NCBI RefSeq assembly: GCF_020595125.1
Contig: NZ_JACNMS010000001.1
Coordinates: 434,001-498,000 of the forward strand
DNA: 64,000 nt
Direction of reading: 5' to 3'
From: Jeotgalibacillus aurantiacus
GTDB lineage: Bacteria; Bacillota; Bacilli; Bacillales; Jeotgalibacillaceae
The translations under genes were made by a program, and so were the position numbers. Below the pieces are notes generated by a model. That model did no database searches and was not told the origin of the DNA. It worked only from the letters and a program-made list of their open reading frames with translations. Below, piece by piece: positions 1-64,000 of the stretch. Positions within the stretch are counted from its first letter, which is position 1. Every line of letters begins with the position of its first letter.

Positions 1-911
1 TCCAGCAGGCCTGGCACTCCAAGCGCTGAATCTTTTCTGAACACTTTCGGATCAAGGAAATCATCATCAATCCGGCGGTAAATGATATCGACACGCTGCA
101 TGCCGCGGATCGTCTTCATATACACCACGTCGTCCCTCACATGAAGATCCCGACCTTCAACAAGCTCAATCCCCATCTGCTGGGCAAGAAACAAGTGGTC
201 ATAGTATGCAGAGTTATACATACCAGGTGTCAGAAGAACTGCTCTTGGAGGATGTTCGCAATTCACCGGGCAGTGATCAAGGACAGCTTCATGCATGTTG
301 GACAACTGGTGCTCAAGCGAATGAATACTATGTCGATTGAAAAATTCAGGATACACCTGTCTCATTACGTAGCGATTCTGATAAACATAAGACATGCCGG
401 AAGGGTTACGCAGATTATCTTCAAGCACTCTGTATGTTCCTTGCTGATCACGGATTAAATCAATACCGGCAAGAAAAATATGATTATGAAGCGGAATTTT
501 CACCCCGCCGATTTCCTTTTTAAAATAATTCGGGTTTTGTTCGATCAATTCACGCGGTATGACCCCATCCCGGATAATCGCACCATCGTTATAAATATCT
601 TCTAAAAAAATATTCAAAGCCTCTACCCGCTGCTTCATACCCTTTTCAATCATGTTCCACGTCTCAGGCGGCATAATGATCGGAATAAAATCAAACGGCA
701 TCGTCCGTTCCGTTCCGACATTGTCGCTGTAAACCGTAAAGGTAATCCCTTGACGCAGAAAGCTTAACTGGGCCGTTTCATGTTTCTCACGGAGTTCCTC
801 TTCCGTAAATTGATTCATGATGGAGTGAAATCCCTGATAATGGCTGCGCGTTGTACCATCCTGTTCTAACATTTCATCAAAAAAATGATTTGACTGATAC
901 GGTTTGAACAT
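1..911 (-). CDS. Circularly permuted ATP-grasp protein, 3' part outside window
   Basis: The reverse strand reads open from an ATG at 911 to the window edge, giving about 303 residues with no stop, so the gene is cut by the window rather than broken. It begins MFKPYQSNHFFDEMLEQDG after a GGGAGG ribosome site. Segments such as MPFDFIPIIMPPETWN, the YNDGAII region, RVLEDNLRNPSGMSYV and DVVYMKTMRGMQRVDIIYRR are typical of the circularly permuted ATP-grasp type 2 family (COG2308). Members are inferred to form peptide or amide bonds and often sit with an alpha-E protein and a transglutaminase-like protein. Those partners would lie to the left, outside this window. The substrate is unknown. Confidence 0.8.
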   Translation of the reverse strand, partial: MFKPYQSNHFFDEMLEQDGTTRSHYQGFHSIMNQFTEEELREKHETAQLSFLRQGITFTVYSDNVGTERTMPFDFIPIIMPPETWNMIEKGMKQRVEALNIFLEDIYNDGAIIRDGVIPRELIEQNPNYFKKEIGGVKIPLHNHIFLAGIDLIRDQQGTYRVLEDNLRNPSGMSYVYQNRYVMRQVYPEFFNRHSIHSLEHQLSNMHEAVLDHCPVNCEHPPRAVLLTPGMYNSAYYDHLFLAQQMGIELVEGRDLHVRDDVVYMKTIRGMQRVDIIYRRIDDDFLDPKVFRKDSALGVPGLL

Positions 912-1110
912 TGCTTTTCCTCCCTGATCAATGAATTTATGTAGTACATTCAACAAATTATGACTTAAATCCTCTTAATTTTCTGAAAACACTTTATCCT
1001 ATACCCTTAATCCGATTGACCTACTCTATACTTTTGATTCATCTCGGTTTATTTTGGTAAACTGGGGTTAATGCAACGACAAAATTTGATGGGGCTGGAG
1101 GATTTCTGTT

Positions 1111-1281
1111 ATGACTAATTCTGATATAAGTAACCGGATTGCTGAGTTGAAAATGGAATATATCCGGGCGCAGGATGATCTTGAAAAACTTGAGTCTGTG
1201 GGCCGTGATGTAACTTCTGCAGAAAAAAGGTTAACAGCCATTGAAGAAGAGCTTTCTGAATTAAGAAAGCTGGAGGATTAA
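1111..1281 (+). CDS. SE1832-like small coiled-coil protein, 56 aa
   Basis: A 56-codon gene starts at ATG 1111 behind a GGAGG site and ends at TAA 1279-1281, directly before a terminator. The product (MTNSDISNRIAELKMEYIRA, continuing to a SELRKLED end) is almost wholly charged and helical, with heptad-like spacing of hydrophobic residues, so it probably forms a short coiled coil. It resembles from memory the small Firmicutes proteins called SE1832 family, whose role is unknown. It has its own terminator and appears to be a one-gene unit between the divergent ATP-grasp gene and the antiporter. Confidence 0.7.
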   Translation: MTNSDISNRIAELKMEYIRAQDDLEKLESVGRDVTSAEKRLTAIEEELSELRKLED

Positions 1282-1289
1282 ACGCTTTA

Positions 1290-1316
1290 CCCGCCATTTA
1301 CATAGGCGGGTTTTTT
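1290..1316 (+). terminator. Rho-independent terminator after the small coiled-coil gene
   Basis: CCCGCC (1290-1295) pairs with GGCGGG (1305-1310) around a 9-nt loop and is followed by six T. Confidence 0.85.
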
Positions 1317-1387
1317 CATTCACACTTGTCTTTACAAGCTGTGATATAGTAAATCTTATTACACCTAACAGAAAGCAGGATAAAACG

Positions 1388-3454
1388 ATGACTCTTCCAT
1401 TTCAGGAGCCCGTTCTTGTCTTTGGACTGGCTGTTTTAATCTTTCTTATTTCACCATTTATTATGAGTAAGCTGAGGATTCCGGGAATTATTGGACCCAT
1501 CCTCGCCGGCGTCATTGTCGGTCCAAGCGGAATCGGCCTGCTTGAAAGAGGAGAAACCATTCAGCTACTCGGTTCTGTTGGATTACTCTTTATCATTTTC
1601 ATTGCCGGTCTTGAACTCGATATTGACGGGTTTAAAAAGTACAGGACGCGAAGTATTGGCTTCGGCCTGATGTCCTTTTTCATTCCGATGGTTTTCGGGA
1701 CCGCACTTGCCCTGTACCTTGATTTCAGTCTGAGTGCTGCGATTCTATTAGGATCCATTGTCGGTTCCCATACACTGCTCGCCTACCCGATTGCTTCAAG
1801 ACTTGGTATTGCCAAAAACAAAGCGGTCACAACAGCTATTGGCGGAACGCTGATGACGGATACATTCGCCATGCTGATCCTAGCCGGAGTCGTTGGTCTT
1901 GCAGGCGGAGATACGAGCGCTGAGTTCTGGATGAGGCTGATCATTTCCACGGTCATTTTCGCGTTGATTGTTATGGTTGGTGCGCCACTGATGGCAAAAT
2001 GGTTCTTCCGCAACTCCAGCAACGACGGACAAATGGAATTTAACTTCGTCTTAACAGTCATGTTTGTCGCCGGTGCTCTTGCGCTTCTTGCCGGACTGGA
2101 ACCAATCATCGGGGCCTTCCTCGCAGGTCTTGCCCTGAACCGCTACATTTACGATCACGGTACTTTAATGAACCGGATCCGTTTTACAGGAAATGCCTTA
2201 TTCATCCCGTTCTTCCTGTTATCGGTCGGGATGCTGATGGATGTATCTGTGCTATTTTCAAGTGCAGAAGCCTGGGTGATGCTTGCAGTCGTATTGGGTT
2301 CTGTTTTAATCGGTAAATCGATCGCAAGTATGATCACAAGTAAGATCTACGGTTACAACCGTAACGAAAATCTCGTGATCATCGGCCTGACCATTCCACA
2401 GGCAGCTGCCACACTTGCTGCCACACTTGTTGGATTCGACCTCGGCCTGCTGAATGTTGCAACAGTGAACGCCGTGATCGTCATGATTTTATTAACGTGT
2501 ATTGCCGGCCCTTATTTCACTGAAAAATTCGGTCGGAAGCTAGCAGAAACGGAGGAAATGGGTGAGGCTTCTGTTCAGGATGACCGTCCGGAACGGATCC
2601 TGATCCCTGTTGCCAATCCGAAAACAACGAACACACTGCTTGATCTGAGCTTTGTCGTGAGAAAAGCAAAAGCGTCCGAAGAACCGATCTATCCACTCAG
2701 TGTCGTACAGCGTGATGTTAAATCGGTCGAAAACGCAGTTGCCGGTGCTGAAAAAATGCTCACTCAAGCCATCGGTTATGCAGCCGGTGCTGAAATTCCT
2801 GCCCGCTCACTGATTAAAGTGGACCGGAATCCCGGAAGAGGTATTGAGCGTGCCGTAGCAGAGGAACGTATCACAACCGTGATCGCCGGATGGAACGGCC
2901 AGAAATCAACCAAGACGAAGCTGTTTGGAAGCGTCATTGATAACTTTCTTGACCATACGAACGAGCGCGCCATGATCGTCAAGCTTGGTCATCCGCTTAA
3001 TACAACCGATCGAATCGTACTGTTAATCCCGAATGGCTCAGACCGTAAACCAGGTTTCACGGATGCGATCAGAATCGTAAAAGGGATGGCATCTTTATTA
3101 AATACAGTGCTTGAAGTCTTGATCATCCGTGACCAGACTGAACCTTATGAAAAGATCCTGAGCTCTATTAAGCCGGATGTGAACACTTATATTCACCGCC
3201 TGAAATCCTGGCAGGAACTGTACAACCAGCCTGTCGAATCGTTACGCAAAAATGACCTCGTCATCGTCATGAGCGCACGAAAAGGAACGATCGCCTGGCA
3301 CCCAGAGCTCGATCAACTCCCAGGCCGTCTTGCTGTGGCCAATCCGGAAAGCTTTATTATCTTTTATCCGACAGAAACCGGAGAAACCGATGTACGCGGC
3401 GCCCGCGGGACAGATGTTCCAAAAGAGGTACTGCTGAGAAGGGATTATGATTGA
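1388..3454 (+). CDS. CPA2-type monovalent cation:proton antiporter with cytoplasmic C-terminal domain
   Basis: The 688-residue protein has an N-terminal antiporter domain of about 12-13 membrane segments (residues 1-390) followed by a soluble C-terminal half. GIIGPILAGVIVGPSGIG near residues 33-50 and GTLMTDTFAM near 153-162 are typical of the CPA2 family; Asp158 is the likely ion/proton-binding acid. The C-terminal region (about 405-675) resembles two universal-stress-protein-like alpha/beta domains, as in many Bacillales antiporters, and may bind a nucleotide ligand. Expected role: exchange of Na+ or K+ for H+ at the plasma membrane. It stands alone, with AAGCAGGAT upstream as a weak ribosome site. 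Which cation is moved cannot be read from sequence. Confidence 0.88.
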   Translation: MTLPFQEPVLVFGLAVLIFLISPFIMSKLRIPGIIGPILAGVIVGPSGIGLLERGETIQLLGSVGLLFIIFIAGLELDIDGFKKYRTRSIGFGLMSFFIPMVFGTALALYLDFSLSAAILLGSIVGSHTLLAYPIASRLGIAKNKAVTTAIGGTLMTDTFAMLILAGVVGLAGGDTSAEFWMRLIISTVIFALIVMVGAPLMAKWFFRNSSNDGQMEFNFVLTVMFVAGALALLAGLEPIIGAFLAGLALNRYIYDHGTLMNRIRFTGNALFIPFFLLSVGMLMDVSVLFSSAEAWVMLAVVLGSVLIGKSIASMITSKIYGYNRNENLVIIGLTIPQAAATLAATLVGFDLGLLNVATVNAVIVMILLTCIAGPYFTEKFGRKLAETEEMGEASVQDDRPERILIPVANPKTTNTLLDLSFVVRKAKASEEPIYPLSVVQRDVKSVENAVAGAEKMLTQAIGYAAGAEIPARSLIKVDRNPGRGIERAVAEERITTVIAGWNGQKSTKTKLFGSVIDNFLDHTNERAMIVKLGHPLNTTDRIVLLIPNGSDRKPGFTDAIRIVKGMASLLNTVLEVLIIRDQTEPYEKILSSIKPDVNTYIHRLKSWQELYNQPVESLRKNDLVIVMSARKGTIAWHPELDQLPGRLAVANPESFIIFYPTETGETDVRGARGTDVPKEVLLRRDYD

Positions 3455-3486
3455 GGAATAGATAAATAAAGGCGCTTTATTACAAT

Positions 3487-3540
3487 GTGCCGGGAACATC
3501 CGTAGACTCCATGCGACCCTTAAAAAAACGTTTTCGGCAC
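3487..3540. repeat. Degenerate remnant of dispersed hairpin repeat family I
   Basis: GTGCCG (3487-3492) and CGGCAC (3535-3540) are inverted, and the inner CATCCGTAGACTCC matches one end of the family I repeats at 33.8, 54.1 and 54.8 kb. The centre has decayed. Confidence 0.4.
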
Positions 3541-3561
3541 GGTTTTAAAGCTAATTCTTTT

Positions 3562-3611
3562 GAAAAAATGACAACAAAAAGCTGACCACAAAGGTACGCT
3601 TTTTGTTGTCA
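3562..3611 (-). terminator. Terminator of the MarR-MATE operon
   Basis: A perfect 14-bp inverted repeat (TGACAACAAAAAGC at 3569-3582 with its complement at 3598-3611) lies just past the MATE stop codon, followed on the reverse strand by ATTTTTTC. Confidence 0.9.
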
Positions 3612-3619
3612 TTCAATGA

Positions 3620-5002
3620 TTATCCATTCACGCCAGCTTCCCTCATTTTCACTGAACCCGGCGTCTTCTGAAATAACTCTTTCCGGTCGCGCATCACGAA
3701 ATACATGGATAATATGAATGCGAGCAGGTCCGCAATCGGAAACGCAAGCCATACACCTGTTAATCCGAAAAAGGTTGGCAGAATCAGCACAAGGGGGATC
3801 AGGAAAATAAGCTGTCTCGCCATTGAAAGGATGAACGATATTTTAGCTTTACCCAGTGCCTGATACAAGCCGCCTGTTACCATCTGAAATCCGATAATCG
3901 GTACAATCAGGAAGATAAAACGCATCGCTTCCTCCCCACCTCTGATCACTTCAGGATCTGTTGAGAATACACTCATCAGCACACCCGGGAACAGCATCGT
4001 GACCACCCATACCATAATGGCAAGGACGGTTGATACAGCAATCCCTAACTTTAGCGTATCACTGACACGGTGATACAGCTTCGCCCCATAGTTAAATCCA
4101 ATAATCGGCTGCATTCCCTGAACAATGCCAAACATCGGCATGATCGCAAACATCATAATCCGGTTGATAATTCCGAAGATCGCAACCGCTGATTCACCGC
4201 CGTAAATGACGAGCATCCAGTTCACCGCGATAAACATTAAGCTCCCGGCAGTCTGCCTGACAAATGTAGCAGATCCGATCTGCGCAATCTCCTTCACAAT
4301 CCGCCAGTCCGGAAGCAGGCCAATCCACTTAAACTCAAGAGAGCTTTTCCCAGCACGGAAGTACAGATAAATCCAGACCGCACCGACTGCCTGAGAAATA
4401 ACCGTCGCAATGGCAGCACCGGCCATGCCCATATCAAGTGCAAAGATAAAAATCGGGTCGAGAATAATATTGAGTCCTGCTGAAATAATCATGGTCAGCA
4501 TCGCCATCTTTGCATTACCTTCCGAGCGGACCACATTATTCATCGACATCGCAAATGCCTGAAAAATCGCGCCGTACAAAATGATCGACATATATTCAGA
4601 CGCATACGGAAGAATGTCAGCCGTTGCCCCGAACGTAATCAGAATCGGTTCAAGGAAAGCAAGTGCGGCAACGACCATTAACACACTCAGGAACCCGACC
4701 AGCCAGATCACATTCCCGAAAATTTTATTCGCCTCACCCAGCCTGTTTTCGCCTAGCCTTCTTGAAATAATGGAAGAACCGCCAATCCCGATTGCCGCAG
4801 CAAAAGCGGTGATGATCAGCTGAAGTGGAAAAGCAATCGACAGCGCGGCAACTCCGGAAGTCCCCACACCCCTTGCAATAAAAAACGTATCGGCAATATT
4901 ATAAAAAGCCATCACAAACATTCCGATAAATGCCGGAATCGAGAACCTGACCATTAACGAAGAAATTTTCTCAGTTCCGAGTCTTGCACTTTGCTGTTTC
5001 AT
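3620..5002 (-). CDS. MATE family multidrug efflux transporter
   Basis: The 460-residue protein has 12 predicted membrane segments in two MatE halves (about residues 15-175 and 240-400). It shows family features such as the N-terminal GTEKISSLMVRFSIPAFIGM and IGIGGSSIISRRLGE near residue 75-90. It would use an Na+ or H+ gradient to expel cationic drugs or metabolites from the cytoplasm. The start at 5002 has AAGGAGG eight bases upstream and overlaps the 3' end of the MarR gene by 32 bases, so the two are translated from one message. The overlap and the operator upstream suggest the MarR protein controls this pump. The substrate is unknown. Confidence 0.9.
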   Translation of the reverse strand: MKQQSARLGTEKISSLMVRFSIPAFIGMFVMAFYNIADTFFIARGVGTSGVAALSIAFPLQLIITAFAAAIGIGGSSIISRRLGENRLGEANKIFGNVIWLVGFLSVLMVVAALAFLEPILITFGATADILPYASEYMSIILYGAIFQAFAMSMNNVVRSEGNAKMAMLTMIISAGLNIILDPIFIFALDMGMAGAAIATVISQAVGAVWIYLYFRAGKSSLEFKWIGLLPDWRIVKEIAQIGSATFVRQTAGSLMFIAVNWMLVIYGGESAVAIFGIINRIMMFAIMPMFGIVQGMQPIIGFNYGAKLYHRVSDTLKLGIAVSTVLAIMVWVVTMLFPGVLMSVFSTDPEVIRGGEEAMRFIFLIVPIIGFQMVTGGLYQALGKAKISFILSMARQLIFLIPLVLILPTFFGLTGVWLAFPIADLLAFILSMYFVMRDRKELFQKTPGSVKMREAGVNG

Positions 5003-5462
5003 GTTCTTTTCCTCCTTCCATTCGCTCTACACGCTCAATCGCGTTTTCAGCCATCCGTTTGAGTAAATCAATCGCGACTAATTGCTCCTGTTCACTGAAT
5101 CCGTTTGATAATGTCTCTGTCCAGTGATCAAGCTCTTTTTTCACGGTGGACTCTAGAGCTTTTGCCTTCTCTGTCAAATAGACGCGATTTGATCTTCTGT
5201 CCGATTCATGAGGTTCGCGTCTAACATAGCCTTCACCCTCAAGCTTTTGAATCGCGCGGGCAACCGTTGCCTTATCAATTGTAAATTCCCTGGCCATCGC
5301 TTCCTGCGTCAGCCCCTCTTTCTCAAACAACATCATCAGAAACTTAATTTGCCCCTGATTAATCCCGTAATCATGAAATGTTTTACTCAAAAAAATATAG
5401 CTGTACCGGTGGACCGTTGAAAGCCAGCGGCCAGCTGTATTGTAAAGTTTTTCTGTCATCAC
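4971..5462 (-). CDS. MarR family transcriptional regulator
   Basis: The 163-residue protein carries a winged-helix MarR domain. The segment around residues 48-90 (GLTQEAMAREFTIDKATVAR, then IQKLEGEGYVRREPHESDRR) is the recognition helix and wing, and the flanking helices form the dimer interface. It begins with GTG at 5462 or the adjacent ATG at 5459; the ribosome site is weak for either. It is the promoter-proximal gene of a MarR-MATE operon. The palindrome overlapping the -35 box at 5510-5525 is the expected autoregulatory operator. The inducer is unknown but probably a compound exported by the pump. Confidence 0.88.
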   Translation of the reverse strand: MMTEKLYNTAGRWLSTVHRYSYIFLSKTFHDYGINQGQIKFLMMLFEKEGLTQEAMAREFTIDKATVARAIQKLEGEGYVRREPHESDRRSNRVYLTEKAKALESTVKKELDHWTETLSNGFSEQEQLVAIDLLKRMAENAIERVERMEGGKEHETAKCKTRN

Positions 5463-5494
5463 TGCACACTCTTTTCATTTTAGCACTGCTTTTC

Positions 5495-5525
5495 ATTATA
5501 ATGACAAGTAGTTGCATACACAACT
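5495..5525 (-). promoter_or_regulatory. Promoter and putative MarR operator for the MarR-MATE operon
   Basis: On the reverse strand TTGTGT (5523-5518) and TATAAT (5500-5495) are spaced by 17 bases. The inverted repeat AGTTG-N6-CAACT (5510-5525) covers the -35 box, where bound repressor would block polymerase. Confidence 0.65.
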
Positions 5526-5615
5526 TTTCTGTCTTCGAATATTTTTTCTCCTAGCGGGAATCGCTCCCATCCTTTATGATGGAGTGAGATTAACTTTCGG
5601 AGGATTGAACACTAC

Positions 5616-7172
5616 ATGAGTTTATTAACAGTAAGCAAGCTTGGTCATTCATTTGGTGACCGTACGCTTTTTAAAGACGTGTCGTTTCGGCTTTTAGCTG
5701 GTGAACATATTGGATTGGTCGGTGCAAACGGAGTGGGGAAATCCACTCTTATGAATATTTTGACTGGAGAGCTGATTCACGATGAAGGAAAAGTAGAATG
5801 GCTCCCTGGCACACATTTTGGTTATCTGGATCAGCACACGAAACTCGAATCCGGACGTACGATGAGGGATACACTTCGCGATGCGTATCTTCCTTTATTT
5901 AAAAAAGAGGAAGAACTGAATGAAATCACCGGTAAAATGGCTGATGCCACACCGGAAGAGCTGGAGACGCTGCTTGAGGATATGGCGGAAATTCAGGACG
6001 CGCTGGATGCAGGAGATTTTTATACGCTGGATATTAAAATCGAAGAGGTTGCGCGCGGTCTGGGTCTCGATGCCATCGGACTTGACCGCGACGTATCAGC
6101 ATTGAGCGGTGGTCAGCGTACGAAGGTGCTTTTGGCTAAGCTATTGCTTGAAAAGCCAAAGGTGCTCTTACTGGATGAGCCGACAAACTACCTTGATGTT
6201 GAGCATATCCGCTGGTTATCGATGTATCTGAAGGACTATCCGCACGCATTTATTTTAATCTCGCACGATACAAACTTCATGAATGATGTAACAGACATCA
6301 TTCTGCATCTCGAATTTGCTAAAATGAACCGCTACACTGCCACATATGAAAAATTTGTAGAGCTTGCGGAACTGCATAAAAATCAGCACCTGCAGGCTTA
6401 TGAGAAACAGCAGGATTTTATTAAGAAGCAGGAAGAGTTTATTGCGAAAAACAAAGCGCGCTATTCCACAACAGGACGTGCGAAAAGCCGTCAGAAGCAG
6501 CTTGACCGGATTGAGCGTATTGATCGCCCTGAAACTGCTGTGAAGCCAACGTTTGAATTTAAAGAGTCACGCGGAAGCAGCCGCTATGTCATCGAGGCTG
6601 AAAATCTGGAGATCGGCTACGACCAGCCGCTTCTGCCAAAGCTGAATGTCACGATTGAGCGTGGAGAGAAGATTGCCGTAGTCGGATGTAACGGCGTTGG
6701 AAAATCAACACTATTGAAAACGATTATGGGTAAACTTGAGCCGCTTGGCGGAAAAGTTGTCCACGGTGACTTCCTTTTCCCTTCTTATTTTGAACAGGAA
6801 ATGAAAGCAAAAAACATCACGCCGATCGAAGACGTCTGGACTGAATTCCCGGGTATGGATCAGCATCAGGTACGCGCTGCACTCGCACGCTGCGGACTGA
6901 AAAATGAACACATCTCCCGCCCGATGAACCAGCTGAGCGGTGGCGAACAGGCGAAAGTCCGCCTGTGCAAACTGATGATGCACGAGAGTAACTGGCTGCT
7001 ATTCGACGAGCCAACCAACCACCTCGACATCACAGCAAAAGAAGAATTAAAAAAAGCGATGAAAGCCTATAAAGGAACCATCGTCCTCGTCTGCCACGAG
7101 CCCGACTTCTACGAAGACTGGGCAACCACCACATGGAACGTGGAAGAGTGGAGCGAAAAAGTAAACGCATAA
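5616..7172 (+). CDS. ABC-F family ATPase, YfmM-like
   Basis: The 518-residue protein has two ABC ATPase domains and no membrane segment. Walker A sequences are GANGVGKST (about residue 36) and GCNGVGKST (about 354). The signatures are LSGGQRTK and LSGGEQAK, with Walker B LLLDEPTNYLD and LLFDEPTNHLD. The roughly 80-residue linker between them is rich in K, Q and E, as in ABC-F translation factors. Length and sequence match from memory B. subtilis YfmM (518 aa). ABC-F proteins act at the ribosomal E site, some relieving stalled or antibiotic-bound ribosomes; which role applies here is not visible. It is a monocistronic gene with its own terminator. Confidence 0.9.
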   Translation: MSLLTVSKLGHSFGDRTLFKDVSFRLLAGEHIGLVGANGVGKSTLMNILTGELIHDEGKVEWLPGTHFGYLDQHTKLESGRTMRDTLRDAYLPLFKKEEELNEITGKMADATPEELETLLEDMAEIQDALDAGDFYTLDIKIEEVARGLGLDAIGLDRDVSALSGGQRTKVLLAKLLLEKPKVLLLDEPTNYLDVEHIRWLSMYLKDYPHAFILISHDTNFMNDVTDIILHLEFAKMNRYTATYEKFVELAELHKNQHLQAYEKQQDFIKKQEEFIAKNKARYSTTGRAKSRQKQLDRIERIDRPETAVKPTFEFKESRGSSRYVIEAENLEIGYDQPLLPKLNVTIERGEKIAVVGCNGVGKSTLLKTIMGKLEPLGGKVVHGDFLFPSYFEQEMKAKNITPIEDVWTEFPGMDQHQVRAALARCGLKNEHISRPMNQLSGGEQAKVRLCKLMMHESNWLLFDEPTNHLDITAKEELKKAMKAYKGTIVLVCHEPDFYEDWATTTWNVEEWSEKVNA

Positions 7173-7214
7173 AAAAAACGTGCCTGGATTCATATCGAAT
7201 CCAGGCATGTTTTT
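7171..7214. terminator. Bidirectional terminator between the ABC-F and diguanylate cyclase genes
   Basis: TGCCTGGATTC (7181-7191) pairs with GAATCCAGGCA (7197-7207). An A-run precedes and a T-rich run follows, so it can stop both convergent genes. Confidence 0.88.
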
Positions 7215-7276
7215 ATTTGTCCAAACATTACTCTCGCCACGGAGCGGAGGATGGTCTCACCACGGTTTTATATACC

Positions 7277-8842
7277 TTAAGCTTTCTTATCCACTACCTT
7301 CTTCGCTTCCTTAAACTCCAGCGTCATCCGGTCACGCCCATTGTTCTTAGACTCATACAAATTCCGGTCACACATCTGATAAAGCTGATCAATATTCGAT
7401 ATCGAATTTGTCACCACTCCACCAATACTAACCGTACAATAAAAAATCCGCCCCTTTTCATCCTCAAACGGCTTCTCCCGCATTTCTTTCATAATGTGAT
7501 CCCCGATCCGGCCACCAGAAGACGCTGCAGCATCCGGAATAAATACGGCAAACTCTTCTCCGCCAATCCTTCCGGCAAATCCTTCCGATCCGGCAGTTGT
7601 TCTCATCAATTCCGCAAAGCCCTCAAGAACACGGTCCCCGGTAAAATGACCATACTGATCATTTACCTTTTTGAAAAAATCGATATCCAGCAGGAGGAGA
7701 CAATATTGGTCTAATTCAGCTGATGCGATCTTTTCCTCCACCTGTTCAAAAAAGAACTGGCGGTTATAAAGTCCGGTCAAAGAATCTTCTGTTGCTTTTT
7801 TCCATAAAAATTCTTCCTTCAAAAACTGATCTGTAATATCTTTAACAATCCAAAGATATCCAAGCTTGTCATTTCGCTCAATGATCGGAAGCTTCTCTAC
7901 TGTCAGATGGTGATGATCATCAGACTCAATTTGTTCCGAAGCCCGTTCTCCAGCATCCAGCATCCTGTTCAGCGTATGATCACGGCTGAAATATCTCATG
8001 ATTTCATCACCTGAAGAGGCTTGTTTCATATCCGTTATAAAAGGCGTAAGATATCTTTTCATCCGCTGATTCACTTGAATAATTTCACCATTTCCGTCAG
8101 TCACTAATATTCCATCATTCAAGTGTTCATAAAGAAGATGACTTGCAGCCGGCCAGATTTCCATCAGCCGGTAACGAAAGAGCCCATAAAATAAGGCAAG
8201 TGCACCACCTGAAAAAGAGACTGCATATGGTGTATTATCAAACGCATCCATAAAAATCGTTCCAATTCCATGAATCAACGGGAGAACAATTGCAGTAAAA
8301 ATCAGCCAGTGCTGAACCTTTGTCGATCTTCTCGCCTGTATAGATTTAAACAGCATGGTTAAGGCAAGATAAAAAGTAAGCAGCGTCAAACCGGATGAGA
8401 ATAATCTGTTCAGCTCAGTAGCATCTACACCAACCCTCATCAGTTCTCCAGTTTCAACTAAGTACACATCGTGTCTCATCAACTGATGGACAGGATCTGT
8501 TAAAATCAACAGAACGTAAACTGAAGCAAAAACAGAAAATAGCGTTACAAGCCTGATTGTTTTTTTAGGGTCCCGTTTCAGAAATGCTGACATAATATAA
8601 AATAGCGTAATCGGAACAAAATAAAGGGGAATTTGCTGTATATTCCTCCAGAAGAGCTTATCGGTTAAGTTATTTGCTAACAATTCAGCGATAGAGGTGA
8701 TCGATAAAATTGAAATCAGGATCGTCATTATGGCAAATGCCCGGCCACCCCTTACTTTAAAATGCTGATAAGACAGCAGAAAGAGAGCAATAACGAAAAA
8801 CAGTGATAATATTAAAGCGAGTCTGTACTCGGATTCGACCAT
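7277..8842 (-). CDS. Membrane diguanylate cyclase with PAS and GGDEF domains
   Basis: An N-terminal region of about seven hydrophobic segments (first ~215 residues), like the 7TM sensor of histidine kinases, is followed by a PAS domain (about 225-345) and a C-terminal GGDEF domain whose active site is GGEEF at about residue 427. It should make cyclic di-GMP from two GTP at the inner membrane face. The positions of the usual product-inhibition site (RxxD just before GGEEF) read GSEG, so feedback inhibition is probably absent. I place the start at ATG 8842 because GGGAG lies just upstream; a longer frame from 8896 has no ribosome site. The sensed signal is unknown. Confidence 0.85.
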   Translation of the reverse strand: MVESEYRLALILSLFFVIALFLLSYQHFKVRGGRAFAIMTILISILSITSIAELLANNLTDKLFWRNIQQIPLYFVPITLFYIMSAFLKRDPKKTIRLVTLFSVFASVYVLLILTDPVHQLMRHDVYLVETGELMRVGVDATELNRLFSSGLTLLTFYLALTMLFKSIQARRSTKVQHWLIFTAIVLPLIHGIGTIFMDAFDNTPYAVSFSGGALALFYGLFRYRLMEIWPAASHLLYEHLNDGILVTDGNGEIIQVNQRMKRYLTPFITDMKQASSGDEIMRYFSRDHTLNRMLDAGERASEQIESDDHHHLTVEKLPIIERNDKLGYLWIVKDITDQFLKEEFLWKKATEDSLTGLYNRQFFFEQVEEKIASAELDQYCLLLLDIDFFKKVNDQYGHFTGDRVLEGFAELMRTTAGSEGFAGRIGGEEFAVFIPDAAASSGGRIGDHIMKEMREKPFEDEKGRIFYCTVSIGGVVTNSISNIDQLYQMCDRNLYESKNNGRDRMTLEFKEAKKVVDKKA

Positions 8843-8978
8843 GTCATTCACTCCCGGACACCACAAGTGTAGTTCTTTATTCATGTATTTTAGCATAAAA
8901 TAATAAGTACATTCTCAATCATTTGATTTCTATTTCTATTATCGGTCACTTTTCTCCTGAATCGAGTGAAAAACCAAG

Positions 8979-9004
8979 AAAAAAGGCATACCTAATGGCA
9001 TACC
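8979..9004 (-). terminator. Terminator after proC
   Basis: On the reverse strand GGTATGCC-ATTA-GGTATGCC folds on itself using G-U pairs and is followed by TTTTTTC. Confidence 0.65.
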
Positions 9005-9015
9005 TGTTGAAAATT

Positions 9016-9828
9016 TTATTTATCTTTTCCCAACTCGATTACCCTCGCTGTACAGCTTTCCATTGCTTCGAGTACAGCACCTCTGAACCTTCCTCTTTCC
9101 AGCGTTTCGACTGCTGCAACGGTTGCTCCACCTGGTGATGTTACCTGATCCTTTAATTCACCCGGATGCTTTCCGGTTTCAAGGACCATTTTGGCTGCAC
9201 CGAGGACTGCCTGTGCAGCTAAACGATACGCCTGATCGCGCTTTAATCCCTGACGCACCCCTCCATCAGCCATCGCTTCAATCATCATATACACATAGGC
9301 CGGAGATGAACCGCTGATTGCAGGGATGGAGTCCATCAATTCTTCAGAGATCACTTCCGTTTTACCAAACGAATGAAATAAATCCTGTACCTGCTTCAGT
9401 TCATGATCTTCAACAAGTCCGTTCACACTGATAGCTGTCATTCCTTCACCGGCAAGTGACGGCGTGTTTGGCATCGTCCGGATTACTTTTAAAGGTTTGC
9501 CTGCAAATGAAACAGTATCCTCCGTTGTTAACCCTGCTGCCATTGTAATGACTAGCGTATGTGCTTTTAAACTGTCTGTTACTTCTGTCAGAACGGCTTT
9601 GTGAAGGTTAGGCGCAACCCCTAAAAACAGTACATCTGCTCTTTCTGCTACCTCTTTATTAGAATCCGTGACTTCTATGCCAAATAAATTCGATACTTTC
9701 GCACGCGTTTCATGCGTAAGAGCACTTGCTAAAATATTTGTTGCGGATATCGTGTTGGATCTGATCATCCCGCCAATCATTGCCTGAGCCATTTTACCGC
9801 AACCGATAAAACCAATTGTCTGATTCAC
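9016..9828 (-). CDS. proC: Pyrroline-5-carboxylate reductase
   Basis: The 270-residue enzyme reduces 1-pyrroline-5-carboxylate to proline with NAD(P)H, the last step of proline synthesis. The Rossmann motif GFIGCGKMAQAM is at residues 6-17. RTMPNTPSLAGEGMTA near 115-130 and SGSSPAYVYMMIEAMADGG near 170-190 are ProC signatures. The C-terminal TSPGGATVAAVETLE is the substrate-binding and dimer region. It starts with GTG at 9828, preceded by GGAGG about 13 bases away. Bacillus carries several paralogues (ProG, ProH, ProI), and I cannot say which this is. The 34-aa membrane peptide gene lies 16 bases upstream and is probably cotranscribed. Confidence 0.93.
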   Translation of the reverse strand: MNQTIGFIGCGKMAQAMIGGMIRSNTISATNILASALTHETRAKVSNLFGIEVTDSNKEVAERADVLFLGVAPNLHKAVLTEVTDSLKAHTLVITMAAGLTTEDTVSFAGKPLKVIRTMPNTPSLAGEGMTAISVNGLVEDHELKQVQDLFHSFGKTEVISEELMDSIPAISGSSPAYVYMMIEAMADGGVRQGLKRDQAYRLAAQAVLGAAKMVLETGKHPGELKDQVTSPGGATVAAVETLERGRFRGAVLEAMESCTARVIELGKDK

Positions 9829-9844
9829 CTATTTATGCCTCCTG

Positions 9845-9949
9845 TTACTTCTTTGCTTTTGATGCAATATACATGATACCTGTTACAAGCACGGCAATCG
9901 AAATTACACTTATGAAAAGGGACGTACTAAAAAGCGGAAAACCTTCCAT
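9845..9949 (-). CDS. Candidate 34-aa single-span membrane peptide upstream of proC
   Basis: ATG at 9949 with an AGGAGAGG ribosome site opens a 34-codon frame ending at TAA 9845-9847. The peptide starts MEGFPLFSTSLFISVISIAV and ends in a positively charged IASKAKK tail, so one membrane segment with a cytoplasmic basic end is expected. The stop is 16 bases before the proC start, whose GGAGG site lies in between. I recognise no family. The ribosome site, the helix-forming composition and the operon position argue for a real gene. Confidence 0.5.
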   Translation of the reverse strand: MEGFPLFSTSLFISVISIAVLVTGIMYIASKAKK

Positions 9950-10107
9950 CTGTCATCTTCCTCTCCTGTCTATCATTGGTATTACTATCGCACATTCAAT
10001 TAAAAAAAGAAACGGATTGTCCGTTACGATGACGCAACCCTCATCTGATATGACTAAAAATCGGTGATCATTAACTTTTTGTAAAAAATCAATTTTTGCG
10101 GTTGCGC

Positions 10108-10127
10108 ATATAAGCATATGCCTATAT
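10108..10127. promoter_or_regulatory. Putative operator of the arsR-arsB-arsC operon
   Basis: ATATA (10108-10112) and TATAT (10123-10127) flank the perfect palindrome GCATATGC (10114-10121) about 45 bases before arsR. This is the kind of AT-rich dyad bound by ArsR/SmtB repressors. Confidence 0.5.
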
Positions 10128-10170
10128 ACTAATCACCGGAAACAAAGAATAATGGATTGAGGTGATGAGT

Positions 10171-10518
10171 ATGCTTGCACAGGATGCAATTTCGATCGAA
10201 AAGGCTTCGGCCGCTTTAAAACTGATGGGTGATAAAACCCGATTAACGATGCTGCGAATCCTGGCTGATCATGATTGCTGCGTATGTGAGTTCGTTGAAA
10301 TCTTTCAAATGAGTCAGCCTTCTGTCAGTCAGCATGTGCGCAAAATGAAAGATATCGGAATGATTAAGGAACAGCGACGGGGTCAGTGGATTGTTTATTC
10401 GCTGAATGAGCAATTTGAAGGCTATTCCATCATTCAAAGTGTTTTAGCACAGCTTCCTGATCAGGATCATCATTTAGATGAATTGATTCAAAAAGGAAAA
10501 CGTGTATCCTGTAACTAA
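10171..10518 (+). CDS. arsR: ArsR family arsenic-responsive repressor (first copy)
   Basis: This is a 115-residue winged-helix protein of the ArsR/SmtB family. The CCVCEF sequence in the DNA-binding helix region (about residues 35-40) gives the paired cysteines that bind As(III) or Sb(III) in ArsR, and MSQPSVSQHVRKMKDIGMI is the recognition helix and wing. Binding of arsenite is expected to release it from the operator upstream. GAGGTG sits six bases before ATG 10171; in-frame GTG 10162 and ATG 10165 are possible but less well placed. It is the first gene of the arsR-arsB-arsC-hesB-like operon, 18 bases before arsB. Confidence 0.88.
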   Translation: MLAQDAISIEKASAALKLMGDKTRLTMLRILADHDCCVCEFVEIFQMSQPSVSQHVRKMKDIGMIKEQRRGQWIVYSLNEQFEGYSIIQSVLAQLPDQDHHLDELIQKGKRVSCN

Positions 10519-10536
10519 ATTGAAGGAGTTTAATTC

Positions 10537-11832
10537 ATGGATATTTTTTTAGCAATTCTTATTTTCCTGATCACCCTGACGCTTGTCATCTGGCAGCCTA
10601 AGGGACTTGGTATCGGATGGTCTGCCTGCGGAGGCGCCATTATCGCTTTACTGATTGGGGTCGTTTCCATGCAGGATGTCGTTGATGTGACCTCTATCGT
10701 TTGGAATGCCACCCTGACATTCGTTGCCCTTATTATTATCTCTCTCATATTAGATGAGATTGGATTTTTCGAATGGTCTGCTCTTCATATGGCCCGTTTC
10801 GCAAAGGGCAGCGGGATCAAAATGTTTATTTACGTGACCCTTCTTGGTGCAGTCGTTGCAGCATTTTTCGCCAATGACGGAGCGGCTTTGATTTTAACAC
10901 CGATTGTTCTTGCAATGGTGCGTAACCTGAATTTCAAAGAGGCCATGATCCTTCCATTCATTATGGCCAGCGGATTTATTGCGGATACAGCTTCCCTGCC
11001 GCTGATCGTCAGTAACCTTGTGAATATCGTATCAGCTGACGTGTTTGGCATTGGATTTGCTGAGTATGCGAGCCGTATGATTATCCCTAACTTCTTCAGT
11101 ATCGGCGCAAGCTTACTCGTTCTCTGGCTGTTTTTCCGTAAAAGCATCCCGGAAAATTATAATATGAGCCAGCTTCGACAGCCACACGAAGCACTGAAAG
11201 ATCCAAAGATGTTCCGTCTTTCATGGGTTGTGCTTGCTGTCCTTTTGATTGGTTATTTCGCAAGTGAATTTACCGGCATTCCGGTTTCTATAATCGCGGG
11301 AATCATCGCGATTATTTTCCTGCTGATTGCACGGAAGAGCCCAGCCGTTCATACAAAAACAGTTGTCAAGGATGCACCATGGGCCATCGTCTTTTTCTCT
11401 ATTGGGATGTATGTCGTTGTGTATGGTCTTCGAAATGCCGGCCTGACTACACTGCTCGCTGATGTGCTGGATGCAACTGCGGATCACGGACTGCTGGCAG
11501 CCACGATGGGAATGGGTTTTATTGCAGCCTTTCTTTCATCGATTATGAATAACATGCCGACCGTTATGATTGATGCGCTGGCTATTCAGGAAACCGCTAC
11601 AACCGGAGCCATTCGTGAAGCACTTATTTATGCGAACGTGATTGGATCAGATCTTGGCCCAAAAATTACACCAATCGGTTCACTCGCTACCTTATTATGG
11701 TTGCATGTATTAAGTAAAAAAGGCTTTACGATCAGCTGGGGATACTATTTTAAAGTCGGCATCATTCTGACAATCCCAACGCTATTCATTACTCTTTTCG
11801 GCCTTTATGTATGGTTATTAATTATTCTGTAA
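10537..11832 (+). CDS. arsB: Arsenite efflux transporter ArsB
   Basis: The 431-residue membrane protein has 11-12 predicted spans of the ArsB/NhaD ion-transporter superfamily. [19 protein letters not shown] (about residues 108-126) and the later [19 protein letters not shown] are the two family half-site motifs, and [19 protein letters not shown] is a conserved ArsB stretch. It exports arsenite or antimonite, driven by proton exchange; no arsA ATPase is present, so it probably works alone. A GAAGGAG site precedes the start. It is followed by arsC 27 bases on, so reduction and export are made together. Confidence 0.93.
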
Positions 11833-11859
11833 AAAAAATTTATTTAAGGAGAGATTGAT

Positions 11860-12279
11860 ATGTCTAAAAAAACACTATATTTTCTTTGTACTGGAAACTC
11901 CTGCAGAAGCCAGATGGCTGAAGGTTGGGGAAAGAAATTTTTAAGTGATGAGTGGAACGTACTGAGTGCAGGACTTGAAGCACACGGGCTGAACCCTAAT
12001 GCAGTAAAAGCGATGAAAGAAGCCGATATTGATATTTCTAATCAGACTTCTGATACCATCGATCCTGAAATTCTGAATAACGCAGATTTAGTCGTTACGT
12101 TATGCGGCCATGCTGCAGACCACTGTCCGGTTACACCTCCCCATGTAAAACGTGAGCACTGGGGCTTCGATGATCCTGCGAAAGCAGAGGGTACTGAAGA
12201 GGAAAAATGGGCATTCTTCCAGCGCGTACGTGATGAAATCGGTGAACGTATCAAGACATTTGCTGAAACAGGTAGATAA
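11860..12279 (+). CDS. arsC: Thioredoxin-dependent arsenate reductase
   Basis: The 139-residue enzyme belongs to the low-molecular-weight phosphatase-fold arsenate reductases. The catalytic loop CTGNSCRSQ begins at Cys10, and the redox pair Cys82 and Cys89 lies in LCGHAADHC; these match the triple-cysteine relay of B. subtilis and S. aureus ArsC. It reduces arsenate to arsenite using thioredoxin, feeding ArsB. It starts at ATG 11860 with AAGGAGAG upstream and is the third gene of the operon. All catalytic residues are present. Confidence 0.95.
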
Positions 12280-12387
12280 GCAGCTGCAAAGCATTTGACC
12301 TTTACGGAATGTTCGTGCAGGATTATGATGGTGAAGAAGGTGTGAACCGCCTCCTTGTGGAATTGAATAAAAAAGGAGTGAATATAG

Positions 12388-12663
12388 ATGGTGATTACCG
12401 ATACAGCCAAACAAGCGCTGCTCGAACTATTCGACCGGTACGATAACGATAATGTCCGTATTTATTTTGCGGGACAGGGGGACGGTACCCCTGATCTCGG
12501 TCTCGGGATCGACCCTCCTGAGGAAAACGATATCGTCTGGGAAATCAACAGCATCAAAGTAGCGATTGACCCTCAGATCCTTTTCGTAGCCGAAAATATC
12601 ACACTCGATGTCCAGGACACGCCGGACGGCAGAGGAGTCGTGATCACAAGCAATACACATTAA
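12388..12663 (+). CDS. HesB/IscA-fold protein lacking all cysteines
   Basis: The 91-residue protein has the layout of the HesB/IscA family: an N-terminal VITDTAKQALLELF helix, a beta-rich core and a C-terminal TLDVQDTPDGRGVVI segment. VRIYFAGQGDGTPDLGLGID aligns with the part of HesB-like proteins that usually holds a cysteine or selenocysteine. This protein has no cysteine at all, so it cannot hold a cluster in the usual way. AAAAGGAGTG precedes ATG 12388. It closes the arsenic operon, so a role linked to arsenic or antimony is plausible but unproven. Confidence 0.65.
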   Translation: MVITDTAKQALLELFDRYDNDNVRIYFAGQGDGTPDLGLGIDPPEENDIVWEINSIKVAIDPQILFVAENITLDVQDTPDGRGVVITSNTH

Positions 12664-12714
12664 TATAAAAAAGACGTCCTCATTTAATAATTTGCGGACG
12701 TCTTTTTTATATTA
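12661..12714. terminator. Shared bidirectional terminator of the two arsenic operons
   Basis: A perfect 19-bp inverted repeat (12661-12679 with 12696-12714, 16-nt loop) contains the stop codons of both the HesB-like gene (+) and the 31-aa gene (-). A and T runs at both edges allow termination in both directions. Confidence 0.9.
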
Positions 12715-12807
12715 ATTGACCTTTATTTCTCTCATCTCCAGCACCTTCAATTGTCTGGATGATTTATCCTGATCTTTTTTCTTTTTTAATAACCATTTTT
12801 TGAACAT
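12712..12807 (-). CDS. Candidate 31-aa basic peptide, last gene of the second arsenic operon
   Basis: ATG at 12807 follows a GATGAGGTGA ribosome site and opens 31 codons to TAA 12712-12714. The peptide starts MFKKWLLKKKKDQDKSSRQL and is strongly basic with a short amphipathic N-terminus. Its stop codon lies inside the arm of the shared terminator, as expected for the last gene of a unit. It resembles the neighbouring 27-aa peptide in its opening (MFKKWLL against MLKKLLS) but lacks the cysteines. I know no family for it. Confidence 0.45.
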   Translation of the reverse strand: MFKKWLLKKKKDQDKSSRQLKVLEMREIKVN

Positions 12808-12945
12808 GTTGTCTCACCTCATCACTATCATGACCCCGTTCATTAGCAATTTATACCCGGCAATTCCGCAATATAATCCTCGAAATCGTTTACGGATGTG
12901 TTACGGAGATTGAGATTTTGTAAATGAGACAAATGGTTGTATCTT

Positions 12946-13029
12946 TTACTTTTTCACTTCAACGATTTTCACTTCGCAACACGTTTGTTTTTTCTCTGTT
13001 TTAAATAATGAAAGCAGTTTTTTCAGCAT
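12946..13029 (-). CDS. Candidate 27-aa Cys-Cys peptide following the permease
   Basis: A near-ideal AAGGAGGTGA site leads to ATG 13029, giving 27 codons ending at TAA 12946-12948. The peptide is a basic amphipathic start (MLKKLLSLFKTEKK) followed by QTCCEVKIVEVKK. The vicinal cysteine pair could bind As(III), Sb(III) or another thiophilic metal. It sits 32 bases after the ArsP-like permease stop and in the same direction, so it is likely part of that operon, perhaps as a small metal carrier or a pump partner. Small CC-motif proteins next to such permeases are known from memory, but I cannot name this one. Confidence 0.6.
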   Translation of the reverse strand: MLKKLLSLFKTEKKQTCCEVKIVEVKK

Positions 13030-13061
13030 GTACGTTCACCTCCTTATTAAGATATCACTGT

Positions 13062-13925
13062 TCAAATCAGGTAAAAAATAAAACCTGATAAAGAAGCCAT
13101 AGATAAAACAGATAAGATAAAAACAGCGACCAGTTGTATTCGGAATATAGATTTAAGCAATACAACCTCAGGCAGGCTTGCACCGGCAGAACTGATCAAT
13201 AATGCCATAATGGGGCCCAATGCCATCCCTTTTAACAGAAGAACCTGTGAAATTGGGATCATACTGGAAAGACGGATATAGAGTGGGATTCCGAGCACTG
13301 CCGCAGCCGGAATCAACCACCATGCCCCGTGTCCAAAATTAGCTGCAATCCAATCCGCTGGAACAAGTCCATGTATCCCTGCTCCAATGGCAGCACCGAT
13401 TATCAAGAATGGAAATACCGATTTCATCATTTTTCCTGTTTCCGCCAACGCACCTATAACGTTCCACCCTGCCTTTACGTTTGGACTATATCCTTCAAGA
13501 ATCACCGGCTTTACATATTTTTCGAAACCGAATTTCTCAAGTGCAAAACCAAGGATGACAGAAAATACTGCCGTGATCACTGTATAAACAACGGTAACTT
13601 CCCACCCCAGGATGACACCCATGACCGTAAGAATGGTTGGATCAAGCAGCGGTGATGAAAACAAAAACACCATCGTCAAACCAAATGGCACCCGGTTTTT
13701 CAGCATGTTTACGACGACTGGGATCGTTGAACAGGAACAGAAAGGCGTAATAAATGCAAAAATGAGTGCAAAACCCCCAGCCTTCCATTTTGATCGAATT
13801 TTTAAATAACGCTCTATCCTCTCATACGGAATCCAGCTCTGCAAAATGGATAATAGGAAAGATAGAAAGACAAACAAAACCGTTAACTCAAGAGCAATCC
13901 ATAAGAACGTTTCAAACACAACCAT
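13062..13925 (-). CDS. ArsP-like permease (Pfam ArsP_1/DUF318 type)
   Basis: The 287-residue protein has about eight membrane segments. The PFCSCSTIPVVVNML sequence (about residues 61-75) and FLFSSPLLDPTIL (about 87-99) are hallmarks of the predicted permease family that includes ArsP, a trivalent organoarsenical exporter. The CSC cysteines lie in a membrane segment and could bind thiophilic metalloids. It follows a second ArsR gene across an intergenic operator and is followed by the Cys-Cys peptide, which supports metalloid export. Other members handle different ions, so the substrate is inferred from context. Confidence 0.78.
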   Translation of the reverse strand: MVVFETFLWIALELTVLFVFLSFLLSILQSWIPYERIERYLKIRSKWKAGGFALIFAFITPFCSCSTIPVVVNMLKNRVPFGLTMVFLFSSPLLDPTILTVMGVILGWEVTVVYTVITAVFSVILGFALEKFGFEKYVKPVILEGYSPNVKAGWNVIGALAETGKMMKSVFPFLIIGAAIGAGIHGLVPADWIAANFGHGAWWLIPAAAVLGIPLYIRLSSMIPISQVLLLKGMALGPIMALLISSAGASLPEVVLLKSIFRIQLVAVFILSVLSMASLSGFIFYLI

Positions 13926-13936
13926 ACACCCCTTAA

Positions 13937-13952
13937 ATCAAATTTTTTTGAT
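13937..13952. promoter_or_regulatory. ATCAA-N6-TTGAT operator in front of the permease
   Basis: ATCAA-ATTTTT-TTGAT lies 11 bases before the permease start. The same 5-6-5 dyad occurs twice more upstream of arsR (14330-14345 and 14388-14403). Confidence 0.7.
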
Positions 13953-13988
13953 ATATTAACGAAATGAGGAGCCTCCCGTTCAGAGAGG

Positions 13989-14312
13989 CTAACACGCTGA
14001 ATCTTCATTTCGGAACAAACAGCATAATGCCGGCGATAAAACTTCATTTACTCCCTCATTCCGAATCGAATAATAGTTCCACGTTCCCTTCTTCTCAACA
14101 TTCAAAAAACCGGCATCCAGCAGTTGTTTTAAATGATAAGACAATTTAGATTGAGGCATTGCAATGTGTTCAGCCAGATCACATACGCACAACGATTGAT
14201 GCTTTTGAATTAAATGCATGATCTCCAGACGCTTGTGATCAGAAAGCGCTTTGAATTTTTTTTCATATAATTTAAAAGTATCCGTAGTTGGTAACAATTC
14301 GACCATGGTCAT
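13989..14312 (-). CDS. arsR: ArsR family repressor (second copy)
   Basis: The 107-residue winged-helix protein has the ArsR metal motif LCVCDLAEHI near residue 41 and the recognition segment MPQSKLSYHLKQLLDAGFLN. It also has a C-terminal pair in PALCCLF and a final cysteine. It is distinct from the first ArsR, which lacks the C-terminal cysteines. An AAGGAG site precedes the ATG at 14312. Three matching dyads (two before this gene, one before the permease) are its probable operators, giving autorepression plus direct control of the permease. The inducer is probably a trivalent arsenical or antimonial. Confidence 0.87.
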   Translation of the reverse strand: MTMVELLPTTDTFKLYEKKFKALSDHKRLEIMHLIQKHQSLCVCDLAEHIAMPQSKLSYHLKQLLDAGFLNVEKKGTWNYYSIRNEGVNEVLSPALCCLFRNEDSAC

Positions 14313-14329
14313 GATCAGCAGCTCCTTTA

Positions 14330-14345
14330 ATCAAATTTACTTGAT
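14330..14345. promoter_or_regulatory. ATCAA-N6-TTGAT operator next to the second arsR
   Basis: ATCAA-ATTTAC-TTGAT lies 18 bases upstream of the arsR start and is followed by AT-rich sequence suited to a promoter. Confidence 0.7.
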
Positions 14346-14387
14346 ATATAAAGCATACCCTTCCTAAAACAAATCGTCAATTATTAA

Positions 14388-14403
14388 ATCAAAAAAAATT
14401 GAT
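14388..14403. promoter_or_regulatory. Upstream copy of the ATCAA-N6-TTGAT operator
   Basis: ATCAA-AAAAAA-TTGAT is the third copy of the dyad. It lies 58 bases from the previous copy, close to 5.5 helical turns. Confidence 0.6.
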
Positions 14404-14478
14404 TTAATATTTTTTATTCTTGCGAAATCATACCACTAATTGAACTTATTTATATTCGAGCATGGCACGCACTTGAAC

Positions 14479-14597
14479 ATTGTGAGGTTGTAATGGGAGT
14501 TCGTGAGGTTATTCGCTGAATTCGTCAGCTTACCACCGCAATTCGTGAGCTCACACCACAAGTTTGTCAGCTTCTCACGGAATTTGTCAGTTCAGTG
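14479..14597. repeat. 21-bp-period array A (core TTCGTGAG, six units)
   Basis: Cores GTGAG or GTCAG start at 14482, 14503, 14524, 14545, 14566 and 14586, spaced 21, 21, 21, 21 and 20. The consensus TTYGTSAGCTT is the reverse complement of the array G core. The rest of each unit varies. It lies between the second arsR and the ATP-grasp ligase gene. Confidence 0.75.
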
Positions 14598-14635
14598 ATA
14601 TTTGGCCTACACCGCCACAACCGCTCGCAATAAGA

Positions 14636-14662
14636 AAACCCCCATCCAAAGGACAGGGGTCT
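14636..14662 (-). terminator. Terminator of the SAM-riboswitch operon
   Basis: On the reverse strand GACCCCTGTCC and GGATGGGGGT pair around TTT and are followed by TTTTC. Confidence 0.7.
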
Positions 14663-14669
14663 CTATTTA

Positions 14670-15623
14670 TTATGCATTTACAACCGGAGCAACCTTTGCA
14701 AGCTCCTGCTTCAGATGATTCGCAAGCTCAAGCATACCGAACTTACCATGCTTCGCCTCAGCATCAGCATTGTAATTCGTGTTTGTGTTGATATCATATA
14801 CATAAATCTGTCCATTCTTATCCTTGATAAACTCGATGCCTGCCACGGCAATGTCGTTTTTCTCAAGGAATGTTTCAAGCTGAAGGATAAGTGGATCCTC
14901 AAAATTCTCCACAACCTGAAACTTAGGTTTTTCTTCAACTTCTTCCCCTACCGGACAGAATAAATCCCCGATCTGGCAGGCGTCAGCCGGGCAAAGCTCA
15001 AAGCCTTCTGACGTATCCACTCTGACAGCGTAGATAAATTTCCCGCCGACAAACTCACAGCGCGTGATATACGGCTCAGGTGCTTCAATATACTCTTGAA
15101 TCAGTGTAATGCCGTCTACCGGAAGCTCAAAATCATCACCATTCACATATTCCTTTAAACCTTCAATGGAATGAAACAGCTGGACACCAAGACCTTTCCC
15201 TGCCCGGTTGTGCTTTGTGATAAAAGAGGATTCACCAAGCTTTTCTGCAGCCTGGATAATCTGCTCTTTTCCAACTGCGGCAATCGTTTTTGGCGTCTTG
15301 ATACCATGAGATTGCAACGCTGTATACTGATTCACTTTACTGACTTCAAGACGAAGAGCACGCGATCCATTGAGAACGCGACGGCCATGCTGCTCAAGCC
15401 AGGCTAGGACCGACTCTGTTAATTCGGGTGCGAAACGGTGTCCGCGCGTATGAGATGAGGCACTCATTCTGCTGTAAAATACACCTTCAGGCGGCTCTTC
15501 TGTTAAATCCACAATTCCCTCGTCTAAATGCCAGACTTCATAAGGAACCTCTAATTCTTCAAGACGCTTCGTTAAATGAACCGTCCACTCATCATTTTCA
15601 TGTAATACATATACTTTACTCAT
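14670..15623 (-). CDS. RimK-type ATP-grasp ligase in an S-box operon
   Basis: The 317-residue protein is an ATP-grasp enzyme of the RimK/glutathione-synthetase type: an N-terminal pre-ATP-grasp region (about 1-95), the ATP-binding subdomain, and a C-terminal catalytic region ending in AGIEFIKDKNGQIYVYDINT, where the acidic and Asn residues bind Mg2+. Such enzymes join a carboxylate, activated as acyl phosphate, to an amine or thiol. A GAAGGAGTGAC site precedes ATG 15623, 20 bases after the monooxygenase stop, so both genes are read from the SAM-riboswitch promoter. This suggests a sulfur-related substrate, but none can be named. Confidence 0.8.
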   Translation of the reverse strand: MSKVYVLHENDEWTVHLTKRLEELEVPYEVWHLDEGIVDLTEEPPEGVFYSRMSASSHTRGHRFAPELTESVLAWLEQHGRRVLNGSRALRLEVSKVNQYTALQSHGIKTPKTIAAVGKEQIIQAAEKLGESSFITKHNRAGKGLGVQLFHSIEGLKEYVNGDDFELPVDGITLIQEYIEAPEPYITRCEFVGGKFIYAVRVDTSEGFELCPADACQIGDLFCPVGEEVEEKPKFQVVENFEDPLILQLETFLEKNDIAVAGIEFIKDKNGQIYVYDINTNTNYNADAEAKHGKFGMLELANHLKQELAKVAPVVNA

Positions 15624-15643
15624 GCTGTCACTCCTTCAAGTTG

Positions 15644-16702
15644 TTACGCATTGACCTGCTTTAGCAGTTTACGCTTTTCTTCAACCAGTGGCATAACCTT
15701 CTTTGAGAAACGCTCCATCTCTTCAAGCTGCGGAGAGAATTGAAGCAGTAACAGGTCAAGACCTGCATTTTCATAAGCAACAATCCGGTCAGCAATCTGC
15801 TCAGGTGTCCCAATTAAATTAGGACGCAGTCCGCGGTTGGAAACCGAATAATCCATTAGCTTTACCTGCTGCTCTAGCTGGGATTTGCTGACGAAATCAT
15901 TATACCCGGCATATCCGCTTACATCTTTCACGTCTGTGATGCGCTCAAGCTCAGCCTGAACCTCTTCCTCCGTATCACGGCAAATGATAAACGCGGCCAT
16001 TCCGAATGAACCGAACGGATCTTTTCCTGCTGCAGCGCGGCGTGTCTTCATGTCGGCAATTTTCGTTTCGATTTCTTCAAGCGTTCCACCGTGCATCACA
16101 TACGAGTCACAGTGCTCAACAATCGATTGCTTACCACGGGGGCTCTCACCGCCTGCATATAGAATCGGATTCGGACGCTGAACCGGTTTAGGCTCAAGCT
16201 TCGTATTTTCAATGTCATAGAATTTTCCTTTGAAGCTGAATGTATCTTCTGTCCAAAGTCCTTTTAAAATCTGAAGGAACTCATCCGTACGCTCATAGCG
16301 CTCATCATGCTCTGTAAATGCGCCGCCGTACTGCTTTGCTTCCTCAGCCCACCATGCAGACACGACATTCAGCGTAAAACGGCCGTTGGAAATATGGTCA
16401 ATATTTGACGCCATTTTAGCAGCTACAGCCGGATTATGAAAGCCCGGACGGATCGCCGTCATGATCTCAATTTTTTCTGTTACAGCTGCAAGTGCAGCAG
16501 CAGTAGACCACGCTTCAATCGAATCACGCTCAGGTCCCTTTATATCATTTAAATATAATTCAGCAATCAGTGTCGTATCATATCCCCAGTTTTCAGCGGA
16601 CTGAATGACCTTTTTTGCATAATCAAAGGTTGGCGGCATGTTTTCATCTTCTACGTTACGCAGCCATCCCCCGAAAATCGGAAGCCAAAATCCATATTTC
16701 AT
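15644..16702 (-). CDS. LLM-class flavin-dependent monooxygenase (SsuD/SfnG-like)
   Basis: The 352-residue protein has the luciferase-like TIM-barrel features of bacterial two-component monooxygenases. AAKMASNIDHISNGRFTLNV, VSAWWAEEAKQYGG and LKGLWTEDTFSFKGKFY match the SsuD/SfnG branch, which cleaves C-S bonds of sulfonates or sulfones using FMNH2 and oxygen. No flavin reductase or sulfonate importer is adjacent. I start it at ATG 16702 (AAAGGAGAG upstream) instead of GTG 16711, which is too close to the ribosome site. A SAM-I riboswitch controls it, so it is made when methionine/SAM is low, consistent with sulfur scavenging. Confidence 0.85.
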   Translation of the reverse strand: MKYGFWLPIFGGWLRNVEDENMPPTFDYAKKVIQSAENWGYDTTLIAELYLNDIKGPERDSIEAWSTAAALAAVTEKIEIMTAIRPGFHNPAVAAKMASNIDHISNGRFTLNVVSAWWAEEAKQYGGAFTEHDERYERTDEFLQILKGLWTEDTFSFKGKFYDIENTKLEPKPVQRPNPILYAGGESPRGKQSIVEHCDSYVMHGGTLEEIETKIADMKTRRAAAGKDPFGSFGMAAFIICRDTEEEVQAELERITDVKDVSGYAGYNDFVSKSQLEQQVKLMDYSVSNRGLRPNLIGTPEQIADRIVAYENAGLDLLLLQFSPQLEEMERFSKKVMPLVEEKRKLLKQVNA

Positions 16703-16746
16703 CTTTTCCACTCTCCTTTAAAAACGGTCGCACGTGATTTTGGGTA

Positions 16747-16775
16747 CAAAAAAACTTCTTCTGAGACAGAAGAAG
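16747..16775 (-). terminator. Intrinsic terminator of the SAM riboswitch
   Basis: On the reverse strand CTTCTTCTG-TCT-CAGAAGAAG is followed by a run of seven T. Upstream CAGAAG sequence can act as the competing antiterminator strand. Confidence 0.88.
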
Positions 16776-16794
16776 ATACTCGCAATACTTCTGT

Positions 16795-16900
16795 CTTATC
16801 TTCCAGGCAGCATTCGCCTGATGGATGTAGCACCTTTCTGACATAGTCAGCGGTTGCCGGGTTTCACAGGGCCATATCCCTCCACCACTCTCGATAAGAG
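16795..16900 (-). promoter_or_regulatory. SAM-I (S-box) riboswitch aptamer
   Basis: On the reverse strand CTCTTATCGAGAGTGGTGG, GAGGGATATGGCCC, GTGAAACCCGGCAACC, AAGGTGCTACATCC and the closing GAAGATAAG appear in the canonical S-box order, with P1 formed by CTTATC (16898-16893) and GATAAG (16800-16795). SAM binding should favour the downstream terminator and switch off the monooxygenase-ligase operon. Confidence 0.96.
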
Positions 16901-17011
16901 CTTATTCACTTTAATACGTTAATCCTATAACAATGCTTGGTATTCGTCAACACATAAAGTTTGGATTTTCAGAAAATTGTGTTCTGATTCTTATCGTCTA
17001 TACGATTCTAT

Positions 17012-17629
17012 TTAAAACGGCACATCCTCCTCTGTCCCGAACACATCATTCAGTTCCCAGCCGTATGAATCGACCACAAAGCCGATTGCACGAACGGTTT
17101 CTCTGTCTGTAGGATCATAGGGAATCGTCACTTCCCCGGTATCAGAAGAAAATGTATAGGAATATACCCGGAGTGACTCCTCATCCACAATACGCGTAAC
17201 CTCCTCTACCTCTTCCCAGGCAATGCTTTGTTCACTAAGACTCCAGAAAGAGTTCGCCTGTGCCCCGTCCTCATTTAAATAGGCATAGTGATAAACTGAA
17301 AACACAAACAAAGGCAATGTCAAAACAATAAGGAGAATATGTACACCTGTTAGCCTATACGTTTTACGCTTCTTTTCCGCATAAAGCTTTGTAAATAAAA
17401 ACGATATCAGCGTAAGACCGATTATGACCATTCCTGTACCGAATGCTAAAAACGCATCCATTGGTCTGATAAATGACCAATGATCAGCAGAAAAAAACAA
17501 TAGATCCTGAATCAAGATCACGACAAATCCCGGTATAAAAAATGCCATGATGATCATCAGAAGTCCTGCAGTCAATAAATACTTCATCATCGAATCAGCA
17601 TCAAAATTTCTTCGCTTCTTCATCCCCAT
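17012..17629 (-). CDS. Membrane protein of unknown function, 205 aa
   Basis: The protein has three likely membrane segments (about residues 15-40, 60-85 and 92-115) and then a soluble C-terminal domain of about 85 residues that ends in EEDVPF. The soluble part is acidic, with beta-like stretches such as SLRVYSYTFSSDTGEVTIPY. It begins at 17629, where a G-rich GCGGGGGG precedes; the in-frame ATG at 17623 is an alternative. I recognise no family. It is a single gene between the S-box leader and the CBS-domain transporter. Confidence 0.7.
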   Translation of the reverse strand: MGMKKRRNFDADSMMKYLLTAGLLMIIMAFFIPGFVVILIQDLLFFSADHWSFIRPMDAFLAFGTGMVIIGLTLISFLFTKLYAEKKRKTYRLTGVHILLIVLTLPLFVFSVYHYAYLNEDGAQANSFWSLSEQSIAWEEVEEVTRIVDEESLRVYSYTFSSDTGEVTIPYDPTDRETVRAIGFVVDSYGWELNDVFGTEEDVPF

Positions 17630-17732
17630 CCCCCCGCAAACATTATTTTACTTCTATACGCTTAGCAGCGCGAAAGAGTTTCAGGATCGCTAAAAATTCT
17701 GACACTTTTTCAGTCATTATCTTATCAACAAA

Positions 17733-17769
17733 TAAAAACGGGGCATATGGTCTGAAACCACATGCCCCG
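17733..17769 (-). terminator. Terminator after the CBS-domain transporter
   Basis: CGGGGCATATGGT and ACCACATGCCCCG form a 13-bp stem, followed on the reverse strand by TTTTTATT. Confidence 0.9.
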
Positions 17770-17777
17770 CGCTTTAT

Positions 17778-19040
17778 TTATTGAATATCCTCATCATCCT
17801 TCACGCCATCAATCATGCGCTTTTCAATGCGGACCTTCGTAATTTTATTTTTTTCCATTTCGAGAACAGTAAAGCGTAAGTGCTGGTAATCAAACTCATC
17901 GCCCTCTTCAGGCAGGTGACCGACTTCCTTCAGCACGAAGCCTGCAAGAACGTCCTGTTCTTCCGGAATTTTCGTCTTAAACACTTCATTTAAACGATGG
18001 ATGTTCAATTTACCGTGACAAATAATCGTTCTCTCCGTCAGCTCATCAATCCATACTTCTTCTTCATCATCATTTTCATCGGCAATTTCCTGGCCGATCA
18101 TCGCTTCAATGATATCTTCATGGGTGATGATGCCGAGTGTCCCGCCGTATTCATCGAGAACAATTGCAAAATGCTTTTTAGCCTGAAGCATCCGTTTGAA
18201 AATGCGTTCAATAGATGTTGATTCCACAGTGAACAAAGGATCGTCATCCATAAAGTCTGAAAATGGACGGTCCGGTTCCAGTGACCATTCGATCACCTGT
18301 TTCGAGTGGAAAACCCCTACAATGTTATCCATATTTTCTTTATAAACAGGATATCGCGTGTACGGATTATCAATCACATAATCACGCGCTTCCTCATATG
18401 TCGTTTCAAGCGGCATACCGATGATATCTACACGCGGCGTCTTCATCGCGTCACCGACGTCTTTATGCTGGAAATCGAGTACACCTTTAATGCGAAGTGA
18501 TTCATCATCTAAAAATGTACCTTCCGTTGAAGCAATATCAACCATTGTTCTAAGCTCTTCCTTCGTAATCGTTGCTTCTTTAATATCGCCTTTGGATAAA
18601 ATACGGATCACGATATTCGTAAATTGAGAAAGCAACCATGTAACCGGGCGAAGTAATTTCATTAAAACCCGTATAACCGGTCCCACAATATAAGCAATCC
18701 GGTCAGCAAAAGTCGCAGCGATTGTCTTTGGCAATACCTCAGCAAAGATAATCAGCGTCACGGTTAATACTCCCGTTGCCAGGGCCACTTCAATGTCATA
18801 ATTAATCGCAATGATCGTGACAAGTGTCGGAAGCAGAATGTTCGCAATGTTATTCCCGATCAGAATCGTTGTGATCATCTGATCCGGCTTTGATACTTGA
18901 TGTAACAGTTTTTCAGCAGCCCGGTCTCCTTGTTCTGCACGGGTTTTTACCTTCATTTTGTTAACAGCAGTCAGCGCTGTTTCACTTCCGGATAAAAAGA
19001 ACGAGACGAAAAGCAAGACAGCTATGGCTATAAATTCCAA
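17778..19040 (-). CDS. CNNM/CorC-type transporter (DUF21, CBS pair, CorC_HlyC domain)
   Basis: The 420-residue protein has an N-terminal DUF21 domain with four membrane segments (about 1-190) that starts FLSGSETALTAVNKMKVKTR. A CBS pair follows (about 205-325, with TPRVDIIGMPLETTYEEARD and FAIVLDEYGGTLGIITHEDI), then a C-terminal CorC_HlyC domain (about 340-412). These proteins export or sense Mg2+ or related divalent cations; B. subtilis MpfA and YugS are relatives. An AGGAGGAATA ribosome site precedes the start. It has no operon partner. The older name hemolysin-like is misleading, since no toxin role is indicated. Confidence 0.88.
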   Translation of the reverse strand: MEFIAIAVLLFVSFFLSGSETALTAVNKMKVKTRAEQGDRAAEKLLHQVSKPDQMITTILIGNNIANILLPTLVTIIAINYDIEVALATGVLTVTLIIFAEVLPKTIAATFADRIAYIVGPVIRVLMKLLRPVTWLLSQFTNIVIRILSKGDIKEATITKEELRTMVDIASTEGTFLDDESLRIKGVLDFQHKDVGDAMKTPRVDIIGMPLETTYEEARDYVIDNPYTRYPVYKENMDNIVGVFHSKQVIEWSLEPDRPFSDFMDDDPLFTVESTSIERIFKRMLQAKKHFAIVLDEYGGTLGIITHEDIIEAMIGQEIADENDDEEEVWIDELTERTIICHGKLNIHRLNEVFKTKIPEEQDVLAGFVLKEVGHLPEEGDEFDYQHLRFTVLEMEKNKITKVRIEKRMIDGVKDDEDIQ

Positions 19041-19205
19041 CGATATTCCTCCTGATAATAAACAGTATGTAAAATGTTTAAAACTAGCGTATACTAATCC
19101 GTTTCAGATTTCCACTATCATCGTCTGAAAAAACAATCTTTTTAAGATGGGTAAATTGAAATTTGAGGATAATCGGAGTAAAGTTAAGAGGATTGGTGAT
19201 CTGCC

Positions 19206-19586
19206 TTACGGGACGGCATTACATAATACCTAAAACAACGAAAGCCCTAACCTCTCTTTCGTCCTTGCGGCTCCGAGACCGCGCCAGTGTGAATCAGATA
19301 CTACTTTAAAATGGATGTTCCATTCATTAAAGTGTACTGGAATTTTTGGTCTGAAAGGGTTCGGTGAGATAGAACCATAGAAGTGAACAGTCATTTGATG
19401 CGTAGATCAAGTGCAGACTTCGGGCAACGTACCCGAAAATAGAGGGTAAATGCTTAAATCGGTGTCAAACGATACTAACTGCTTAAGCATGCTCTTGTTG
19501 AGATGCTTCATTCAGGCCTTGAAACTCCAGACCTTTTTATTCAATTGTTGCGGCTGGCGATGCCGCTTCTTACAACCGTCCCGTAA
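19206..19586 (+). ncRNA. Candidate structured RNA of about 380 nt closed by a long-range helix
   Basis: TTACGGGACGG (19206-19216) is exactly complementary to CCGTCCCGTAA (19576-19586), 360 nt away. Within are further stems: ACTTTAA/TTAAAGT (19303-19309 with 19327-19333), GGTTC/GAACC (19358/19372), CGGG/CCCG (19421/19432), TGCTTAA/TTAAGCA (19451-19457 with 19483-19489) and GCGGC/GCCGC (19550/19562). There is no credible reading frame. Strand is uncertain; + is chosen because TATACT at 19090 could be a -10 box and the M20 gene follows on +. Hallmarks of tmRNA, RNase P RNA, 6S, SRP and known riboswitches were not found. It could be a free RNA or the leader of the dipeptidase gene. Confidence 0.5.
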
Positions 19587-19650
19587 AACGATCAACGATA
19601 AGCATAACAAACGCAACCGGGCATGTCAATATTTTTTAGGAGGATGTATC

Positions 19651-21024
19651 ATGACGACATATGATCAGTATTTTAAAGAAAATCGCGAACGCCATCTGGC
19701 TGAATTAACAGATTGGCTTTCCATCCCAAGTGTCAGCTCACTTTCTGAGCATAAGCAGGATACACTCAGAGGGGCAGAATGGATTGCAGACAATTTCAAA
19801 AAAATCGGCCTGGAAAACGTCCAGCTGATTCCAACAGCAGGCCATCCGGTCGTTTACGCTGACTGGCTGCACGCAGAGAATGCACCAACCGTTCTTGTAT
19901 ACGGCCATTACGATGTTCAGCCTGTTGACCCGCTGCACCTTTGGGAGACAGAGCCATTCCAGCCATCCATCCGCGATAACAAGATTTATGCGCGCGGTGC
20001 AACGGATGATAAAGGTCAGTCCTTTATGCACGTAAAAGCAGTAGAGGCTTTACTGAAGGAAAACGGATCCCTTCCAGTCAATATCAAGTTTTTAATTGAG
20101 GGTGAAGAGGAGATCGGCAGCGTAAACCTTCCCGATTTTGTAGAAAAGAATCAGGAGCTTCTGGCTTCTGACGTGATTGTGATTTCTGACACAGGCATGC
20201 AGGAAAAAGGACAGCCTGCGATCTGTTACGGGCTTCGCGGGCTCGCGGGTATCCAGATTAATGTCAAAGGGGCAAAAGGCGATCTTCACTCAGGTCTCTA
20301 TGGAGGCGCAGTCCAGAACGCCCTTCACGCACTCGTCAAACTGCTTGACTCCTTCCGTGATGAAAACGGAATGATTCAGGTAGACCGCTTTTACGATAAA
20401 GTAGAGCCGCTGACCGATGAGGAAAAGAAAGAATACGAAGCGCTGAATTTTTCAGATGAAGCATTAATGAAAGAACTAGAAGTAAATGAGCTGTTTGGAG
20501 AAGAAGGTTACTCTACCCTAGAGCGGATGTGGACGCGTCCGACGCTTGAAATTAACGGTATGTGGGGCGGCTTTGAGGGAGAGGGAATTAAAACCGTTCT
20601 GCCAAACGAAGCTCATGCCAAAATCACCTGCCGTCTCGTCCCTCACCAGGATCCGGATGAAATCGTTGAGCTGCTCACTAAACACGTTGAAGCACATACG
20701 CCACCTGGTGTAACGGTGAAAGTAACGCCGTTTGATAAAGGTATGCCATATGTGACACCTTACGATCACCCTGCTATTCAGGCAGCCGGTCAGTCTTATG
20801 AGCGTGTTTATGGTGTCCCGACTCAATACGTTCGCGGTGGCGGGTCTATTCCGATTGTAGCGACGTTTGATCAGATCCTGCAGAAGCCGATTGTTTTGAT
20901 GGGGTTTGGGCTTCCGGGTGAGAATTTCCATGCGCCAAATGAGCATTTTCATTTAGAGAATTTTGATCAGGGGCTGCGTGTCATTGCTGATTATTACAGT
21001 ACGCTTGGTGATGTGTTGAAGTAG
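19651..21024 (+). CDS. M20 family dipeptidase
   Basis: The 457-residue metallopeptidase starts at ATG 19651 with TTAGGAGGATG upstream; an in-frame extension to 19450 runs through the structured RNA and is rejected. Metal-site motifs are present in order: VLVYGHYDVQP (His and Asp ligands), ARGATDDKGQ, LIEGEEEIGS (catalytic Glu pair), an Asp in VISDTGM and a C-terminal His in GENFHAPNEHF. This is the cytosolic dipeptidase branch of M20, with a lid/dimerisation domain in the middle. It would hydrolyse dipeptides in the cytoplasm. Family I and II repeats follow it. Confidence 0.92.
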   Translation: MTTYDQYFKENRERHLAELTDWLSIPSVSSLSEHKQDTLRGAEWIADNFKKIGLENVQLIPTAGHPVVYADWLHAENAPTVLVYGHYDVQPVDPLHLWETEPFQPSIRDNKIYARGATDDKGQSFMHVKAVEALLKENGSLPVNIKFLIEGEEEIGSVNLPDFVEKNQELLASDVIVISDTGMQEKGQPAICYGLRGLAGIQINVKGAKGDLHSGLYGGAVQNALHALVKLLDSFRDENGMIQVDRFYDKVEPLTDEEKKEYEALNFSDEALMKELEVNELFGEEGYSTLERMWTRPTLEINGMWGGFEGEGIKTVLPNEAHAKITCRLVPHQDPDEIVELLTKHVEAHTPPGVTVKVTPFDKGMPYVTPYDHPAIQAAGQSYERVYGVPTQYVRGGGSIPIVATFDQILQKPIVLMGFGLPGENFHAPNEHFHLENFDQGLRVIADYYSTLGDVLK

Positions 21025-21043
21025 GATGTTTATTTAATAAACC

Positions 21044-21307
21044 GGGCTGGATCCATCCTTCGCTTTCCTTTGTCTAGCTATGTCGGGCAGGGACTAGCAA
21101 ACTTCCCGTCCCCTCGTCCGATAAGTCAACATCAGCTCACTCTGTTCGCTGTGTTTCCTTTATCTCCGTCGGGGCCAGTCCAGTTTGTACGTCCCTGAGC
21201 GCCCACCTCCGCTTTTCCAAGACCGGGCGGTGAACCACCACGTGCTGCGCACGCTGGTGTTTCACCTGTCCCTTCCTGTCACAGGAGTCTTCGGATGGAT
21301 CCAGCCC
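21044..21307. repeat. Family I hairpin repeat interrupted by a family II repeat
   Basis: The outer arms GGGCTGGATCCATCC (21044-21058) and GGATGGATCCAGCCC (21293-21307) are perfect 15-bp inverted repeats. The core parts (CGCTTTCC; GGCGGTGAACC; TTTCACCTGTCCCTTCCTGT; CACAGGAGTCT) match other family I copies of about 115 bp. Here about 150 bp of family II sequence splits the core. Confidence 0.8.
21067..21220. repeat. Family II repeat, copy a, nested inside a family I copy
   Basis: On the reverse strand it reads GGAAAAGCGGAGGTGGGCGC, then GGGACGTACAAACTGGAC, GATAAAGGAAACACAGCGAA, GAGCTGATGTTGACTTATCG and GGGAAGTTTGCTAGTCCCTG. These blocks match 43701-43838 closely and share architecture with 62201-62324. 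Confidence 0.75.
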
Positions 21308-21355
21308 TTAATAATAAATTCTCAACTTAATTTTCGTGGAGGAGAAATAGGAATG

Positions 21356-21441
21356 AAGCCGCGCAATCAGACTGCTGTGTATCGCGCAACAGTTTCACCT
21401 GACCCTTTCCGCAACAGGAGTCTGCGGATGCGCTTCGGCCC
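21356..21441. repeat. Degenerate family I fragment
   Basis: The segment with TTTCACCTGACCCTTTCCG, CAACAGGAGTCTGCGGATG and a CGGCCC end resembles the right half of family I. The left half is decayed. A still weaker trace (CTCACC, CAAGAGTCTATGGAATGAC) follows at 21513-21543. Confidence 0.45.
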
Positions 21442-21598
21442 TTAGGATAAGTCTAGAATCTCTTCTTTCTATAGAATTAAAAAACAATAAAATCCAGACC
21501 CACTCAATATCAGATCTCACCACAAGAGTCTATGGAATGACAAGGCATTTTTATATTTTCTGTCTCAAATAATTTTAGAACACACTATCTTTATCAGA

Positions 21599-21815
21599 CC
21601 TCAATTTGACGCGGAATTTAAGAGGATAAAAGCGGGGATATTATCCGCGTCAAAGATCACTGGAGAATCGTTGAATGTGATGGTTCATTTGTCACTATTT
21701 TATGAAGGTCCGCTTACATTTTACGAACATGACTCAATATCTTGTGAATCTGATCATTTATCTTGCGAACATAGCTATTAATCTTACGAACCTTGGCCGA
21801 AATTCCGCGTACGAA
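21599..21815. repeat. 217-bp tandem duplication, first copy, with GACGCGG hairpin and array B1
   Basis: Nearly the whole segment recurs at 21816-22032 with few differences, offset exactly 217. Its left part is a hairpin, TTTGACGCGGA (21605-21615) with TCCGCGTCAAA (21644-21654). Its right part is an array whose GAA cores start at 21704, 21725, 21746, 21767 and 21788, all 21 apart, then one at 21813. Confidence 0.85.
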
Positions 21816-22032
21816 CCTCAATTTGACGCGGAATTTAAGAGGATAAAAGCGGGGATATTATCCGCGTCAAAGATCCCTGGAGACGCGTTGAATGTGATGG
21901 GTAATTTGTCACTATTTTATGAAGGTCCGCTTACATTTTACGAACATGACTCAATATCTTGTGAACCTGATCATTTATCTTGCGAACATAGCGATTAATC
22001 TTACGAACCTCGACCAAAATGCTGCGAACGAA
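21816..22032. repeat. 217-bp tandem duplication, second copy, with hairpin and array B2
   Basis: The hairpin arms are at 21822-21832 and 21861-21871. The GAA cores (as in TTACGAAC or TTGCGAAC) start at 21921, 21942, 21963, 21984, 22005 and 22026: six units at exactly 21. The sixth unit is in register here but displaced by 4 bases in the first copy. Confidence 0.85.
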
Positions 22033-22053
22033 TCCCCTCTTCTATTCACACAC

Positions 22054-22088
22054 AAAAAACAACCCCCATCTCCATTGAGACAGGGGTT
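22054..22088 (-). terminator. Terminator of the 70-aa gene
   Basis: On the reverse strand AACCCCTGTCTC pairs with GAGATGGGGGTT around AATG and is followed by GTTTTTTG. Confidence 0.85.
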
Positions 22089-22091
22089 ATT

Positions 22092-22304
22092 TCAGGTGTC
22101 CATCAAACGGCTGCTGGCGATTAATCGATACACCGTGCTAACGGGTTTATTTTTTTCTTCCCACTCATTCGTAATGACGTCGGGTATTTTATAAGTTTGT
22201 TCCATTTCAATCATTAACTCGGCGTATTTTTCATCAAGCATGTCGACTGGCATGGTTTCACTTTTTAATTGCTTAAACTCAGTTAAGATGCTGTTAAGTG
22301 ACAT
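22092..22304 (-). CDS. Small protein of unknown function, 70 aa
   Basis: I place the start at ATG 22304, giving MSLNSILTEFKQLKSETMPV and 50 further residues; a longer frame to 22397 would run through a hairpin leader. GAGAGG lies about 11 bases upstream. The product is mainly helical and charged, without membrane segments, cysteines or a recognisable motif. It has its own terminator. Function unknown; it does not obviously belong to the symporter cluster upstream, which ends at 22425. Confidence 0.6.
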   Translation of the reverse strand: MSLNSILTEFKQLKSETMPVDMLDEKYAELMIEMEQTYKIPDVITNEWEEKNKPVSTVYRLIASSRLMDT

Positions 22305-22321
22305 GGTACATGAACCTCTCT

Positions 22322-22370
22322 CTATTTGGAAATGGGCAATTGTTTCGCCCACCTTACTATTCCCAAATAG
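22322..22370 (-). promoter_or_regulatory. Hairpin leader in front of the 70-aa gene
   Basis: CTATTTGG (22322-22329) pairs with CCAAATAG (22363-22370) and encloses GGGC/GCCC (22334/22347). It ends 18 bases before the start codon and has no T-run, so it could affect mRNA stability or translation. Confidence 0.4.
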
Positions 22371-22424
22371 TGAAAACATCCAAACCATTTCCAGCACACT
22401 AAAATAAAAAATGCATCTTTCAGC

Positions 22425-23075
22425 TTATAATACTCTGGACGATTTTAATTGAAGTAACTCTCCCCAGGTGGTGATTCCACGGTCCATTACGCGTTCACAC
22501 AGTTCACAGAACAAGTAAGCTGTTGTCAGGGCATCCCCCAAAGCACTGTGCCGGTCATAGATTCTCGTTTCGAAAACGGATGCATAGTAGGCAAGGTCCT
22601 TCATTTCCCAGGTTGGGACGAGAAAACTGAGTAAATCGAGCGTATCGATGAAGGGTGGTTCCTGAAATTTGCGGCCTGATCTGCGCAGCTCATGTTTGAA
22701 AACCTGCATATCAAATGCCACGTAATGACCGACTAACCCATGAAAAGGATGGTTCCTCTCCTGAGAAAAAAGGGATTCTATTGCTTCGAATGCCTTTGGA
22801 GCGTGTTTAACGTCATTTTGACTGATGGACGTCAAAGCTGTAATGTTTTCAGGAATATCCCTCAATGGATCAACATACGTCTGATAAGTCTCGTGATCCT
22901 GCACCTTTAAACCGGTAATGGGTACAGCACCGATTTCAATCAGCCGGTCATCCTTTCCCACGGCAAAACCCGTTGTTTCTGTATCAACCACGAGCAGGTT
23001 CAATTCGCTGAGCGGGGTTGAAAGGGGAATGTCCTGGTCGATCCGGTCATTGAATTTCTTATCCCAAATGGCCAT
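22425..23075 (-). CDS. DEDDh 3'-5' exonuclease of the DnaQ/PolC-epsilon type
   Basis: The 216-residue protein has the exonuclease motifs in order: LLVVDTETTGF (ExoI, Asp and Glu) near residue 28, GLVGHYVAFDMQVFKHEL (ExoII Asp) near 113-130, and DRHSALGDALTTAYLF (ExoIII His and Asp) near 175-190. It would remove nucleotides from DNA or RNA 3' ends in the cytoplasm. AAAGGAGTG precedes the ATG. It lies 14 bases after the DUF294 gene and so belongs to the symporter cluster; such exonucleases accompany these clusters in other bacteria, from memory. Its connection to transport is not understood. Confidence 0.87.
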   Translation of the reverse strand: MAIWDKKFNDRIDQDIPLSTPLSELNLLVVDTETTGFAVGKDDRLIEIGAVPITGLKVQDHETYQTYVDPLRDIPENITALTSISQNDVKHAPKAFEAIESLFSQERNHPFHGLVGHYVAFDMQVFKHELRRSGRKFQEPPFIDTLDLLSFLVPTWEMKDLAYYASVFETRIYDRHSALGDALTTAYLFCELCERVMDRGITTWGELLQLKSSRVL

Positions 23076-23089
23076 TCATTCCACTCCTT

Positions 23090-24967
23090 TCATACGCCCA
23101 TTTCCCGTACCGCAGACTGCTGGAACTGTCTCAAAACGTGTAAAGATCTTGATAAGAGCGCCTTTTCACGTGAAGTAAGCTGGTCCGGGACAATAACAGA
23201 TGTACCTTCATGATGCTTTTTTTGTAGACTGAGGGACAATATAAAATCGATACTTTCCTTCAGTTCTTCTATCTCGATGATTTTGCCCATTTCGGTTAAT
23301 TTCTGAATCCGCTCCGCTGTTGAGCCTTCCAGTATACCTGCTCTCAAGGAACTGATTTGAAGGGCGTGATGAAAAGGAAACAGCACCTGTTTTTTCAGAT
23401 CAATCACTTTTCCTTCCCGTAAAATCAGGTTGCGCAAACGATGATCAATGGAAGGAATCGGCATTCTTTTGATCTCCTCTGCCATCTGTCTCAGCAATAC
23501 GCCCGAATGCGCCAGCTCCTTTTGCAGCCCCTGCATAAATGCATGATGAACTTCTGCATCTCCAGCCAGCCATCTCATGGCAAAGAAATTATAGGCATAT
23601 AGAATATTTTGCGGCGTTGAACGGAGCGCCCATCTCCTGATTTTTTGCTCCCAATCACTAACGGAACCTCTCCAGATTGCGTTTGATGTCATCATATTCC
23701 CGTCACATCGTCTAAAACCGGCTGCCTCCAGCAACTGAACGACTTTTTCTCCAAAAGCCTCAAAATACTTTTCCTCTGCTGGCCCATTTTTTTCAAAGAC
23801 GAGAAAATGATCCTGATCCGTCATTTGAAACTGTTCTCCTCTCCCTGCACTGCCCATTTGGTAAAAGGCAAATTTACAGGGCGGATCCCCTAAGTCGCTT
23901 AAGACTTCACTGATTATTTTACGTGTCAGCTGATCGAATAATGGCGTGACAGTTGCTGAAAGCATCCTGATCGTTTCTCTTTCCTCAATCAGCTGCGCAG
24001 ACATCGTCCGTAAATCAGCTGATACGGAAGGAAGACTCGCTTCGTTCAGTTGGTTAATCTCTTTCATTAAAGCCTGAATCGATCGGTGCTTCTGCTTTAA
24101 GACATCGGATAACGTCAGCATACCAACTGGATGATCGCTTCCATCTACGACGACAATATGCCGCAGTCCACTTTCACGCTGAAAGGTGGCCAAAGCGTCA
24201 TAATAGTAAGCATTTCTATGAATGATCACCGCTTCGCGACTGACAGATTGCAGTGGTTCAGAGAGCTGTCTGTTTTCAGCAATCGCCCGCATCACTTCTC
24301 TCATTGAAACGACAAAAGGCTGTTGATCACTAATATACACAGCTGCACTCAGATGATGCTCCGCCATAAATGCAATGGCTTCCTGAAGCGTACTATCCTG
24401 TGAAACGGTAAGCAGCGGGGAGGACATCATGTCCTGCACCCGCTGAAATACCTTGTTTTGCTGCTCCATCCATCCAGCCTGCTGAAGCTGCTCAGTTAAT
24501 GACTGATAGACATCTCTCAAACGGAAAATTGACTTTTCAAGAAAATAGGCCTGTACATCCGGTTCCCCCCACAGGACCTTCAGTACGGAATATGGGATGA
24601 ATAACCCCAATGTTGTTTCAAGCGCCAGAATTTCAACCGTATTGATCTCTTCATCTGTTGGCGTGAGCATCGAACTGATACTTGCAAGCCCGACGATTTC
24701 TCCGGGCCCTGCAAGCTCAAGCACTTCTCTTTCATTACGGAATCCGGCGGCGTATACTTCAGCAAGCCCTGAGGTAATAAGCAGGATTCCTTCTCTTTTT
24801 TTCTTTGTGTCCGCTATTAAAACACCCTGATCGTATTGCCGCTCCTGACAAGAGGCATACAATTCCTGAAATTCATTTTCAGACCTATTTTGAAACAGCG
24901 GCGTTTTTCTTATAAACATCCTAATTGATTCATTATTATCTGGACGGCGGTACGTCGTTTCCGTCAT
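23090..24967 (-). CDS. cNMP-binding / CBS / DUF294 nucleotidyltransferase-like regulator
   Basis: The 625-residue protein combines a cyclic-nucleotide-binding-like domain (about 15-130), two CBS domains (about 165-290), a GlnD-type nucleotidyltransferase domain and a DUF294 C-terminal domain. The nucleotidyltransferase domain carries GSAGRGEQFQMTDQDH near residue 375-390, the G-S and D-x-D metal-site pattern. It may modify or gate the neighbouring transporter in response to nucleotides. I start it at ATG 24967 because GGAGAGGTG is well placed; it overlaps the symporter gene by 32 bases, so translation is coupled. The target is not known. Confidence 0.85.
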   Translation of the reverse strand: MTETTYRRPDNNESIRMFIRKTPLFQNRSENEFQELYASCQERQYDQGVLIADTKKKREGILLITSGLAEVYAAGFRNEREVLELAGPGEIVGLASISSMLTPTDEEINTVEILALETTLGLFIPYSVLKVLWGEPDVQAYFLEKSIFRLRDVYQSLTEQLQQAGWMEQQNKVFQRVQDMMSSPLLTVSQDSTLQEAIAFMAEHHLSAAVYISDQQPFVVSMREVMRAIAENRQLSEPLQSVSREAVIIHRNAYYYDALATFQRESGLRHIVVVDGSDHPVGMLTLSDVLKQKHRSIQALMKEINQLNEASLPSVSADLRTMSAQLIEERETIRMLSATVTPLFDQLTRKIISEVLSDLGDPPCKFAFYQMGSAGRGEQFQMTDQDHFLVFEKNGPAEEKYFEAFGEKVVQLLEAAGFRRCDGNMMTSNAIWRGSVSDWEQKIRRWALRSTPQNILYAYNFFAMRWLAGDAEVHHAFMQGLQKELAHSGVLLRQMAEEIKRMPIPSIDHRLRNLILREGKVIDLKKQVLFPFHHALQISSLRAGILEGSTAERIQKLTEMGKIIEIEELKESIDFILSLSLQKKHHEGTSVIVPDQLTSREKALLSRSLHVLRQFQQSAVREMGV

Positions 24968-26612
24968 CGATCCACACCTCTCCATCACGGTAGGTCATCT
25001 GTTCAGGATAACGAAGGTCAATCACTTCCTCCTGAATCTTTTTAGACGGCGGCTTTGTAGCCAGTGACACAATCACGTTTGTCAAAATAGCGGCTGTTGC
25101 CCCAAACACGCCGGCTCCGGTATCGATAATACCAAGTATCGTAAAGCCCCCGTATTTGGCTGCAAAGATATAGCCAAGCGTCACGGATAAACCAACGAGC
25201 ATACCCGCGATGACGCCCTGTGCGTTGGAACGCTTCCACCAGACACCAAGCAGGAGTGCCGGGAAGAAGGATCCGGAAGCCAGTGCAAAGGCCCAGGCAA
25301 CAATCTGTGTAATCGCACCAGGTGGATTTAACGCAATTAAACCTGCTGCGAGTGACGCAATAACAATCGACCATCGTCCAACTGCCAGACGTTTTTTGTC
25401 TGAAGCATTTGGATTAATGGAACGGAAGTAAATATCATGTGACAGTGACGCAGAGATGGCGATCATCAGTCCGCCGGCTGTTGACAGTGCTGCAGCCATC
25501 GCACCGGCAGCCATTAAACCAATAACAAAAACGCCAAGATTAGCAATTTCCGGTGTAGCCATCACGACGATATCATTGGCAATCTGAAGCTCCTGCCATT
25601 GTAAAATACCGTCTCCATCCGTATCTGCCACCTGAAGCATCCCTGTATCCACCCATGACGTTGTCCAGGCAGGCAGCTGATCAATCGGTGATCCGGCTAC
25701 CTGAGTCATTAGAATAAATCGTGAAAATGCTGCATAGGCAGGTGCAGATAAGTAAAGCAGTCCGATAAACAACAGCGCCCAAGCCCCACTCCATCGTGCC
25801 GCTTTCATTGTTGATACTGTGTAGAAGCGGACAATTACGTGTGGAAGACCTGCTGTTCCTGCCATCAGCGTAAACATCAGGGCAAGGAACTGCCACTTCG
25901 TTCCTTCTGTAAATGGCACAACGTATTCAGATATACCAAACTCCCGGTCGAGCGCCCTCATTTCTTCGATGACTGTGCCGTATGACAGCCACGGAGCCGG
26001 ATTATTGGTTAATTGAAGTGACATAAAAATAACCGGAACGAGATAAGCAACGATCAGCACGATATACTGGGCAACCTGTGTCCAGGTAATCCCCTTCATC
26101 CCGCCAAGTGCGGCATAAAAAGCGATTAAACAGGCACCAATGATAGTACCGATTCGGTAATCCACCTCAAGTAAACGCCCGATGACGACTCCTGAACCGG
26201 ACATTTGTCCAATTGAATACGTAAAACTGATAATAATCGTGGCACCTGCTGCGATTAATCGTGCCGTACTGCTTCCATAACGGTCACCTATGAATTCAGG
26301 TACCGTATAGCGTCCATATTTACGAAGCTGCGGAGCCATCAGGAAGGTTAAGAGCAAATATCCTCCAGTCCAGCCCATAATATAACCGAGTCCGTCATAC
26401 CCCATCACCATGACGGTTCCGGCCATACCAATGAATGAAGCTGCACTCATCCAATCCGCTCCGATTGCCATCCCGTTGTAAATCGGTGGTACTCCGCGGC
26501 CTGCGACATAGAAATCGGATGTTGCTTTAGCCTGATTATAAATGGCAATTCCTATGTATAACCCAAACGTCCCCAATATAAATGCCAGTGATACGAGAAA
26601 TTGAGTATCCAT
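24936..26612 (-). CDS. Sodium:solute symporter, large subunit (VC_2705-type SSS)
   Basis: The 558-residue protein has about 13 membrane segments of the SSS fold. Near the N-terminus are FYVAGRGVPPIYNGMAIGAD and WMSAASFIGMAGTVMVMGYD, typical of ActP-like carboxylate symporters, and a glycine-rich GAMAAALSTAGGLMIAISAS helix lies near residue 370-390. A hydrophilic insert with DTDGDGILQWQEL resembles an EF-hand-like loop. It pairs with the DUF4212 small subunit directly upstream. Acetate or a similar short acid is the likely substrate by family. GGGGGAAGATC precedes the ATG. Confidence 0.9.
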   Translation of the reverse strand: MDTQFLVSLAFILGTFGLYIGIAIYNQAKATSDFYVAGRGVPPIYNGMAIGADWMSAASFIGMAGTVMVMGYDGLGYIMGWTGGYLLLTFLMAPQLRKYGRYTVPEFIGDRYGSSTARLIAAGATIIISFTYSIGQMSGSGVVIGRLLEVDYRIGTIIGACLIAFYAALGGMKGITWTQVAQYIVLIVAYLVPVIFMSLQLTNNPAPWLSYGTVIEEMRALDREFGISEYVVPFTEGTKWQFLALMFTLMAGTAGLPHVIVRFYTVSTMKAARWSGAWALLFIGLLYLSAPAYAAFSRFILMTQVAGSPIDQLPAWTTSWVDTGMLQVADTDGDGILQWQELQIANDIVVMATPEIANLGVFVIGLMAAGAMAAALSTAGGLMIAISASLSHDIYFRSINPNASDKKRLAVGRWSIVIASLAAGLIALNPPGAITQIVAWAFALASGSFFPALLLGVWWKRSNAQGVIAGMLVGLSVTLGYIFAAKYGGFTILGIIDTGAGVFGATAAILTNVIVSLATKPPSKKIQEEVIDLRYPEQMTYRDGEVWIDDGNDVPPSR

Positions 26613-26648
26613 GATCTTCCCCCTTTGTTTGACTGAACGCTGCCGTTA

Positions 26649-26951
26649 TTAGTGGTCGACCGTTTTCCCCGATCCGATCGATTCATTGCGCGCTTCATCA
26701 ATACCGTATTTCCGGTCAACCCTGTCGCTGACAACAGCATTGATAAATAGTAAAATAATGAATGTCAGAACAGCCCCCTGTGCCCCCATGTAATAGTGGA
26801 GCGGAAATCCGTTAAACGTGATGTTCGATAATGGCTCTGCAAAAAGCACGCAGCCATATGAGACAACAAATCCGATCGCCAGATAAATCATAATCAGCGT
26901 CGTTCTCGTTTTGAAATAGCTGTCCGCCACTTTTTTATCAATTTTCCTCAT
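26649..26951 (-). CDS. Sodium/substrate symporter small subunit (DUF4212)
   Basis: The 100-residue protein has two membrane segments (about 20-40 and 55-75) around FPLHYYMGAQGAVLTFIILL, the signature of the DUF4212 small subunit that always accompanies VC_2705-type symporters. The tail VSDRVDRKYGIDEA is cytoplasmic. It lies 36 bases before the large subunit gene in the same direction. It probably stabilises or regulates the large subunit rather than transporting alone. Confidence 0.88.
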   Translation of the reverse strand: MRKIDKKVADSYFKTRTTLIMIYLAIGFVVSYGCVLFAEPLSNITFNGFPLHYYMGAQGAVLTFIILLFINAVVSDRVDRKYGIDEARNESIGSGKTVDH

Positions 26952-26977
26952 GCGCTCATCCCCTTTGTTCGTAAAAA

Positions 26978-27163
26978 TTATCCCCTGAGATCAAAAATAA
27001 ATGTGACAGTGTCCCAAAATGGCATCGGCACCTGAATAATCTTAATCAGTGCGAACACACCGATTGCCAGAATAGGGGTTAACAAAAGTCTTTTCTTCTT
27101 CAGCTTCAATGCTGCTGCCACTGAAATAATGGTGATGAATCCAAATAAAAGTACGGTCGACAT
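26978..27163 (-). CDS. Small two-span membrane protein at the head of the symporter operon
   Basis: The 61-residue protein starts MSTVLLFGFITIISVAAALK and has two hydrophobic segments separated by a LKKKRLLL basic turn. The ATG at 27163 is followed 26 bases after its stop by the DUF4212 gene, so it is the first gene of the operon. A cre site lies 17 bases upstream of its start. It may be a third component of the symporter, but no function is known. Confidence 0.65.
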   Translation of the reverse strand: MSTVLLFGFITIISVAAALKLKKKRLLLTPILAIGVFALIKIIQVPMPFWDTVTFIFDLRG

Positions 27164-27179
27164 TTCACCCCTCCAATCT

Positions 27180-27193
27180 TGTAAGCGTTATCA
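27180..27193. promoter_or_regulatory. CcpA cre site at the head of the symporter operon
   Basis: TGTAAGCGTTATCA fits the cre consensus TGWAANCGNTNWCA at every position. Placed between the promoter region and the first start codon, it should give carbon catabolite repression by roadblock. Confidence 0.85.
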
Positions 27194-27561
27194 TTTTCAT
27201 TCATAAAAAAGAATGAAAATTCGATCTTTTTCCATTATTCCTTCAATTGCCACCTGATGTCAAGAATTGTTCACATTCCCCTGATGGGTATTTAAACCTA
27301 AATTATTTTGATGAGAAATAGTTCTATTGATTCGATAAACCTTTAAAAAAGCGATTGTTTCAATAATTATCTTCAATCCATATTTTTAGCTTTACGTAAG
27401 GAAAAAATATTTTTTACTGTAAGTTATGTTCAAACATTTTGCTATGTCACGTCTCACCCTTCCTCATTATTTTTAATATAAATCCGGAAAAATGTATGTA
27501 ATATTCAAATAATTCGTTATAATAAATTTACGTTTGATTCCACTTTAAGGAGAGTTAGCCG
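27194..27561. other. AT-rich divergent intergenic region
   Basis: This stretch separates the symporter operon (-) from the GGDEF-EAL gene (+). A TATAAT-like box lies near 27520 for the + gene, and an imperfect inverted AT motif (TTCATTC, GAATGAA at about 27195-27220) follows the cre site. I see no gene or array in it. Confidence 0.5.
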
Positions 27562-29727
27562 ATGAGACACAGCCGAACATTTTCTTTATCAAGCTCTCTG
27601 ACGGATGAAGATCTCCTGATCGATAAACGTCCGGTTGAGATTCTTGAATCTGCTTTTTTACATTATCCCGGGCTGATCGCGACCATCAATATTTCAGGTG
27701 ATATCGTTGATCTAAAAGGAAACACGGTCACTCTTCTTGGATATGAGCAGCATGATATGATCGGTACAAAAGCAACGAACTATCTCTCCATGCATGCACC
27801 TGGACTGACGGATGAGATTTTTTTGACTGCACTCCAGCATGGTCAGACGTTGAATATCAACTTAAATGTCATTCATCAAAACGGGTCAGCCGTTCCGATG
27901 TACGTCAAATGCCTTCCTGTTATTAAAAATGAGGAAGTTAAGGGAATGATCATCATTGGAAATATGGTGGTAGACGAAGAAGTAGTCAAGGAACTCCGCA
28001 CTCAGCTGACAGAATTAGCTGAGGAAGGCCGAATCGCAAAATCCATTCATGAAAGACTGGACGTCGGGATCTGGTCTCTTGATATGAAAAATTACAAATT
28101 TACATATTTATCTAAATCAATCGAAAACATTACCGGTGCCACGGCTGCTGAATTTGATCAGGACCCAAAGCTTTGGCGTTCACTTCTCCACCCTGAAGAT
28201 GTACATATTATCGATGATTATCAGGAGCTTCTTCGTAAAGGAGAGGCCGTTAAAGTTGAATATCGTCTGATTTATAAGGATAAGCAACTGCGATGGATCG
28301 AACATCAGGCGATGCCGTACCTGAACCAAATTGGCGAACTCACACGGGTAGACGGTTTTATCATGGATATTACCGAGCGCAAGAAGCTTGAAGAAAGCAT
28401 TCACCATTTCGAAAATCACGACTATTTAACAGGCCTGATGAATCGCAAACAATTTACAAAGCGACTTGGAAAGGTGATTAAATCTTTCTCTATGTTTGAT
28501 GAGCAGCCTTCCTTATGGGTTTTTTACATTGACATTGATCAATTCAAATCAATTAATGATTTATACAGTCATTCTGTAGGAGACCAGGTTCTTGCCTCTT
28601 TTGCGAGCCGTCTTGTCCGGTTTGTCGGGGATAAGGGATTTTGCGCCCGTGTAAGTGGTGACGAGTTCCTGATCGCTGTTACCAATATTGGATCAGACGA
28701 TCACATTGAACATTTCGCAGCTGACCTTTTAGATGAAATGGAATCACCTGTCATTGTTGAAGAAGAAGAACTGTATTTAACTGTTTCAATCGGAGCGAGC
28801 GTATATGATCTGCATGCCAAACAGCCCCACACATTGATCAAATACGCTGACCTCGCTCTTCACCGCGTTAAAATGAGCGGGCGCAACGACTGGATGATCT
28901 TCAATGAATCCATTGAACAGGAAGAAAAAGAAATTGATCAGATTGCACATGATCTCCGGTTTGCCATTGAACGGGAGCAGTTTTTTATCCTGTATCAGCC
29001 GAAAGTGAATGCACAGACGAGAACCATTACCGGCGCGGAAGCACTGATCAGGTGGAATCATCCCGATGCAGGGTTGATCAGACCCTCTACTTTTATTCCT
29101 TTAGCAGAAAAACACGGTATGATTTCATTAATTGACAGCTGGGTTTTCAGAGAGGTGTGCAAGGACCTTGATACGTGGCGTAAATCATCACACCCCCTGC
29201 TTCCGGTGTCTATTAATGTGTCACCAAACCGTCTGCTGAAAAGCGATTTTGTTGAACAGACGCTTCGTCAGATCAAAGAGTTTGATTTACCTCCATCACT
29301 GATTGAATTTGAGTTGACGGAAACGTCCATTATTATGAACCCTGTGAAAGTAAAAAGTGTGATGAGTGAGCTTCAGAACGCGGGCATCCGCTTTTCACTT
29401 GATGATTTCGGGACAGGCTATTCATCTCTTTCGTATCTGCAAATGTTTGATATTAATACGTTAAAAGTCGATCGCAGTCTCATTCAGGACGTGCAGAAAA
29501 CCACAAAAAATCAGATCATTGCCAAAAACCTGTTCAGGATGGCTCAGGAAATGGAGATTGATATCATCGCTGAAGGAGTGGAAACACAGGAGGAAATGGA
29601 GTTTCTGGTTTCCCAAAACTGCTCCATCATACAAGGCTATTTCTTCAGCAGACCGCTGACACTTGAGTCCCTGATGGTGTACTCTGATGTGCTGGCTGAA
29701 ACGAGAAGAAAAAGCGGTGGTCAATAA
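27562..29727 (+). CDS. PAS-PAS-GGDEF-EAL cyclic di-GMP protein
   Basis: The 721-residue soluble protein has a PAS domain (about 30-135), a second PAS/PAC domain (about 165-275), a GGDEF domain (about 285-450) and an EAL domain (about 460-710). The GGDEF site reads SGDEF (365-369) and no RxxD site precedes it, so cyclase activity may be weak. The EAL domain keeps its catalytic set: EALIRW at 493, NVSPN, ELTET, DDFGTGYSS, LKVDRS, AEGVET and QGYFFSRP. It is therefore probably a cyclic di-GMP phosphodiesterase. AAGGAG precedes the ATG. It is monocistronic. Confidence 0.9.
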   Translation: MRHSRTFSLSSSLTDEDLLIDKRPVEILESAFLHYPGLIATINISGDIVDLKGNTVTLLGYEQHDMIGTKATNYLSMHAPGLTDEIFLTALQHGQTLNINLNVIHQNGSAVPMYVKCLPVIKNEEVKGMIIIGNMVVDEEVVKELRTQLTELAEEGRIAKSIHERLDVGIWSLDMKNYKFTYLSKSIENITGATAAEFDQDPKLWRSLLHPEDVHIIDDYQELLRKGEAVKVEYRLIYKDKQLRWIEHQAMPYLNQIGELTRVDGFIMDITERKKLEESIHHFENHDYLTGLMNRKQFTKRLGKVIKSFSMFDEQPSLWVFYIDIDQFKSINDLYSHSVGDQVLASFASRLVRFVGDKGFCARVSGDEFLIAVTNIGSDDHIEHFAADLLDEMESPVIVEEEELYLTVSIGASVYDLHAKQPHTLIKYADLALHRVKMSGRNDWMIFNESIEQEEKEIDQIAHDLRFAIEREQFFILYQPKVNAQTRTITGAEALIRWNHPDAGLIRPSTFIPLAEKHGMISLIDSWVFREVCKDLDTWRKSSHPLLPVSINVSPNRLLKSDFVEQTLRQIKEFDLPPSLIEFELTETSIIMNPVKVKSVMSELQNAGIRFSLDDFGTGYSSLSYLQMFDINTLKVDRSLIQDVQKTTKNQIIAKNLFRMAQEMEIDIIAEGVETQEEMEFLVSQNCSIIQGYFFSRPLTLESLMVYSDVLAETRRKSGGQ

Positions 29728-29738
29728 AAGTCCACTCA

Positions 29739-29777
29739 AAAAAGGCAGAACCGCCTCCATAGCGGTCCTGCTTTTTT
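29739..29777. terminator. Bidirectional terminator between GGDEF-EAL and MFS genes
   Basis: GGCAGAACCGC and GCGGTCCTGC form a stem flanked by AAAAAA and TTTTTT. Its right edge reaches the MFS stop codon. Confidence 0.85.
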
Positions 29778-31041
29778 AGATTGCGGATATTGATTTTACT
29801 TTAAACAGGCTGACCGTCAGTAAAATAAACAGACCTGTCGTCACCAATAGAACGGTTGTCATATTAAACAGGTCTGTTACAACTCCCCCTGCCACCAGAC
29901 CAATTGGAACAGAGATCATCACTAATGTCTGGATGAGTGATGAGAGTCTGCCCAACAGGTGATTGGGCAGCTTTTGAACAGCCACGTTGACCGGAATAAA
30001 GATAAAGGCTTCACTAAATCCGACGACGACTGCCGCTACAATAAAGAAAGTAACTACAGATGACGCTTCCATAATCCCTGAGGAATAAGAGATCATCAGA
30101 CATAAAATAAAGACAAAAATCATACTGAGAAGAAACAAACCAAGTTTAATTTTTCTATGAATAGCACCGGATGTTTTCAAGGCAGATAACACCCCTGCCC
30201 CAATCAAAAAGCCGACCGCAGCTGCAACGCCCACAAACGAATATTGCAGAGGATCCGTTTTTAATACCTGATTAAAAATGTAAGGTGTGTAAACCGCAAA
30301 AACCGGGGTAATCAGTAAATTGATTAAACCAAAGACCAGAATTAAAGGATAAAAACCTTCCTTCTGTTTTAAATAACTCATGCTTTCACCAAAATCTCTG
30401 ATGACAGATGACCGCTGTGGTTTTTCATTGTTATTTGATTGTACATCTTCAATAAACATCTCCGAAATTCCGCTTAATGTGTAAGATAGAGCATTTAACA
30501 GCAATACACCCACAACCCCAAGCATTGTGTATAACACCCCTCCAGCAATCAATCCAAAGATATTGGTCACACTCTGAATGGAGGCAGACATCGAATTTGC
30601 TTTTGTAAGCTGCTCCTCTTTGACCAACAGCGGGATCAATGCATTCGACGCCGGAACAAAAAGTGCTCCGCAAACACTTAAAATAATAGCAAGTATATAA
30701 AAAATCCAAATGGATTCAATGCCTATAAACATGATCAGACAGGCTATTCCCATCACACCACCCCTGATCAGATCTGTCATCACCATCAGCCATTTCCGGC
30801 TCACCTTATCCGCCATGACGCCTCCATAAGGGGCCGCCACTAAATACACAACAGCGCCTAAAGCCATGAAAACAGCTGTTTCAATTGCTGATGCCGTGAC
30901 TGATAAAATGTACCAGCCGACTGCGATGTTATAGATAACATCCCCTAATTGAGAAACAAGCTTTCCATAAAAAAGAAGCATAAAATTTTTATTTCGAAGT
31001 AAAGGAATCTGACCTTGATGATGAAGAGCTAAAGCATCCAT
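29776..31041 (-). CDS. MFS transporter
   Basis: The 421-residue protein has 12 predicted membrane segments with the MFS loop motif GGVMADKVSRKWLMV (about residues 74-88). NKNFMLLFYGKLVSQLGD at the start is typical of drug/macrolide-exporter-like members of Bacillales. It should export a small molecule using the proton gradient. A 16-bp palindrome (31076-31091) lies upstream and the ArsR-type regulator gene precedes it with a 73-base gap, so it is probably controlled by that regulator. The substrate is not visible. Confidence 0.88.
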   Translation of the reverse strand: MDALALHHQGQIPLLRNKNFMLLFYGKLVSQLGDVIYNIAVGWYILSVTASAIETAVFMALGAVVYLVAAPYGGVMADKVSRKWLMVMTDLIRGGVMGIACLIMFIGIESIWIFYILAIILSVCGALFVPASNALIPLLVKEEQLTKANSMSASIQSVTNIFGLIAGGVLYTMLGVVGVLLLNALSYTLSGISEMFIEDVQSNNNEKPQRSSVIRDFGESMSYLKQKEGFYPLILVFGLINLLITPVFAVYTPYIFNQVLKTDPLQYSFVGVAAAVGFLIGAGVLSALKTSGAIHRKIKLGLFLLSMIFVFILCLMISYSSGIMEASSVVTFFIVAAVVVGFSEAFIFIPVNVAVQKLPNHLLGRLSSLIQTLVMISVPIGLVAGGVVTDLFNMTTVLLVTTGLFILLTVSLFKVKSISAI

Positions 31042-31075
31042 TTAAAACACCTCCGTTTTTTTCTAATTTTATAAG

Positions 31076-31091
31076 TTAGATAAATATCTAA
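31076..31091. promoter_or_regulatory. Palindromic operator before the MFS gene
   Basis: TTAGATAAATATCTAA is a perfect palindrome (TTAGAT-AAAT-ATCTAA) 35 bases before the MFS start. Related half-sites flank 32264-32281 upstream of the regulator gene. Confidence 0.6.
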
Positions 31092-31114
31092 TGTTCGTTT
31101 TTTAAAAAATGCTT

Positions 31115-32206
31115 CTAAATTTCATTTAGAAGCACTTTTCCACTTGCATCCATCATATCTTTAAACCGCTGCTTATCCAGAAGATAATATACTTTATTAT
31201 CCTGCCGTTCTAATGTCACGATACCTGTTTCAAACATAAGGTTCATATGATAACTGACTGTAGCTGGTGTCAGTTTTAATAAGCTGGCAATTTCGTAACC
31301 ATAATAGGGTTTCTGTGCAAGCATCTTAATAATATTGATTCTTTTTTTATCTGAAATCGCCTTCAGAAAATCGTCTACTAGATCCCGCAATTCTTTTTGG
31401 GAATGATGTTCTTTTGAACGTATGCCGAGTGCAACCCAACCGGCCTTTTCACGATAATCATGAATACTCATGGACCAGAAGCCCACCTGTTGAAAAAAGC
31501 TTAGATGAATATGGATTTTATATGGCCATTGATTTTCTTCCGGTTGAAACAATTGAAAAAAGTATTGATTCAGAAACTGTACCGGATGATTCTCAAATTG
31601 CTGCTGATACATTTTCAGCTCATTCTCTATCTCTTTAAACACTTGATCCTCGATGTTTTTGTAGGCTTTTTCGTAAAATTGACGATACAAAAAGGCAATT
31701 CGCTGCTTCGTCTCTTCCGGATTTCTCAGGCACTCAAGCACGCGTTGCTTTGCCAGTTCACCTTCAACCTCTGACTCTTCAATGAATTGAATCATGCCAC
31801 TCACGTTTCGATTCATCTCTTCCCACATATCTTCCGTTGCAGGAATCAGGTTTGATATAAATATAGATCCAAGATAATGACAAATCTCATCTTCATCAGC
31901 TGAAGAGATAAGCGACAGCAAGGCTTTGACATCATCTGACTGATCGTAGTCCAGAGCAAAAGCGGTGCCCAGCACCCCAATATCACAGATGCTGAAAAAG
32001 TATTCAAGCTCCTGCCTGAGGAATTGCGAAACAGATCCGTCCAATTGCTCAATTAACGCTTCGTCTTCTTTTCTCACATTGAAGCCCATCTCACTCGCAA
32101 TCTTTAACAGCTTCTCTTTTTCACCAATTACTTTTAAAGCAATCGAAAACTCAACACATTCATTCCGTTTAAACGATACGGATGAAAGAATGTTTTCACG
32201 TAGCAC
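31115..32206 (-). CDS. ArsR-type winged-helix regulator with large N-terminal domain
   Basis: The product of about 363 residues is far longer than a plain ArsR protein. A helix-turn-helix near the C-terminus (YEIASLLKLTPATVSYHMNL, with FETGIVTLERQDNKVYYLL as wing) is of ArsR type, and about 260 mainly helical residues precede it and may bind a ligand. The best-placed start is GTG 32206 (AAGGAG nine bases before); a GTG at 32227 gives 370 residues but has no ribosome site. Upstream dyads match the one before the MFS gene, suggesting it represses itself and the pump. Confidence 0.75.
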   Translation of the reverse strand: MLRENILSSVSFKRNECVEFSIALKVIGEKEKLLKIASEMGFNVRKEDEALIEQLDGSVSQFLRQELEYFFSICDIGVLGTAFALDYDQSDDVKALLSLISSADEDEICHYLGSIFISNLIPATEDMWEEMNRNVSGMIQFIEESEVEGELAKQRVLECLRNPEETKQRIAFLYRQFYEKAYKNIEDQVFKEIENELKMYQQQFENHPVQFLNQYFFQLFQPEENQWPYKIHIHLSFFQQVGFWSMSIHDYREKAGWVALGIRSKEHHSQKELRDLVDDFLKAISDKKRINIIKMLAQKPYYGYEIASLLKLTPATVSYHMNLMFETGIVTLERQDNKVYYLLDKQRFKDMMDASGKVLLNEI

Positions 32207-32263
32207 AATCGTCATCTCCTTGGACACATTAGAATTTCATCTAACATAAGGTTAAAGTAAGTT

Positions 32264-32281
32264 TAGATAGACGTCAATCTA
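32264..32281. promoter_or_regulatory. TAGAT/ATCTA dyad upstream of the ArsR-type regulator
   Basis: TAGAT (32264-32268) and ATCTA (32277-32281) repeat the half-sites of the MFS operator with an 8-base spacer, so the same protein probably binds both. Confidence 0.5.
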
Positions 32282-32353
32282 TTTTTGTAATGGTCCCATT
32301 TTAAAAAAACAATCATACACTACATCATTCCGAAAAATTAAGGGGGATTTTTT

Positions 32354-32569
32354 ATGAATGGTCAGCAAACTGTCTTTACCTCTCTGTATGATCCGTACGT
32401 ATTTCAGGCGTTGAATACACTTATCGGAAAGCCTATTACGGTTCAGACAACTAAAAACCCGGTGCAGGGTATGTTAAAAAGCGTAGCGCCCGATCATTTC
32501 GTTGTCGAGATCAACCAGACGCCGTTTTTTATTCGTACACAGGAAGTTGTCTGGATTTCCCCTGCCTGA
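32354..32569 (+). CDS. DUF2642 / YuzF-like small protein
   Basis: The 71-residue protein (MNGQQTVFTSLYDPYVFQAL, with IGKPITVQTTKNPVQGMLKS and a HFVVEI strand) matches the small Bacillus family DUF2642, which includes YuzF and has an Sm-like beta-barrel appearance. Members are often linked to spores or stress, but their activity is unknown. AAGGGGGA precedes the ATG at 32354. It is 60 bases before the Mn catalase gene and probably cotranscribed with it, as both run on the + strand. Confidence 0.75.
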   Translation: MNGQQTVFTSLYDPYVFQALNTLIGKPITVQTTKNPVQGMLKSVAPDHFVVEINQTPFFIRTQEVVWISPA

Positions 32570-32629
32570 CATAATGATCCCTCCTCCCGCATAAATATAG
32601 CAGGAATGCCACTCTGAGGGAGGAACCTT

Positions 32630-33520
32630 ATGTTTAAACGAGTGAATAAGCTTTTGATTGATCTTCCCGCTCCTGAATACGGCGATGCCAACGCGGCTGC
32701 AGCCGTACAGGAGCTTCTTGGCGGTAAATTTGGTGAAATGTCCACATTGAACAACTACATGTATCAGTCCTTTAATTTCAGACAAAAAGGGAAACTTAAG
32801 CCCTTTTATGATCTTGTCGCCAGTATAACGGCTGAGGAATTTGGTCACGTTGAGCTCGTCAGCAATACGATTAACCTGGTTAACAAAGGGACTTCTTTTA
32901 CTGCAGAACCTGATTTAACACCTCTGCATAATGCAAAAGATAAACGAAATACTTATTCTTTTATCGCAACTGCACAAACGTCGCTTGCCGGAGATTCCAT
33001 GGGAAATGCTTGGCGCGGGGATTATGTTTTTTCAAGCGGCAATCTGATTCTCGATCTGCTTCACAACTTCTTTTTGGAAATTGGGGCACGAACGCATAAA
33101 ATGCGCGTATATGAAATGACGGATCATCCGACTGCCCGTGAAATGATCGGTTACCTGCTTGTACGTGGTGGCGTTCATATTCTTGCTTATGCCAAAGCAA
33201 TTGAAATCGCAACCGGTACCGATTTGACAAAAATGCTGCCGGTGCCAAATCTCGATAACCGCGTGTTTGACCATGCCCGTAAATACGAGGACCAGGGTGT
33301 CGGAAATGTTCTGTTTACCTGGAGTGATGGGGATTATCAGGACATTCGCCAGATCTGGAAAGGAACGAATCCTGCGAACGGTCAGCCTCTGGTCGTGCAG
33401 GAAGGCATTCCTGAAGGTGCGCCGATCCCTGATCTGAATGATCTTCCGGAAGAATTCGCACCGGGCATTGACCGCGATTTGTACCAGCAGATTGCCAAAC
33501 GTCTGTTAGCTGATATGTAA
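32630..33520 (+). CDS. Manganese catalase
   Basis: The 296-residue enzyme breaks down hydrogen peroxide with a di-manganese centre. Ligands expected for the family are visible: Glu36 in FGEMSTLNNYMYQ, Glu70 and His73 in EEFGHVE, and the later EIGARTHKMRVYEM and GVHILAYAKAIE helices supply the rest. The length and DANAAAAVQELLGGKFGE opening match Bacillus non-haem catalases (YjqC/YdbD type, some being spore proteins). GAGGGAGGAAC precedes the start. It would protect the cell or spore from peroxide. Confidence 0.93.
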   Translation: MFKRVNKLLIDLPAPEYGDANAAAAVQELLGGKFGEMSTLNNYMYQSFNFRQKGKLKPFYDLVASITAEEFGHVELVSNTINLVNKGTSFTAEPDLTPLHNAKDKRNTYSFIATAQTSLAGDSMGNAWRGDYVFSSGNLILDLLHNFFLEIGARTHKMRVYEMTDHPTAREMIGYLLVRGGVHILAYAKAIEIATGTDLTKMLPVPNLDNRVFDHARKYEDQGVGNVLFTWSDGDYQDIRQIWKGTNPANGQPLVVQEGIPEGAPIPDLNDLPEEFAPGIDRDLYQQIAKRLLADM

Positions 33521-33596
33521 TCAGGGGGCTTCACCTTAAACAATTGATCTGTTCATGCTATGATAAGGGAAATTCGGAAAAGAGGATCTTATTATC

Positions 33597-33791
33597 ATGA
33601 ATGGACAAAAACGGGCAGATATTTCACCAGGCAAGCAGGTGGATATCGTGTTAAAAAAAGATCAGCGATCAGGCAATCTGACAAACGGTGTCGTAAAGGA
33701 CATTTTAACGAACTCTCCTTCCCACCCACATGGTATTAAAGTGCGGCTGGAGGATGGCCAGGTTGGTAGAGTGAAAAAGGTATATGAGTAA
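33597..33791 (+). CDS. ywbE: YwbE family protein (DUF2196)
   Basis: The 64-residue protein has the YwbE pattern: RADISPGKQVDIVLKKDQRS, then LTNGVVKDILTNSPSHPHGI and a VRLEDGQVGRVKKV end. Function is unknown, though the small beta-rich fold resembles a nucleic-acid-binding barrel. AGAGGATC precedes the ATG. It has its own terminator. Confidence 0.88.
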   Translation: MNGQKRADISPGKQVDIVLKKDQRSGNLTNGVVKDILTNSPSHPHGIKVRLEDGQVGRVKKVYE

Positions 33792-33792
33792 A

Positions 33793-33823
33793 ATAAAAAA
33801 GGACCTGTTTGGGTCCTTTTTTA
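33793..33823 (+). terminator. Terminator after ywbE
   Basis: AAAAAAGGACC, loop TGTTT, then GGGTCCTTTTTT. Confidence 0.92.
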
Positions 33824-33843
33824 TTGTTATTTATATAAGAATC

Positions 33844-33958
33844 GTGCCCGACCATTCCTTCGCTTTCCGCGGCCGCGCGGTGAGCCAGCTAATGCTCCGC
33901 ATTACGCTGTCTCACCTGTCGCTTCTCTGCCGCAGGAGTCTACGGAATGATCGGGCAC
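33844..33958. repeat. Family I hairpin repeat, 115 bp
   Basis: The arms GTGCCCGACCATTCC (33844-33858) and GGAATGATCGGGCAC (33944-33958) pair at 14 of 15 positions. The core has CGCTTTCCGCGGCCGCGCGG, TGAGCCAGCTAATGC, GCTGTCTCACCTGTCGCTT and CCGCAGGAGTCT. Confidence 0.9.
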
Positions 33959-34148
33959 TTTTTGTGTGAAATCACAATTCACCTTTATTTCTAATTAGTA
34001 CAAAGAAACGATCTAAGAAATAAAACAAAAAGCACCTCAGAAAGTTTATCTGCAATAATAATAAAAGGTCCGTTGACTTTTCATAATTCCATCACTATGT
34101 TGACTTATTCAATCGTTTGAAAAAATAATTAAGTCTTTCCAGAAAATA

Positions 34149-34275
34149 TTTCCTTCTAATCAGAAATTAATTCCTTCACAAGGTGTTTGCCCCTCACTTT
34201 TCCCTTCAAACCGGAACTTTATTCCTTCTTTCCACCCACACGATTCCTTCATTTCAGCGAAGGATTCCCTCAATT
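34149..34275. repeat. 21-bp-period array C (core ATTCCTTC), less regular
   Basis: TCCTTC-like cores begin at 34151, 34172, 34202, 34223, 34245 and 34266, spaced 21, 30, 21, 22 and 21. It lies between ywbE and the helicase gene, with a GACGCGG hairpin just after. Confidence 0.6.
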
Positions 34276-34308
34276 CACTTTCCTGCACTTTCAACAAACA
34301 CAAAACAG

Positions 34309-34356
34309 TTTGACGCGGACACATCCTACAGTATCCACACATCCATAACCGCGTCA
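34309..34356. repeat. GACGCGG/CCGCGTC hairpin beside array C
   Basis: TGACGCGG (34311-34318) pairs with CCGCGTCA (34349-34356). The TTTGACGCGGA start is the same as in the 21.6-kb hairpins. Confidence 0.7.
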
Positions 34357-34361
34357 TCCAT

Positions 34362-36623
34362 TCACTTCCACTCCTCAGGCAGCAATTTTTGATATTGCGG
34401 GGTCAGATAGCGGTCGTCAATCAGCAGCAGGACGCCTGAATCGGATTCTGTCCGGATCAGTCTTCCGCCTGCCTGCTGGACCTTGTTCATGCCAGGAAAT
34501 ACGTAAGCATACTGATATCCGTTTAACCCGCGGGCCTGGAAGTACTTTTTCAGTTCGTCCCGTTCCGGGTTCATTTGAGGCAAGCCCACGCCGACTACCG
34601 CAACGCCCGTCAGCTGATCGCCGGGAAGATCCACACCTTCTGAAAAGACTCCACCCATGACCGCAAATCCGACTGTCTGCCGATCTGAATGGCGAAATGC
34701 AGCTAAAAATTCATCCCGTTCTTCTTCTGTCATTCGCGAAGACTGCTTTAACACATGCAGGTCCTCCCATTCATCCTCAAGCATAAATTCATCATAGCCC
34801 ATCTCCATATACTGATAGGACGGGAAGAAAATAAGAAAATTCCCTTTGTGCTGGCGGATCGCTTCTGTCAGTGCGGCACTAATCTCAGTAACGGTCACTT
34901 CACGATCCCTGTATTTAGTGGAAACCGGCAGGAGTCTGACATCAATCTGTTCTTTGGAAAACGGAGATGGCAATACCAACCCATAGTCCTCCGGCACACC
35001 GCCGAGCATGGTCCGCATATAGGAAACAGGGGAGAGTGTTGCACTGAAAAAGACAGACGCTCTGTATCCCTTAGCTGATCCGGCAATAAAATCAGACGGG
35101 TCCATACAGACGATTTTCAGCATTACATCGTTCCGCTGCTTTTGAATGTAAATGTAAAATCGTTCATCCATCTGTTCGGTTACAGCAATCAGCTGGCGAA
35201 CGGCGAAGTAAAGCTCAAGCACGCCATCTTCCCTGATTCCGCTGTGCACCGCACGCTCAGCCTCTTCGTAAAACTCACGAACCGCCTCAAGCCATTCTTC
35301 AGGACATGTGTCCGTCATAACATAAGTGCTTTCGAGTTCTTTTTTTATCGCTAAAAAAGCTTTGTTTACACGTTTAGCGGCATCACGCAAAGTTTTACCG
35401 GCTGACTCCACACGGCTGAGCGCCAGAAACGGAGCCTTCATGAGTGCAGCTGAATACATCGCGCTTGCCCGATCCGGCAGATTGTGTGCTTCATCCACTA
35501 ATAGAACAGAGGAACGCTTCTGCTCACCTGCCATTCTTTTTCGTGAGACTCTTGGGTCAAACACGTAATTATAATCACCAATCATCGCATCCGTTACATA
35601 GGACAGATCCATGGAAAATTCAAACGGACAAACCCGGTGCTTCATCGCATATTGCTCAATCACGTCACGTGTCATCAGGTCCTCGTTCTCTAAAATATCC
35701 ATGACAGCCCCATTGATCCGGTCAAAGTGGCCGTCAGCAAATTCACAGTATTCCTTCTGACAGATCGTCTTTTCCTTGAAGCAGATTTTATCCTTCGCTG
35801 TCATGGAAACGGCGGACATCTCAAGCCCGCTGTTTTTCATCAACCTGAACGCTTCCTCTGCTGTTGTGCGAGTGGTTGTTTTCGCAGTAGCATACACAAT
35901 CTGATTCACTTTACCTTCCCCAGCCGCTTTCACTGCTGGAAAAAGGGTCGAGATCGTTTTTCCAATGCCTGTCGGAGCCTGTGCAAAGAGCTTCCCTTTT
36001 TCCTCAATCGTTCGGTAAACAGTACCTGCTAACTGACGCTGTCCAGGTCGGAATTCGCCAAAAGGGAACGTCAGCGCTGCAATCGAATCATCCCGTTTTT
36101 TACGACGGTTATGCATCAGTAACGCAAACGGTTCATAAATCGCCACCATGTTTTCAACCTGCTCAAACAGAAACGATTTCTGGTAAGCGTTCATAAACCG
36201 CTTTTCCTCACGGCTGGATGATTGGACATACGTCATCTGAATCCGGATCTCTTCAAGTTCATGCTCCTCTGCAATGATCCATGCATATACCATGGCCTGC
36301 GCTTCGTGGACAGGAACAGGTGATTCAATGTCGTCCAAAGAGCGTGACGTGGATTTAATTTCATCCACAATCACCTGATCTCCACGAAATAAAAGACCGT
36401 CGCAACGGCCTTCCAACACAAACTGAATCCCGTCCCGCTCAAGTGAACGGGACAGGAATTTTTCTTTTTCATCCCCGTCTTCATACGTTTTCTGAACGGC
36501 TTGATGGATGCGGGTTCCCTCCATCATTGCATTTGCGCTGCCAATCGTCGCATCAATGCTGCCGCCGCGATACACGTATTCAGCCAGTCTGCGCGCAGAC
36601 AGTGAAACAGTCTCCATCCGCAA
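34362..36623 (-). CDS. XPD/DinG-family iron-sulfur helicase with N-terminal PD-(D/E)XK nuclease-like domain
   Basis: The 753-residue protein has superfamily 2 helicase motifs: Walker A FAQAPTGIGKT near residue 214-223, DEAH at 377-380, and a C-terminal GGRLIRTESDSG. Cys281, Cys288, Cys293 and Cys332 lie between motifs I and II as in XPD and DinG, where they hold a 4Fe-4S cluster. Residues 1-170 contain GRCDGLLF and IVDEIKST, the D..(D/E)xK pattern of Cas4/RecB-like nucleases. It probably unwinds DNA 5' to 3' in repair. It ends 9 bases from the methyltransferase gene on the same strand. Confidence 0.88.
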   Translation of the reverse strand: MRMETVSLSARRLAEYVYRGGSIDATIGSANAMMEGTRIHQAVQKTYEDGDEKEKFLSRSLERDGIQFVLEGRCDGLLFRGDQVIVDEIKSTSRSLDDIESPVPVHEAQAMVYAWIIAEEHELEEIRIQMTYVQSSSREEKRFMNAYQKSFLFEQVENMVAIYEPFALLMHNRRKKRDDSIAALTFPFGEFRPGQRQLAGTVYRTIEEKGKLFAQAPTGIGKTISTLFPAVKAAGEGKVNQIVYATAKTTTRTTAEEAFRLMKNSGLEMSAVSMTAKDKICFKEKTICQKEYCEFADGHFDRINGAVMDILENEDLMTRDVIEQYAMKHRVCPFEFSMDLSYVTDAMIGDYNYVFDPRVSRKRMAGEQKRSSVLLVDEAHNLPDRASAMYSAALMKAPFLALSRVESAGKTLRDAAKRVNKAFLAIKKELESTYVMTDTCPEEWLEAVREFYEEAERAVHSGIREDGVLELYFAVRQLIAVTEQMDERFYIYIQKQRNDVMLKIVCMDPSDFIAGSAKGYRASVFFSATLSPVSYMRTMLGGVPEDYGLVLPSPFSKEQIDVRLLPVSTKYRDREVTVTEISAALTEAIRQHKGNFLIFFPSYQYMEMGYDEFMLEDEWEDLHVLKQSSRMTEEERDEFLAAFRHSDRQTVGFAVMGGVFSEGVDLPGDQLTGVAVVGVGLPQMNPERDELKKYFQARGLNGYQYAYVFPGMNKVQQAGGRLIRTESDSGVLLLIDDRYLTPQYQKLLPEEWK

Positions 36624-36632
36624 CTCCCCCTT

Positions 36633-37811
36633 TTAACCGGCTTTAATGATACATACTTTCAAATAATCCCCTTCCGGAAAAGCCGATGACGTCCTGAAAT
36701 CATCCGGGAGAGAGAACGTTTCAATGATTTTGTAACGTCGCTCTTTTTCTTTAAAAGCTTTATCGATAAAAGAACGGAACTTTTTCATATCAAAGGAAGC
36801 CGCATTTGTTGAAGCGACCATTACACCGTTTTTCTCGGTCAGATCAATCGCCTGTTTAATCAGATTTTTATAGTCCTTTGCAGCGCTGAATGTATGCTTT
36901 TTAGACCGCGCAAAGCTTGGTGGGTCCATGATAACAAGGTCATACGTGACGTTATTTTTAACGGCATAATCAAAATATCTGAACACATCTCTTACCAGAA
37001 TATCCTGCGCCTCATAGTCAATGGCATTCATACTGAACTGCTCAATCGTTTTCGGCAGACTGCGGTTTGCCAGATCCACATTCGTTGTTTTCACTGCACC
37101 GCCAAGGGCTGCAAATACCGAAAAAGCCCCTGTATAAGAAAAGGTGTTCAACACGTTTTTTCCTTCTGCATACTGATTTCTGATCGCCTGTCTGACATTA
37201 CGCTGATCAAGAAAAATCCCTGTCATCGCACCATCATTCAGATAAACCGCAAAGTGGGCACTGTTTTCCTTCACCACGATCGGGAAGGTTGGCCGTTCCC
37301 CGCGGACAAAATCATCATCCTCCACATACTGCCCCTTTGAATCAAAACGCTTTTTCTCATAAATGCTGTCATACGGCAGAACAGCTTCAAATGCATCCAG
37401 AATCATATCCCTGAACGCATAAATCCCTTTACTGTACCAAGTGAATAAATAATGCCCGGCATAATGATCAATCGTCAAGCCGCCTACGCCATCACCTTCT
37501 CCATTGAATAACCTGAAAGCAGTCGTCTCCGTATCTTCAAAAAACGGCTTGCGATAGGCAACAGCTTCTGTTATTTTCGAGGTAAAAAATTCCTGATCGA
37601 TTCCTTCTTGCTGGTTCCAGCTTAACAGCCAGCCTGAACCTTTGTTCTGTTTCCCGATGTATCCCGTTGCCAAAAAACTTCCGCGCATATCTTCTACCTG
37701 TACAACCGAACCCTCCTCCGGAATATCCCCTTCAATCATCTCAGTAAGTAACAGAGGATAGCCTTTGCGGATTTTATCGGTAAATTTATTCTTAATTCTG
37801 ACTTTCTTCAA
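36633..37811 (-). CDS. Class I SAM-dependent rRNA methyltransferase (RlmI/YwbD-like)
   Basis: The 392-residue protein has a small N-terminal PUA-type domain (about 1-75), a linker domain and a Rossmann methyltransferase domain. VLNTFSYTGAFSVFAALGGA (about residues 220-239) binds SAM, and DLVIMDPPSFARSKKHTF holds the catalytic DPPSF motif. Relatives methylate a cytosine of 23S rRNA at C5, though this motif set alone does not prove the site. It overlaps the SRPBCC gene by 20 bases, so the two are likely coexpressed. Confidence 0.87.
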   Translation of the reverse strand: MKKVRIKNKFTDKIRKGYPLLLTEMIEGDIPEEGSVVQVEDMRGSFLATGYIGKQNKGSGWLLSWNQQEGIDQEFFTSKITEAVAYRKPFFEDTETTAFRLFNGEGDGVGGLTIDHYAGHYLFTWYSKGIYAFRDMILDAFEAVLPYDSIYEKKRFDSKGQYVEDDDFVRGERPTFPIVVKENSAHFAVYLNDGAMTGIFLDQRNVRQAIRNQYAEGKNVLNTFSYTGAFSVFAALGGAVKTTNVDLANRSLPKTIEQFSMNAIDYEAQDILVRDVFRYFDYAVKNNVTYDLVIMDPPSFARSKKHTFSAAKDYKNLIKQAIDLTEKNGVMVASTNAASFDMKKFRSFIDKAFKEKERRYKIIETFSLPDDFRTSSAFPEGDYLKVCIIKAG

Positions 37812-38265
37812 CCTGATCGCTCCCTGTATCCTGCTTCTCGATGTATTTTTTCAATCGCTGTAAGTGAAATAATTCTTCCTTGGAAATCATTCGCACAATC
37901 ATCCCTTTAAACATAGAACGCGCTAATCCCTTCGTCTGAATATCACCGTCAAAGGTAATAAACGTGCCATCTCCTTCAGGACGAAATGTATAGCGGAACG
38001 TGATCTGCACGCCATTTTGTTCACTGGAAACGGCGTAGGAACGATTCGGTTCGTACTCCGTGACGATCAGCTCTGATCTGACACGGCGCCCACCAAGATT
38101 TCTGATCTCTTCATAACGAGTCCCTTTTGAAACCGGACCTTCCGTTAATTTAGTGACTTCTTCCACCTGGTCCATAATTTGAGGTGAATTTTCCATACGC
38201 ACGGTCTTTGCAAACACTTCTTCAACCGGGCGATCAATCACCATTGTTTGATTCAATGCTCCCAC
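37792..38265 (-). CDS. SRPBCC-fold protein
   Basis: I choose GTG 38265, where AGGAGG is seven bases upstream, giving 157 residues; the longer frame from 38319 has no ribosome site. The sequence (ALNQTMVIDRPVEEVFAKTV, then LIVTEYEPNRSYAVSSEQNG and a C-terminal helix) has the START/SRPBCC layout of a beta-sheet cup with a long final helix, used to bind hydrophobic ligands. Catalytic residues are not apparent. It overlaps the methyltransferase gene. The ligand is unknown. Confidence 0.75.
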   Translation of the reverse strand: MGALNQTMVIDRPVEEVFAKTVRMENSPQIMDQVEEVTKLTEGPVSKGTRYEEIRNLGGRRVRSELIVTEYEPNRSYAVSSEQNGVQITFRYTFRPEGDGTFITFDGDIQTKGLARSMFKGMIVRMISKEELFHLQRLKKYIEKQDTGSDQVEESQN

Positions 38266-38451
38266 AGCTATTCCTCCTGACCGATCCATAATTGGTTCTA
38301 TTATAACGTTTTTGGACAAAAACTGCTGAATCAGGCGTTCTTTCGAACAAATCTTAATCTGCCTGTCGACCTATTGAGACATTATTACATTTATGTTACA
38401 ATTATAATTAGATGATTTCACAAGCTTTTGACTTAGAAAGGAATGAATTTT

Positions 38452-39270
38452 TTGCCAAAGCGATTATTGAAAGCCGCCGTCATTCTCTCTGTCTTTGTGC
38501 TACTCCTCGGAATGGTGAGAGGAGAATACCGTTCTAAGCAAGGAGCTGTTGCTCAACAGCTTGAAAAACTGAATCCTGCTATTAATAAAGATATTTCCTA
38601 TATAGATTTCCTGACATACCGCGTTCTTAAAAATGGTTCTGCACGAGTAGCAACCCTCGGAAGCAGCGTGACAAAAGGAGTCGGAGCAAGTGCACCATCC
38701 AACACCTGGCGCGCCCTTCTTCAAAGTGAAATCAGAGGCGAATCCCGTCCATTACAGCATGTGACGATTTCAAATCATGGCCATTCCGGCTACACATCAG
38801 AGAAATTACTCCGACCGGAAGTCATCAACCGCGTTGTGGACAGCCGTCCTGATCTGCTGATTCTCGAGACATCCGTCATTAATAATTATCGTCAGAACGT
38901 AACCCTTGAGAATACGGAAGCCTCTCTCGAAGAGCTGTACCGCACGTTTAAGGAACGGATCCCTGGTATTGAAATTCTGTTTATTTCACCAAATCCAATC
39001 TTAAAAACAAACCTGACAGAATCAGGTTTAAACGCTCTTGATCTGAACTTCAACGATTACAACCAGTTCACTAAGGAGCTTGCTGCTAAAAACGACTGGA
39101 ACTATTTTGATACAAATATGCATATCTCAGAAGAAATCACCCAGCGCGAGCTTGCCCTGGAGGATACGCTAAACGATAAAATTCATCCAAACGATCTCGG
39201 CTATGATATCTGGTTTAACCAGCTCTATCACAAAGGACTGACACAGCCGAATTTTGGGCAGAATAAATAA
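38452..39270 (+). CDS. SGNH/GDSL-type hydrolase with N-terminal membrane anchor
   Basis: The product of 272 residues has an N-terminal hydrophobic helix (AAVILSVFVLLLG) acting as signal or anchor and then an SGNH hydrolase domain. The block I serine lies in ATLGSSVTKGVGA, block II-like ISNHGHSGYT follows, and the block V Asp-His pair is in DKIHPNDLGYD. It is expected to be an esterase or deacylase at the cell surface. TTG 38452 has the better ribosome-site spacing; ATG 38443 is only one base from GAAAGG. It is a single gene with its own terminator. Confidence 0.83.
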   Translation: MPKRLLKAAVILSVFVLLLGMVRGEYRSKQGAVAQQLEKLNPAINKDISYIDFLTYRVLKNGSARVATLGSSVTKGVGASAPSNTWRALLQSEIRGESRPLQHVTISNHGHSGYTSEKLLRPEVINRVVDSRPDLLILETSVINNYRQNVTLENTEASLEELYRTFKERIPGIEILFISPNPILKTNLTESGLNALDLNFNDYNQFTKELAAKNDWNYFDTNMHISEEITQRELALEDTLNDKIHPNDLGYDIWFNQLYHKGLTQPNFGQNK

Positions 39271-39272
39271 TC

Positions 39273-39310
39273 AAAAAGAGAGCAGATCAAAATGGTCTGC
39301 TCTCTTTTCT
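39273..39310 (+). terminator. Terminator after the SGNH hydrolase
   Basis: AAAGAGAGCAGA pairs with TCTGCTCTCTTTT. Confidence 0.9.
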
Positions 39311-39363
39311 ATTGAACAACCGGTGAACTCGACCCACCTTAAGACTTCTATCAAGATTGTGTT

Positions 39364-39672
39364 TTATCCCGCAAATACTGTCGCAATAATAATCATAAAT
39401 AAAATGGGTGCGATATAAATGATCGGCACGCCATTAACGAGGAGCATTTTCTTCCACTGGTAGCGGTGGTAAGACATCCAGGCAATTACGATACTGGCAA
39501 TCATGACAATCGGATAAGATCCAACCAGATACAACAGAATTCTTCCTGCAAATGATCCGTCCTGCTCCATATTGACGATTGTTACCCCGTAAAAGGTAAA
39601 CCAGATCGGAATAAACAACACATAAAAAAACTGACTGCCAAACAGCAGCAATGCGACTTTTGTATTTTTCAC
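39364..39672 (-). CDS. Three-span membrane protein of unknown function
   Basis: The 102-residue protein is mostly hydrophobic with three predicted membrane segments (about 8-30, 45-66 and 78-100) separated by short charged loops such as [10 protein letters not shown]. Its ATG overlaps the msrAB stop region by four bases, so it is translationally coupled to MsrAB. I recognise no family. Confidence 0.65.
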
Positions 39673-40634
39673 CCTGATGATCCTCCCTGCCTGATCGCAA
39701 ACAATAGTTTAAAATCTCCGTAGCCTTCTTCTTCTAGCTTTTCTTTCGGAATAAACCGCAATGCTGCTGAATTAATACAATATCTCAATCCACCCTTATC
39801 TGCCGGTCCATCTTCAAATACGTGCCCTAAGTGCGAATCTGCTTCACGGCTCCGCACTTCTTTTCGTGTGTTTTTTGTGGAAACGTCCCACTTTTCCTCG
39901 ACCATTGAATCAGTAATCGGCTTTGTAAAGGACGGCCACCCGCAGCCTGCATCATACTGATCACGCGAGCTGAAAAGCGGCTCACCGGACACGATATCCA
40001 CATAAATACCTTCTCGTTCATTATTCCAATACTCATTTTTATAAGGAGGCTCTGTGCCGTTTTCCTGCGTCACAAAATATTGCATGTCCGTCAGCTGCTC
40101 TTTCAGATGAGTCCGGTCCTTTGGCCAGTATTCCCGCTGAAACGCTTCACGACCGGAACCGCGGTAATATAACGCGTAACGGAAGCTGTTTTTCAAATCA
40201 AAATTCTGATGGAACGCTTCAGCCGGATAGAACGGCTGAGCCTGTTTAATTTCAGTGACAACCGGTTTTTTAAACCGTCCGCTTGCTTCCAGTGCTGCTC
40301 TGGACTTTTCAGCGGCCTGCCTCTGAAGGTCGTCATACACAAAAATAATCGAGCGGTACGCGTCACCACGATCCGCAAACTGCCCCTCATTGTCAGTCGG
40401 ATCCGTTAATGGCCAGTAAATATCGAGCAGTTCATTGTATGAAATGATTTCAGGATCATAGTCAATCTGCACTGCCTCGACATGACCGGTCCCGCCTGCC
40501 TTCACTTTTGAGTAAACCGCGGTTTCTGCGGATCCGCCTGTGTAACCTGACACAACCTTGACAATGCCTTCCCGCTCGGCCAATGGACGGACAAGGCACC
40601 AGAAGCATCCCCCGGCAAACATTGCTTTTTTCAT
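39669..40634 (-). CDS. msrAB: Bifunctional peptide methionine sulfoxide reductase MsrA/MsrB
   Basis: The 321-residue fusion repairs both S and R stereoisomers of oxidised methionine. The MsrA half has GGCFWC (catalytic Cys10) and [15 protein letters not shown]. The MsrB half has DAGCGWPSF and [11 protein letters not shown] (Cys286). The two CxxC pairs that hold zinc in many MsrB proteins are not seen. AGAGGGGA precedes the ATG. Oxidative-stress repair is the expected role, using thioredoxin as reductant. It is coupled to a small membrane protein gene downstream. Confidence 0.94.
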
Positions 40635-40700
40635 AAAAAATCCCCTCTTCGTTTTTCCTTAACACAAGTGTACCGGACAACAGAGGGGCATTCCACCTAT

Positions 40701-41492
40701 TTACCTTCCGCGAAGCAGGTAGCTCATCCAGTAGCTGATGACCGCCGCAACGAGCACTTTCTCATGATCAGTCAGATTTTCATTCACTTTCACCAGATCA
40801 TATCCCGGCGTGTGATGTTTAAAAGGCTCCTTCAGTGCATAATCAAAATATCCATGCCTGTAGGAAGCGATAAAGCGCCCGGATTGGTCAGCAAGGGTGA
40901 AATCCCCGACCATTGAGGAGGATTTCGCCTGAAACCACGTTGAGCCGTCTGCCAGTTGAAAAGTTCCTGCCATTTTGATCATTTGCAAACGGGCTTCTTT
41001 AAAAAACCCAATCGTTTCAGCCTGCTGATCCCGAACCTCAAGAATCGTATGCCCATCTTCTTTTCGTTTCTGAAAACCTAATACAGGTTTTCCGTGAGAA
41101 TCGAACACACCTGCCGTAAAAGAATAATAAGCATCTGCGCCAGAAAAAATAAGAGATGCTACCTTTTTTAACGGAGCATTATTTACAAGTCGATAACAGC
41201 CTATGTATTGTCCTTCTTTGTTTAAAATGGTGAGCTGAGACGTTACCGTTGATTCCCGCTGAAAAATCCATTCGGACTCACTCATCACAGACTTCCCATC
41301 AGACTCAGAAGCCTCTGAAATCAGCAACTTCTGCTTCTCCTTTGAATTCACAATTAAATACGGAGACAGCGCAACCATCGTCACAGGAACAGCCATTCTC
41401 AATGCCCAGTCTAAATCAATCAGGCTTACTGAGATAAATAAAGCGATCGCCGCCGTCATACCGCCTGCCAGCGCCTTTTTTGCTTTCGTCAT
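40701..41492 (-). CDS. Membrane-anchored protein with tubby/scramblase-like C-terminal region
   Basis: The 263-residue protein starts at ATG 41492 (an in-frame GTG at 41504 is possible). Two N-terminal hydrophobic segments (about 8-25 and 30-48) anchor it. The rest is beta-rich with repeated strand patterns such as GCYRLVNNAPLKKVASLI and SGRFIASYRHGYFDYALKEP. This resembles tubby/LURP-one/scramblase folds, but only loosely. A C-terminal helix (EKVLVAAVISYWMSYLLR) may touch the membrane. Function unknown. Confidence 0.6.
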   Translation of the reverse strand: MTKAKKALAGGMTAAIALFISVSLIDLDWALRMAVPVTMVALSPYLIVNSKEKQKLLISEASESDGKSVMSESEWIFQRESTVTSQLTILNKEGQYIGCYRLVNNAPLKKVASLIFSGADAYYSFTAGVFDSHGKPVLGFQKRKEDGHTILEVRDQQAETIGFFKEARLQMIKMAGTFQLADGSTWFQAKSSSMVGDFTLADQSGRFIASYRHGYFDYALKEPFKHHTPGYDLVKVNENLTDHEKVLVAAVISYWMSYLLRGR

Positions 41493-41571
41493 CTTTAACA
41501 CCACTTTTGTTATTTTTATCTACTTTACGGGTTATTCGTGAAATGGTTTCAAAGTATTTACAAATACAAAT

Positions 41572-41603
41572 AACCCCCTTGCCGTTCAATCAGGCAAGGG
41601 GGA
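41572..41603 (-). terminator. Terminator of the orphan receiver gene
   Basis: CCCCCTTGCC and GGCAAGGGGG pair around GTTCAATCA, and the reverse strand continues TTATTTG. Confidence 0.8.
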
Positions 41604-41608
41604 ATCTA

Positions 41609-41980
41609 TTATTTTTTAAAACGCTCCTGCAATTGTTTCTTTAATGTGGCTGTCAGCATCTCTGACGTCAGTGGCAGTACATCTGAAACATTGCGGCGTC
41701 CTTCTCTTGCGACTTGTAACCCTCGAGTTGCATCCTCGTGATGCCACAGATAGACAATCGGACACGTGGAATACTCTCTGATTTGACGGTACCAGTAGAA
41801 ACCGTCGAAAAAAGGCAGTTTTACATCCAGAAGCACTAAATCGGGCTTTTCTTCGATAAAATGCTCGATGATCCGTTCAAAATCTGTGACCGGTATGGAT
41901 TGATACCCCAGATCAGAGACCTGCTCCGTGAGATCCAAGCGAAGGTCAGCGTTCTCCTCAATAATCATGATACGCTGCAT
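41609..41980 (-). CDS. Stand-alone response-regulator receiver domain, partly degenerate
   Basis: The 123-residue protein is a single receiver domain resembling the N-terminal half of BceR/GraR regulators. The phosphoacceptor Asp52 is kept in LVLLDVKLPFFDGFYWYRQI. The acidic pocket reads IIEENADL. The usual switch Ser/Thr and the lysine before the final loop are not evident in the LWHHEDATRGLQ and REGRRNVSDVLP region. No DNA-binding domain follows and no histidine kinase is adjacent. It may be a phosphate sink, a binding-only receiver, or a remnant of a BceR-type regulator. Confidence 0.72.
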   Translation of the reverse strand: MQRIMIIEENADLRLDLTEQVSDLGYQSIPVTDFERIIEHFIEEKPDLVLLDVKLPFFDGFYWYRQIREYSTCPIVYLWHHEDATRGLQVAREGRRNVSDVLPLTSEMLTATLKKQLQERFKK

Positions 41981-42180
41981 GTGGAATTCCTCCTAACCTT
42001 CTCCATAAACAAAACGGTCACTTACTTCTCACTGAATGAACGAAAACTTCCTGATACCCAATTCGGCATATTAAAACTTGACGGAATAGCGAATATCCGT
42101 TCTCGTCTATCATCTCGTACTTAGACCTGTTTGTCAAAGGTTGTTGAAAAAAATTCCATACCTTCTTTTTATATCACGGG

Positions 42181-42552
42181 TTACACATCATACTCGAGAA
42201 ATTCTATCTTATTTCCGAAAGGATCTCTTACAAAAAAGCGGGTTCTCCCTGGAATAGGCGCTTCCTCTTGGATCGGGTACGGCATTTCTTCTAAATGTGT
42301 TCTTAAACCCTGAAGATTCTTCACAATAAATGCAGGATGCACTTTTCGTGGCGCTTCAAATGGTTCAAGGATTCCAATGTGAACCTCTTGCCGGCCAAAT
42401 TGAAACCAGCACCCACCATTATTCTGAAATACTTCCGGTTTGGGGATCTCAGTCATCCCTAAAAGATCTCCATAAAACCGGCGTGCTTCATCTTCAGCGC
42501 CTTTAGGAGCTGTAATATGGATATGATCAATTCCCTCGATACGAAATGTCAT
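42181..42552 (-). CDS. VOC (glyoxalase/bleomycin-resistance) superfamily protein
   Basis: The 123-residue protein begins MTFRIEGIDHIHITAPKGAE at ATG 42552 (AAGGAGTG upstream) and has the paired beta-alpha-beta-beta-beta modules of the VOC fold. A metal-site His lies in IDHIHI, others in VHIGILEPF and VHPAFIVKN, and a Glu lies in the C-terminal NKIEFLEYDV. It could be a dioxygenase, lyase or binding protein. Its start overlaps the stop of the upstream 87-aa gene as ATGA. Confidence 0.83.
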   Translation of the reverse strand: MTFRIEGIDHIHITAPKGAEDEARRFYGDLLGMTEIPKPEVFQNNGGCWFQFGRQEVHIGILEPFEAPRKVHPAFIVKNLQGLRTHLEEMPYPIQEEAPIPGRTRFFVRDPFGNKIEFLEYDV

Positions 42553-42812
42553 TTTTTCCACTCCTTAAGATGTCCTTCTACCTTTTCAATAAAGGAAGCA
42601 GGATGCTCTCTCACCTTGTAGGGATACAACCCTTTTGTCGTGTGCACATACAGCAATCCGAAATTTCTGGAGCCTTCCCTGTACGAAAGGTCGAGTATTT
42701 CATGAAGAAAAAAATCATTGATTTCATCTGATAGTTTATCATCATATAATTGAAGAAATTTTTCATGTTCAATGATTTTCTGCTCTTCCCACTCAATTTT
42801 TCTCGTGATCAT
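42549..42812 (-). CDS. Conserved-looking protein of unknown function coupled to the VOC gene
   Basis: The 87-residue protein (MITRKIEWEEQKIIEHEKFL, then IEKVEGHLKEWKK at the end) is charged and soluble, with a central SRNFGLLYVHTTKGLYPYKV beta region. Its stop overlaps the VOC start by four bases, so they are made in a fixed ratio. I recognise no family. Confidence 0.6.
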   Translation of the reverse strand: MITRKIEWEEQKIIEHEKFLQLYDDKLSDEINDFFLHEILDLSYREGSRNFGLLYVHTTKGLYPYKVREHPASFIEKVEGHLKEWKK

Positions 42813-42856
42813 AATATAGCGGTGCGAGGCGATTTGATTGATGTCTCATCACTCCT

Positions 42857-43615
42857 TTATGCTCCAGTCATCCTTCTTTCCTGCATCTGGCGGCGATACT
42901 GCAAAGGGGTCATGCCCGTCTGCTCTTTAAATACTTTCGTAAAATAACTCTGATTACAAAACGAAAAACGCTCCGAGATATCTGATATCGGAACAAATGA
43001 GTAATGAAGATAATACTTTGCCTCAGCCACTTTTCTGCTGTGACAGAATTGCTTTAACGTCATCCCTGCTTCCTGCCTGAATACCTTGGCCAAATGACTC
43101 GGACTGACAGAAAGTTCACGTGCGATCGATTCAACTTCAACAACATCCTCCAGTCGCTGGTTAACAACCTTTACAGCCTGTCTGATCAGCGGATGCTCAT
43201 AAGTCGGATGAAAACGTTCTTCGATATGACGGATCAGGGTTTGAATGAACCATTCGCCACCCTTAATCAAATCCTCTTTCTCCGTCCATGAATAAATCAT
43301 ATCAATACAAGCAGAGCTGAAACAAAATATCTTCATCGGAGAAATCCCCATTTGCTTCATTTCATCCGCAATTAACACCATTTGCGATAAATAAAAACGC
43401 TGCAAAGCATTTACATAATCACCGGAAGCGCGGTTGAGCAAAATAGACTGAAGCTGTTTCAGATGTTCGAGCGCTTCAGACAAATCTTTATTTAAAACAG
43501 ACGTTCTCAATTCATCCTGAAGCCTAAAATAATCCATAATCCCTTTATGCGGTTCAGACAACTCCAAATCACGCATATAAAACGAGGCAAACTGCTGGTC
43601 ATAGTGTTCATTCAA
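42857..43615 (-). CDS. AraC family transcriptional regulator
   Basis: The 252-residue protein has a C-terminal AraC DNA-binding domain of two helix-turn-helix motifs (about residues 150-245). The first lies near SVSPSHLAKVFRQEAGMTLK and the second near ISERFSFCNQSYFTKVFKEQ, followed by TGMTPLQYRRQ. The N-terminal 145 residues are helical, without a cupin barrel, so the ligand type is unclear. It runs away from argC; the long region between them carries repeats. Possible targets include the 87-aa/VOC pair downstream. Confidence 0.85.
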   Translation of the reverse strand: MNEHYDQQFASFYMRDLELSEPHKGIMDYFRLQDELRTSVLNKDLSEALEHLKQLQSILLNRASGDYVNALQRFYLSQMVLIADEMKQMGISPMKIFCFSSACIDMIYSWTEKEDLIKGGEWFIQTLIRHIEERFHPTYEHPLIRQAVKVVNQRLEDVVEVESIARELSVSPSHLAKVFRQEAGMTLKQFCHSRKVAEAKYYLHYSFVPISDISERFSFCNQSYFTKVFKEQTGMTPLQYRRQMQERRMTGA

Positions 43616-43700
43616 AACAATGCCCCTCCTTTCCCTAATCGTACCGAACTTATCACCTAAAGAAAACTAAATTTTATCAATTTACGGGTAATTTATGATA

Positions 43701-43850
43701 GAAATGTGGAGGCGGGCGTTAAGGGACGTACAAACTGGACCGGCCTCGGCGAAGATAAAGGAAACACAGCGAACGCAGTGAGCTGATGTTGACTTATCGA
43801 ACGAGAGGACGGGAAGTTTGCTAGTCCCTGCCCGCCGGAACTGGACACAG
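43701..43850. repeat. Family II repeat, copy b
   Basis: It shares GGGACGTACAAACTGGAC, GATAAAGGAAACACAGCGAA, GAGCTGATGTTGACTTATCG and GGGAAGTTTGCTAGTCCCTG with the reverse strand of 21067-21220. Its first bases (GAAATGTGGAGGCGGGCG) recur, slightly altered, at 43850-43869, immediately before array D. Confidence 0.82.
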
Positions 43851-43872
43851 AAATGTGTAGGCGGGTGTTGGG

Positions 43873-43991
43873 TTTGGACACTTCTGGAGCAAACTTGGTC
43901 ACATTTCAGCTGAACTTGGACACTTTCAGCTGCTACTTGGTCACTTCCCCCCTCAACTTGGACACATCCATTCTCAACTTGGTCACCTTCA
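43873..43991. repeat. 21-bp-period array D (TTGGACAC/TTGGTCAC, six units)
   Basis: Cores begin at 43874, 43895, 43916, 43937, 43958 and 43979, all exactly 21 apart. The fifth core base alternates A, T, A, T, A, T. The consensus unit is AACTTGGWCACTT plus about eight variable bases. Confidence 0.93.
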
Positions 43992-44089
43992 AGAACAATC
44001 CCGGCGAAGACCGGGGGCTCTTCAAGATCTCAGGTACCTAAATGCATTCCACTGGGACGCTGACGCTTGTGAGAAAGAAAAATCTTGCA

Positions 44090-44206
44090 TTTGACAACCT
44101 ACTCTTCTGATTTAACAACTTTTTATCATTATTCGACAACTCTTCTATGGTATTTGACAACTTGAAGCGCTTATTACACAACTTTCCCTCTCCATTTAAC
44201 ACCTCG
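44090..44206. repeat. 21-bp-period array E (core TTTRACAAC, six units)
   Basis: Cores TTTGACAAC, TTTAACAAC, TTCGACAAC, TTTGACAAC, TTACACAAC and TTTAACACC begin at 44090, 44111, 44132, 44153, 44174 and 44195, exactly 21 apart. Array F carries the reverse-complement core. Confidence 0.92.
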
Positions 44207-44242
44207 ACCTGCCACACATCCCCCAAACAATTAACCTCAACT

Positions 44243-44256
44243 TGTAAGCGTTATCA
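44243..44256. promoter_or_regulatory. CcpA cre site upstream of the arginine operon
   Basis: TGTAAGCGTTATCA is the same perfect cre as at 27180 and lies about 35 bases upstream of the -35 box of the argC promoter, a position more typical of CcpA activation than repression. Confidence 0.75.
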
Positions 44257-44290
44257 TTTTTCGAATTAATAATTATTTATAAAAATACTG

Positions 44291-44319
44291 TTGCATTTAT
44301 TTTTATACATACATATAAT
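44291..44319 (+). promoter_or_regulatory. Promoter of the argCJBD-carAB-argF cluster
   Basis: TTGCAT (44291-44296), 17 bases, TATAAT (44314-44319). AT-rich inverted half-sites (TGCAT and ATACA) between the boxes could be a weak ArgR/AhrC site, but the spacing differs from the usual ARG box. Confidence 0.72.
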
Positions 44320-44349
44320 ATGTCTATCAATTTTTTTGGAGTGATGGAT

Positions 44350-45381
44350 GTGAAAGTTGGAATTATTGGAGCAACCGGATATGGCGGACTTGAGCTAATA
44401 CGGCTTTTGCATCGTCACACGGAAATTTCGTCAATCGACCTATTTACATCATCTGATGCCGGCACACCGTTTTCTCATAAATATTCACATTTGCTGAATA
44501 TTTATGATATGCCGCTGCATCGGATTGAGATCGAATATTTAGCTAAACTGGATGTTTTGTTTACGAGTACGCCAAGCGGGGTGACGAGCCGGCTTCTTCC
44601 GCCGATTATCGGAAAAGGCCCCCGGATTATTGATCTATCAGGCGATTACCGGCTGACTGCCGATGAATACCGGGACTGGTACGGGAAGGAGCCTGCCCCT
44701 GAAACAGCATTAGACAAGGCGGTGTATGGGTTAACGGAGTGGAATCGGGATGCGATTAAGGAGTCAAAGCTGATTGCCAATCCGGGCTGTTATCCCACTG
44801 CTGTTCTGCTGAGCCTGCTGCCGGCCGTTAAAAATGGACTCATTGATTCATCGCAGCTCATTATTGATGCGAAAAGTGGTGTGTCAGGCGCTGGTAATCA
44901 GCCTAATCAGATGACTCATTTCAGCGAAACAAATGAAAGCCTGTCTATTTATAAAGTAAACAGGCACCAGCATATACCTGAGATTGAACGCGGACTCTCT
45001 GCGTTTGCGGGTGGTACACGACCCATCACCTTCAGCACCCACCTCGTGCCAATGACACGGGGAATCCTGTCCGCAGCATACGCACCGCTTGCTGACGGTG
45101 TCACGGAAAAACAGCTGCAGGAATGTTATCAGGACATTTATCAGAATGAAGCCTTTGTGCGGCTCATTCCGCCAGGCCCGAAATTTGGTACGAATCAGGT
45201 GTACGGATCAAACTACTGCGATCTTCAGCTTCACGTGGATCAGCGGACGAACCGCGTCACGATCGTATCAGTGATCGACAACCTGGTGAAGGGCGCAGCC
45301 GGACAGGCTGTTCAGAACATGAATGTACAATTCGGAATTGAGGAATCTGTGGGACTTGATCTTGTCCCTTCGTTTATCTAA
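44350..45381 (+). CDS. argC: N-acetyl-gamma-glutamyl-phosphate reductase
   Basis: The 343-residue enzyme reduces N-acetylglutamyl phosphate to the semialdehyde, the third step of arginine synthesis. MKVGIIGATGYGGLELIRLL is the NADP-binding start, and IANPGCYPTAVLL holds the catalytic cysteine. GTG 44350 is six bases after GGAGTG; ATG 44344 is in frame but too close. It is the first gene of a seven-gene arginine cluster, 12 bases before argJ. Confidence 0.94.
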   Translation: MKVGIIGATGYGGLELIRLLHRHTEISSIDLFTSSDAGTPFSHKYSHLLNIYDMPLHRIEIEYLAKLDVLFTSTPSGVTSRLLPPIIGKGPRIIDLSGDYRLTADEYRDWYGKEPAPETALDKAVYGLTEWNRDAIKESKLIANPGCYPTAVLLSLLPAVKNGLIDSSQLIIDAKSGVSGAGNQPNQMTHFSETNESLSIYKVNRHQHIPEIERGLSAFAGGTRPITFSTHLVPMTRGILSAAYAPLADGVTEKQLQECYQDIYQNEAFVRLIPPGPKFGTNQVYGSNYCDLQLHVDQRTNRVTIVSVIDNLVKGAAGQAVQNMNVQFGIEESVGLDLVPSFI

Positions 45382-45393
45382 AGGAGGAGTATC

Positions 45394-46620
45394 ATGACGA
45401 CCGTGTATCCATCCATCAAATATATTTCAGGAAACAATATTGCATCACCAATCGGCTTTAAAGCAGCCGGACTTCATTGCGGTATTAAACATAAAAAAAA
45501 TGACCTGGCCATTTTAGTGAGCGAGGTTCCTGCCAATGCAGCAGGCGTTTATACGACGAATGCTGTTCAGGCCGCTCCTTTAAAAGTAACAAAGGAATCA
45601 CTTGCGATTGAAAATAAAATGCAGGCGATCATCGTCAATTCAGGAAACGCCAATGCCTGTACAGGGAAACAGGGCTATCTCGATGCCCAGACGATGCAGG
45701 CGTTGACTGCAGAGCTGCTTGATATCAAACCTCACCTGGTTGGAGTGGCATCCACTGGCGTCATTGGCGAAAAGCTGCCAATGGAGTGCTTAAAAACGGG
45801 CATTCCAAAGCTTGAGCCAACTGCCGGACTAAAAGGGTCCATCGATTTCTCCCAGTCTATTTTGACCACTGATACCGTTTCTAAAAATACAGCGTATCAG
45901 GTTGAAATTGACGGCAAAATCGTGACCGTTGCCGGAACAGCCAAGGGTTCAGGGATGATTCATCCTAACATGGCCACCATGCTCGGGTTTATCTCCACAG
46001 ATGCAGCTATCGAATCAGACCACCTGCATCATGCACTTAAATCTGTCGTGGACCGATCGTTTAACTCCATTACCGTGGATGGTGACACGTCAACGAATGA
46101 TATGGTGCTTGTGATGGCCAATGGATTGGCAGAAAACAACACGCTTTCTCCAGCACATCCTGACTGGGCTGTCTTCGTTCAAACCCTGCTTCATGTCTGT
46201 GAGGATCTGGGGAAAATGATCGCCAAAGACGGGGAAGGCGCGACCAAGCTGATTGAAGTGGAAGTAAACGGAGCCGTTTCTGATGAAGAAGCCCGTAAAA
46301 TTGCGAAAACTGTTGTCGGCTCTCCACTTGTTAAAACAGCCGCATTTGGCTGTGATGCCAACTGGGGCCGTATTTTAGCAGCAGTCGGATACAGCGGCAT
46401 GACGATTGATCCGGACGAAATCGAGATCCTGATCGGTTCAGTACCGGTTGTGAGTGAAGGTGAGCCACTTGCTTTTTCAGAGGATGAACTCACTGAATAC
46501 TTAAAACAGCCGGAAATTAAACTGAAGGTCAACGTCAATCAGGGCAGTGGAAAAGGACTTGCATGGGGGTGTGATCTCACGTATGACTACGTCCAAATCA
46601 ATGCAAGCTACCGAACGTAA
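45394..46620 (+). CDS. argJ: Glutamate N-acetyltransferase / amino-acid acetyltransferase
   Basis: The 408-residue proenzyme both makes N-acetylglutamate and recycles the acetyl group from acetylornithine. [15 protein letters not shown] contains the self-cleavage site, with Thr195 as the N-terminal nucleophile of the beta chain. [12 protein letters not shown] forms the oxyanion-hole region. AAGGAGGAG precedes the ATG. No argA or argE is nearby, so ArgJ provides the cyclic pathway. Confidence 0.95.
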
Positions 46621-47359
46621 TCACACGACCGTGATCAAGCTTGGAGGCAGCCTGCTTGAGCGGCTGACCCCCTCCTTTTTTAATGGCATCCGTACGATGA
46701 TTGACCAAGGCCATCGCGTTGTCATTGTTCATGGAGGCGGCCCGGCGATTAACCGGGCTTTAAAGGCGGCGCAGATTGATACACCGATTGTGAACGGCCT
46801 TCGGATCACGCCTGAAAATGCGATTGGGATTGTACAGTCCGTGCTGATCGGATCCGTTAACCCATGGATCGTGCATCAGCTTCATGCTGCAGGAATTCAG
46901 GCCATTGGATTGAACGGCTTTGACGGCGGAATGATTGAGGCCACGTATCTTGATCAAGACGTTTACGGCTTCGTCGGTAAGATTGAAACGATCCGCCCAT
47001 CACTGCTTGAGCTTTTAAAAGAAACCGTTCCCGTCATTTCCTGTATCGGCAGAACAGCTGACGGGCAGGCACTGAATATCAATGCAGATACGGCAGCCGA
47101 GAAGATTGCCTCAGCGATTAAAGCGGATGAGCTTTTATTTATTACAGATACAGCCGGCATTAAAGTGAACGACAGTCCAGTATCCGAAACCACACCGTCT
47201 GAAATTACAACGTGGATTGGGGACGGTACGATATACGGAGGAATGATTCCAAAGGTTCAGGCCGCTGCTGGCTGTCTGGAAACCGGCATTCCTTCTGTCA
47301 AAATAGTCAATGAAGCATTAAAGGGTACCACAATTCGAAAGGAGGCAGTTGTCCGATGA
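46583..47359 (+). CDS. argB: Acetylglutamate kinase
   Basis: The 258-residue enzyme phosphorylates N-acetylglutamate. VIKLGGSLLE, VVIVHGGGPAINRAL and LNINADTAAEKIASAIKADE are amino-acid-kinase motifs for ATP and substrate. The ATG at 46583 overlaps argJ by 38 bases; an ATG at 46601 would also fit, while a longer frame from 46547 is unlikely. It ends in a four-base overlap with argD. Confidence 0.93.
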   Translation: MTTSKSMQATERNHTTVIKLGGSLLERLTPSFFNGIRTMIDQGHRVVIVHGGGPAINRALKAAQIDTPIVNGLRITPENAIGIVQSVLIGSVNPWIVHQLHAAGIQAIGLNGFDGGMIEATYLDQDVYGFVGKIETIRPSLLELLKETVPVISCIGRTADGQALNINADTAAEKIASAIKADELLFITDTAGIKVNDSPVSETTPSEITTWIGDGTIYGGMIPKVQAAAGCLETGIPSVKIVNEALKGTTIRKEAVVR

Positions 47360-48510
47360 GTGCACTTTTCCAAAACTACGCACGGCGTTCCATCCATATT
47401 ACCGAAGGAAAAGGAACCGTTGTGAAGGATGAAAACGGCAAGTCCTATCTGGATTTCACGAGCGGAATTGCGGTGGTCAGTCTCGGACACGCCCACCCTT
47501 CCATCGTGAAAACATTACAGGTGCAGAGTGAAAAGCTTTGGCACATTTCAAACCTATTTGAGAGTCCTGCCCAGGAAAAGCTTGCTGAAACTTTAACGGC
47601 TGACACCCCTCTAGACTGTGCCTTTTTCTGCAACAGTGGGGCAGAAGCGAATGAAGCCGCCATTAAGCTCGCCCGTAAAGCAACCGGCAAACATGTCATT
47701 GTCACATTTGAACAATCGTTTCACGGCCGGACAACCGGTGCGATGGCAGCGACCGGTCAGGATAAAGTCAAACAGGGCTTCGGGCCATTAATGCCTGAGT
47801 TTAGAACCGTTCCTTTTAATGATACTGAAGCATTAAAACATGCAGTTAAAGAAGATACCGCTGCCATCATGCTTGAGGTCATTCAGGGTGAGGGCGGCGT
47901 CAATGTGATTCAGGAATCCTTTGCCAGAGACATTCAGGAATTGTGTGATTCAATGGGTGTATTGCTCATCATTGATGAGGTCCAAACAGGCATCGGACGC
48001 ACAGGCACAAGGTATGCATTCGAACAGACACCTCTTGTTCCTGATATCGTGACGTTAGCAAAAGGACTTGGCGGCGGTTTTCCAATCGGTTCCATGCTCG
48101 GTACAGAGCGTCTGTCAACGCATTTCGGACCTGGGACACACGGCACAACGTTTGGCGGTAATCCGCTTGCCGTTGCGGTTGCTCAGACGGTAGTGGATCA
48201 TGTTTTTGACGCAGTATTCTTACAGGAAGTTAAAGAGAAAGAACGTGTATTGCGCGAACAGCTGGCCCCTCTCCTTGACCTTCCTGAAGTCAAAGGGCTG
48301 ACCGGAAAAGGTCTGATGCTTGGCGTTGTCCTGCATGACGAGGCTGCGCCGATCGTGCAGCAGGCTGAAGAAAACGGCCTGCTTCTTGTACCGGCAGGAC
48401 CAAACGTCATCAGAATGCTGCCTCCGCTGACTGTGACTGAACAGGAACTGAAGGAAGCAGCAGCCATTTTAAAGCAAACGATTCTCGGGCACTCCAAAGT
48501 GAAGTCATAA
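47356..48510 (+). CDS. argD: Acetylornithine aminotransferase
   Basis: The 384-residue class III PLP aminotransferase makes acetylornithine. FCNSGAEANEAAIKLARKAT binds the cofactor phosphate, IIDEVQTGIGRTG is the conserved Asp-containing loop, and the lysine in LAKGLGGGFPIG forms the PLP aldimine. GGAGGCAG precedes ATG 47356, which overlaps argB (ATGA). A strong hairpin follows before carA. Confidence 0.94.
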   Translation: MSALFQNYARRSIHITEGKGTVVKDENGKSYLDFTSGIAVVSLGHAHPSIVKTLQVQSEKLWHISNLFESPAQEKLAETLTADTPLDCAFFCNSGAEANEAAIKLARKATGKHVIVTFEQSFHGRTTGAMAATGQDKVKQGFGPLMPEFRTVPFNDTEALKHAVKEDTAAIMLEVIQGEGGVNVIQESFARDIQELCDSMGVLLIIDEVQTGIGRTGTRYAFEQTPLVPDIVTLAKGLGGGFPIGSMLGTERLSTHFGPGTHGTTFGGNPLAVAVAQTVVDHVFDAVFLQEVKEKERVLREQLAPLLDLPEVKGLTGKGLMLGVVLHDEAAPIVQQAEENGLLLVPAGPNVIRMLPPLTVTEQELKEAAAILKQTILGHSKVKS

Positions 48511-48516
48511 ACTCGT

Positions 48517-48544
48517 CTGCAGCCTGTCAAAAGGCAGGCTGCAG
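48517..48544 (+). promoter_or_regulatory. Intercistronic hairpin between argD and carA
   Basis: CTGCAGCCTG (48517-48526) and CAGGCTGCAG (48535-48544) make a perfect 10-bp stem. No T-run follows directly, so it may be a processing or partial termination signal. Confidence 0.7.
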
Positions 48545-48585
48545 ATCACGATATAAAATGCATACTCTTATTTTTTTGATTAAAA

Positions 48586-48602
48586 ATGAATAAAATTACA
48601 CA
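48586..48602 (+). promoter_or_regulatory. Candidate ARG box before carA
   Basis: ATGAATAAAATTACACA follows the ArgR/AhrC box pattern TGAAT-WWWW-ATTCA in its left half and 3 of 5 bases in its right half, within an AT-rich region that may hold an internal promoter. Confidence 0.5.
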
Positions 48603-48634
48603 ATAATTTATATTTATACAAGGAGGAGAAACCG

Positions 48635-49696
48635 ATGAAAGGTACACTGTCACTTTCAAACGGACAGTCATTTCAAGGCATCTGGAAGGGTGCAGCTAAA
48701 GATGTACAGGGAGAAATCGTATTTTTCACGGGTATGACAGGATACGAAGAGGTATTAACAGACCCTTCCTATCACGGGCAGATCATCGTTTTTTCCTATC
48801 CGTTAATGGGACAGTACGGCATTCAGACTGCCCATTTGGAATCAGAAGTCATTCAGCCGGCCGGCATTATCGTAACCGAATTGTATGAAGGCGCACTTGA
48901 AAAAGGGATTTCACTCTTTGACTTTGCTCTTCAGCACAATGTGCCGATCATGTCAGGAGTGGATACACGTTCCGTCATCCAAACCATTCGTGAGGACGGA
49001 ACGATGCAGGCGGTCATGCAGCTTGAAGGTAAACCGTTACCTGCATGGAAGCCGATCCGAACGTTTCTTGTACCACATGTGACAGCAAAAACGATCACCA
49101 CGCATGGTGAAGGGTTTCCGCATATCGGACTGATTGATTTCGGCTATAAAAAATCGATCTTACAGGCACTGCTTGACCGCGGGTGTAAAGTAACCGTTTT
49201 TCCTTACACCGTAACGACTGATGTTCTGTCAGCTTATCAACTGGACGGTCTCCTCTTTTCAAATGGTCCCGGGGATCCCGCTTCACTTGAGCATAAACTC
49301 GCAGACTATAAAGAATGGGCAACGAACTATCCTTCCCTTGGTATCTGCCTTGGTCATCAGCTCCTTGCTTCGGCGTTTGGGGCCTCAACGGAAAAGCTGC
49401 CATTCGGTCACCGCGGAGCGAACCATCCGGTCATGAATATGAAAACAAATCGTGTAAGCATGAGTTCACAAAACCACAGCTATGTCGTTAAAAAAGATTC
49501 TTTGCCTGACAGTCTGTCTGTTCTTTATCTGAATGTAAATGATAACAGCATTGAAGGAGTTCAGCATAACGAACTACCTTTTATAACGGTTCAATTCCAT
49601 CCGGAGGCTTCACCGGGCCCGGCTGAGCACCATGAAGTATTTGATACGTTTTTTGATTTAATCCCATTTGAAAAGAAGGTGTCCACCCATGCCTAA
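48635..49696 (+). CDS. carA: Carbamoyl-phosphate synthase small subunit, arginine pathway
   Basis: The 353-residue glutaminase subunit supplies ammonia to CarB. The class I amidotransferase nucleophile is the cysteine in LGICLGHQLLASAFG, with the His-Glu pair in VQFHPEASPGP. The N-terminal FFTGMTGYEEVLTDPSYHGQ is the CarA-specific domain. AAGGAGGAGA precedes the ATG. Placement among arg genes marks it as the arginine-specific copy; a separate pyrimidine copy is expected elsewhere. Confidence 0.94.
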   Translation: MKGTLSLSNGQSFQGIWKGAAKDVQGEIVFFTGMTGYEEVLTDPSYHGQIIVFSYPLMGQYGIQTAHLESEVIQPAGIIVTELYEGALEKGISLFDFALQHNVPIMSGVDTRSVIQTIREDGTMQAVMQLEGKPLPAWKPIRTFLVPHVTAKTITTHGEGFPHIGLIDFGYKKSILQALLDRGCKVTVFPYTVTTDVLSAYQLDGLLFSNGPGDPASLEHKLADYKEWATNYPSLGICLGHQLLASAFGASTEKLPFGHRGANHPVMNMKTNRVSMSSQNHSYVVKKDSLPDSLSVLYLNVNDNSIEGVQHNELPFITVQFHPEASPGPAEHHEVFDTFFDLIPFEKKVSTHA

Positions 49697-52600
49697 GCAT
49701 CAGGAAATAAAGAAAGTATTAGTCATCGGCTCCGGTGCGATCGTCATCGGACAGGCGGCGGAATTTGATTATTCAGGTACACAAGCCTGTACGGCACTCC
49801 GCGAAGAAGGCATAGAGGTCATTTTAATTAATAATAACCCGGCTACGATCATGACCGATGAAACAACGGCAGATCGCGTTTATTTCGAGCCGCTGACGGT
49901 TGAAAGTGTGAAAGCCATTCTGGAAAAAGAAAAGCCGGACGGTCTGCTCGCAACAGTAGGCGGGCAAACCGGACTCAACCTTGCCATGGCCTTAACAGAT
50001 CAGGGCATTCTTGAAGAATACGGTGTGAAGCTGCTTGGAACAGAAATCGAATCGATCAAAATGGCTGAGGACCGTGACGCCTTTCGCTCGCTCATGAAAA
50101 AACTGAATGAACCTGTTCCTGACAGCGAAATCATCTATACAGTGGAAGAAGCACTGGCTTTTGCGAACACAGCAGGATACCCGGTCATCGTCCGTCCTGC
50201 CTATACACTTGGCGGCTTTGGTGGAGGAATTGCTTCAACAGAAGAAGCGTTCATCTCGCTGGTTGAACAGGGACTTTCAGCAAGCCCGATTCATCAGTGC
50301 CTCGTCGAAAAAAGTATCGCAGGCTATAAGGAAGTTGAGTATGAAGTGATGCGTGATGCATCCGGTACGTGTATCACGATCTGTAACATGGAAAACCTTG
50401 ATCCGGTTGGTGTTCATACAGGGGACTCCATCGTCGTTGCGCCGAGTCAGACGCTGCATGATAAGGAATATCATATGCTGCGCACCGCTTCAATCAACAT
50501 TATTGAAGCATTGGGCATCGTCGGCGGCTGTAACATCCAGTTCGCCCTTCACCCTGAGACATCGGAATACTTCCTGATCGAGGTGAATCCGCGTGTCAGC
50601 CGCTCCTCTGCCCTAGCATCAAAAGCCACCGGCTATCCGATTGCGCGACTTGCTGCAAAGCTTGCGGTTGGCTATTCACTGCATGAGTTGAAAAATCCGG
50701 TGACAGGGACGACATTCGCAAGCTTCGAGCCTGCCCTTGACTATGTCACGGTCAAAATCCCGCGCTGGCCATTTGACCAGTTCAGCGAGGCCAACCGCAA
50801 GCTAGGCACACAGATGAAAGCAACAGGTGAAGTCATGGCGATCGAACGCTCCATGGAGTCCGCTTTCCAAAAAGCGATCCGCTCGCTTGATATGAAACTC
50901 GATGGACTTTTCCTGCCAGCCTTTTCATTATGGGAGGATCAGGCTTTAAAAGAGATTCTCACGGAGCCGGATGACAGACGTCTTTTTGCGATGCTTGAGC
51001 TTTTAAAAAGAGGAACGACAGCTGAAGAAATCGTGGATTTAACAGGCATTTCACCTTATTTTTTGCACGTACTGGCCAAATTAATTCACACGCATCAGGA
51101 CCTTGGCGAAATGACCTGGACAGAAATCACACAGGATCGCCTGTCTCACGCAAAAAAGCTTGGCTTTACCGATCAGCAGCTGTCTTCCCTCTGGAACGTG
51201 CCCGCAACACTGATCAGAACCCAGCGTAAAAAGTGGGGAATCACACCGGCCTATCGCATGGTTGATACATGTGCAGCCGAATTTGAAGCAAAAACGAACT
51301 ATTTTTATTCGACATGGAGCGGCACAACCGATCACCGCGAATCTGTGAAACCTAAGGTCGCTGTCATCGGCTCAGGTCCGATCCGTATCGGTCAGGGAAT
51401 TGAATTTGATTACTGCTGTGTACACAGTGTCATCGCACTTCAGAAGCTCGGATATGAGGCTGTTCTCATCAACAACAACCCTGAAACCGTCAGCACCGAT
51501 TATGAAACAGCAGATGCCCTGTATTTTGAACCTTTAACAGCAGAAGATATTTTAAACGTACTGGAAGCTGAAGGCATTGATCAGGTCATTGTCCAGTTTG
51601 GCGGACAGACTTCCATTAATGTAGCGAAAGAGCTTGAGGAATCCGGCATCACCCTTCTTGGATCCACCTCTGAGCTGCTCGATCAAATGGAGGATCGCGA
51701 CCGTTTTTATACGTTTCTTGAATCAGTTGGACTTCCTGTTATCCCGGGCTTTTCCGCTAACCAGCCCGCTGAAATCTGGCAGGCCGCTGATGATCTCAGC
51801 TATCCCATCCTGCTGCGCCCCTCTTATGTCATCGGGGGAAGCGGCATGATCAAGCTGAACAGCGATGAAGAATTAGAAACGTATCTGGCTTCAGCACAAA
51901 TTGAATATCCCGTACTTGTTGATAAATTTATCGAAGGCAAGGAAGTTGAGGTTGATGTGCTGTCGGATGGCAAAAACGCCTGGATCTCTGCTGTTTTTGA
52001 ACATATCGAGGGAACCGGCGTCCATTCAGGAGACAGTATTTCCATCACGCCGCCATTAAATCTTCCGGCTAAAATGCTGGATCATGTATGTGAAGTCTCG
52101 ATGCACATTGCAAAAAACCTTGCATTCACCGGACTGTTCAACATTCAATTCGTGTGTCAAAAAGACACGTTATATGTGATTGAAATCAACCCGCGTGCTT
52201 CACGTACTGTTCCAATCAGCAGCAAGGTCACAAACGTTCCACTCGTACAGCACGCAACAGCTTTGATGCTCGGAACGGACTTTAATGACCTAGGTATTCA
52301 TAAGAATTTCAACGGTCAGCGAGGATTCACTGTCAAAGCACCAGTCTTCTCGCATATCAAACTGCCAGACCTCTCCCCTGCCCTGACGCCAGTCATGACG
52401 TCAACCGGGGAAGTCATCGGCTCTGACACAAACCCTGATATCGCGATTCAAAAAGCACTGACCGGCGCCAGCCAGCAGCTTGCAGATCTCTGGTCAGAAA
52501 AAGGAAGCATCTATATGACCGCAGAAACAGCCACTGAATCCCTGATCAGCGAATGGACGGATAAAGGCATGCACGTCTTTACACCTGCAGAGCTTGCATT

Positions 52601-52766
52601 TGATGAGTGGATGAAACGTGCAGATAAAAAAGCCTTACTATCATTTGAATCAGACACACCTCTGATCAAAAAAGCGGCCATACACAGACTTCACGTCTGG
52701 ACACGTCCGGAAACGGCTCAGGCATTTCTCGGCACGCTATCACCAAGAAAGGGAGCGTTCGTATGA
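49689..52766 (+). CDS. carB: Carbamoyl-phosphate synthase large subunit, arginine pathway
   Basis: The 1025-residue enzyme has two homologous halves, each with a pre-ATP-grasp domain ([20 protein letters not shown] and [20 protein letters not shown]) and an ATP-grasp domain (for example [13 protein letters not shown] and [13 protein letters not shown]). A short MGS-like C-terminal domain follows. It makes carbamoyl phosphate from bicarbonate, glutamine-derived ammonia and two ATP. ATG 49689 follows GAAGGTG and overlaps carA by eight bases; a start at 49668 is rejected. It overlaps argF by four bases. Confidence 0.94.
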
Positions 52767-53704
52767 ACACATTAATTCCGACTCTTCAGCACAAAGATCT
52801 TCTAACGCTGAGAGATTACACATCTAACGAAATTCTGGAACTGATTGAGCTCGCAGCTGAGCTGAAAAAACCCGAAAACAAGCACCTTCCCCTTTTACAG
52901 GGAAAGGTGCTCGGGATGATTTTTGAAAAGTCATCCACCCGTACACGTGTCTCCTTTGAAGCCGGCATGCTGCAGCTCGGCGGACACGCAATGTATTTAA
53001 GCACACGCGATATTCAGATGGGACGCGGGGAAACGATCGCGGATACAGCACGCGTTCTGTCAGGTTATCTCGATGGCATTATGATCCGTACATTTGGCCA
53101 GTCCATCGTGGAGGAACTCGCTGAACACAGTACCATTCCCGTCATCAACGGACTGACGGATGACTATCACCCGTGCCAGACACTCGCCGATCTGTTAACG
53201 ATTCACGAAACATTCGGATCCTTTAAGCATAAAAAACTCGCTTATATCGGAGACGGCAATAACGTCGCCCACTCCCTGATGATCGGCGCGGCAAAAGTCG
53301 GCATGCATTTTACCATTGCCTGTCCGGAAGGCTACGAGCCAAATGCTGAAATATTGGCCTATGCACAAGGGGTCGGTCAGCAAACAGGCGCTGTCATCAC
53401 ATTAACCCACGATCCTGTCCAAGCCGTTGCCGGAGCTCACGCAGTCTACACAGATGTATGGGCAAGCATGGGGCAGGAAGAAGAAGCAAATGAACGATTA
53501 AAAGCATTCGAAGGCTTTCAGGTCAACGAGGCGCTCACAGCCCACGCAGACCCCGACTATATATTCATGCACTGCCTCCCCGCACACCGCGAAGAGGAAG
53601 TCAGCACAGCCGTTTTAGAAGGCCCACACTCCGTCGTCTTCCGCGAAGCAGAAAACCGACTCCACGCCCAAAAAGCCCTGCTCGTGGCACTGATGGGAAA
53701 ATAA
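52763..53704 (+). CDS. argF: Ornithine carbamoyltransferase
   Basis: The 313-residue enzyme joins carbamoyl phosphate and ornithine to citrulline. [11 protein letters not shown] (from about residue 56) binds carbamoyl phosphate, [14 protein letters not shown] contains the HPxQ motif, and [13 protein letters not shown] holds the catalytic Cys of the HCLP motif. It overlaps carB by four bases and ends the cluster with a terminator. argG and argH are not in the window. Confidence 0.95.
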
Positions 53705-53713
53705 GTATCAATC

Positions 53714-53752
53714 ATTCTCCGTTCGGACATTCAAATCCGGACGGAGAATTTT
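53714..53752 (+). terminator. Terminator of the arginine cluster
   Basis: ATTCTCCGTTCGGA pairs with TCCGGACGGAGAAT and is followed by TTTC. Confidence 0.88.
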
Positions 53753-53847
53753 CATTCATGCATTATCTGAGAGACTCATAAAATAAAGAGATGAACTGTC
53801 ATTTTAGTGTGTATCAAAGTATACCCTCCGGCCCAGCTTTACTAAGA

Positions 53848-53966
53848 GAGTGGTTAAATCATTGGATAGAGTGGTTAAATAATCGAAAAAAGTGGTTAAA
53901 TAACCTAAAAGAGTGGTCGAATAACCCGAACAAGTGGTTAAATAACCCCTAATAGTTGTCAAATAA
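53848..53966. repeat. 21-bp-period array F (core AGTGGTTAAATAA, six units)
   Basis: GTGGTTAAAT-type cores begin at 53850, 53871, 53892, 53913, 53934 and 53955, exactly 21 apart; the last is GTTGTCAAAT. The reverse complement (ATTTRACMACT) matches array E. Confidence 0.93.
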
Positions 53967-54088
53967 ATTCAATCACAGCGAAATATTTTCATCCTATTTG
54001 TTGTCATACAATATAAAACAAACATTATAAGCTGCACCCCGATTCAGTTTATTTAAAACAAAAATAAGAAGGACAATTATGGAACTTA

Positions 54089-54201
54089 GGGCCGGGGCGC
54101 ATCCGAAGACTCCTGTGGCGGAAAGCGACAGGTGAGACAGATGTGCGCAGCACAGCTGGCTCACCGCGCGGCCACGGAAAGCGCAGGATGCGCCCCGGCC
54201 C
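54089..54201. repeat. Family I hairpin repeat, inverted relative to the copies at 33.8 and 54.8 kb
   Basis: Arms GGGCCGGGGCGCATCC (54089-54104) and GGATGCGCCCCGGCCC (54186-54201) are perfect 16-bp inverted repeats. The core, read on the reverse strand, matches the other copies (GGCCGCGCGGTGAGCCAGCT and TGTCTCACCTGTCGCTTTC). Confidence 0.92.
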
Positions 54202-54314
54202 GGTTTTATGAAGCAAACCAGGACATTCACCAAATCAACAAAACCACGTTCATGTCGTTCCGAAACAGATGTGCTATAATAAGCGACACGAATAGAAAAT
54301 CGGAGGCAAACAGT

Positions 54315-54785
54315 ATGCTGACATTTGAAGAAAAACTAAAGGTAATCGAATCATTCGACCGCCTGACCCGACATAACGTATCCCTCGGCCGCGTGAACTT
54401 TCACTTCGAAGAAAGCATTCGCGAGAAGAAAACAGTCGTTTATCATCTCCATCCAAACGGCAATGGCTTTGTCTTTACTGCGCACTTGAACGACTTTGAT
54501 TCAGACGCAAAAGGCATGACAAATATCCGTGATTTCTCTGAAGAGGAGCTCCGCTCGATTATTCAGGCATCAATGGATTCTTTACTAACTGAAGAACTTG
54601 CTGATTTCGAGCCGTTTACAGATGAGCCGTGGGTGAATGAGAACGGACAGGAACTCGTGCTTACACGTGAAGATGCGGATACGTGGAGTGTGTATGCGGA
54701 TGAGATGCTTGATGGAATTTTCACGACTTATGAGGAGGCTGCTTCTTATCTTGATCAGGAGGGCTTTTCGAAAAAAACACGCTGA
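54315..54785 (+). CDS. Soluble protein of unknown function flanked by inverted family I repeats
   Basis: The 156-residue protein begins MLTFEEKLKVIESFDRLTRH at ATG 54315 (CGGAGG upstream); a longer frame from 54132 runs through the repeat and is rejected. It is acidic, with VVYHLHPNGNGFVFTAHLND in the middle and a helical FSEEELRSIIQASMDSLL segment, no cysteines and no membrane segment. It looks like a conserved Bacillales hypothetical, but I cannot name it. Its stop codon lies in the loop of its own terminator. Confidence 0.75.
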   Translation: MLTFEEKLKVIESFDRLTRHNVSLGRVNFHFEESIREKKTVVYHLHPNGNGFVFTAHLNDFDSDAKGMTNIRDFSEEELRSIIQASMDSLLTEELADFEPFTDEPWVNENGQELVLTREDADTWSVYADEMLDGIFTTYEEAASYLDQEGFSKKTR

Positions 54786-54800
54786 TGTGCGTGTTTTTTT
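54773..54800 (+). terminator. Terminator overlapping the stop codon of the 156-aa gene
   Basis: ACACGC (54777-54782) and GCGTGT (54789-54794) flank a loop that contains TGA; AAAAAA precedes and TTTTTT follows. Confidence 0.85.
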
Positions 54801-54823
54801 GTTTAATTTTGATTAAGAGTGCC

Positions 54824-54938
54824 GGACGGTCCTCACCCTGCGCTTTCCGTGGCCGCGCGGTGAGCCAGCTAGTGCTTCGCACTACGCTGTCTCACCTGTC
54901 GTTTCTCCGCCACAGGAGTCTTCGGGTGAGGACCGTCC
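54824..54938. repeat. Family I hairpin repeat, 115 bp
   Basis: Arms GGACGGTCCTCACCC (54824-54838) and GGGTGAGGACCGTCC (54924-54938) are perfect 15-bp inverted repeats around the shared family I core. Confidence 0.92.
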
Positions 54939-55033
54939 TTTCTATGATTAATCAATCTCTCAAAAATCAATCCACCACACCTTAACAATGTCTTCTATCT
55001 ATTCAATTACTGCTTATTTGGTTTGAAAGAAAG

Positions 55034-55084
55034 TTTGTCGCGGAAGAGCTATGGATGAATAGTTTGAATGATTCCGCGTCCAAC
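55034..55084. repeat. CGCGGAA/TTCCGCG hairpin beside array G
   Basis: TTTGTCGCGGAA (55034-55045) pairs with TTCCGCGTCCAA (55072-55083) except at two positions and resembles the TTTGACGCGGA hairpins at 21.6 and 34.3 kb. Confidence 0.6.
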
Positions 55085-55121
55085 AGTTTTATTGTGGAGG
55101 TATAGGCCATAAGTTACTGAA

Positions 55122-55238
55122 CTGACGAATTGGTGCTGTAAGCTCACGAACCTTGGCTTGATCCTGACGAATTTTTCTTACAAACTCACGAATCTGTCTT
55201 CTATCCTCACAAACTCCCTCCTCAAACTCACGTCACAT
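55122..55238. repeat. 21-bp-period array G (core CTCACGAA/CTGACGAA, six units)
   Basis: The G of CGAA (or its equivalent) is at 55127, 55148, 55169, 55190, 55211 and 55232, exactly 21 apart. The first four cores alternate GACGAA, CACGAA, GACGAA, CACGAA. It matches array A in reverse complement and resembles array B. Confidence 0.9.
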
Positions 55239-55274
55239 AAAAAAGACTGGAACATGGAGTCCCAGTCTTCGTTT
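55237..55274 (-). terminator. Terminator of the YflT-like stress gene
   Basis: On the reverse strand AAGACTGG and CCAGTCTT pair around an 11-base loop and TTTTTATG follows. Confidence 0.87.
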
Positions 55275-55277
55275 CTA

Positions 55278-56270
55278 TTATAGTGGACGGCGCCCTTCCA
55301 TGTTGGCGCGGGTTTCTGCTGCTTTGCTGCGTGCGTCGCGGGCGTATTTTCTATTTTCTTCGTCCTGGTGATGGTATTCATTCGGGTTGTCATCTGATAC
55401 AGGCTGGCCGCCATACAGCCGATTCTTATCATCAGTTTCTGCCTCAACGTGACGATTCGAATTCTCCTGCGCACGGTCTACCCAGACAGATTCCTGACCG
55501 TCCACCACTTTACGGTTACTGCCACCGGAAACATCTTTGGGTTCTACTTCTTTGTGTCTGTAAGGTTCAGATGGGTCGCCCATATAATTTGGCTGGTCCG
55601 GTCTGACGGCACTTCTCGGTGTACCGGCATCTACAGCTTTTGAAGAGAGGATCTCATCGTGTCCACCACCGTACTGCTGCTTATCATGTTCAGATGGCTC
55701 AAGAATTTTACCTCTGTCTCCTTCTGCACGATATTCACGGTCATCGTTTTCAATTTCGTTCGGTACAGCAGCCGTCTTTTCGTGATGATCATGAACAGGA
55801 CGATTCGGCTCCGGATTGTCGAGATTAGGATCAACATAACGATCATTTTCTGCTGTAAAATTTGTACCGGTCACTTTATGATCCGCGTTGCGATCTTCGA
55901 GCGGATGACCATTTCCGGAACGGATATAGCGGTCATCCGAATCAGCATATTCATTATCTGCATATAATAAAAACGCACCGTTTCTTACTTCATCATAGTA
56001 ACGCTCTGAATCTTCTTTTTCCATCCCCATCCGGTCAAAAGCTTCCCGGACAGACGAATCACCTGAAACAAATGCTTTAAATTTGTCCCACCAATTACCT
56101 TCAACAGCCTCTACGTCTGCATCAGTTCTGCCGCGTACAAGAGACAGTTCATCTTTGTCTCTCGCCACCACATACATATCTTCTTCTTTGTAGCCCTGTA
56201 ACTTTAAATCCTCGATTTTACGCAATACATCCTGCTCTGAATGAAATGTTTCAATATAACCTTTTGACAT
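55278..56270 (-). CDS. General stress protein with YflT-type domain and long hydrophilic tail
   Basis: The 330-residue protein starts at ATG 56270 (AAGGAGG eight bases upstream). Residues 1-110 match the YflT/GspM-type domain: ETFHSEQDVLRKIEDLKLQG, YVVARDKDELSLVRG and DKFKAFVSGD. The remaining two thirds are extremely hydrophilic, rich in D, E, N, R, H and P, with no hydrophobic core, like a disordered hydrophilin. A SigB-type promoter lies upstream, so it is likely induced by heat, salt or ethanol stress. The tail could protect proteins during water loss; this is inference. Confidence 0.82.
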   Translation of the reverse strand: MSKGYIETFHSEQDVLRKIEDLKLQGYKEEDMYVVARDKDELSLVRGRTDADVEAVEGNWWDKFKAFVSGDSSVREAFDRMGMEKEDSERYYDEVRNGAFLLYADNEYADSDDRYIRSGNGHPLEDRNADHKVTGTNFTAENDRYVDPNLDNPEPNRPVHDHHEKTAAVPNEIENDDREYRAEGDRGKILEPSEHDKQQYGGGHDEILSSKAVDAGTPRSAVRPDQPNYMGDPSEPYRHKEVEPKDVSGGSNRKVVDGQESVWVDRAQENSNRHVEAETDDKNRLYGGQPVSDDNPNEYHHQDEENRKYARDARSKAAETRANMEGRRPL

Positions 56271-56324
56271 TTTCATTTCCTCCTTAATGGGTCGTGCAAG
56301 TATTTGCGATCACATAGTTAGGAA

Positions 56325-56350
56325 ATACCCTGCCTGTAAAAGGTTAAAAC
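56325..56350 (-). promoter_or_regulatory. SigB-type promoter of the YflT-like gene
   Basis: On the reverse strand GTTTTAA (56350-56344), 13 bases, then GGGTAT (56330-56325), close to the GTTTAA-N12-15-GGGTAT consensus. Confidence 0.78.
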
Positions 56351-56389
56351 AATTTCGGGTGTCTATATGTGGAAATTCATGCTAAGGGA

Positions 56390-56854
56390 CTAGTTGCGTT
56401 TACCGGTTAAGATCATAGATGCCATTGCCGGAGAATATTTTTCTAGTAAAGAAATGGACTCCTCTTTTAAAACATCAGGTTCGTATGTATACAATCTTTC
56501 TTTCATGTAGGGCATGGCTTCAATCATCTGATCAATATTCATATATTTATCTTTCACAGCAAATACAACGTGACGTATATTTGCCATTACAATAGTTGAA
56601 AGGCACATAATACAGGGCTCGACTGTCGTATAAAGTATACACTCCCGTGAAAATTCATTAAGATATGGAATACATTGATTAATTGCATTGATCTCAGCAT
56701 GAGCCAGGTTATTCTTGTTAGTATGTCTCTGATTTCTTCCTTTGGCGATAATCGTTCCATTGTGCACGATGACACTTCCTATTGGTAAATTACCTTGTTC
56801 TCCTGCTGATCTTGCTTCCTTTAAAGCTTCCAGCATAAACATTTTATGGCTCAA
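56390..56854 (-). CDS. Cytidine/deoxycytidylate-type nucleoside deaminase
   Basis: The product of 154 residues has the zinc deaminase motif AHAEINAI (His ligand and catalytic Glu) and TTVEPCIMCLSTIVMANI (two Cys ligands). LPIGSVIVHNGTIIAKGRN precedes, as in guanine deaminases and TadA-like enzymes. Substrate choice among guanine, cytidine or tRNA adenosine cannot be decided. A TTG at 56854 is eight bases after AAGGAGG and is the best start; a GTG at 56863 is too close. It appears monocistronic. Confidence 0.85.
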   Translation of the reverse strand: MSHKMFMLEALKEARSAGEQGNLPIGSVIVHNGTIIAKGRNQRHTNKNNLAHAEINAINQCIPYLNEFSRECILYTTVEPCIMCLSTIVMANIRHVVFAVKDKYMNIDQMIEAMPYMKERLYTYEPDVLKEESISLLEKYSPAMASMILTGKRN

Positions 56855-56945
56855 AACAAACACCTCCTTTATGCAATTATACCTACATTCGGAATTTTAC
56901 GTGTGAAAATTAAGACTCCTGCACTGTAGAACACTTATAAACATT

Positions 56946-56980
56946 AAAAAATCCGGAAACCATTCAAGGCTTCCGGATTT
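56946..56980 (-). terminator. Terminator of the aldo/keto reductase gene
   Basis: AAATCCGGAA and TTCCGGATTT pair (56949-56958 with 56971-56980), and the reverse strand continues with TTTTT. Confidence 0.9.
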
Positions 56981-56987
56981 ATCTTTC

Positions 56988-57815
56988 TTATTCGTGGTGC
57001 ATATCGTTTGGATGTGGCCCTTTTCGCTCGCCGCGATCAAGGTCGTTGATGCTCTTCATTTCATCCTCAGTCAGTTCGAAATCAAATACATCGAAGTTCG
57101 ATTCGATGCGTGATGGTGTCACGGATTTCGGGATGACAATTGAGTTACTTTGCAAATGCCAGCGGATGACTACCTGTGCCGGGCTTTTGCCGTATTTCTC
57201 TGCAATGTTGCGGATGATGTCGTCTTCAAGAACGGCTCCACCCTGCATCAGCGGGCTCCATGCTTCTACGAAAATATCATGCTTCGCACAGAATTCCTTG
57301 AGTTCATTTTGGGCAAGGTACGGATGGCACTCTACCTGATTTAACACAGGTTTTACTGTACACTCGTCCATTAAGCGCTGGAGATGCTCAATTTCAAAGT
57401 TGCACACGCCAATCGCTTTCACTTTGCCCTCTTCATATAACTTTTCCATTGCTTTATACGTATCTACATAACGGTCTTTTTCAGGCATTGGCCAGTGCAC
57501 AAGATATAGATCCACATAATCAAGTCCAAGCTTTTCAAGACTTGTATTGAAGGCTTCGATCGTGCTGTCATAGCCCTGGTCAGCGTTCCAGACCTTTGTT
57601 GTAATGAAAAGATCTTCACGCGGAACCCCTGCAGCGCGAATCCCTTCGCCTACCGCTTCTTCGTTTTTGTAAATCATGGCTGTGTCGATTGAACGATAGC
57701 CGGTTTCGATTGCTTTTTTCACTGAATCTACACCAGTCTGGTGATCTTCCACCTGCCAGACACCAAGTCCGATTTGAGGCATTTTCAGCCCGTTGTTTAA
57801 AGTAACGTAGTCCAT
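56988..57815 (-). CDS. Aldo/keto reductase (YvgN/YtbE-like)
   Basis: The 275-residue TIM-barrel enzyme uses NADPH to reduce aldehydes. GYRSIDTAMIYKNEEAVGEG contains the catalytic Asp and Tyr, FITTKVWN the lysine and DLYLVHWPMP the histidine. IPKSVTPSRIESNFDVF binds the cofactor phosphate. Relatives in Bacillus (YvgN, YtbE) reduce glyoxal and methylglyoxal, so detoxification is likely. AAAGGAGC precedes the ATG. Confidence 0.92.
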   Translation of the reverse strand: MDYVTLNNGLKMPQIGLGVWQVEDHQTGVDSVKKAIETGYRSIDTAMIYKNEEAVGEGIRAAGVPREDLFITTKVWNADQGYDSTIEAFNTSLEKLGLDYVDLYLVHWPMPEKDRYVDTYKAMEKLYEEGKVKAIGVCNFEIEHLQRLMDECTVKPVLNQVECHPYLAQNELKEFCAKHDIFVEAWSPLMQGGAVLEDDIIRNIAEKYGKSPAQVVIRWHLQSNSIVIPKSVTPSRIESNFDVFDFELTEDEMKSINDLDRGERKGPHPNDMHHE

Positions 57816-57946
57816 GTTAAAAGCTCCTTTCGAAATTCGAAATATGTACCTGCATAGTATATACAGGCGATTCCCAAAAATCTAGCACAATGACTTCCAC
57901 TTTTTGAACATGCCCGATTTTCCAGCACATAAAACATGTCAATCGG

Positions 57947-58693
57947 TCAACTGTTCAGAACAAACTTCCGGATTGCCTTTGCCACACCATCCCGTTCATT
58001 CGTATCCGTCACCCAGTCAGCCTCATTCTTCACAGCTTCCTGCGCATTTCCCATCGCAACACCAATGCCGGATTCTCTGATCATCGCGAGATCATTTAAG
58101 CTGTCACCGACTGCCATGACCGAATCCATCGTGATATTGAGACGATCGCATACTTTACGGATCGCTGCCGCTTTGTTAATACCCGCTGCATTGACCTCGA
58201 GATTGGTTGGACTGGAGTTCGTGATTTCGAGCACTTTTCGACCTTCAAGCTCTTTTCTAATGGTTTCACGAATTTCGTCATCCTCCACGTTAAACCCGAA
58301 CTTCAGCCACTGATAGTCATGAATGTTTTCCGGGAAGCTCGTGCGTTTATTCCAAACACCTTCGACCGTTGAAGACCAGTAGTTCGTATTATGTTTTTGA
58401 GCAAGGTTGTACATAAATTCAATATGGGAAGAGCCAATTTTAGTACGGTCAATGAGGTTCAGATGCTCATCCCAGATTTCACTGCCGTTTACCGTAATTA
58501 AGTAGGTTGCAAGACCAAGTGATTCCACGATTTCCTGACAGTAAACGAGTGGCCGTCCCGTACTGATCATGACGCCGACTCCCTGATCCTGGGCAGATTT
58601 TATCGCCGCCCGATTTTCATCGGAAACGGAATGATCATTACGCAAAAGCGTGCCGTCCATATCTAGTGCAATGAGTTTTATGGTTGATGTCAT
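57947..58693 (-). CDS. Cof-type HAD phosphatase
   Basis: The 248-residue enzyme starts at ATG 58693 (GAAGGGAG upstream); a frame extending to 58924 is rejected, since it overlaps the divergent neighbouring gene. LIALDMDGTLL holds the nucleophile and acid Asp, ISTGRP the motif II Thr, and the metal-binding acids lie in VMAVGDSLNDLAMI. The middle cap domain is of the Cof type. These phosphatases act on sugar phosphates, flavin or PLP; substrate unknown. Confidence 0.9.
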   Translation of the reverse strand: MTSTIKLIALDMDGTLLRNDHSVSDENRAAIKSAQDQGVGVMISTGRPLVYCQEIVESLGLATYLITVNGSEIWDEHLNLIDRTKIGSSHIEFMYNLAQKHNTNYWSSTVEGVWNKRTSFPENIHDYQWLKFGFNVEDDEIRETIRKELEGRKVLEITNSSPTNLEVNAAGINKAAAIRKVCDRLNITMDSVMAVGDSLNDLAMIRESGIGVAMGNAQEAVKNEADWVTDTNERDGVAKAIRKFVLNS

Positions 58694-58823
58694 AGCCGTT
58701 CTCCCTTCAATTACTGCTTTCAGTATAACTTGATGAAAAAATAATTTCGAACCCTTAAAGGAATTCAACTGCAACATCACGAATCTTTCATGTAAAAGTT
58801 TGGCAGATCGGAGTTGAACAATC

Positions 58824-59309
58824 ATGAAGCTGAAAAAATCAGCGAAGCGCGGTCTATGGGTGATCGGAACAACATTACTGGTTATTATTGCGTTGCATAC
58901 ATTTGTCGGGAACCCTTCCTTCAATCATGCCGTGGCGGAAGAATATCTGGAAAATGAGATTGCCTGGACAAACGAAGGTGGTGTTGTGACGGATGCTTTT
59001 AAAGTTTACGGGGGCAATGAGGAGGAAGTTTATATCTGGTATGCTTTTGAAGAATTTATTACAGAGAAAAACGATATTGGCGGCGGTGCTTCCATTGCAG
59101 TAAAACTGATTGTTGAAGATGGAATCGTGACTGATCATCAGATTCCGGAGGATGGTTCACTTTATATGGAAAGTATGAAGGAGCTTTTTCCTTTTCACAT
59201 AAGATGGAGAATGCCACAAGCCATTCCCTTATCTCTGGAGAAAGCCATTGAACTCGAGCAGTCTGCACTTTTAGCTGCGTTTGAAGAAGAACAAAACCAG
59301 AATGAATAA
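58824..59309 (+). CDS. Exported or membrane-anchored protein of unknown function
   Basis: The 161-residue protein has a basic N-terminus and one hydrophobic segment (WVIGTTLLVIIALHTFVG, about residues 12-29), followed by an extracellular acidic domain with SIAVKLIVEDGIVTDHQIPE and a C-terminal helix. No cysteine for lipid attachment is present, so it is an anchored or cleaved signal-peptide protein. GGAGTTG precedes the ATG. No family recognised. Confidence 0.7.
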   Translation: MKLKKSAKRGLWVIGTTLLVIIALHTFVGNPSFNHAVAEEYLENEIAWTNEGGVVTDAFKVYGGNEEEVYIWYAFEEFITEKNDIGGGASIAVKLIVEDGIVTDHQIPEDGSLYMESMKELFPFHIRWRMPQAIPLSLEKAIELEQSALLAAFEEEQNQNE

Positions 59310-59319
59310 ACATACATCA

Positions 59320-59375
59320 CACCCTTTGTGAATAACTGCCGGCTTCAGGCGTTATATCCACGAAGGGTGTTTTTC
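59320..59375 (+). terminator. Terminator after the 161-aa gene
   Basis: ACACCCTT (59320-59327) pairs with AAGGGTGT (59364-59371), with inner GTGAATAAC and GTTATATCCAC helping, and TTTTT follows. Confidence 0.85.
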
Positions 59376-59511
59376 ATCCTTTTAACGAACTCACTCCTCC
59401 TCGACTGTCACCCTATATTCACCCATTCAGAAAATTCATTGCCCGTCAGATGATTGAATACTCATTCATTTATCTAAATTTTAAAAATATTATGAAATTT
59501 TTAAAATAGGG

Positions 59512-59561
59512 TTGCATTCGTCATAATTCTGTAATATAGTCTAAGTGTGAAAACGATTTCA
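59512..59561 (+). promoter_or_regulatory. Promoter and cre/LacI-type operator of the sugar ABC cluster
   Basis: TTGCAT (59512-59517), 17 bases, TATAGT (59535-59540). TGAAAACGATTTCA (59548-59561) fits the cre consensus exactly and sits at about +1, so CcpA, the LacI-type protein encoded next, or both could bind it. Confidence 0.78.
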
Positions 59562-59607
59562 TATCATTTCATGACAAATGGGGGTGTTCCTATAGGAGGG
59601 CTAGCGC

Positions 59608-60594
59608 GTGTACACCATTAAAGATGTTGCGTTGAAAGCTGGGTTGTCACAGGCTACCGTTTCGAGAGTGATTAATAATCATCCGTATGTCAGTGAAGAC
59701 AAGAAACGAGCTGTTAAAAAAGCGATGGATGAGCTTGGGTTTGTCCCTAATTCATCAGCGCAAAGGCTGCGAAACATAAAGACAAAAAAGATCGCGGTTC
59801 TCATTTCAAGAATTGTAAACCCTTTCTTTAGCCAGCTCGTTGATGCCATGGAACAGAAAGCGGCAAGACACGGTTATCAGCTGATTTTATGCAACACACG
59901 AATCAGCCGGGAGAAGGAGCTTGAATATTTTCAGCTTCTGAAGTCAAAGCAGGTCGATGGCATTATTATGGCGTCGGTTGAAAATGATTGGAGTGTTATT
60001 GAGCCTTATACGAAATACGGCCCGATCATTTACTGCAATGAATATGATCCCAACGCTTCCTTAACCCGGGTCAGACTTGACCAGGTTGAGGGCGGCTATA
60101 TTGGTACAAAGCACTTACTCGACAAAGGACACCGGAAAATCGGGTATTGTCAGGGCAATGACAGCAGCGTTTCTGTGAACCGTCGTAAAGGATATTTGAA
60201 AGCGGTTACAGAAGCCGGAATCGAACCAAATCCTGATTGGATGTTTAAGAATATTTTTACGATTGACGATGGACGTGCCATTTTCAGAAGAATTGCGGAT
60301 ATGAATGATGCACCTACAGCTCTCTTTACGGGGAGTGATGAGGTGGCAGCAGGCGTCATCAAGGAAGCCCAGACTCACGGGTGGAAGGTTCCGGATGATT
60401 TAGCGGTCATCGGATTTGATGATCAGCCGATTGCGTCTCTTCTTGATCCACAGATTACAACGATTAACCAATTTACTTCTGATATTGGGGAAACAGCAAT
60501 GAAAGTCATGCTTGAGATCGTTCAGGGCAAACGCAAAAATAATTCAACTGATATCTTACTCCCGATTCAATTAATTGAAAGACAATCAACTTAA
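59608..60594 (+). CDS. LacI family transcriptional regulator
   Basis: The 328-residue repressor has an N-terminal LacI helix-turn-helix (TIKDVALKAGLSQATVSRVI) and hinge helix, then a periplasmic-binding-protein-like sugar domain. GLVF-type strands such as IAVLISRIVNPFFSQLVDAM and VIGFDDQPIASLLDPQIT are typical. It starts with GTG at 59608 after AGGAGG. It probably represses itself and the ABC importer genes that follow 22 bases later, releasing on binding a sugar. Confidence 0.92.
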   Translation: MYTIKDVALKAGLSQATVSRVINNHPYVSEDKKRAVKKAMDELGFVPNSSAQRLRNIKTKKIAVLISRIVNPFFSQLVDAMEQKAARHGYQLILCNTRISREKELEYFQLLKSKQVDGIIMASVENDWSVIEPYTKYGPIIYCNEYDPNASLTRVRLDQVEGGYIGTKHLLDKGHRKIGYCQGNDSSVSVNRRKGYLKAVTEAGIEPNPDWMFKNIFTIDDGRAIFRRIADMNDAPTALFTGSDEVAAGVIKEAQTHGWKVPDDLAVIGFDDQPIASLLDPQITTINQFTSDIGETAMKVMLEIVQGKRKNNSTDILLPIQLIERQST

Positions 60595-60616
60595 AACAAT
60601 TAGGGGGGCTTCATTA

Positions 60617-61945
60617 ATGAAACTTTGGAACAAGAAAGTTGCAGGAGCAACAGTACTGACACTAAGTATGCTATTAGCTGCTTGTAGTGGAGACGACGAA
60701 GCGACAGATACTGGAGGAGACACTGGTGGTGACACAGGCGGCGATGCAGGTGGCGAAGAGGAACAGGTAACCATCACGTATGCAGCCGGTGTTGACGTAA
60801 CTGGTGCAACAGAAGCGCTAATTGCAGCATTTGAAGAACAAAACCCGAATATTAACGTAGAATACCGTGAGATGCCTGCAGATACAGGTGCTTCTCATGA
60901 CCAATATGTAACGATGTTTTCTTCTCAGAGTGCTGAGGTTGACGTATTTGATGCCGACGTAATCTGGCCAGCTGAATTTGCACAGGGACAATACGCACTT
61001 GAGCTTGACCGCTATATTGAAGCAGACGGAATTGATATGGAGCAGTACTTCCCTGGAACGGTTGCTTCAGGAAACTTTAACGGCCGTCAGTATGCAATGC
61101 CGAAATTTACGGATGCGGGACTTCTTTACTACCGTACAGACATCGTGAGTGAAGATCAGGTTCCGACAACTTGGGATGAGCTTTTTGAAGCAGCAGGTAC
61201 GCTTCAGGGTGAAGGCGGTACAGAATTCGGTTACCTGATGCAGGCTAACCAGTATGAAGGTATGATCACAAATGCAATCGAGTTCATCGCTTCTCACGGT
61301 GGACAGGTTGTAGATGAAAATAACGAGGTTGTTGTTAACAGCCCTGAAACGATTGCCGGAATCCAGAAAATGATTGATTTCGTTAACTCTGATTTCGTAC
61401 CAAGCAATATCTTAAGCTTCCAGGAAACTGAAACAAACAACGCATGGGTTGGCGGACAGGCTGTATTTGCCCGTAACTGGCCTTACATGCAGTCTACTTC
61501 AAATGACGAAGAAGCATCTGAAGTAGCAGGTAACGTAGGATTCGCGGTTCTTCCGGCTGGTGAAGGCGGAACAAACGCAGCAACACTTGGCGGATGGATG
61601 TCAATGATCAACCGCTACAGTGAGCATCCGGACGAAGCTTGGGAATTTGTGAAGTTCATGACTGGTGAAGAAGGACAAAAGATCAGTGCAGTTGAAGGTG
61701 GACGTGCTCCAACAATTGCAGCACTATATGAAGACAGTGAAGTTCAGGATGCAGCGGCTCTATTTGCTAACGAGCAGTTCGTAGAAACACTTCAAAACGC
61801 AGTACCAAGACCAGTATCACCAATCTATCCACGTATCTCTGATATCATGCAGGTTCAGCTGTCACAAGCATTGGCTGGAGAAATCACAGCTGAAGAAGCA
61901 GCGGCCAACATGGAAGCAGAAATTATGGCGGCAATGGAAGAATAA
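60617..61945 (+). CDS. Sugar ABC transporter substrate-binding lipoprotein
   Basis: The 442-residue protein starts at ATG 60617 after TAGGGGGGC. A signal peptide ends in the lipobox LLAACSG (lipidated Cys23). A linker of repeated GGDTGGD follows, then a family 1 binding fold (TITYAAGVDVTGATEALIAA, AMPKFTDAGLLYYRTDIV, AATLGGWMSMINRYSEHPDE). It resembles maltose/trehalose-type binding proteins. It delivers a sugar to the two permeases; no ATPase is in the window, so a shared MsmX-type ATPase may be used. Confidence 0.92.
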   Translation: MKLWNKKVAGATVLTLSMLLAACSGDDEATDTGGDTGGDTGGDAGGEEEQVTITYAAGVDVTGATEALIAAFEEQNPNINVEYREMPADTGASHDQYVTMFSSQSAEVDVFDADVIWPAEFAQGQYALELDRYIEADGIDMEQYFPGTVASGNFNGRQYAMPKFTDAGLLYYRTDIVSEDQVPTTWDELFEAAGTLQGEGGTEFGYLMQANQYEGMITNAIEFIASHGGQVVDENNEVVVNSPETIAGIQKMIDFVNSDFVPSNILSFQETETNNAWVGGQAVFARNWPYMQSTSNDEEASEVAGNVGFAVLPAGEGGTNAATLGGWMSMINRYSEHPDEAWEFVKFMTGEEGQKISAVEGGRAPTIAALYEDSEVQDAAALFANEQFVETLQNAVPRPVSPIYPRISDIMQVQLSQALAGEITAEEAAANMEAEIMAAMEE

Positions 61946-61972
61946 TCAGCGTTTGACGGTTTATGGGGATGG

Positions 61973-62187
61973 ACCGTTTAACGTGTAACATTAAACGGTT
62001 TATAAGCAAGTGCAAGGCTCGGGATCGGCTGGTTTGAGTGATTCAAATCAGCTGTTTCTCTGCCCTGCTTCTTTAGAGAATTCTATAAAGATCATGCATT
62101 TGCACTCATAACCAGCGTTTTACAGCACGCCAATAGCTGTTCTATGATAATTGACTGCTAAAGGGGGGTGGCGTGATCACCTCCCTT
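61973..62187 (+). terminator. Series of hairpins between binding-protein and permease genes
   Basis: ACCGTTTAA/TTAAACGGT (61973-61981 with 61991-61999), a 12-bp stem with G-U pairs at 62026-62054, and AAAGGGGGGTG/CACCTCCCTTT (about 62160-62187) followed by CTTTGT. The last looks like an intrinsic terminator, so the binding protein could be made in excess over the permeases. Confidence 0.6.
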
Positions 62188-62200
62188 TCTTTGTATAAAA

Positions 62201-62324
62201 GGAAAAGCGGAGGCGACTCGTCCAGCCCCGACAAGCATAAGGCGAAGATTAAAAGAGGGCTGACCTTCGCCCTCGTTCAGCTTTGACTTATGACCTCGAG
62301 GGGCTAGTCGCCGCAGCTGGACAC
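62201..62324. repeat. Family II repeat, copy c (variant)
   Basis: GGAAAAGCGGAGGCGACTCG, CAGCCCCGACAAGCATAAGG, GAGGGC/GCCCTC hairpin, TTTGACTTATGACCTCGAGG and GGCTAGTCGCCGCAGCTGGA form the architecture of a widespread Bacillaceae dispersed repeat (from memory). A partial second start (AAAAAGCGGAAGCGAGCG) leads directly into array H. Confidence 0.8.
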
Positions 62325-62346
62325 CAGAAAAAGCGGAAGCGAGCGT

Positions 62347-62441
62347 TTGGCCACTTTCGATAGGAACTTGGACACTTTCCCTGCCAACTTGGTCACTTTT
62401 GGGCTCAACTTGGACACTTTTGATCGCGATCTGGTCACTTT
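62347..62441. repeat. 21-bp-period array H (TTGGACAC/TTGGTCAC, five units)
   Basis: TTGGCCAC, TTGGACAC, TTGGTCAC, TTGGACAC and CTGGTCAC begin at 62347, 62368, 62389, 62410 and 62431, exactly 21 apart, with the same A/T alternation as array D. Confidence 0.9.
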
Positions 62442-62513
62442 CTCCAAAAATATTTATTAATCTCTTTAACTCTAGCAATCTCAACCCAACCTTATAAAAA
62501 GTAGGTGAACCCA

Positions 62514-63830
62514 TTGAAGTTTCAGTTGAATGAAAAACAGCTGGGTTATGTGATGGTTGCACCGGCATTGATTCTTGTATTACTCGTTACGCTTTGGCCG
62601 GTTGCCCAATCATTTTATAACAGTCTGTTTGATTACCGTCTGAATGACCCTTCAAGGTCCGAGCGTTTCCTTTCATCTAACGTCGACCTTGAGCGTTATG
62701 CAAATGAATACTTTTACTTATCACGTGATCTGGAGCTGCTCGAAAGTCAGGCCCCAGATGGTGAGACAGCTGATGCAGCCGCTTCTATCAGGACTGAAAT
62801 TGAAAATTATCATGACTCTTTGATTACAGAAAACGCACTTGAGGATCAGTATGCAGAAGTAGAGGAAATGCTTGCTTCCTTTACGGCGATTTCTGATAGT
62901 GAATTGAAATATGCAGACATTGATAACGATCTTGCTGATGACTACAAAAACTATCTTGATGAGGCGCAGGCTGAACTGACAGCCTTAGCTGACTCGACAG
63001 ACAGTGAAGAATTTGCGACTACTGCAGGCAACATCAGCGGTACGCTCGGCACAGTCGATACAACGCTGATCGAGTCGAATTTTATTGGCTTCAGCAACTA
63101 TCAGCGCTATCTGACAGACGGCCGGATGTGGCAGTCGATGTGGAATACCCTTCTCTTCACCATTGTTTCTGTTGGAGCGGAGCTTGTTCTCGGTCTAATG
63201 ATTGCCCTGTTAATTAACCGGGCATTTATCGGTCGCGGAATTGTGCGTGCATCTGTACTGATTCCGTGGGCAATTCCGACAGCGGTAGCCGCGATGATGT
63301 GGGGCTTCCTGTATGACGGACAAACTGGTATTGTCGCTCATTATTTTGAGCAGTTCGGACTGATTGATGACGCCTCTGTTCTCCTGTCAACAGGAGCAGG
63401 CGGAATGTTCTCTGTTATTTTTGCCGATGTGTGGAAAACCACACCTTATATGGCTTTACTTTTACTTGCGGGACTTCAGACCATTCCAGGTTCTTTATAT
63501 GAAGCAGCTGAAGTGGACGGCGCCGGTAAATGGCAGCAGTTCTGGCAGATTACGTTGCCATTGCTGAAGTCAGCCATCCTTGTTGCCCTTTTATTCCGTA
63601 CACTGGATGCTTTCCGTGTATTTGACCTGATTTATGTATTAACAGGCGGTGGACCTGCGAACTCAACGGAGTCGATTTCCATCTATGCGTACATTACCCT
63701 CTTCTCTCAATCAAACTTTGGTGCGGGTTCTGTACTGTCAGTAATCGTATTTATTTCGGTAGCGATTATTTCCGTTCTATTTATCAAATTCATCGGTTCA
63801 GATCTTTTTGCAGGCAGATCGGGTCGATAA
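62514..63830 (+). CDS. Sugar ABC permease (MalF-like) with large extracellular insert
   Basis: The 438-residue permease starts at TTG 62514, behind GTAGGTGAAC; a GTG at 62505 is less well spaced. Membrane segment 1 (YVMVAPALILVLLVTLWPVA) is followed by about 150 residues of acidic helical sequence (roughly 40-190) before the usual five-helix permease core, giving a protein 140-150 residues longer than most sugar permeases. The EAA motif EAAEVDGAGKWQQFWQITLP contacts the ATPase. It forms a pair with the next gene. Confidence 0.9.
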   Translation: MKFQLNEKQLGYVMVAPALILVLLVTLWPVAQSFYNSLFDYRLNDPSRSERFLSSNVDLERYANEYFYLSRDLELLESQAPDGETADAAASIRTEIENYHDSLITENALEDQYAEVEEMLASFTAISDSELKYADIDNDLADDYKNYLDEAQAELTALADSTDSEEFATTAGNISGTLGTVDTTLIESNFIGFSNYQRYLTDGRMWQSMWNTLLFTIVSVGAELVLGLMIALLINRAFIGRGIVRASVLIPWAIPTAVAAMMWGFLYDGQTGIVAHYFEQFGLIDDASVLLSTGAGGMFSVIFADVWKTTPYMALLLLAGLQTIPGSLYEAAEVDGAGKWQQFWQITLPLLKSAILVALLFRTLDAFRVFDLIYVLTGGGPANSTESISIYAYITLFSQSNFGAGSVLSVIVFISVAIISVLFIKFIGSDLFAGRSGR

Positions 63831-63842
63831 GGAGGAATCAAG

Positions 63843-64000
63843 ATGAACAAACGTGCAGGAATTGGTTTTTATATCTTTCTCGTCGTGTTTGTATTTTTCG
63901 TGATGTTCCCTTTCATCTGGGTTTTCCTCACGTCGATCAAACCGCCGGGCGAAATTTTCAACAATTTTAATTGGTTTACGGCTGACCCGTCCCTTGCGTC
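63843..64000 (+). CDS. Sugar ABC permease (MalG-like), 5' part only
   Basis: ATG 63843 follows AAGGAGG and opens a frame to the window edge (53 codons). MNKRAGIGFYIFLVVFVFFV is membrane segment 1, and FPFIWVFLTSIKPPGEIF is typical of the MalG-type second permease of carbohydrate importers. The gene is cut by the window edge, not truncated in nature. Confidence 0.88.
   Translation, partial: MNKRAGIGFYIFLVVFVFFVMFPFIWVFLTSIKPPGEIFNNFNWFTADPSLA

What the first reader, a model, noticed from the sequence alone, without database searches (positions are those of the whole stretch)
14479..62441. Eight intergenic arrays of short repeats with an exact 21-bp period
Arrays A (14479), B1/B2 (21701-22032), C (34149), D (43873), E (44090), F (53848), G (55122) and H (62347) each contain 5-6 copies of an 8-13-bp core whose starts are spaced exactly 21 bp in nearly every case. 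The remaining bases of the unit are free to vary. 21 bp is two turns of B-DNA, so all cores in an array face the same side of the helix, as in iterons or centromere-like protein arrays. Unit number is nearly constant (six). The cores differ by locus, yet spacing and copy number are kept, so spacing seems to be what is selected. I know no named element with this description.
Basis: seen in the sequence. Interest (0 to 1): 0.85.

Follow-up and report, generated by a model that had tools for sequence, protein, structure and literature searches.

The report
Phased 21-bp intergenic repeat arrays
Bacteria of the genus Jeotgalibacillus carry many short non-coding rows of five or six look-alike DNA motifs spaced almost exactly two helix turns apart; in one species with a one-piece chromosome they were not found where replication ends, as if a chromosome-organising protein docks on them.

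Summary
The window (Jeotgalibacillus-like, 44.5% GC) has nine lag-21 arrays in non-coding DNA against none in 200 shuffles; other lags are near zero apart from the harmonic 42. A rough estimate is 142 arrays per genome. The cores form a few families (A/G, D/H, by eye E/F). The main family (48 arrays) has 5-6 units, 21-bp steps, a 20-bp last step in 34 of 48, and a conserved end block. Cores change less than spacers (10.5% vs 18.8%). At the argD-carA junction five species keep six motifs in register without an indel while most of the core differs: spacing is what is kept. In congener G004 45 mapped arrays lie within 1.16 Mb of the origin and none in a 1.26-Mb terminus zone, nearly the gap of Noc-type sites. 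They are not Noc sites; coding, RNA structure, transposon ends and recent genome-wide mobility are not supported. Best reading: docking platforms for an unidentified protein with a chromosome-scale role. Against it: no binder found; the window's own genome has one array about 0.2 Mb from its skew switch, so there the terminus is depleted, not empty; another genus (G237) has 2 of 8 loci near its terminus.

The parts
14478..14614 (+). Array A: main family (GTTYGTSAGSTTA), six units, one 20-bp step, then end block AGTGATATTTGGCCTACACC
   Evidence: a close relative in Jeotgalibacillus sp. R-1-5s-1 (L030)
21598..22032 (-). Arrays B1 (about 21687-21817) and B2 (about 21904-22032): GTTCGYAAGATTA type, array plus linker duplicated in tandem, 217-bp period
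   Evidence: by eye the same gap holds arrays with other cores in G001 and G004
34149..34290 (.). Array C: weak array with TTCCTTC core, steps not all 21
43873..43998 (+). Array D: AACTTGGWCACTT family, A/T alternating from unit to unit (strand arbitrary)
   Evidence: present in G009
44090..44205 (-). Array E upstream of argC: on the - strand AGTTGTCAAATA
   Evidence: present in G009; a CGATAWATCC array stands before argC in G008
53848..53970 (+). Array F: AGTGGTTAAATAACC, strongest array of the window (strand arbitrary)
   Evidence: present in G009
55100..55236 (-). Array G: main family, end block at its left end
   Evidence: five other species have an array in the same gap but after the left gene and on the other strand
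62349..62441 (+). Array H: same family as D (strand arbitrary); a 21-bp length difference against its G009 counterpart

Best explanation
Each array is a row of about six asymmetric binding sites in direct orientation on one face of the DNA helix. An unidentified DNA-binding protein (or paralogues that differ in the second half of the site) fills the row side by side and builds a compact nucleoprotein patch. Shown: the geometry, the constraint on cores and spacing, the conserved end block in the main family, the preference for convergent gene ends, and, in G004, confinement to the origin-side part of the chromosome with nearly the same terminus gap as Noc-type sites; in the window's own genome the terminus region is depleted but holds at least one array. 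Inferred: that a protein binds, that binding is cooperative, and that the role is chromosome-scale (nucleoid occlusion, anchoring or compaction of the origin domain), because sites of a purely local function have no evident reason to be scarce at the terminus.
For: Lag specificity and shuffles. Of 148 close main-family steps 131 are 21 bp, 15 are 20, two are 15-16, none 17-19 or 22-27. Counterparts in held G009 sequence were found for 21 arrays (of 57 that pass the same filter): length change inside the array 0 bp in 14, 1-2 bp in 3, 21-23 bp, about one unit, in 4 (pairs are best hits, window D was paired with a copy that is not its orthologue, and L016:10156 and L017:2974 are doubtful). Substitutions in 16 main-family pairs: core 135/1282, spacer 142/754, flank with coding 818/7352; core below spacer in 14 of 16. 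argD-carA: five species, motifs in register (29 of 30 GTTC, one ATTC in G006), no gap inside, gaps on both sides, end block kept. G004: 45 arrays, grouped by hand from 100 of 103 pattern hits listed in position order, all within 1.162 Mb of the origin. 25 stretches of 20 kb spread over G004: 11 arrays in 12 origin-side stretches, 0 in 13 terminus-side ones at threshold 46, 17 and 0 at 44, 9 and 0 at 48, with similar intergenic supply, 34.7 and 32.5 kb (20 of the 25 were picked, and the split made, after one search was seen). Noc-type sites in G004 leave the gap 1.151-2.408 Mb, arrays 1.092-2.354 Mb. Window's genome: 0 arrays in seven stretches (140 kb) of the contig with the skew switch, 21 in 19 others (379 kb), none of the 26 chosen by a hit. 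noc lies 8 kb and a second ParB-family gene 10 kb from the end of the G004 contig, which places the origin. PMC4726725 (passages): NBSs and SBSs are underrepresented in Ter, and arrays of them put there delay division.
Against: No binding protein found. The hit-chosen stretch L022 has a clear main-family array at G000:C2:146606, about 0.2 Mb from the skew switch of that contig (between 320 and 400 kb), so the terminus is not empty in the window's own genome. In another genus (G237, core GTTCCCATAA) 2 of 8 loci lie within about 0.4 Mb of the terminus as placed by skew. Three of 12 congeners (G002, G005, G010) show no array in 80 kb each and 0-1 pattern hits genome-wide, so the system is dispensable. 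A genome holds several core families, which would need several binders or a lax one. Near-identical arrays cluster locally by duplication, as a passive repeat would. The G004 map covers GTTC-type cores only; other cores are covered only by the sampled stretches.
Confidence: 0.38

Rival explanations
1. A passive or selfish intergenic repeat (comparable in habit to REP/BIME or MITE elements) that spreads by local duplication and rare dispersal, settles at gene ends, and is thinned out near the terminus by selection or chance of history.
For: Tandem and neighbouring near-identical copies; preference for convergent gaps (18 of 56 against 28 of 228 others, p = 0.0009); two families side by side in one gap (G003); presence or absence at orthologous gaps between species; a few distant pairs with spacer identity 0.70-0.75.
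Against: No inverted repeats of 25 bp or more in the two clusters tested, no IstA-type domain in the own genome, spacers of distant arrays nearly random on average (0.327 in register, 0.301 out of register, 0.287 expected), cores more conserved than spacers between species.
Confidence: 0.34
2. A gene-end insulator: proteins on the array act as a roadblock that stops read-through between convergent or tandem genes.
For: Of 66 oriented non-coding arrays 50 lie in sense orientation behind the upstream gene; enrichment in convergent gaps.
Against: 16 of 66 are antisense to the upstream gene; the array stands before the terminator-like hairpin at argD-carA but behind one at the G locus; of 24 arrays within 150 bp of the stop 13 have a T-run in between, 11 do not; does not explain the terminus gap.
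Confidence: 0.15
3. An RNA element in 3' untranslated regions.
For: Mostly sense orientation behind genes.
Against: No folding signal (mean z -0.70 and -0.13 on the two strands, 25 arrays); no Rfam match at an array at gathering threshold; some arrays lie behind terminator-like sequences.
Confidence: 0.07
4. Coding or decayed coding heptad repeats (21 bp = 7 codons; the main core reads LTN on one strand with variable third positions).
For: Degenerate positions of the main core fall every third base; true heptad-coding repeats do occur nearby (L016:3742-4191); stops in the LTN frame are slightly fewer than expected.
Against: The 20-bp step in 34 of 48 arrays breaks the frame; stops 3 against 5.5 expected, sd 1.9, are within chance; other families vary at other positions (read).
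Confidence: 0.03

Closest known systems
Noc binding sites (NBS) of Bacillus; SlmA sites of E. coli
   Same: Many dispersed chromosomal sites, scarce in the terminus region; nearly the same gap in G004
   Different: NBS are 14-bp palindromes; the arrays are asymmetric direct repeats without that motif; Noc's helix-turn-helix segment is identical in the 12 congeners with and without arrays
RacA binding sites (origin side, B. subtilis)
   Same: Origin-side dispersed sites for a chromosome-anchoring protein (recalled; four passages of PMC6593407 seen)
   Different: Recalled: RacA sites are GC-rich inverted repeats; I did not search for RacA here
Iterons of plasmid origins
   Same: Direct repeats about two helix turns apart in rows of about five to seven (recalled)
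   Different: Dispersed at perhaps 140 chromosomal places; no Rep family among 24 scanned proteins
REP/BIME and MITE intergenic repeats
   Same: Non-coding, at gene ends, many copies (recalled)
   Different: No long inverted repeats in the two clusters tested; spacers mostly not shared between distant copies; fixed phasing
TAACTGA direct repeats of Beggiatoaceae (PMC4679880)
   Same: Abundant intergenic direct repeats of unknown role
   Different: Different motif and organisms; start of the abstract in a listing and seven passages seen

Membership tests
Noc binding sites | 14-bp palindrome ATTTCCCGGGAAAT (letters recalled; PMC4726725 says 14-bp palindromic consensus) | tested here: not met
   20 sites with at most 1 mismatch in G004 are a separate set; main-family logo is a different, asymmetric motif
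Noc binding sites | Scarce in the terminus region | tested here: met
   G004: gap 1.092-2.354 Mb against NBS gap 1.151-2.408 Mb; in G000 only depleted, one array near the skew switch
Noc binding sites | Presence follows Noc's DNA-binding domain | tested here: not met
   Noc in 12 of 12 congeners, HTH segment identical, while three show no arrays in 80 kb each
IS21-type transposon ends | IstA-type domain PF22483 in the genome | tested here: not met
   0 matches in own genome; control rings in 3 of 14 genomes
MITE | Terminal inverted repeats | tested here: inconclusive
   0 inverted repeats of 25 bp or more in two array clusters; shorter ones and other clusters not tested
MITE | Target-site duplication | not tested
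   No empty-site junction was analysed
Iteron arrays of replication origins | Several direct repeats about two turns apart | tested here: met
Iteron arrays of replication origins | Cognate rep gene beside the array | tested here: inconclusive
   24 proteins near arrays of the window and L016 scanned with Pfam, no Rep family named; not genome-wide
CRISPR arrays | Identical repeats with unique spacers that turn over between strains | tested here: not met
   Degenerate cores; spacers align in register between G000 and G009 at 18.8% substitution; cas genes not searched
Coding heptad repeats | Open frame kept, stops avoided | tested here: not met
   3 stops observed, 5.5 expected, sd 1.9; 20-bp last step in 34 of 48 arrays

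The most novel reading that the evidence does not exclude
An unrecognised chromosome-organising system of the Bacillales: about a hundred register-locked DNA arrays per genome, concentrated on the origin side of the chromosome, in which geometry is inherited and the recognition sequence is exchangeable between sister species and between paralogous binders. It would act as a second positional code beside ParB/parS and Noc.
Probability: 0.27. Interest if true: 0.9.

Novelty: new variant of a known kind. Interest (0 to 1): 0.72.

Why it matters
If right, a genus carries a large, overlooked set of chromosomal protein-docking sites whose map in G004 mirrors that of nucleoid-occlusion sites yet does not belong to Noc. 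Sites whose position and phasing are kept while the recognition sequence changes would let one ask directly how a DNA-binding protein and some hundred sites change specificity together. It also warns that 21-bp tandem tracts in Bacillales genomes can be non-coding although they read like heptad-repeat proteins.

Tried and rejected
Heptad coding: tempting because the main core reads LTN with variable third positions; set aside on the 20-bp step, stop counts and other families. IS21 ends: no transposase domain in the own genome. Recent genome-wide mobility: among 1128 main-family pairs of the sampled stretches the 25 most alike lie each within one stretch; spacers of arrays in different stretches are nearly random, though a few pairs reach 0.70-0.75. 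CRISPR-like array with leader: set aside, spacers do not turn over. RNA structure: no signal. Plasmids and phages: no match to one main-family array (E up to 0.01) in either collection. Period-42 alternation: visible in D and H, but only 23 of 71 arrays are more alike at 42 than at 21. Noc sites next to arrays: one lies beside an array at C1:948152; proximity in general was not tested. Orientation to replication in G004, hand count: right arm 16 of 21 on the - strand, left arm 12 of 24 on the + strand; no clear rule. Literature: eight searches of a library of openly licensed papers listed no paper on 21-bp phased chromosomal arrays; subscription papers are not held, so this is no proof of novelty. 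Order-level pattern search: 112 of 397 genomes match GTTC x4 at 21 bp, but many matches are in reading frames and the reversed control pattern also hits in many genomes (nine loci read), so this is no count of arrays.
Full report
OBSERVATION. The window is G000:C1:434001-498000 of a 3.51-Mb draft genome in 19 contigs. In 22 non-coding gaps of the window 9 lag-21 arrays stand against 0 in 200 dinucleotide shuffles. In 422 kb of the genome (window plus 20 stretches, 14 of them chosen by similarity to array A) lag 21 gives 50 loci, lag 42 gives 32, other lags from 15 to 45 give 0-3. In 26 stretches not chosen by a hit (519 kb, 9 of them from the contig that holds the terminus) there are 21 non-coding arrays, roughly 142 per genome. 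Some lag-21 positives are coding: L016:3742-4191 is a gene with heptad repeats.

ANATOMY. Main family (48 arrays read from G000 stretches): core GTTYGTSAGSTTA; units span 6 in 28, 5 in 17, 4 in 2, 7 in 1. Close steps: 131 of 21 bp, 15 of 20 bp, one each of 15 and 16 (stricter units). The short step sits at the last junction in 34 of 48 arrays and inside an array once. It is followed by a block close to AGTGTAAWTWGRCCTA, beyond which flanks differ. The unit at the other end is often degenerate. Other families in the same genome: GTTCGCAGAATTT, AGTTGTCAAATAACC / AGTGGTTAAATAACC, and AACTTGGWCACTT; the last is preceded by a dispersed repeat in 4 of 4 places found in 41 sequences. Whole arrays with linker are often duplicated in tandem at about 160-217 bp.

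CONSTRAINT. Of 57 arrays of the window and first 20 stretches (same filter) 21 had a counterpart in held G009 sequence: no length change inside the array in 14, 1-2 bp in 3, and 21-23 bp, about one unit, in 4. Pairs are best hits in a limited pool; window D was paired with a copy that is not its orthologue. For 16 main-family pairs substitutions are 135/1282 in cores, 142/754 in spacers, 818/7352 in flanks, which include coding sequence; core is below spacer in 14 of 16. The argD-carA junction is the clearest case: G001, G003, G004, G006 and G011 each carry an array there, on the same strand, with six motifs at identical positions (29 of 30 GTTC, one ATTC in G006) and no gap inside the array, while both sides have gaps. 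The rest of the core is about GTTCGACGTAA in G001 (mixed), GTTCGGAGAAAAA in G003, G004 and G006, and GTTCAKGARATT in G011. No array was found there in G000, G009, G002, G008 and G010; in G005 and G007 an anchor was missing. In the gap of array G the same five species have an array behind the left gene (G001 only at the threshold of 42), whereas G000 and G009 have one behind the right gene on the other strand. So location and phasing outlast the core. Some arrays mix two core types (matches). D, E, F and H: only G009 shares them clearly; for D/E the anchors failed in the other ten species.

NOT SUPPORTED: CODING, RNA, RECENT MOBILITY. The LTN frame shows 3 stops against 5.5 expected, sd 1.9, in 131 units, and the 20-bp step breaks the frame. 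RNA folding z-scores average -0.70 and -0.13 (25 arrays). Rfam at gathering threshold finds a SAM riboswitch and BsrC in the window, nothing at arrays. Spacers of arrays in different stretches agree at 0.327 (925 pairs), against 0.301 out of register and 0.287 by composition; within one stretch 0.581 (102 pairs). The best distant pairs reach 0.70-0.75, so some older dispersal occurred. No IstA-type domain; no inverted repeats of 25 bp or more in two clusters; no match of one array in plasmids or phages.

PLACE. Convergent gaps of 130 bp or more hold an array in 18 of 56 cases, tandem gaps 23 of 165, divergent gaps 5 of 63 (p = 0.0009 for convergent against the rest; G000 stretches, partly chosen by hits). 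Of 82 arrays with genes on both sides, 5 lie in frames and 11 have no clear orientation; of the remaining 66 (six genomes, mostly G000) 50 lie in sense behind the upstream gene. Arrays stand before a terminator-like hairpin at argD-carA and behind one at the G locus (by eye), which speaks for DNA rather than RNA. Genes scanned near arrays of the window and L016 are ordinary and share no theme (24 proteins).

CHROMOSOME SCALE. G004 has a 3.516-Mb main contig; noc sits 8 kb and a second ParB-family gene 10 kb from its end, and skew and gene strand flip between 1.7 and 1.8 Mb. Of 103 GTTC x4 pattern hits 100 are listed in position order up to 3.479 Mb; grouped by hand they are 45 arrays, all within 1.162 Mb of the origin, none between 1.092 and 2.354 Mb. 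The chance of so small a maximum distance is 8e-9 under uniform independent placing; clustering makes this too small. Free of the core, 25 stretches give 11 arrays in 12 origin-side and 0 in 13 terminus-side stretches at threshold 46 (17 and 0 at 44) with similar intergenic supply; 20 of the stretches were picked after one search was seen, and masked bases were skipped. Twenty Noc-type sites with at most one mismatch leave the gap 1.151-2.408 Mb (chance of such a gap 0.0036). In G000 seven stretches (140 kb) of the contig with the skew switch have 0 arrays against 21 in 379 kb elsewhere. But a stretch chosen by a hit, L022, holds a clear main-family array at C2:146606, about 0.2 Mb from the switch (between 320 and 400 kb of C2), conserved in G009. 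So in G000 the terminus is depleted, not empty. PMC4726725 (passages) reports that NBSs and SBSs are underrepresented in Ter and that arrays of them placed there delay division. Against generality: in G237, another genus with core GTTCCCATAA, 2 of 8 loci lie within about 0.4 Mb of the terminus as placed by skew.

READING. The arrays look like DNA platforms where a protein binds side by side on one helix face. Geometry and constraint are shown, and the terminus gap in one species; the protein, its cooperativity and its role are inferred. They work somewhat like iterons in geometry and like Noc sites in distribution, but fail or do not complete the membership tests of both. Noc is present in all 12 congeners with an identical helix-turn-helix segment, while G002, G005 and G010 show no array in 80 kb each. 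Similar non-coding arrays with other cores were read in other Bacillales genomes (G058, G200, G237, G268, G327; five of nine loci read), so the phenomenon is wider than the genus.

Noticed in passing
window 43698-43863 and 62202-62348: Two related dispersed repeats of about 150 bp, many copies in G009 (up to 94% and 99% identical), often in tandem; such a repeat directly precedes each D/H-family array found (4 of 4).
   Followed up: partly
window 54100-54190, 54837-54930, 21039-21310: REP-like palindromic repeats and relatives with many matches in G009, G001, G004 and G006.
   Followed up: no
window 16793-16900 (-) and 19225-19312 (+): SAM riboswitch and BsrC small RNA (Rfam).
   Followed up: no
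L016:3742-4191: A 149-aa protein with true heptad repeats coded at 21-bp period, beside non-coding arrays; a warning for lag-21 scans.
   Followed up: yes
L017 about 2974-3165 (G000:C1:948152): A canonical Noc site lies directly beside a D/H-family array.
   Followed up: partly
L091:10260 (G007) and L092:415 (G008): Congeners with sparse arrays use quite different cores (ACGGCYTGYAAATG; CGATAWATCC), the latter upstream of argC like array E.
   Followed up: partly
L034:4840-4980: A Stahlbacteria MAG has near-identical 21-bp repeats of GTGAACTCACGAA, the same letters as the main core; coding or not is unclear.
   Followed up: no
Noc genes, L192-L194, L207-L216: The open frame of Noc is about 8-13 codons longer in the seven array-rich species (299-301) than in the five others (288-291), mostly upstream of the likely start; clade and arrays are confounded.
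   Followed up: no
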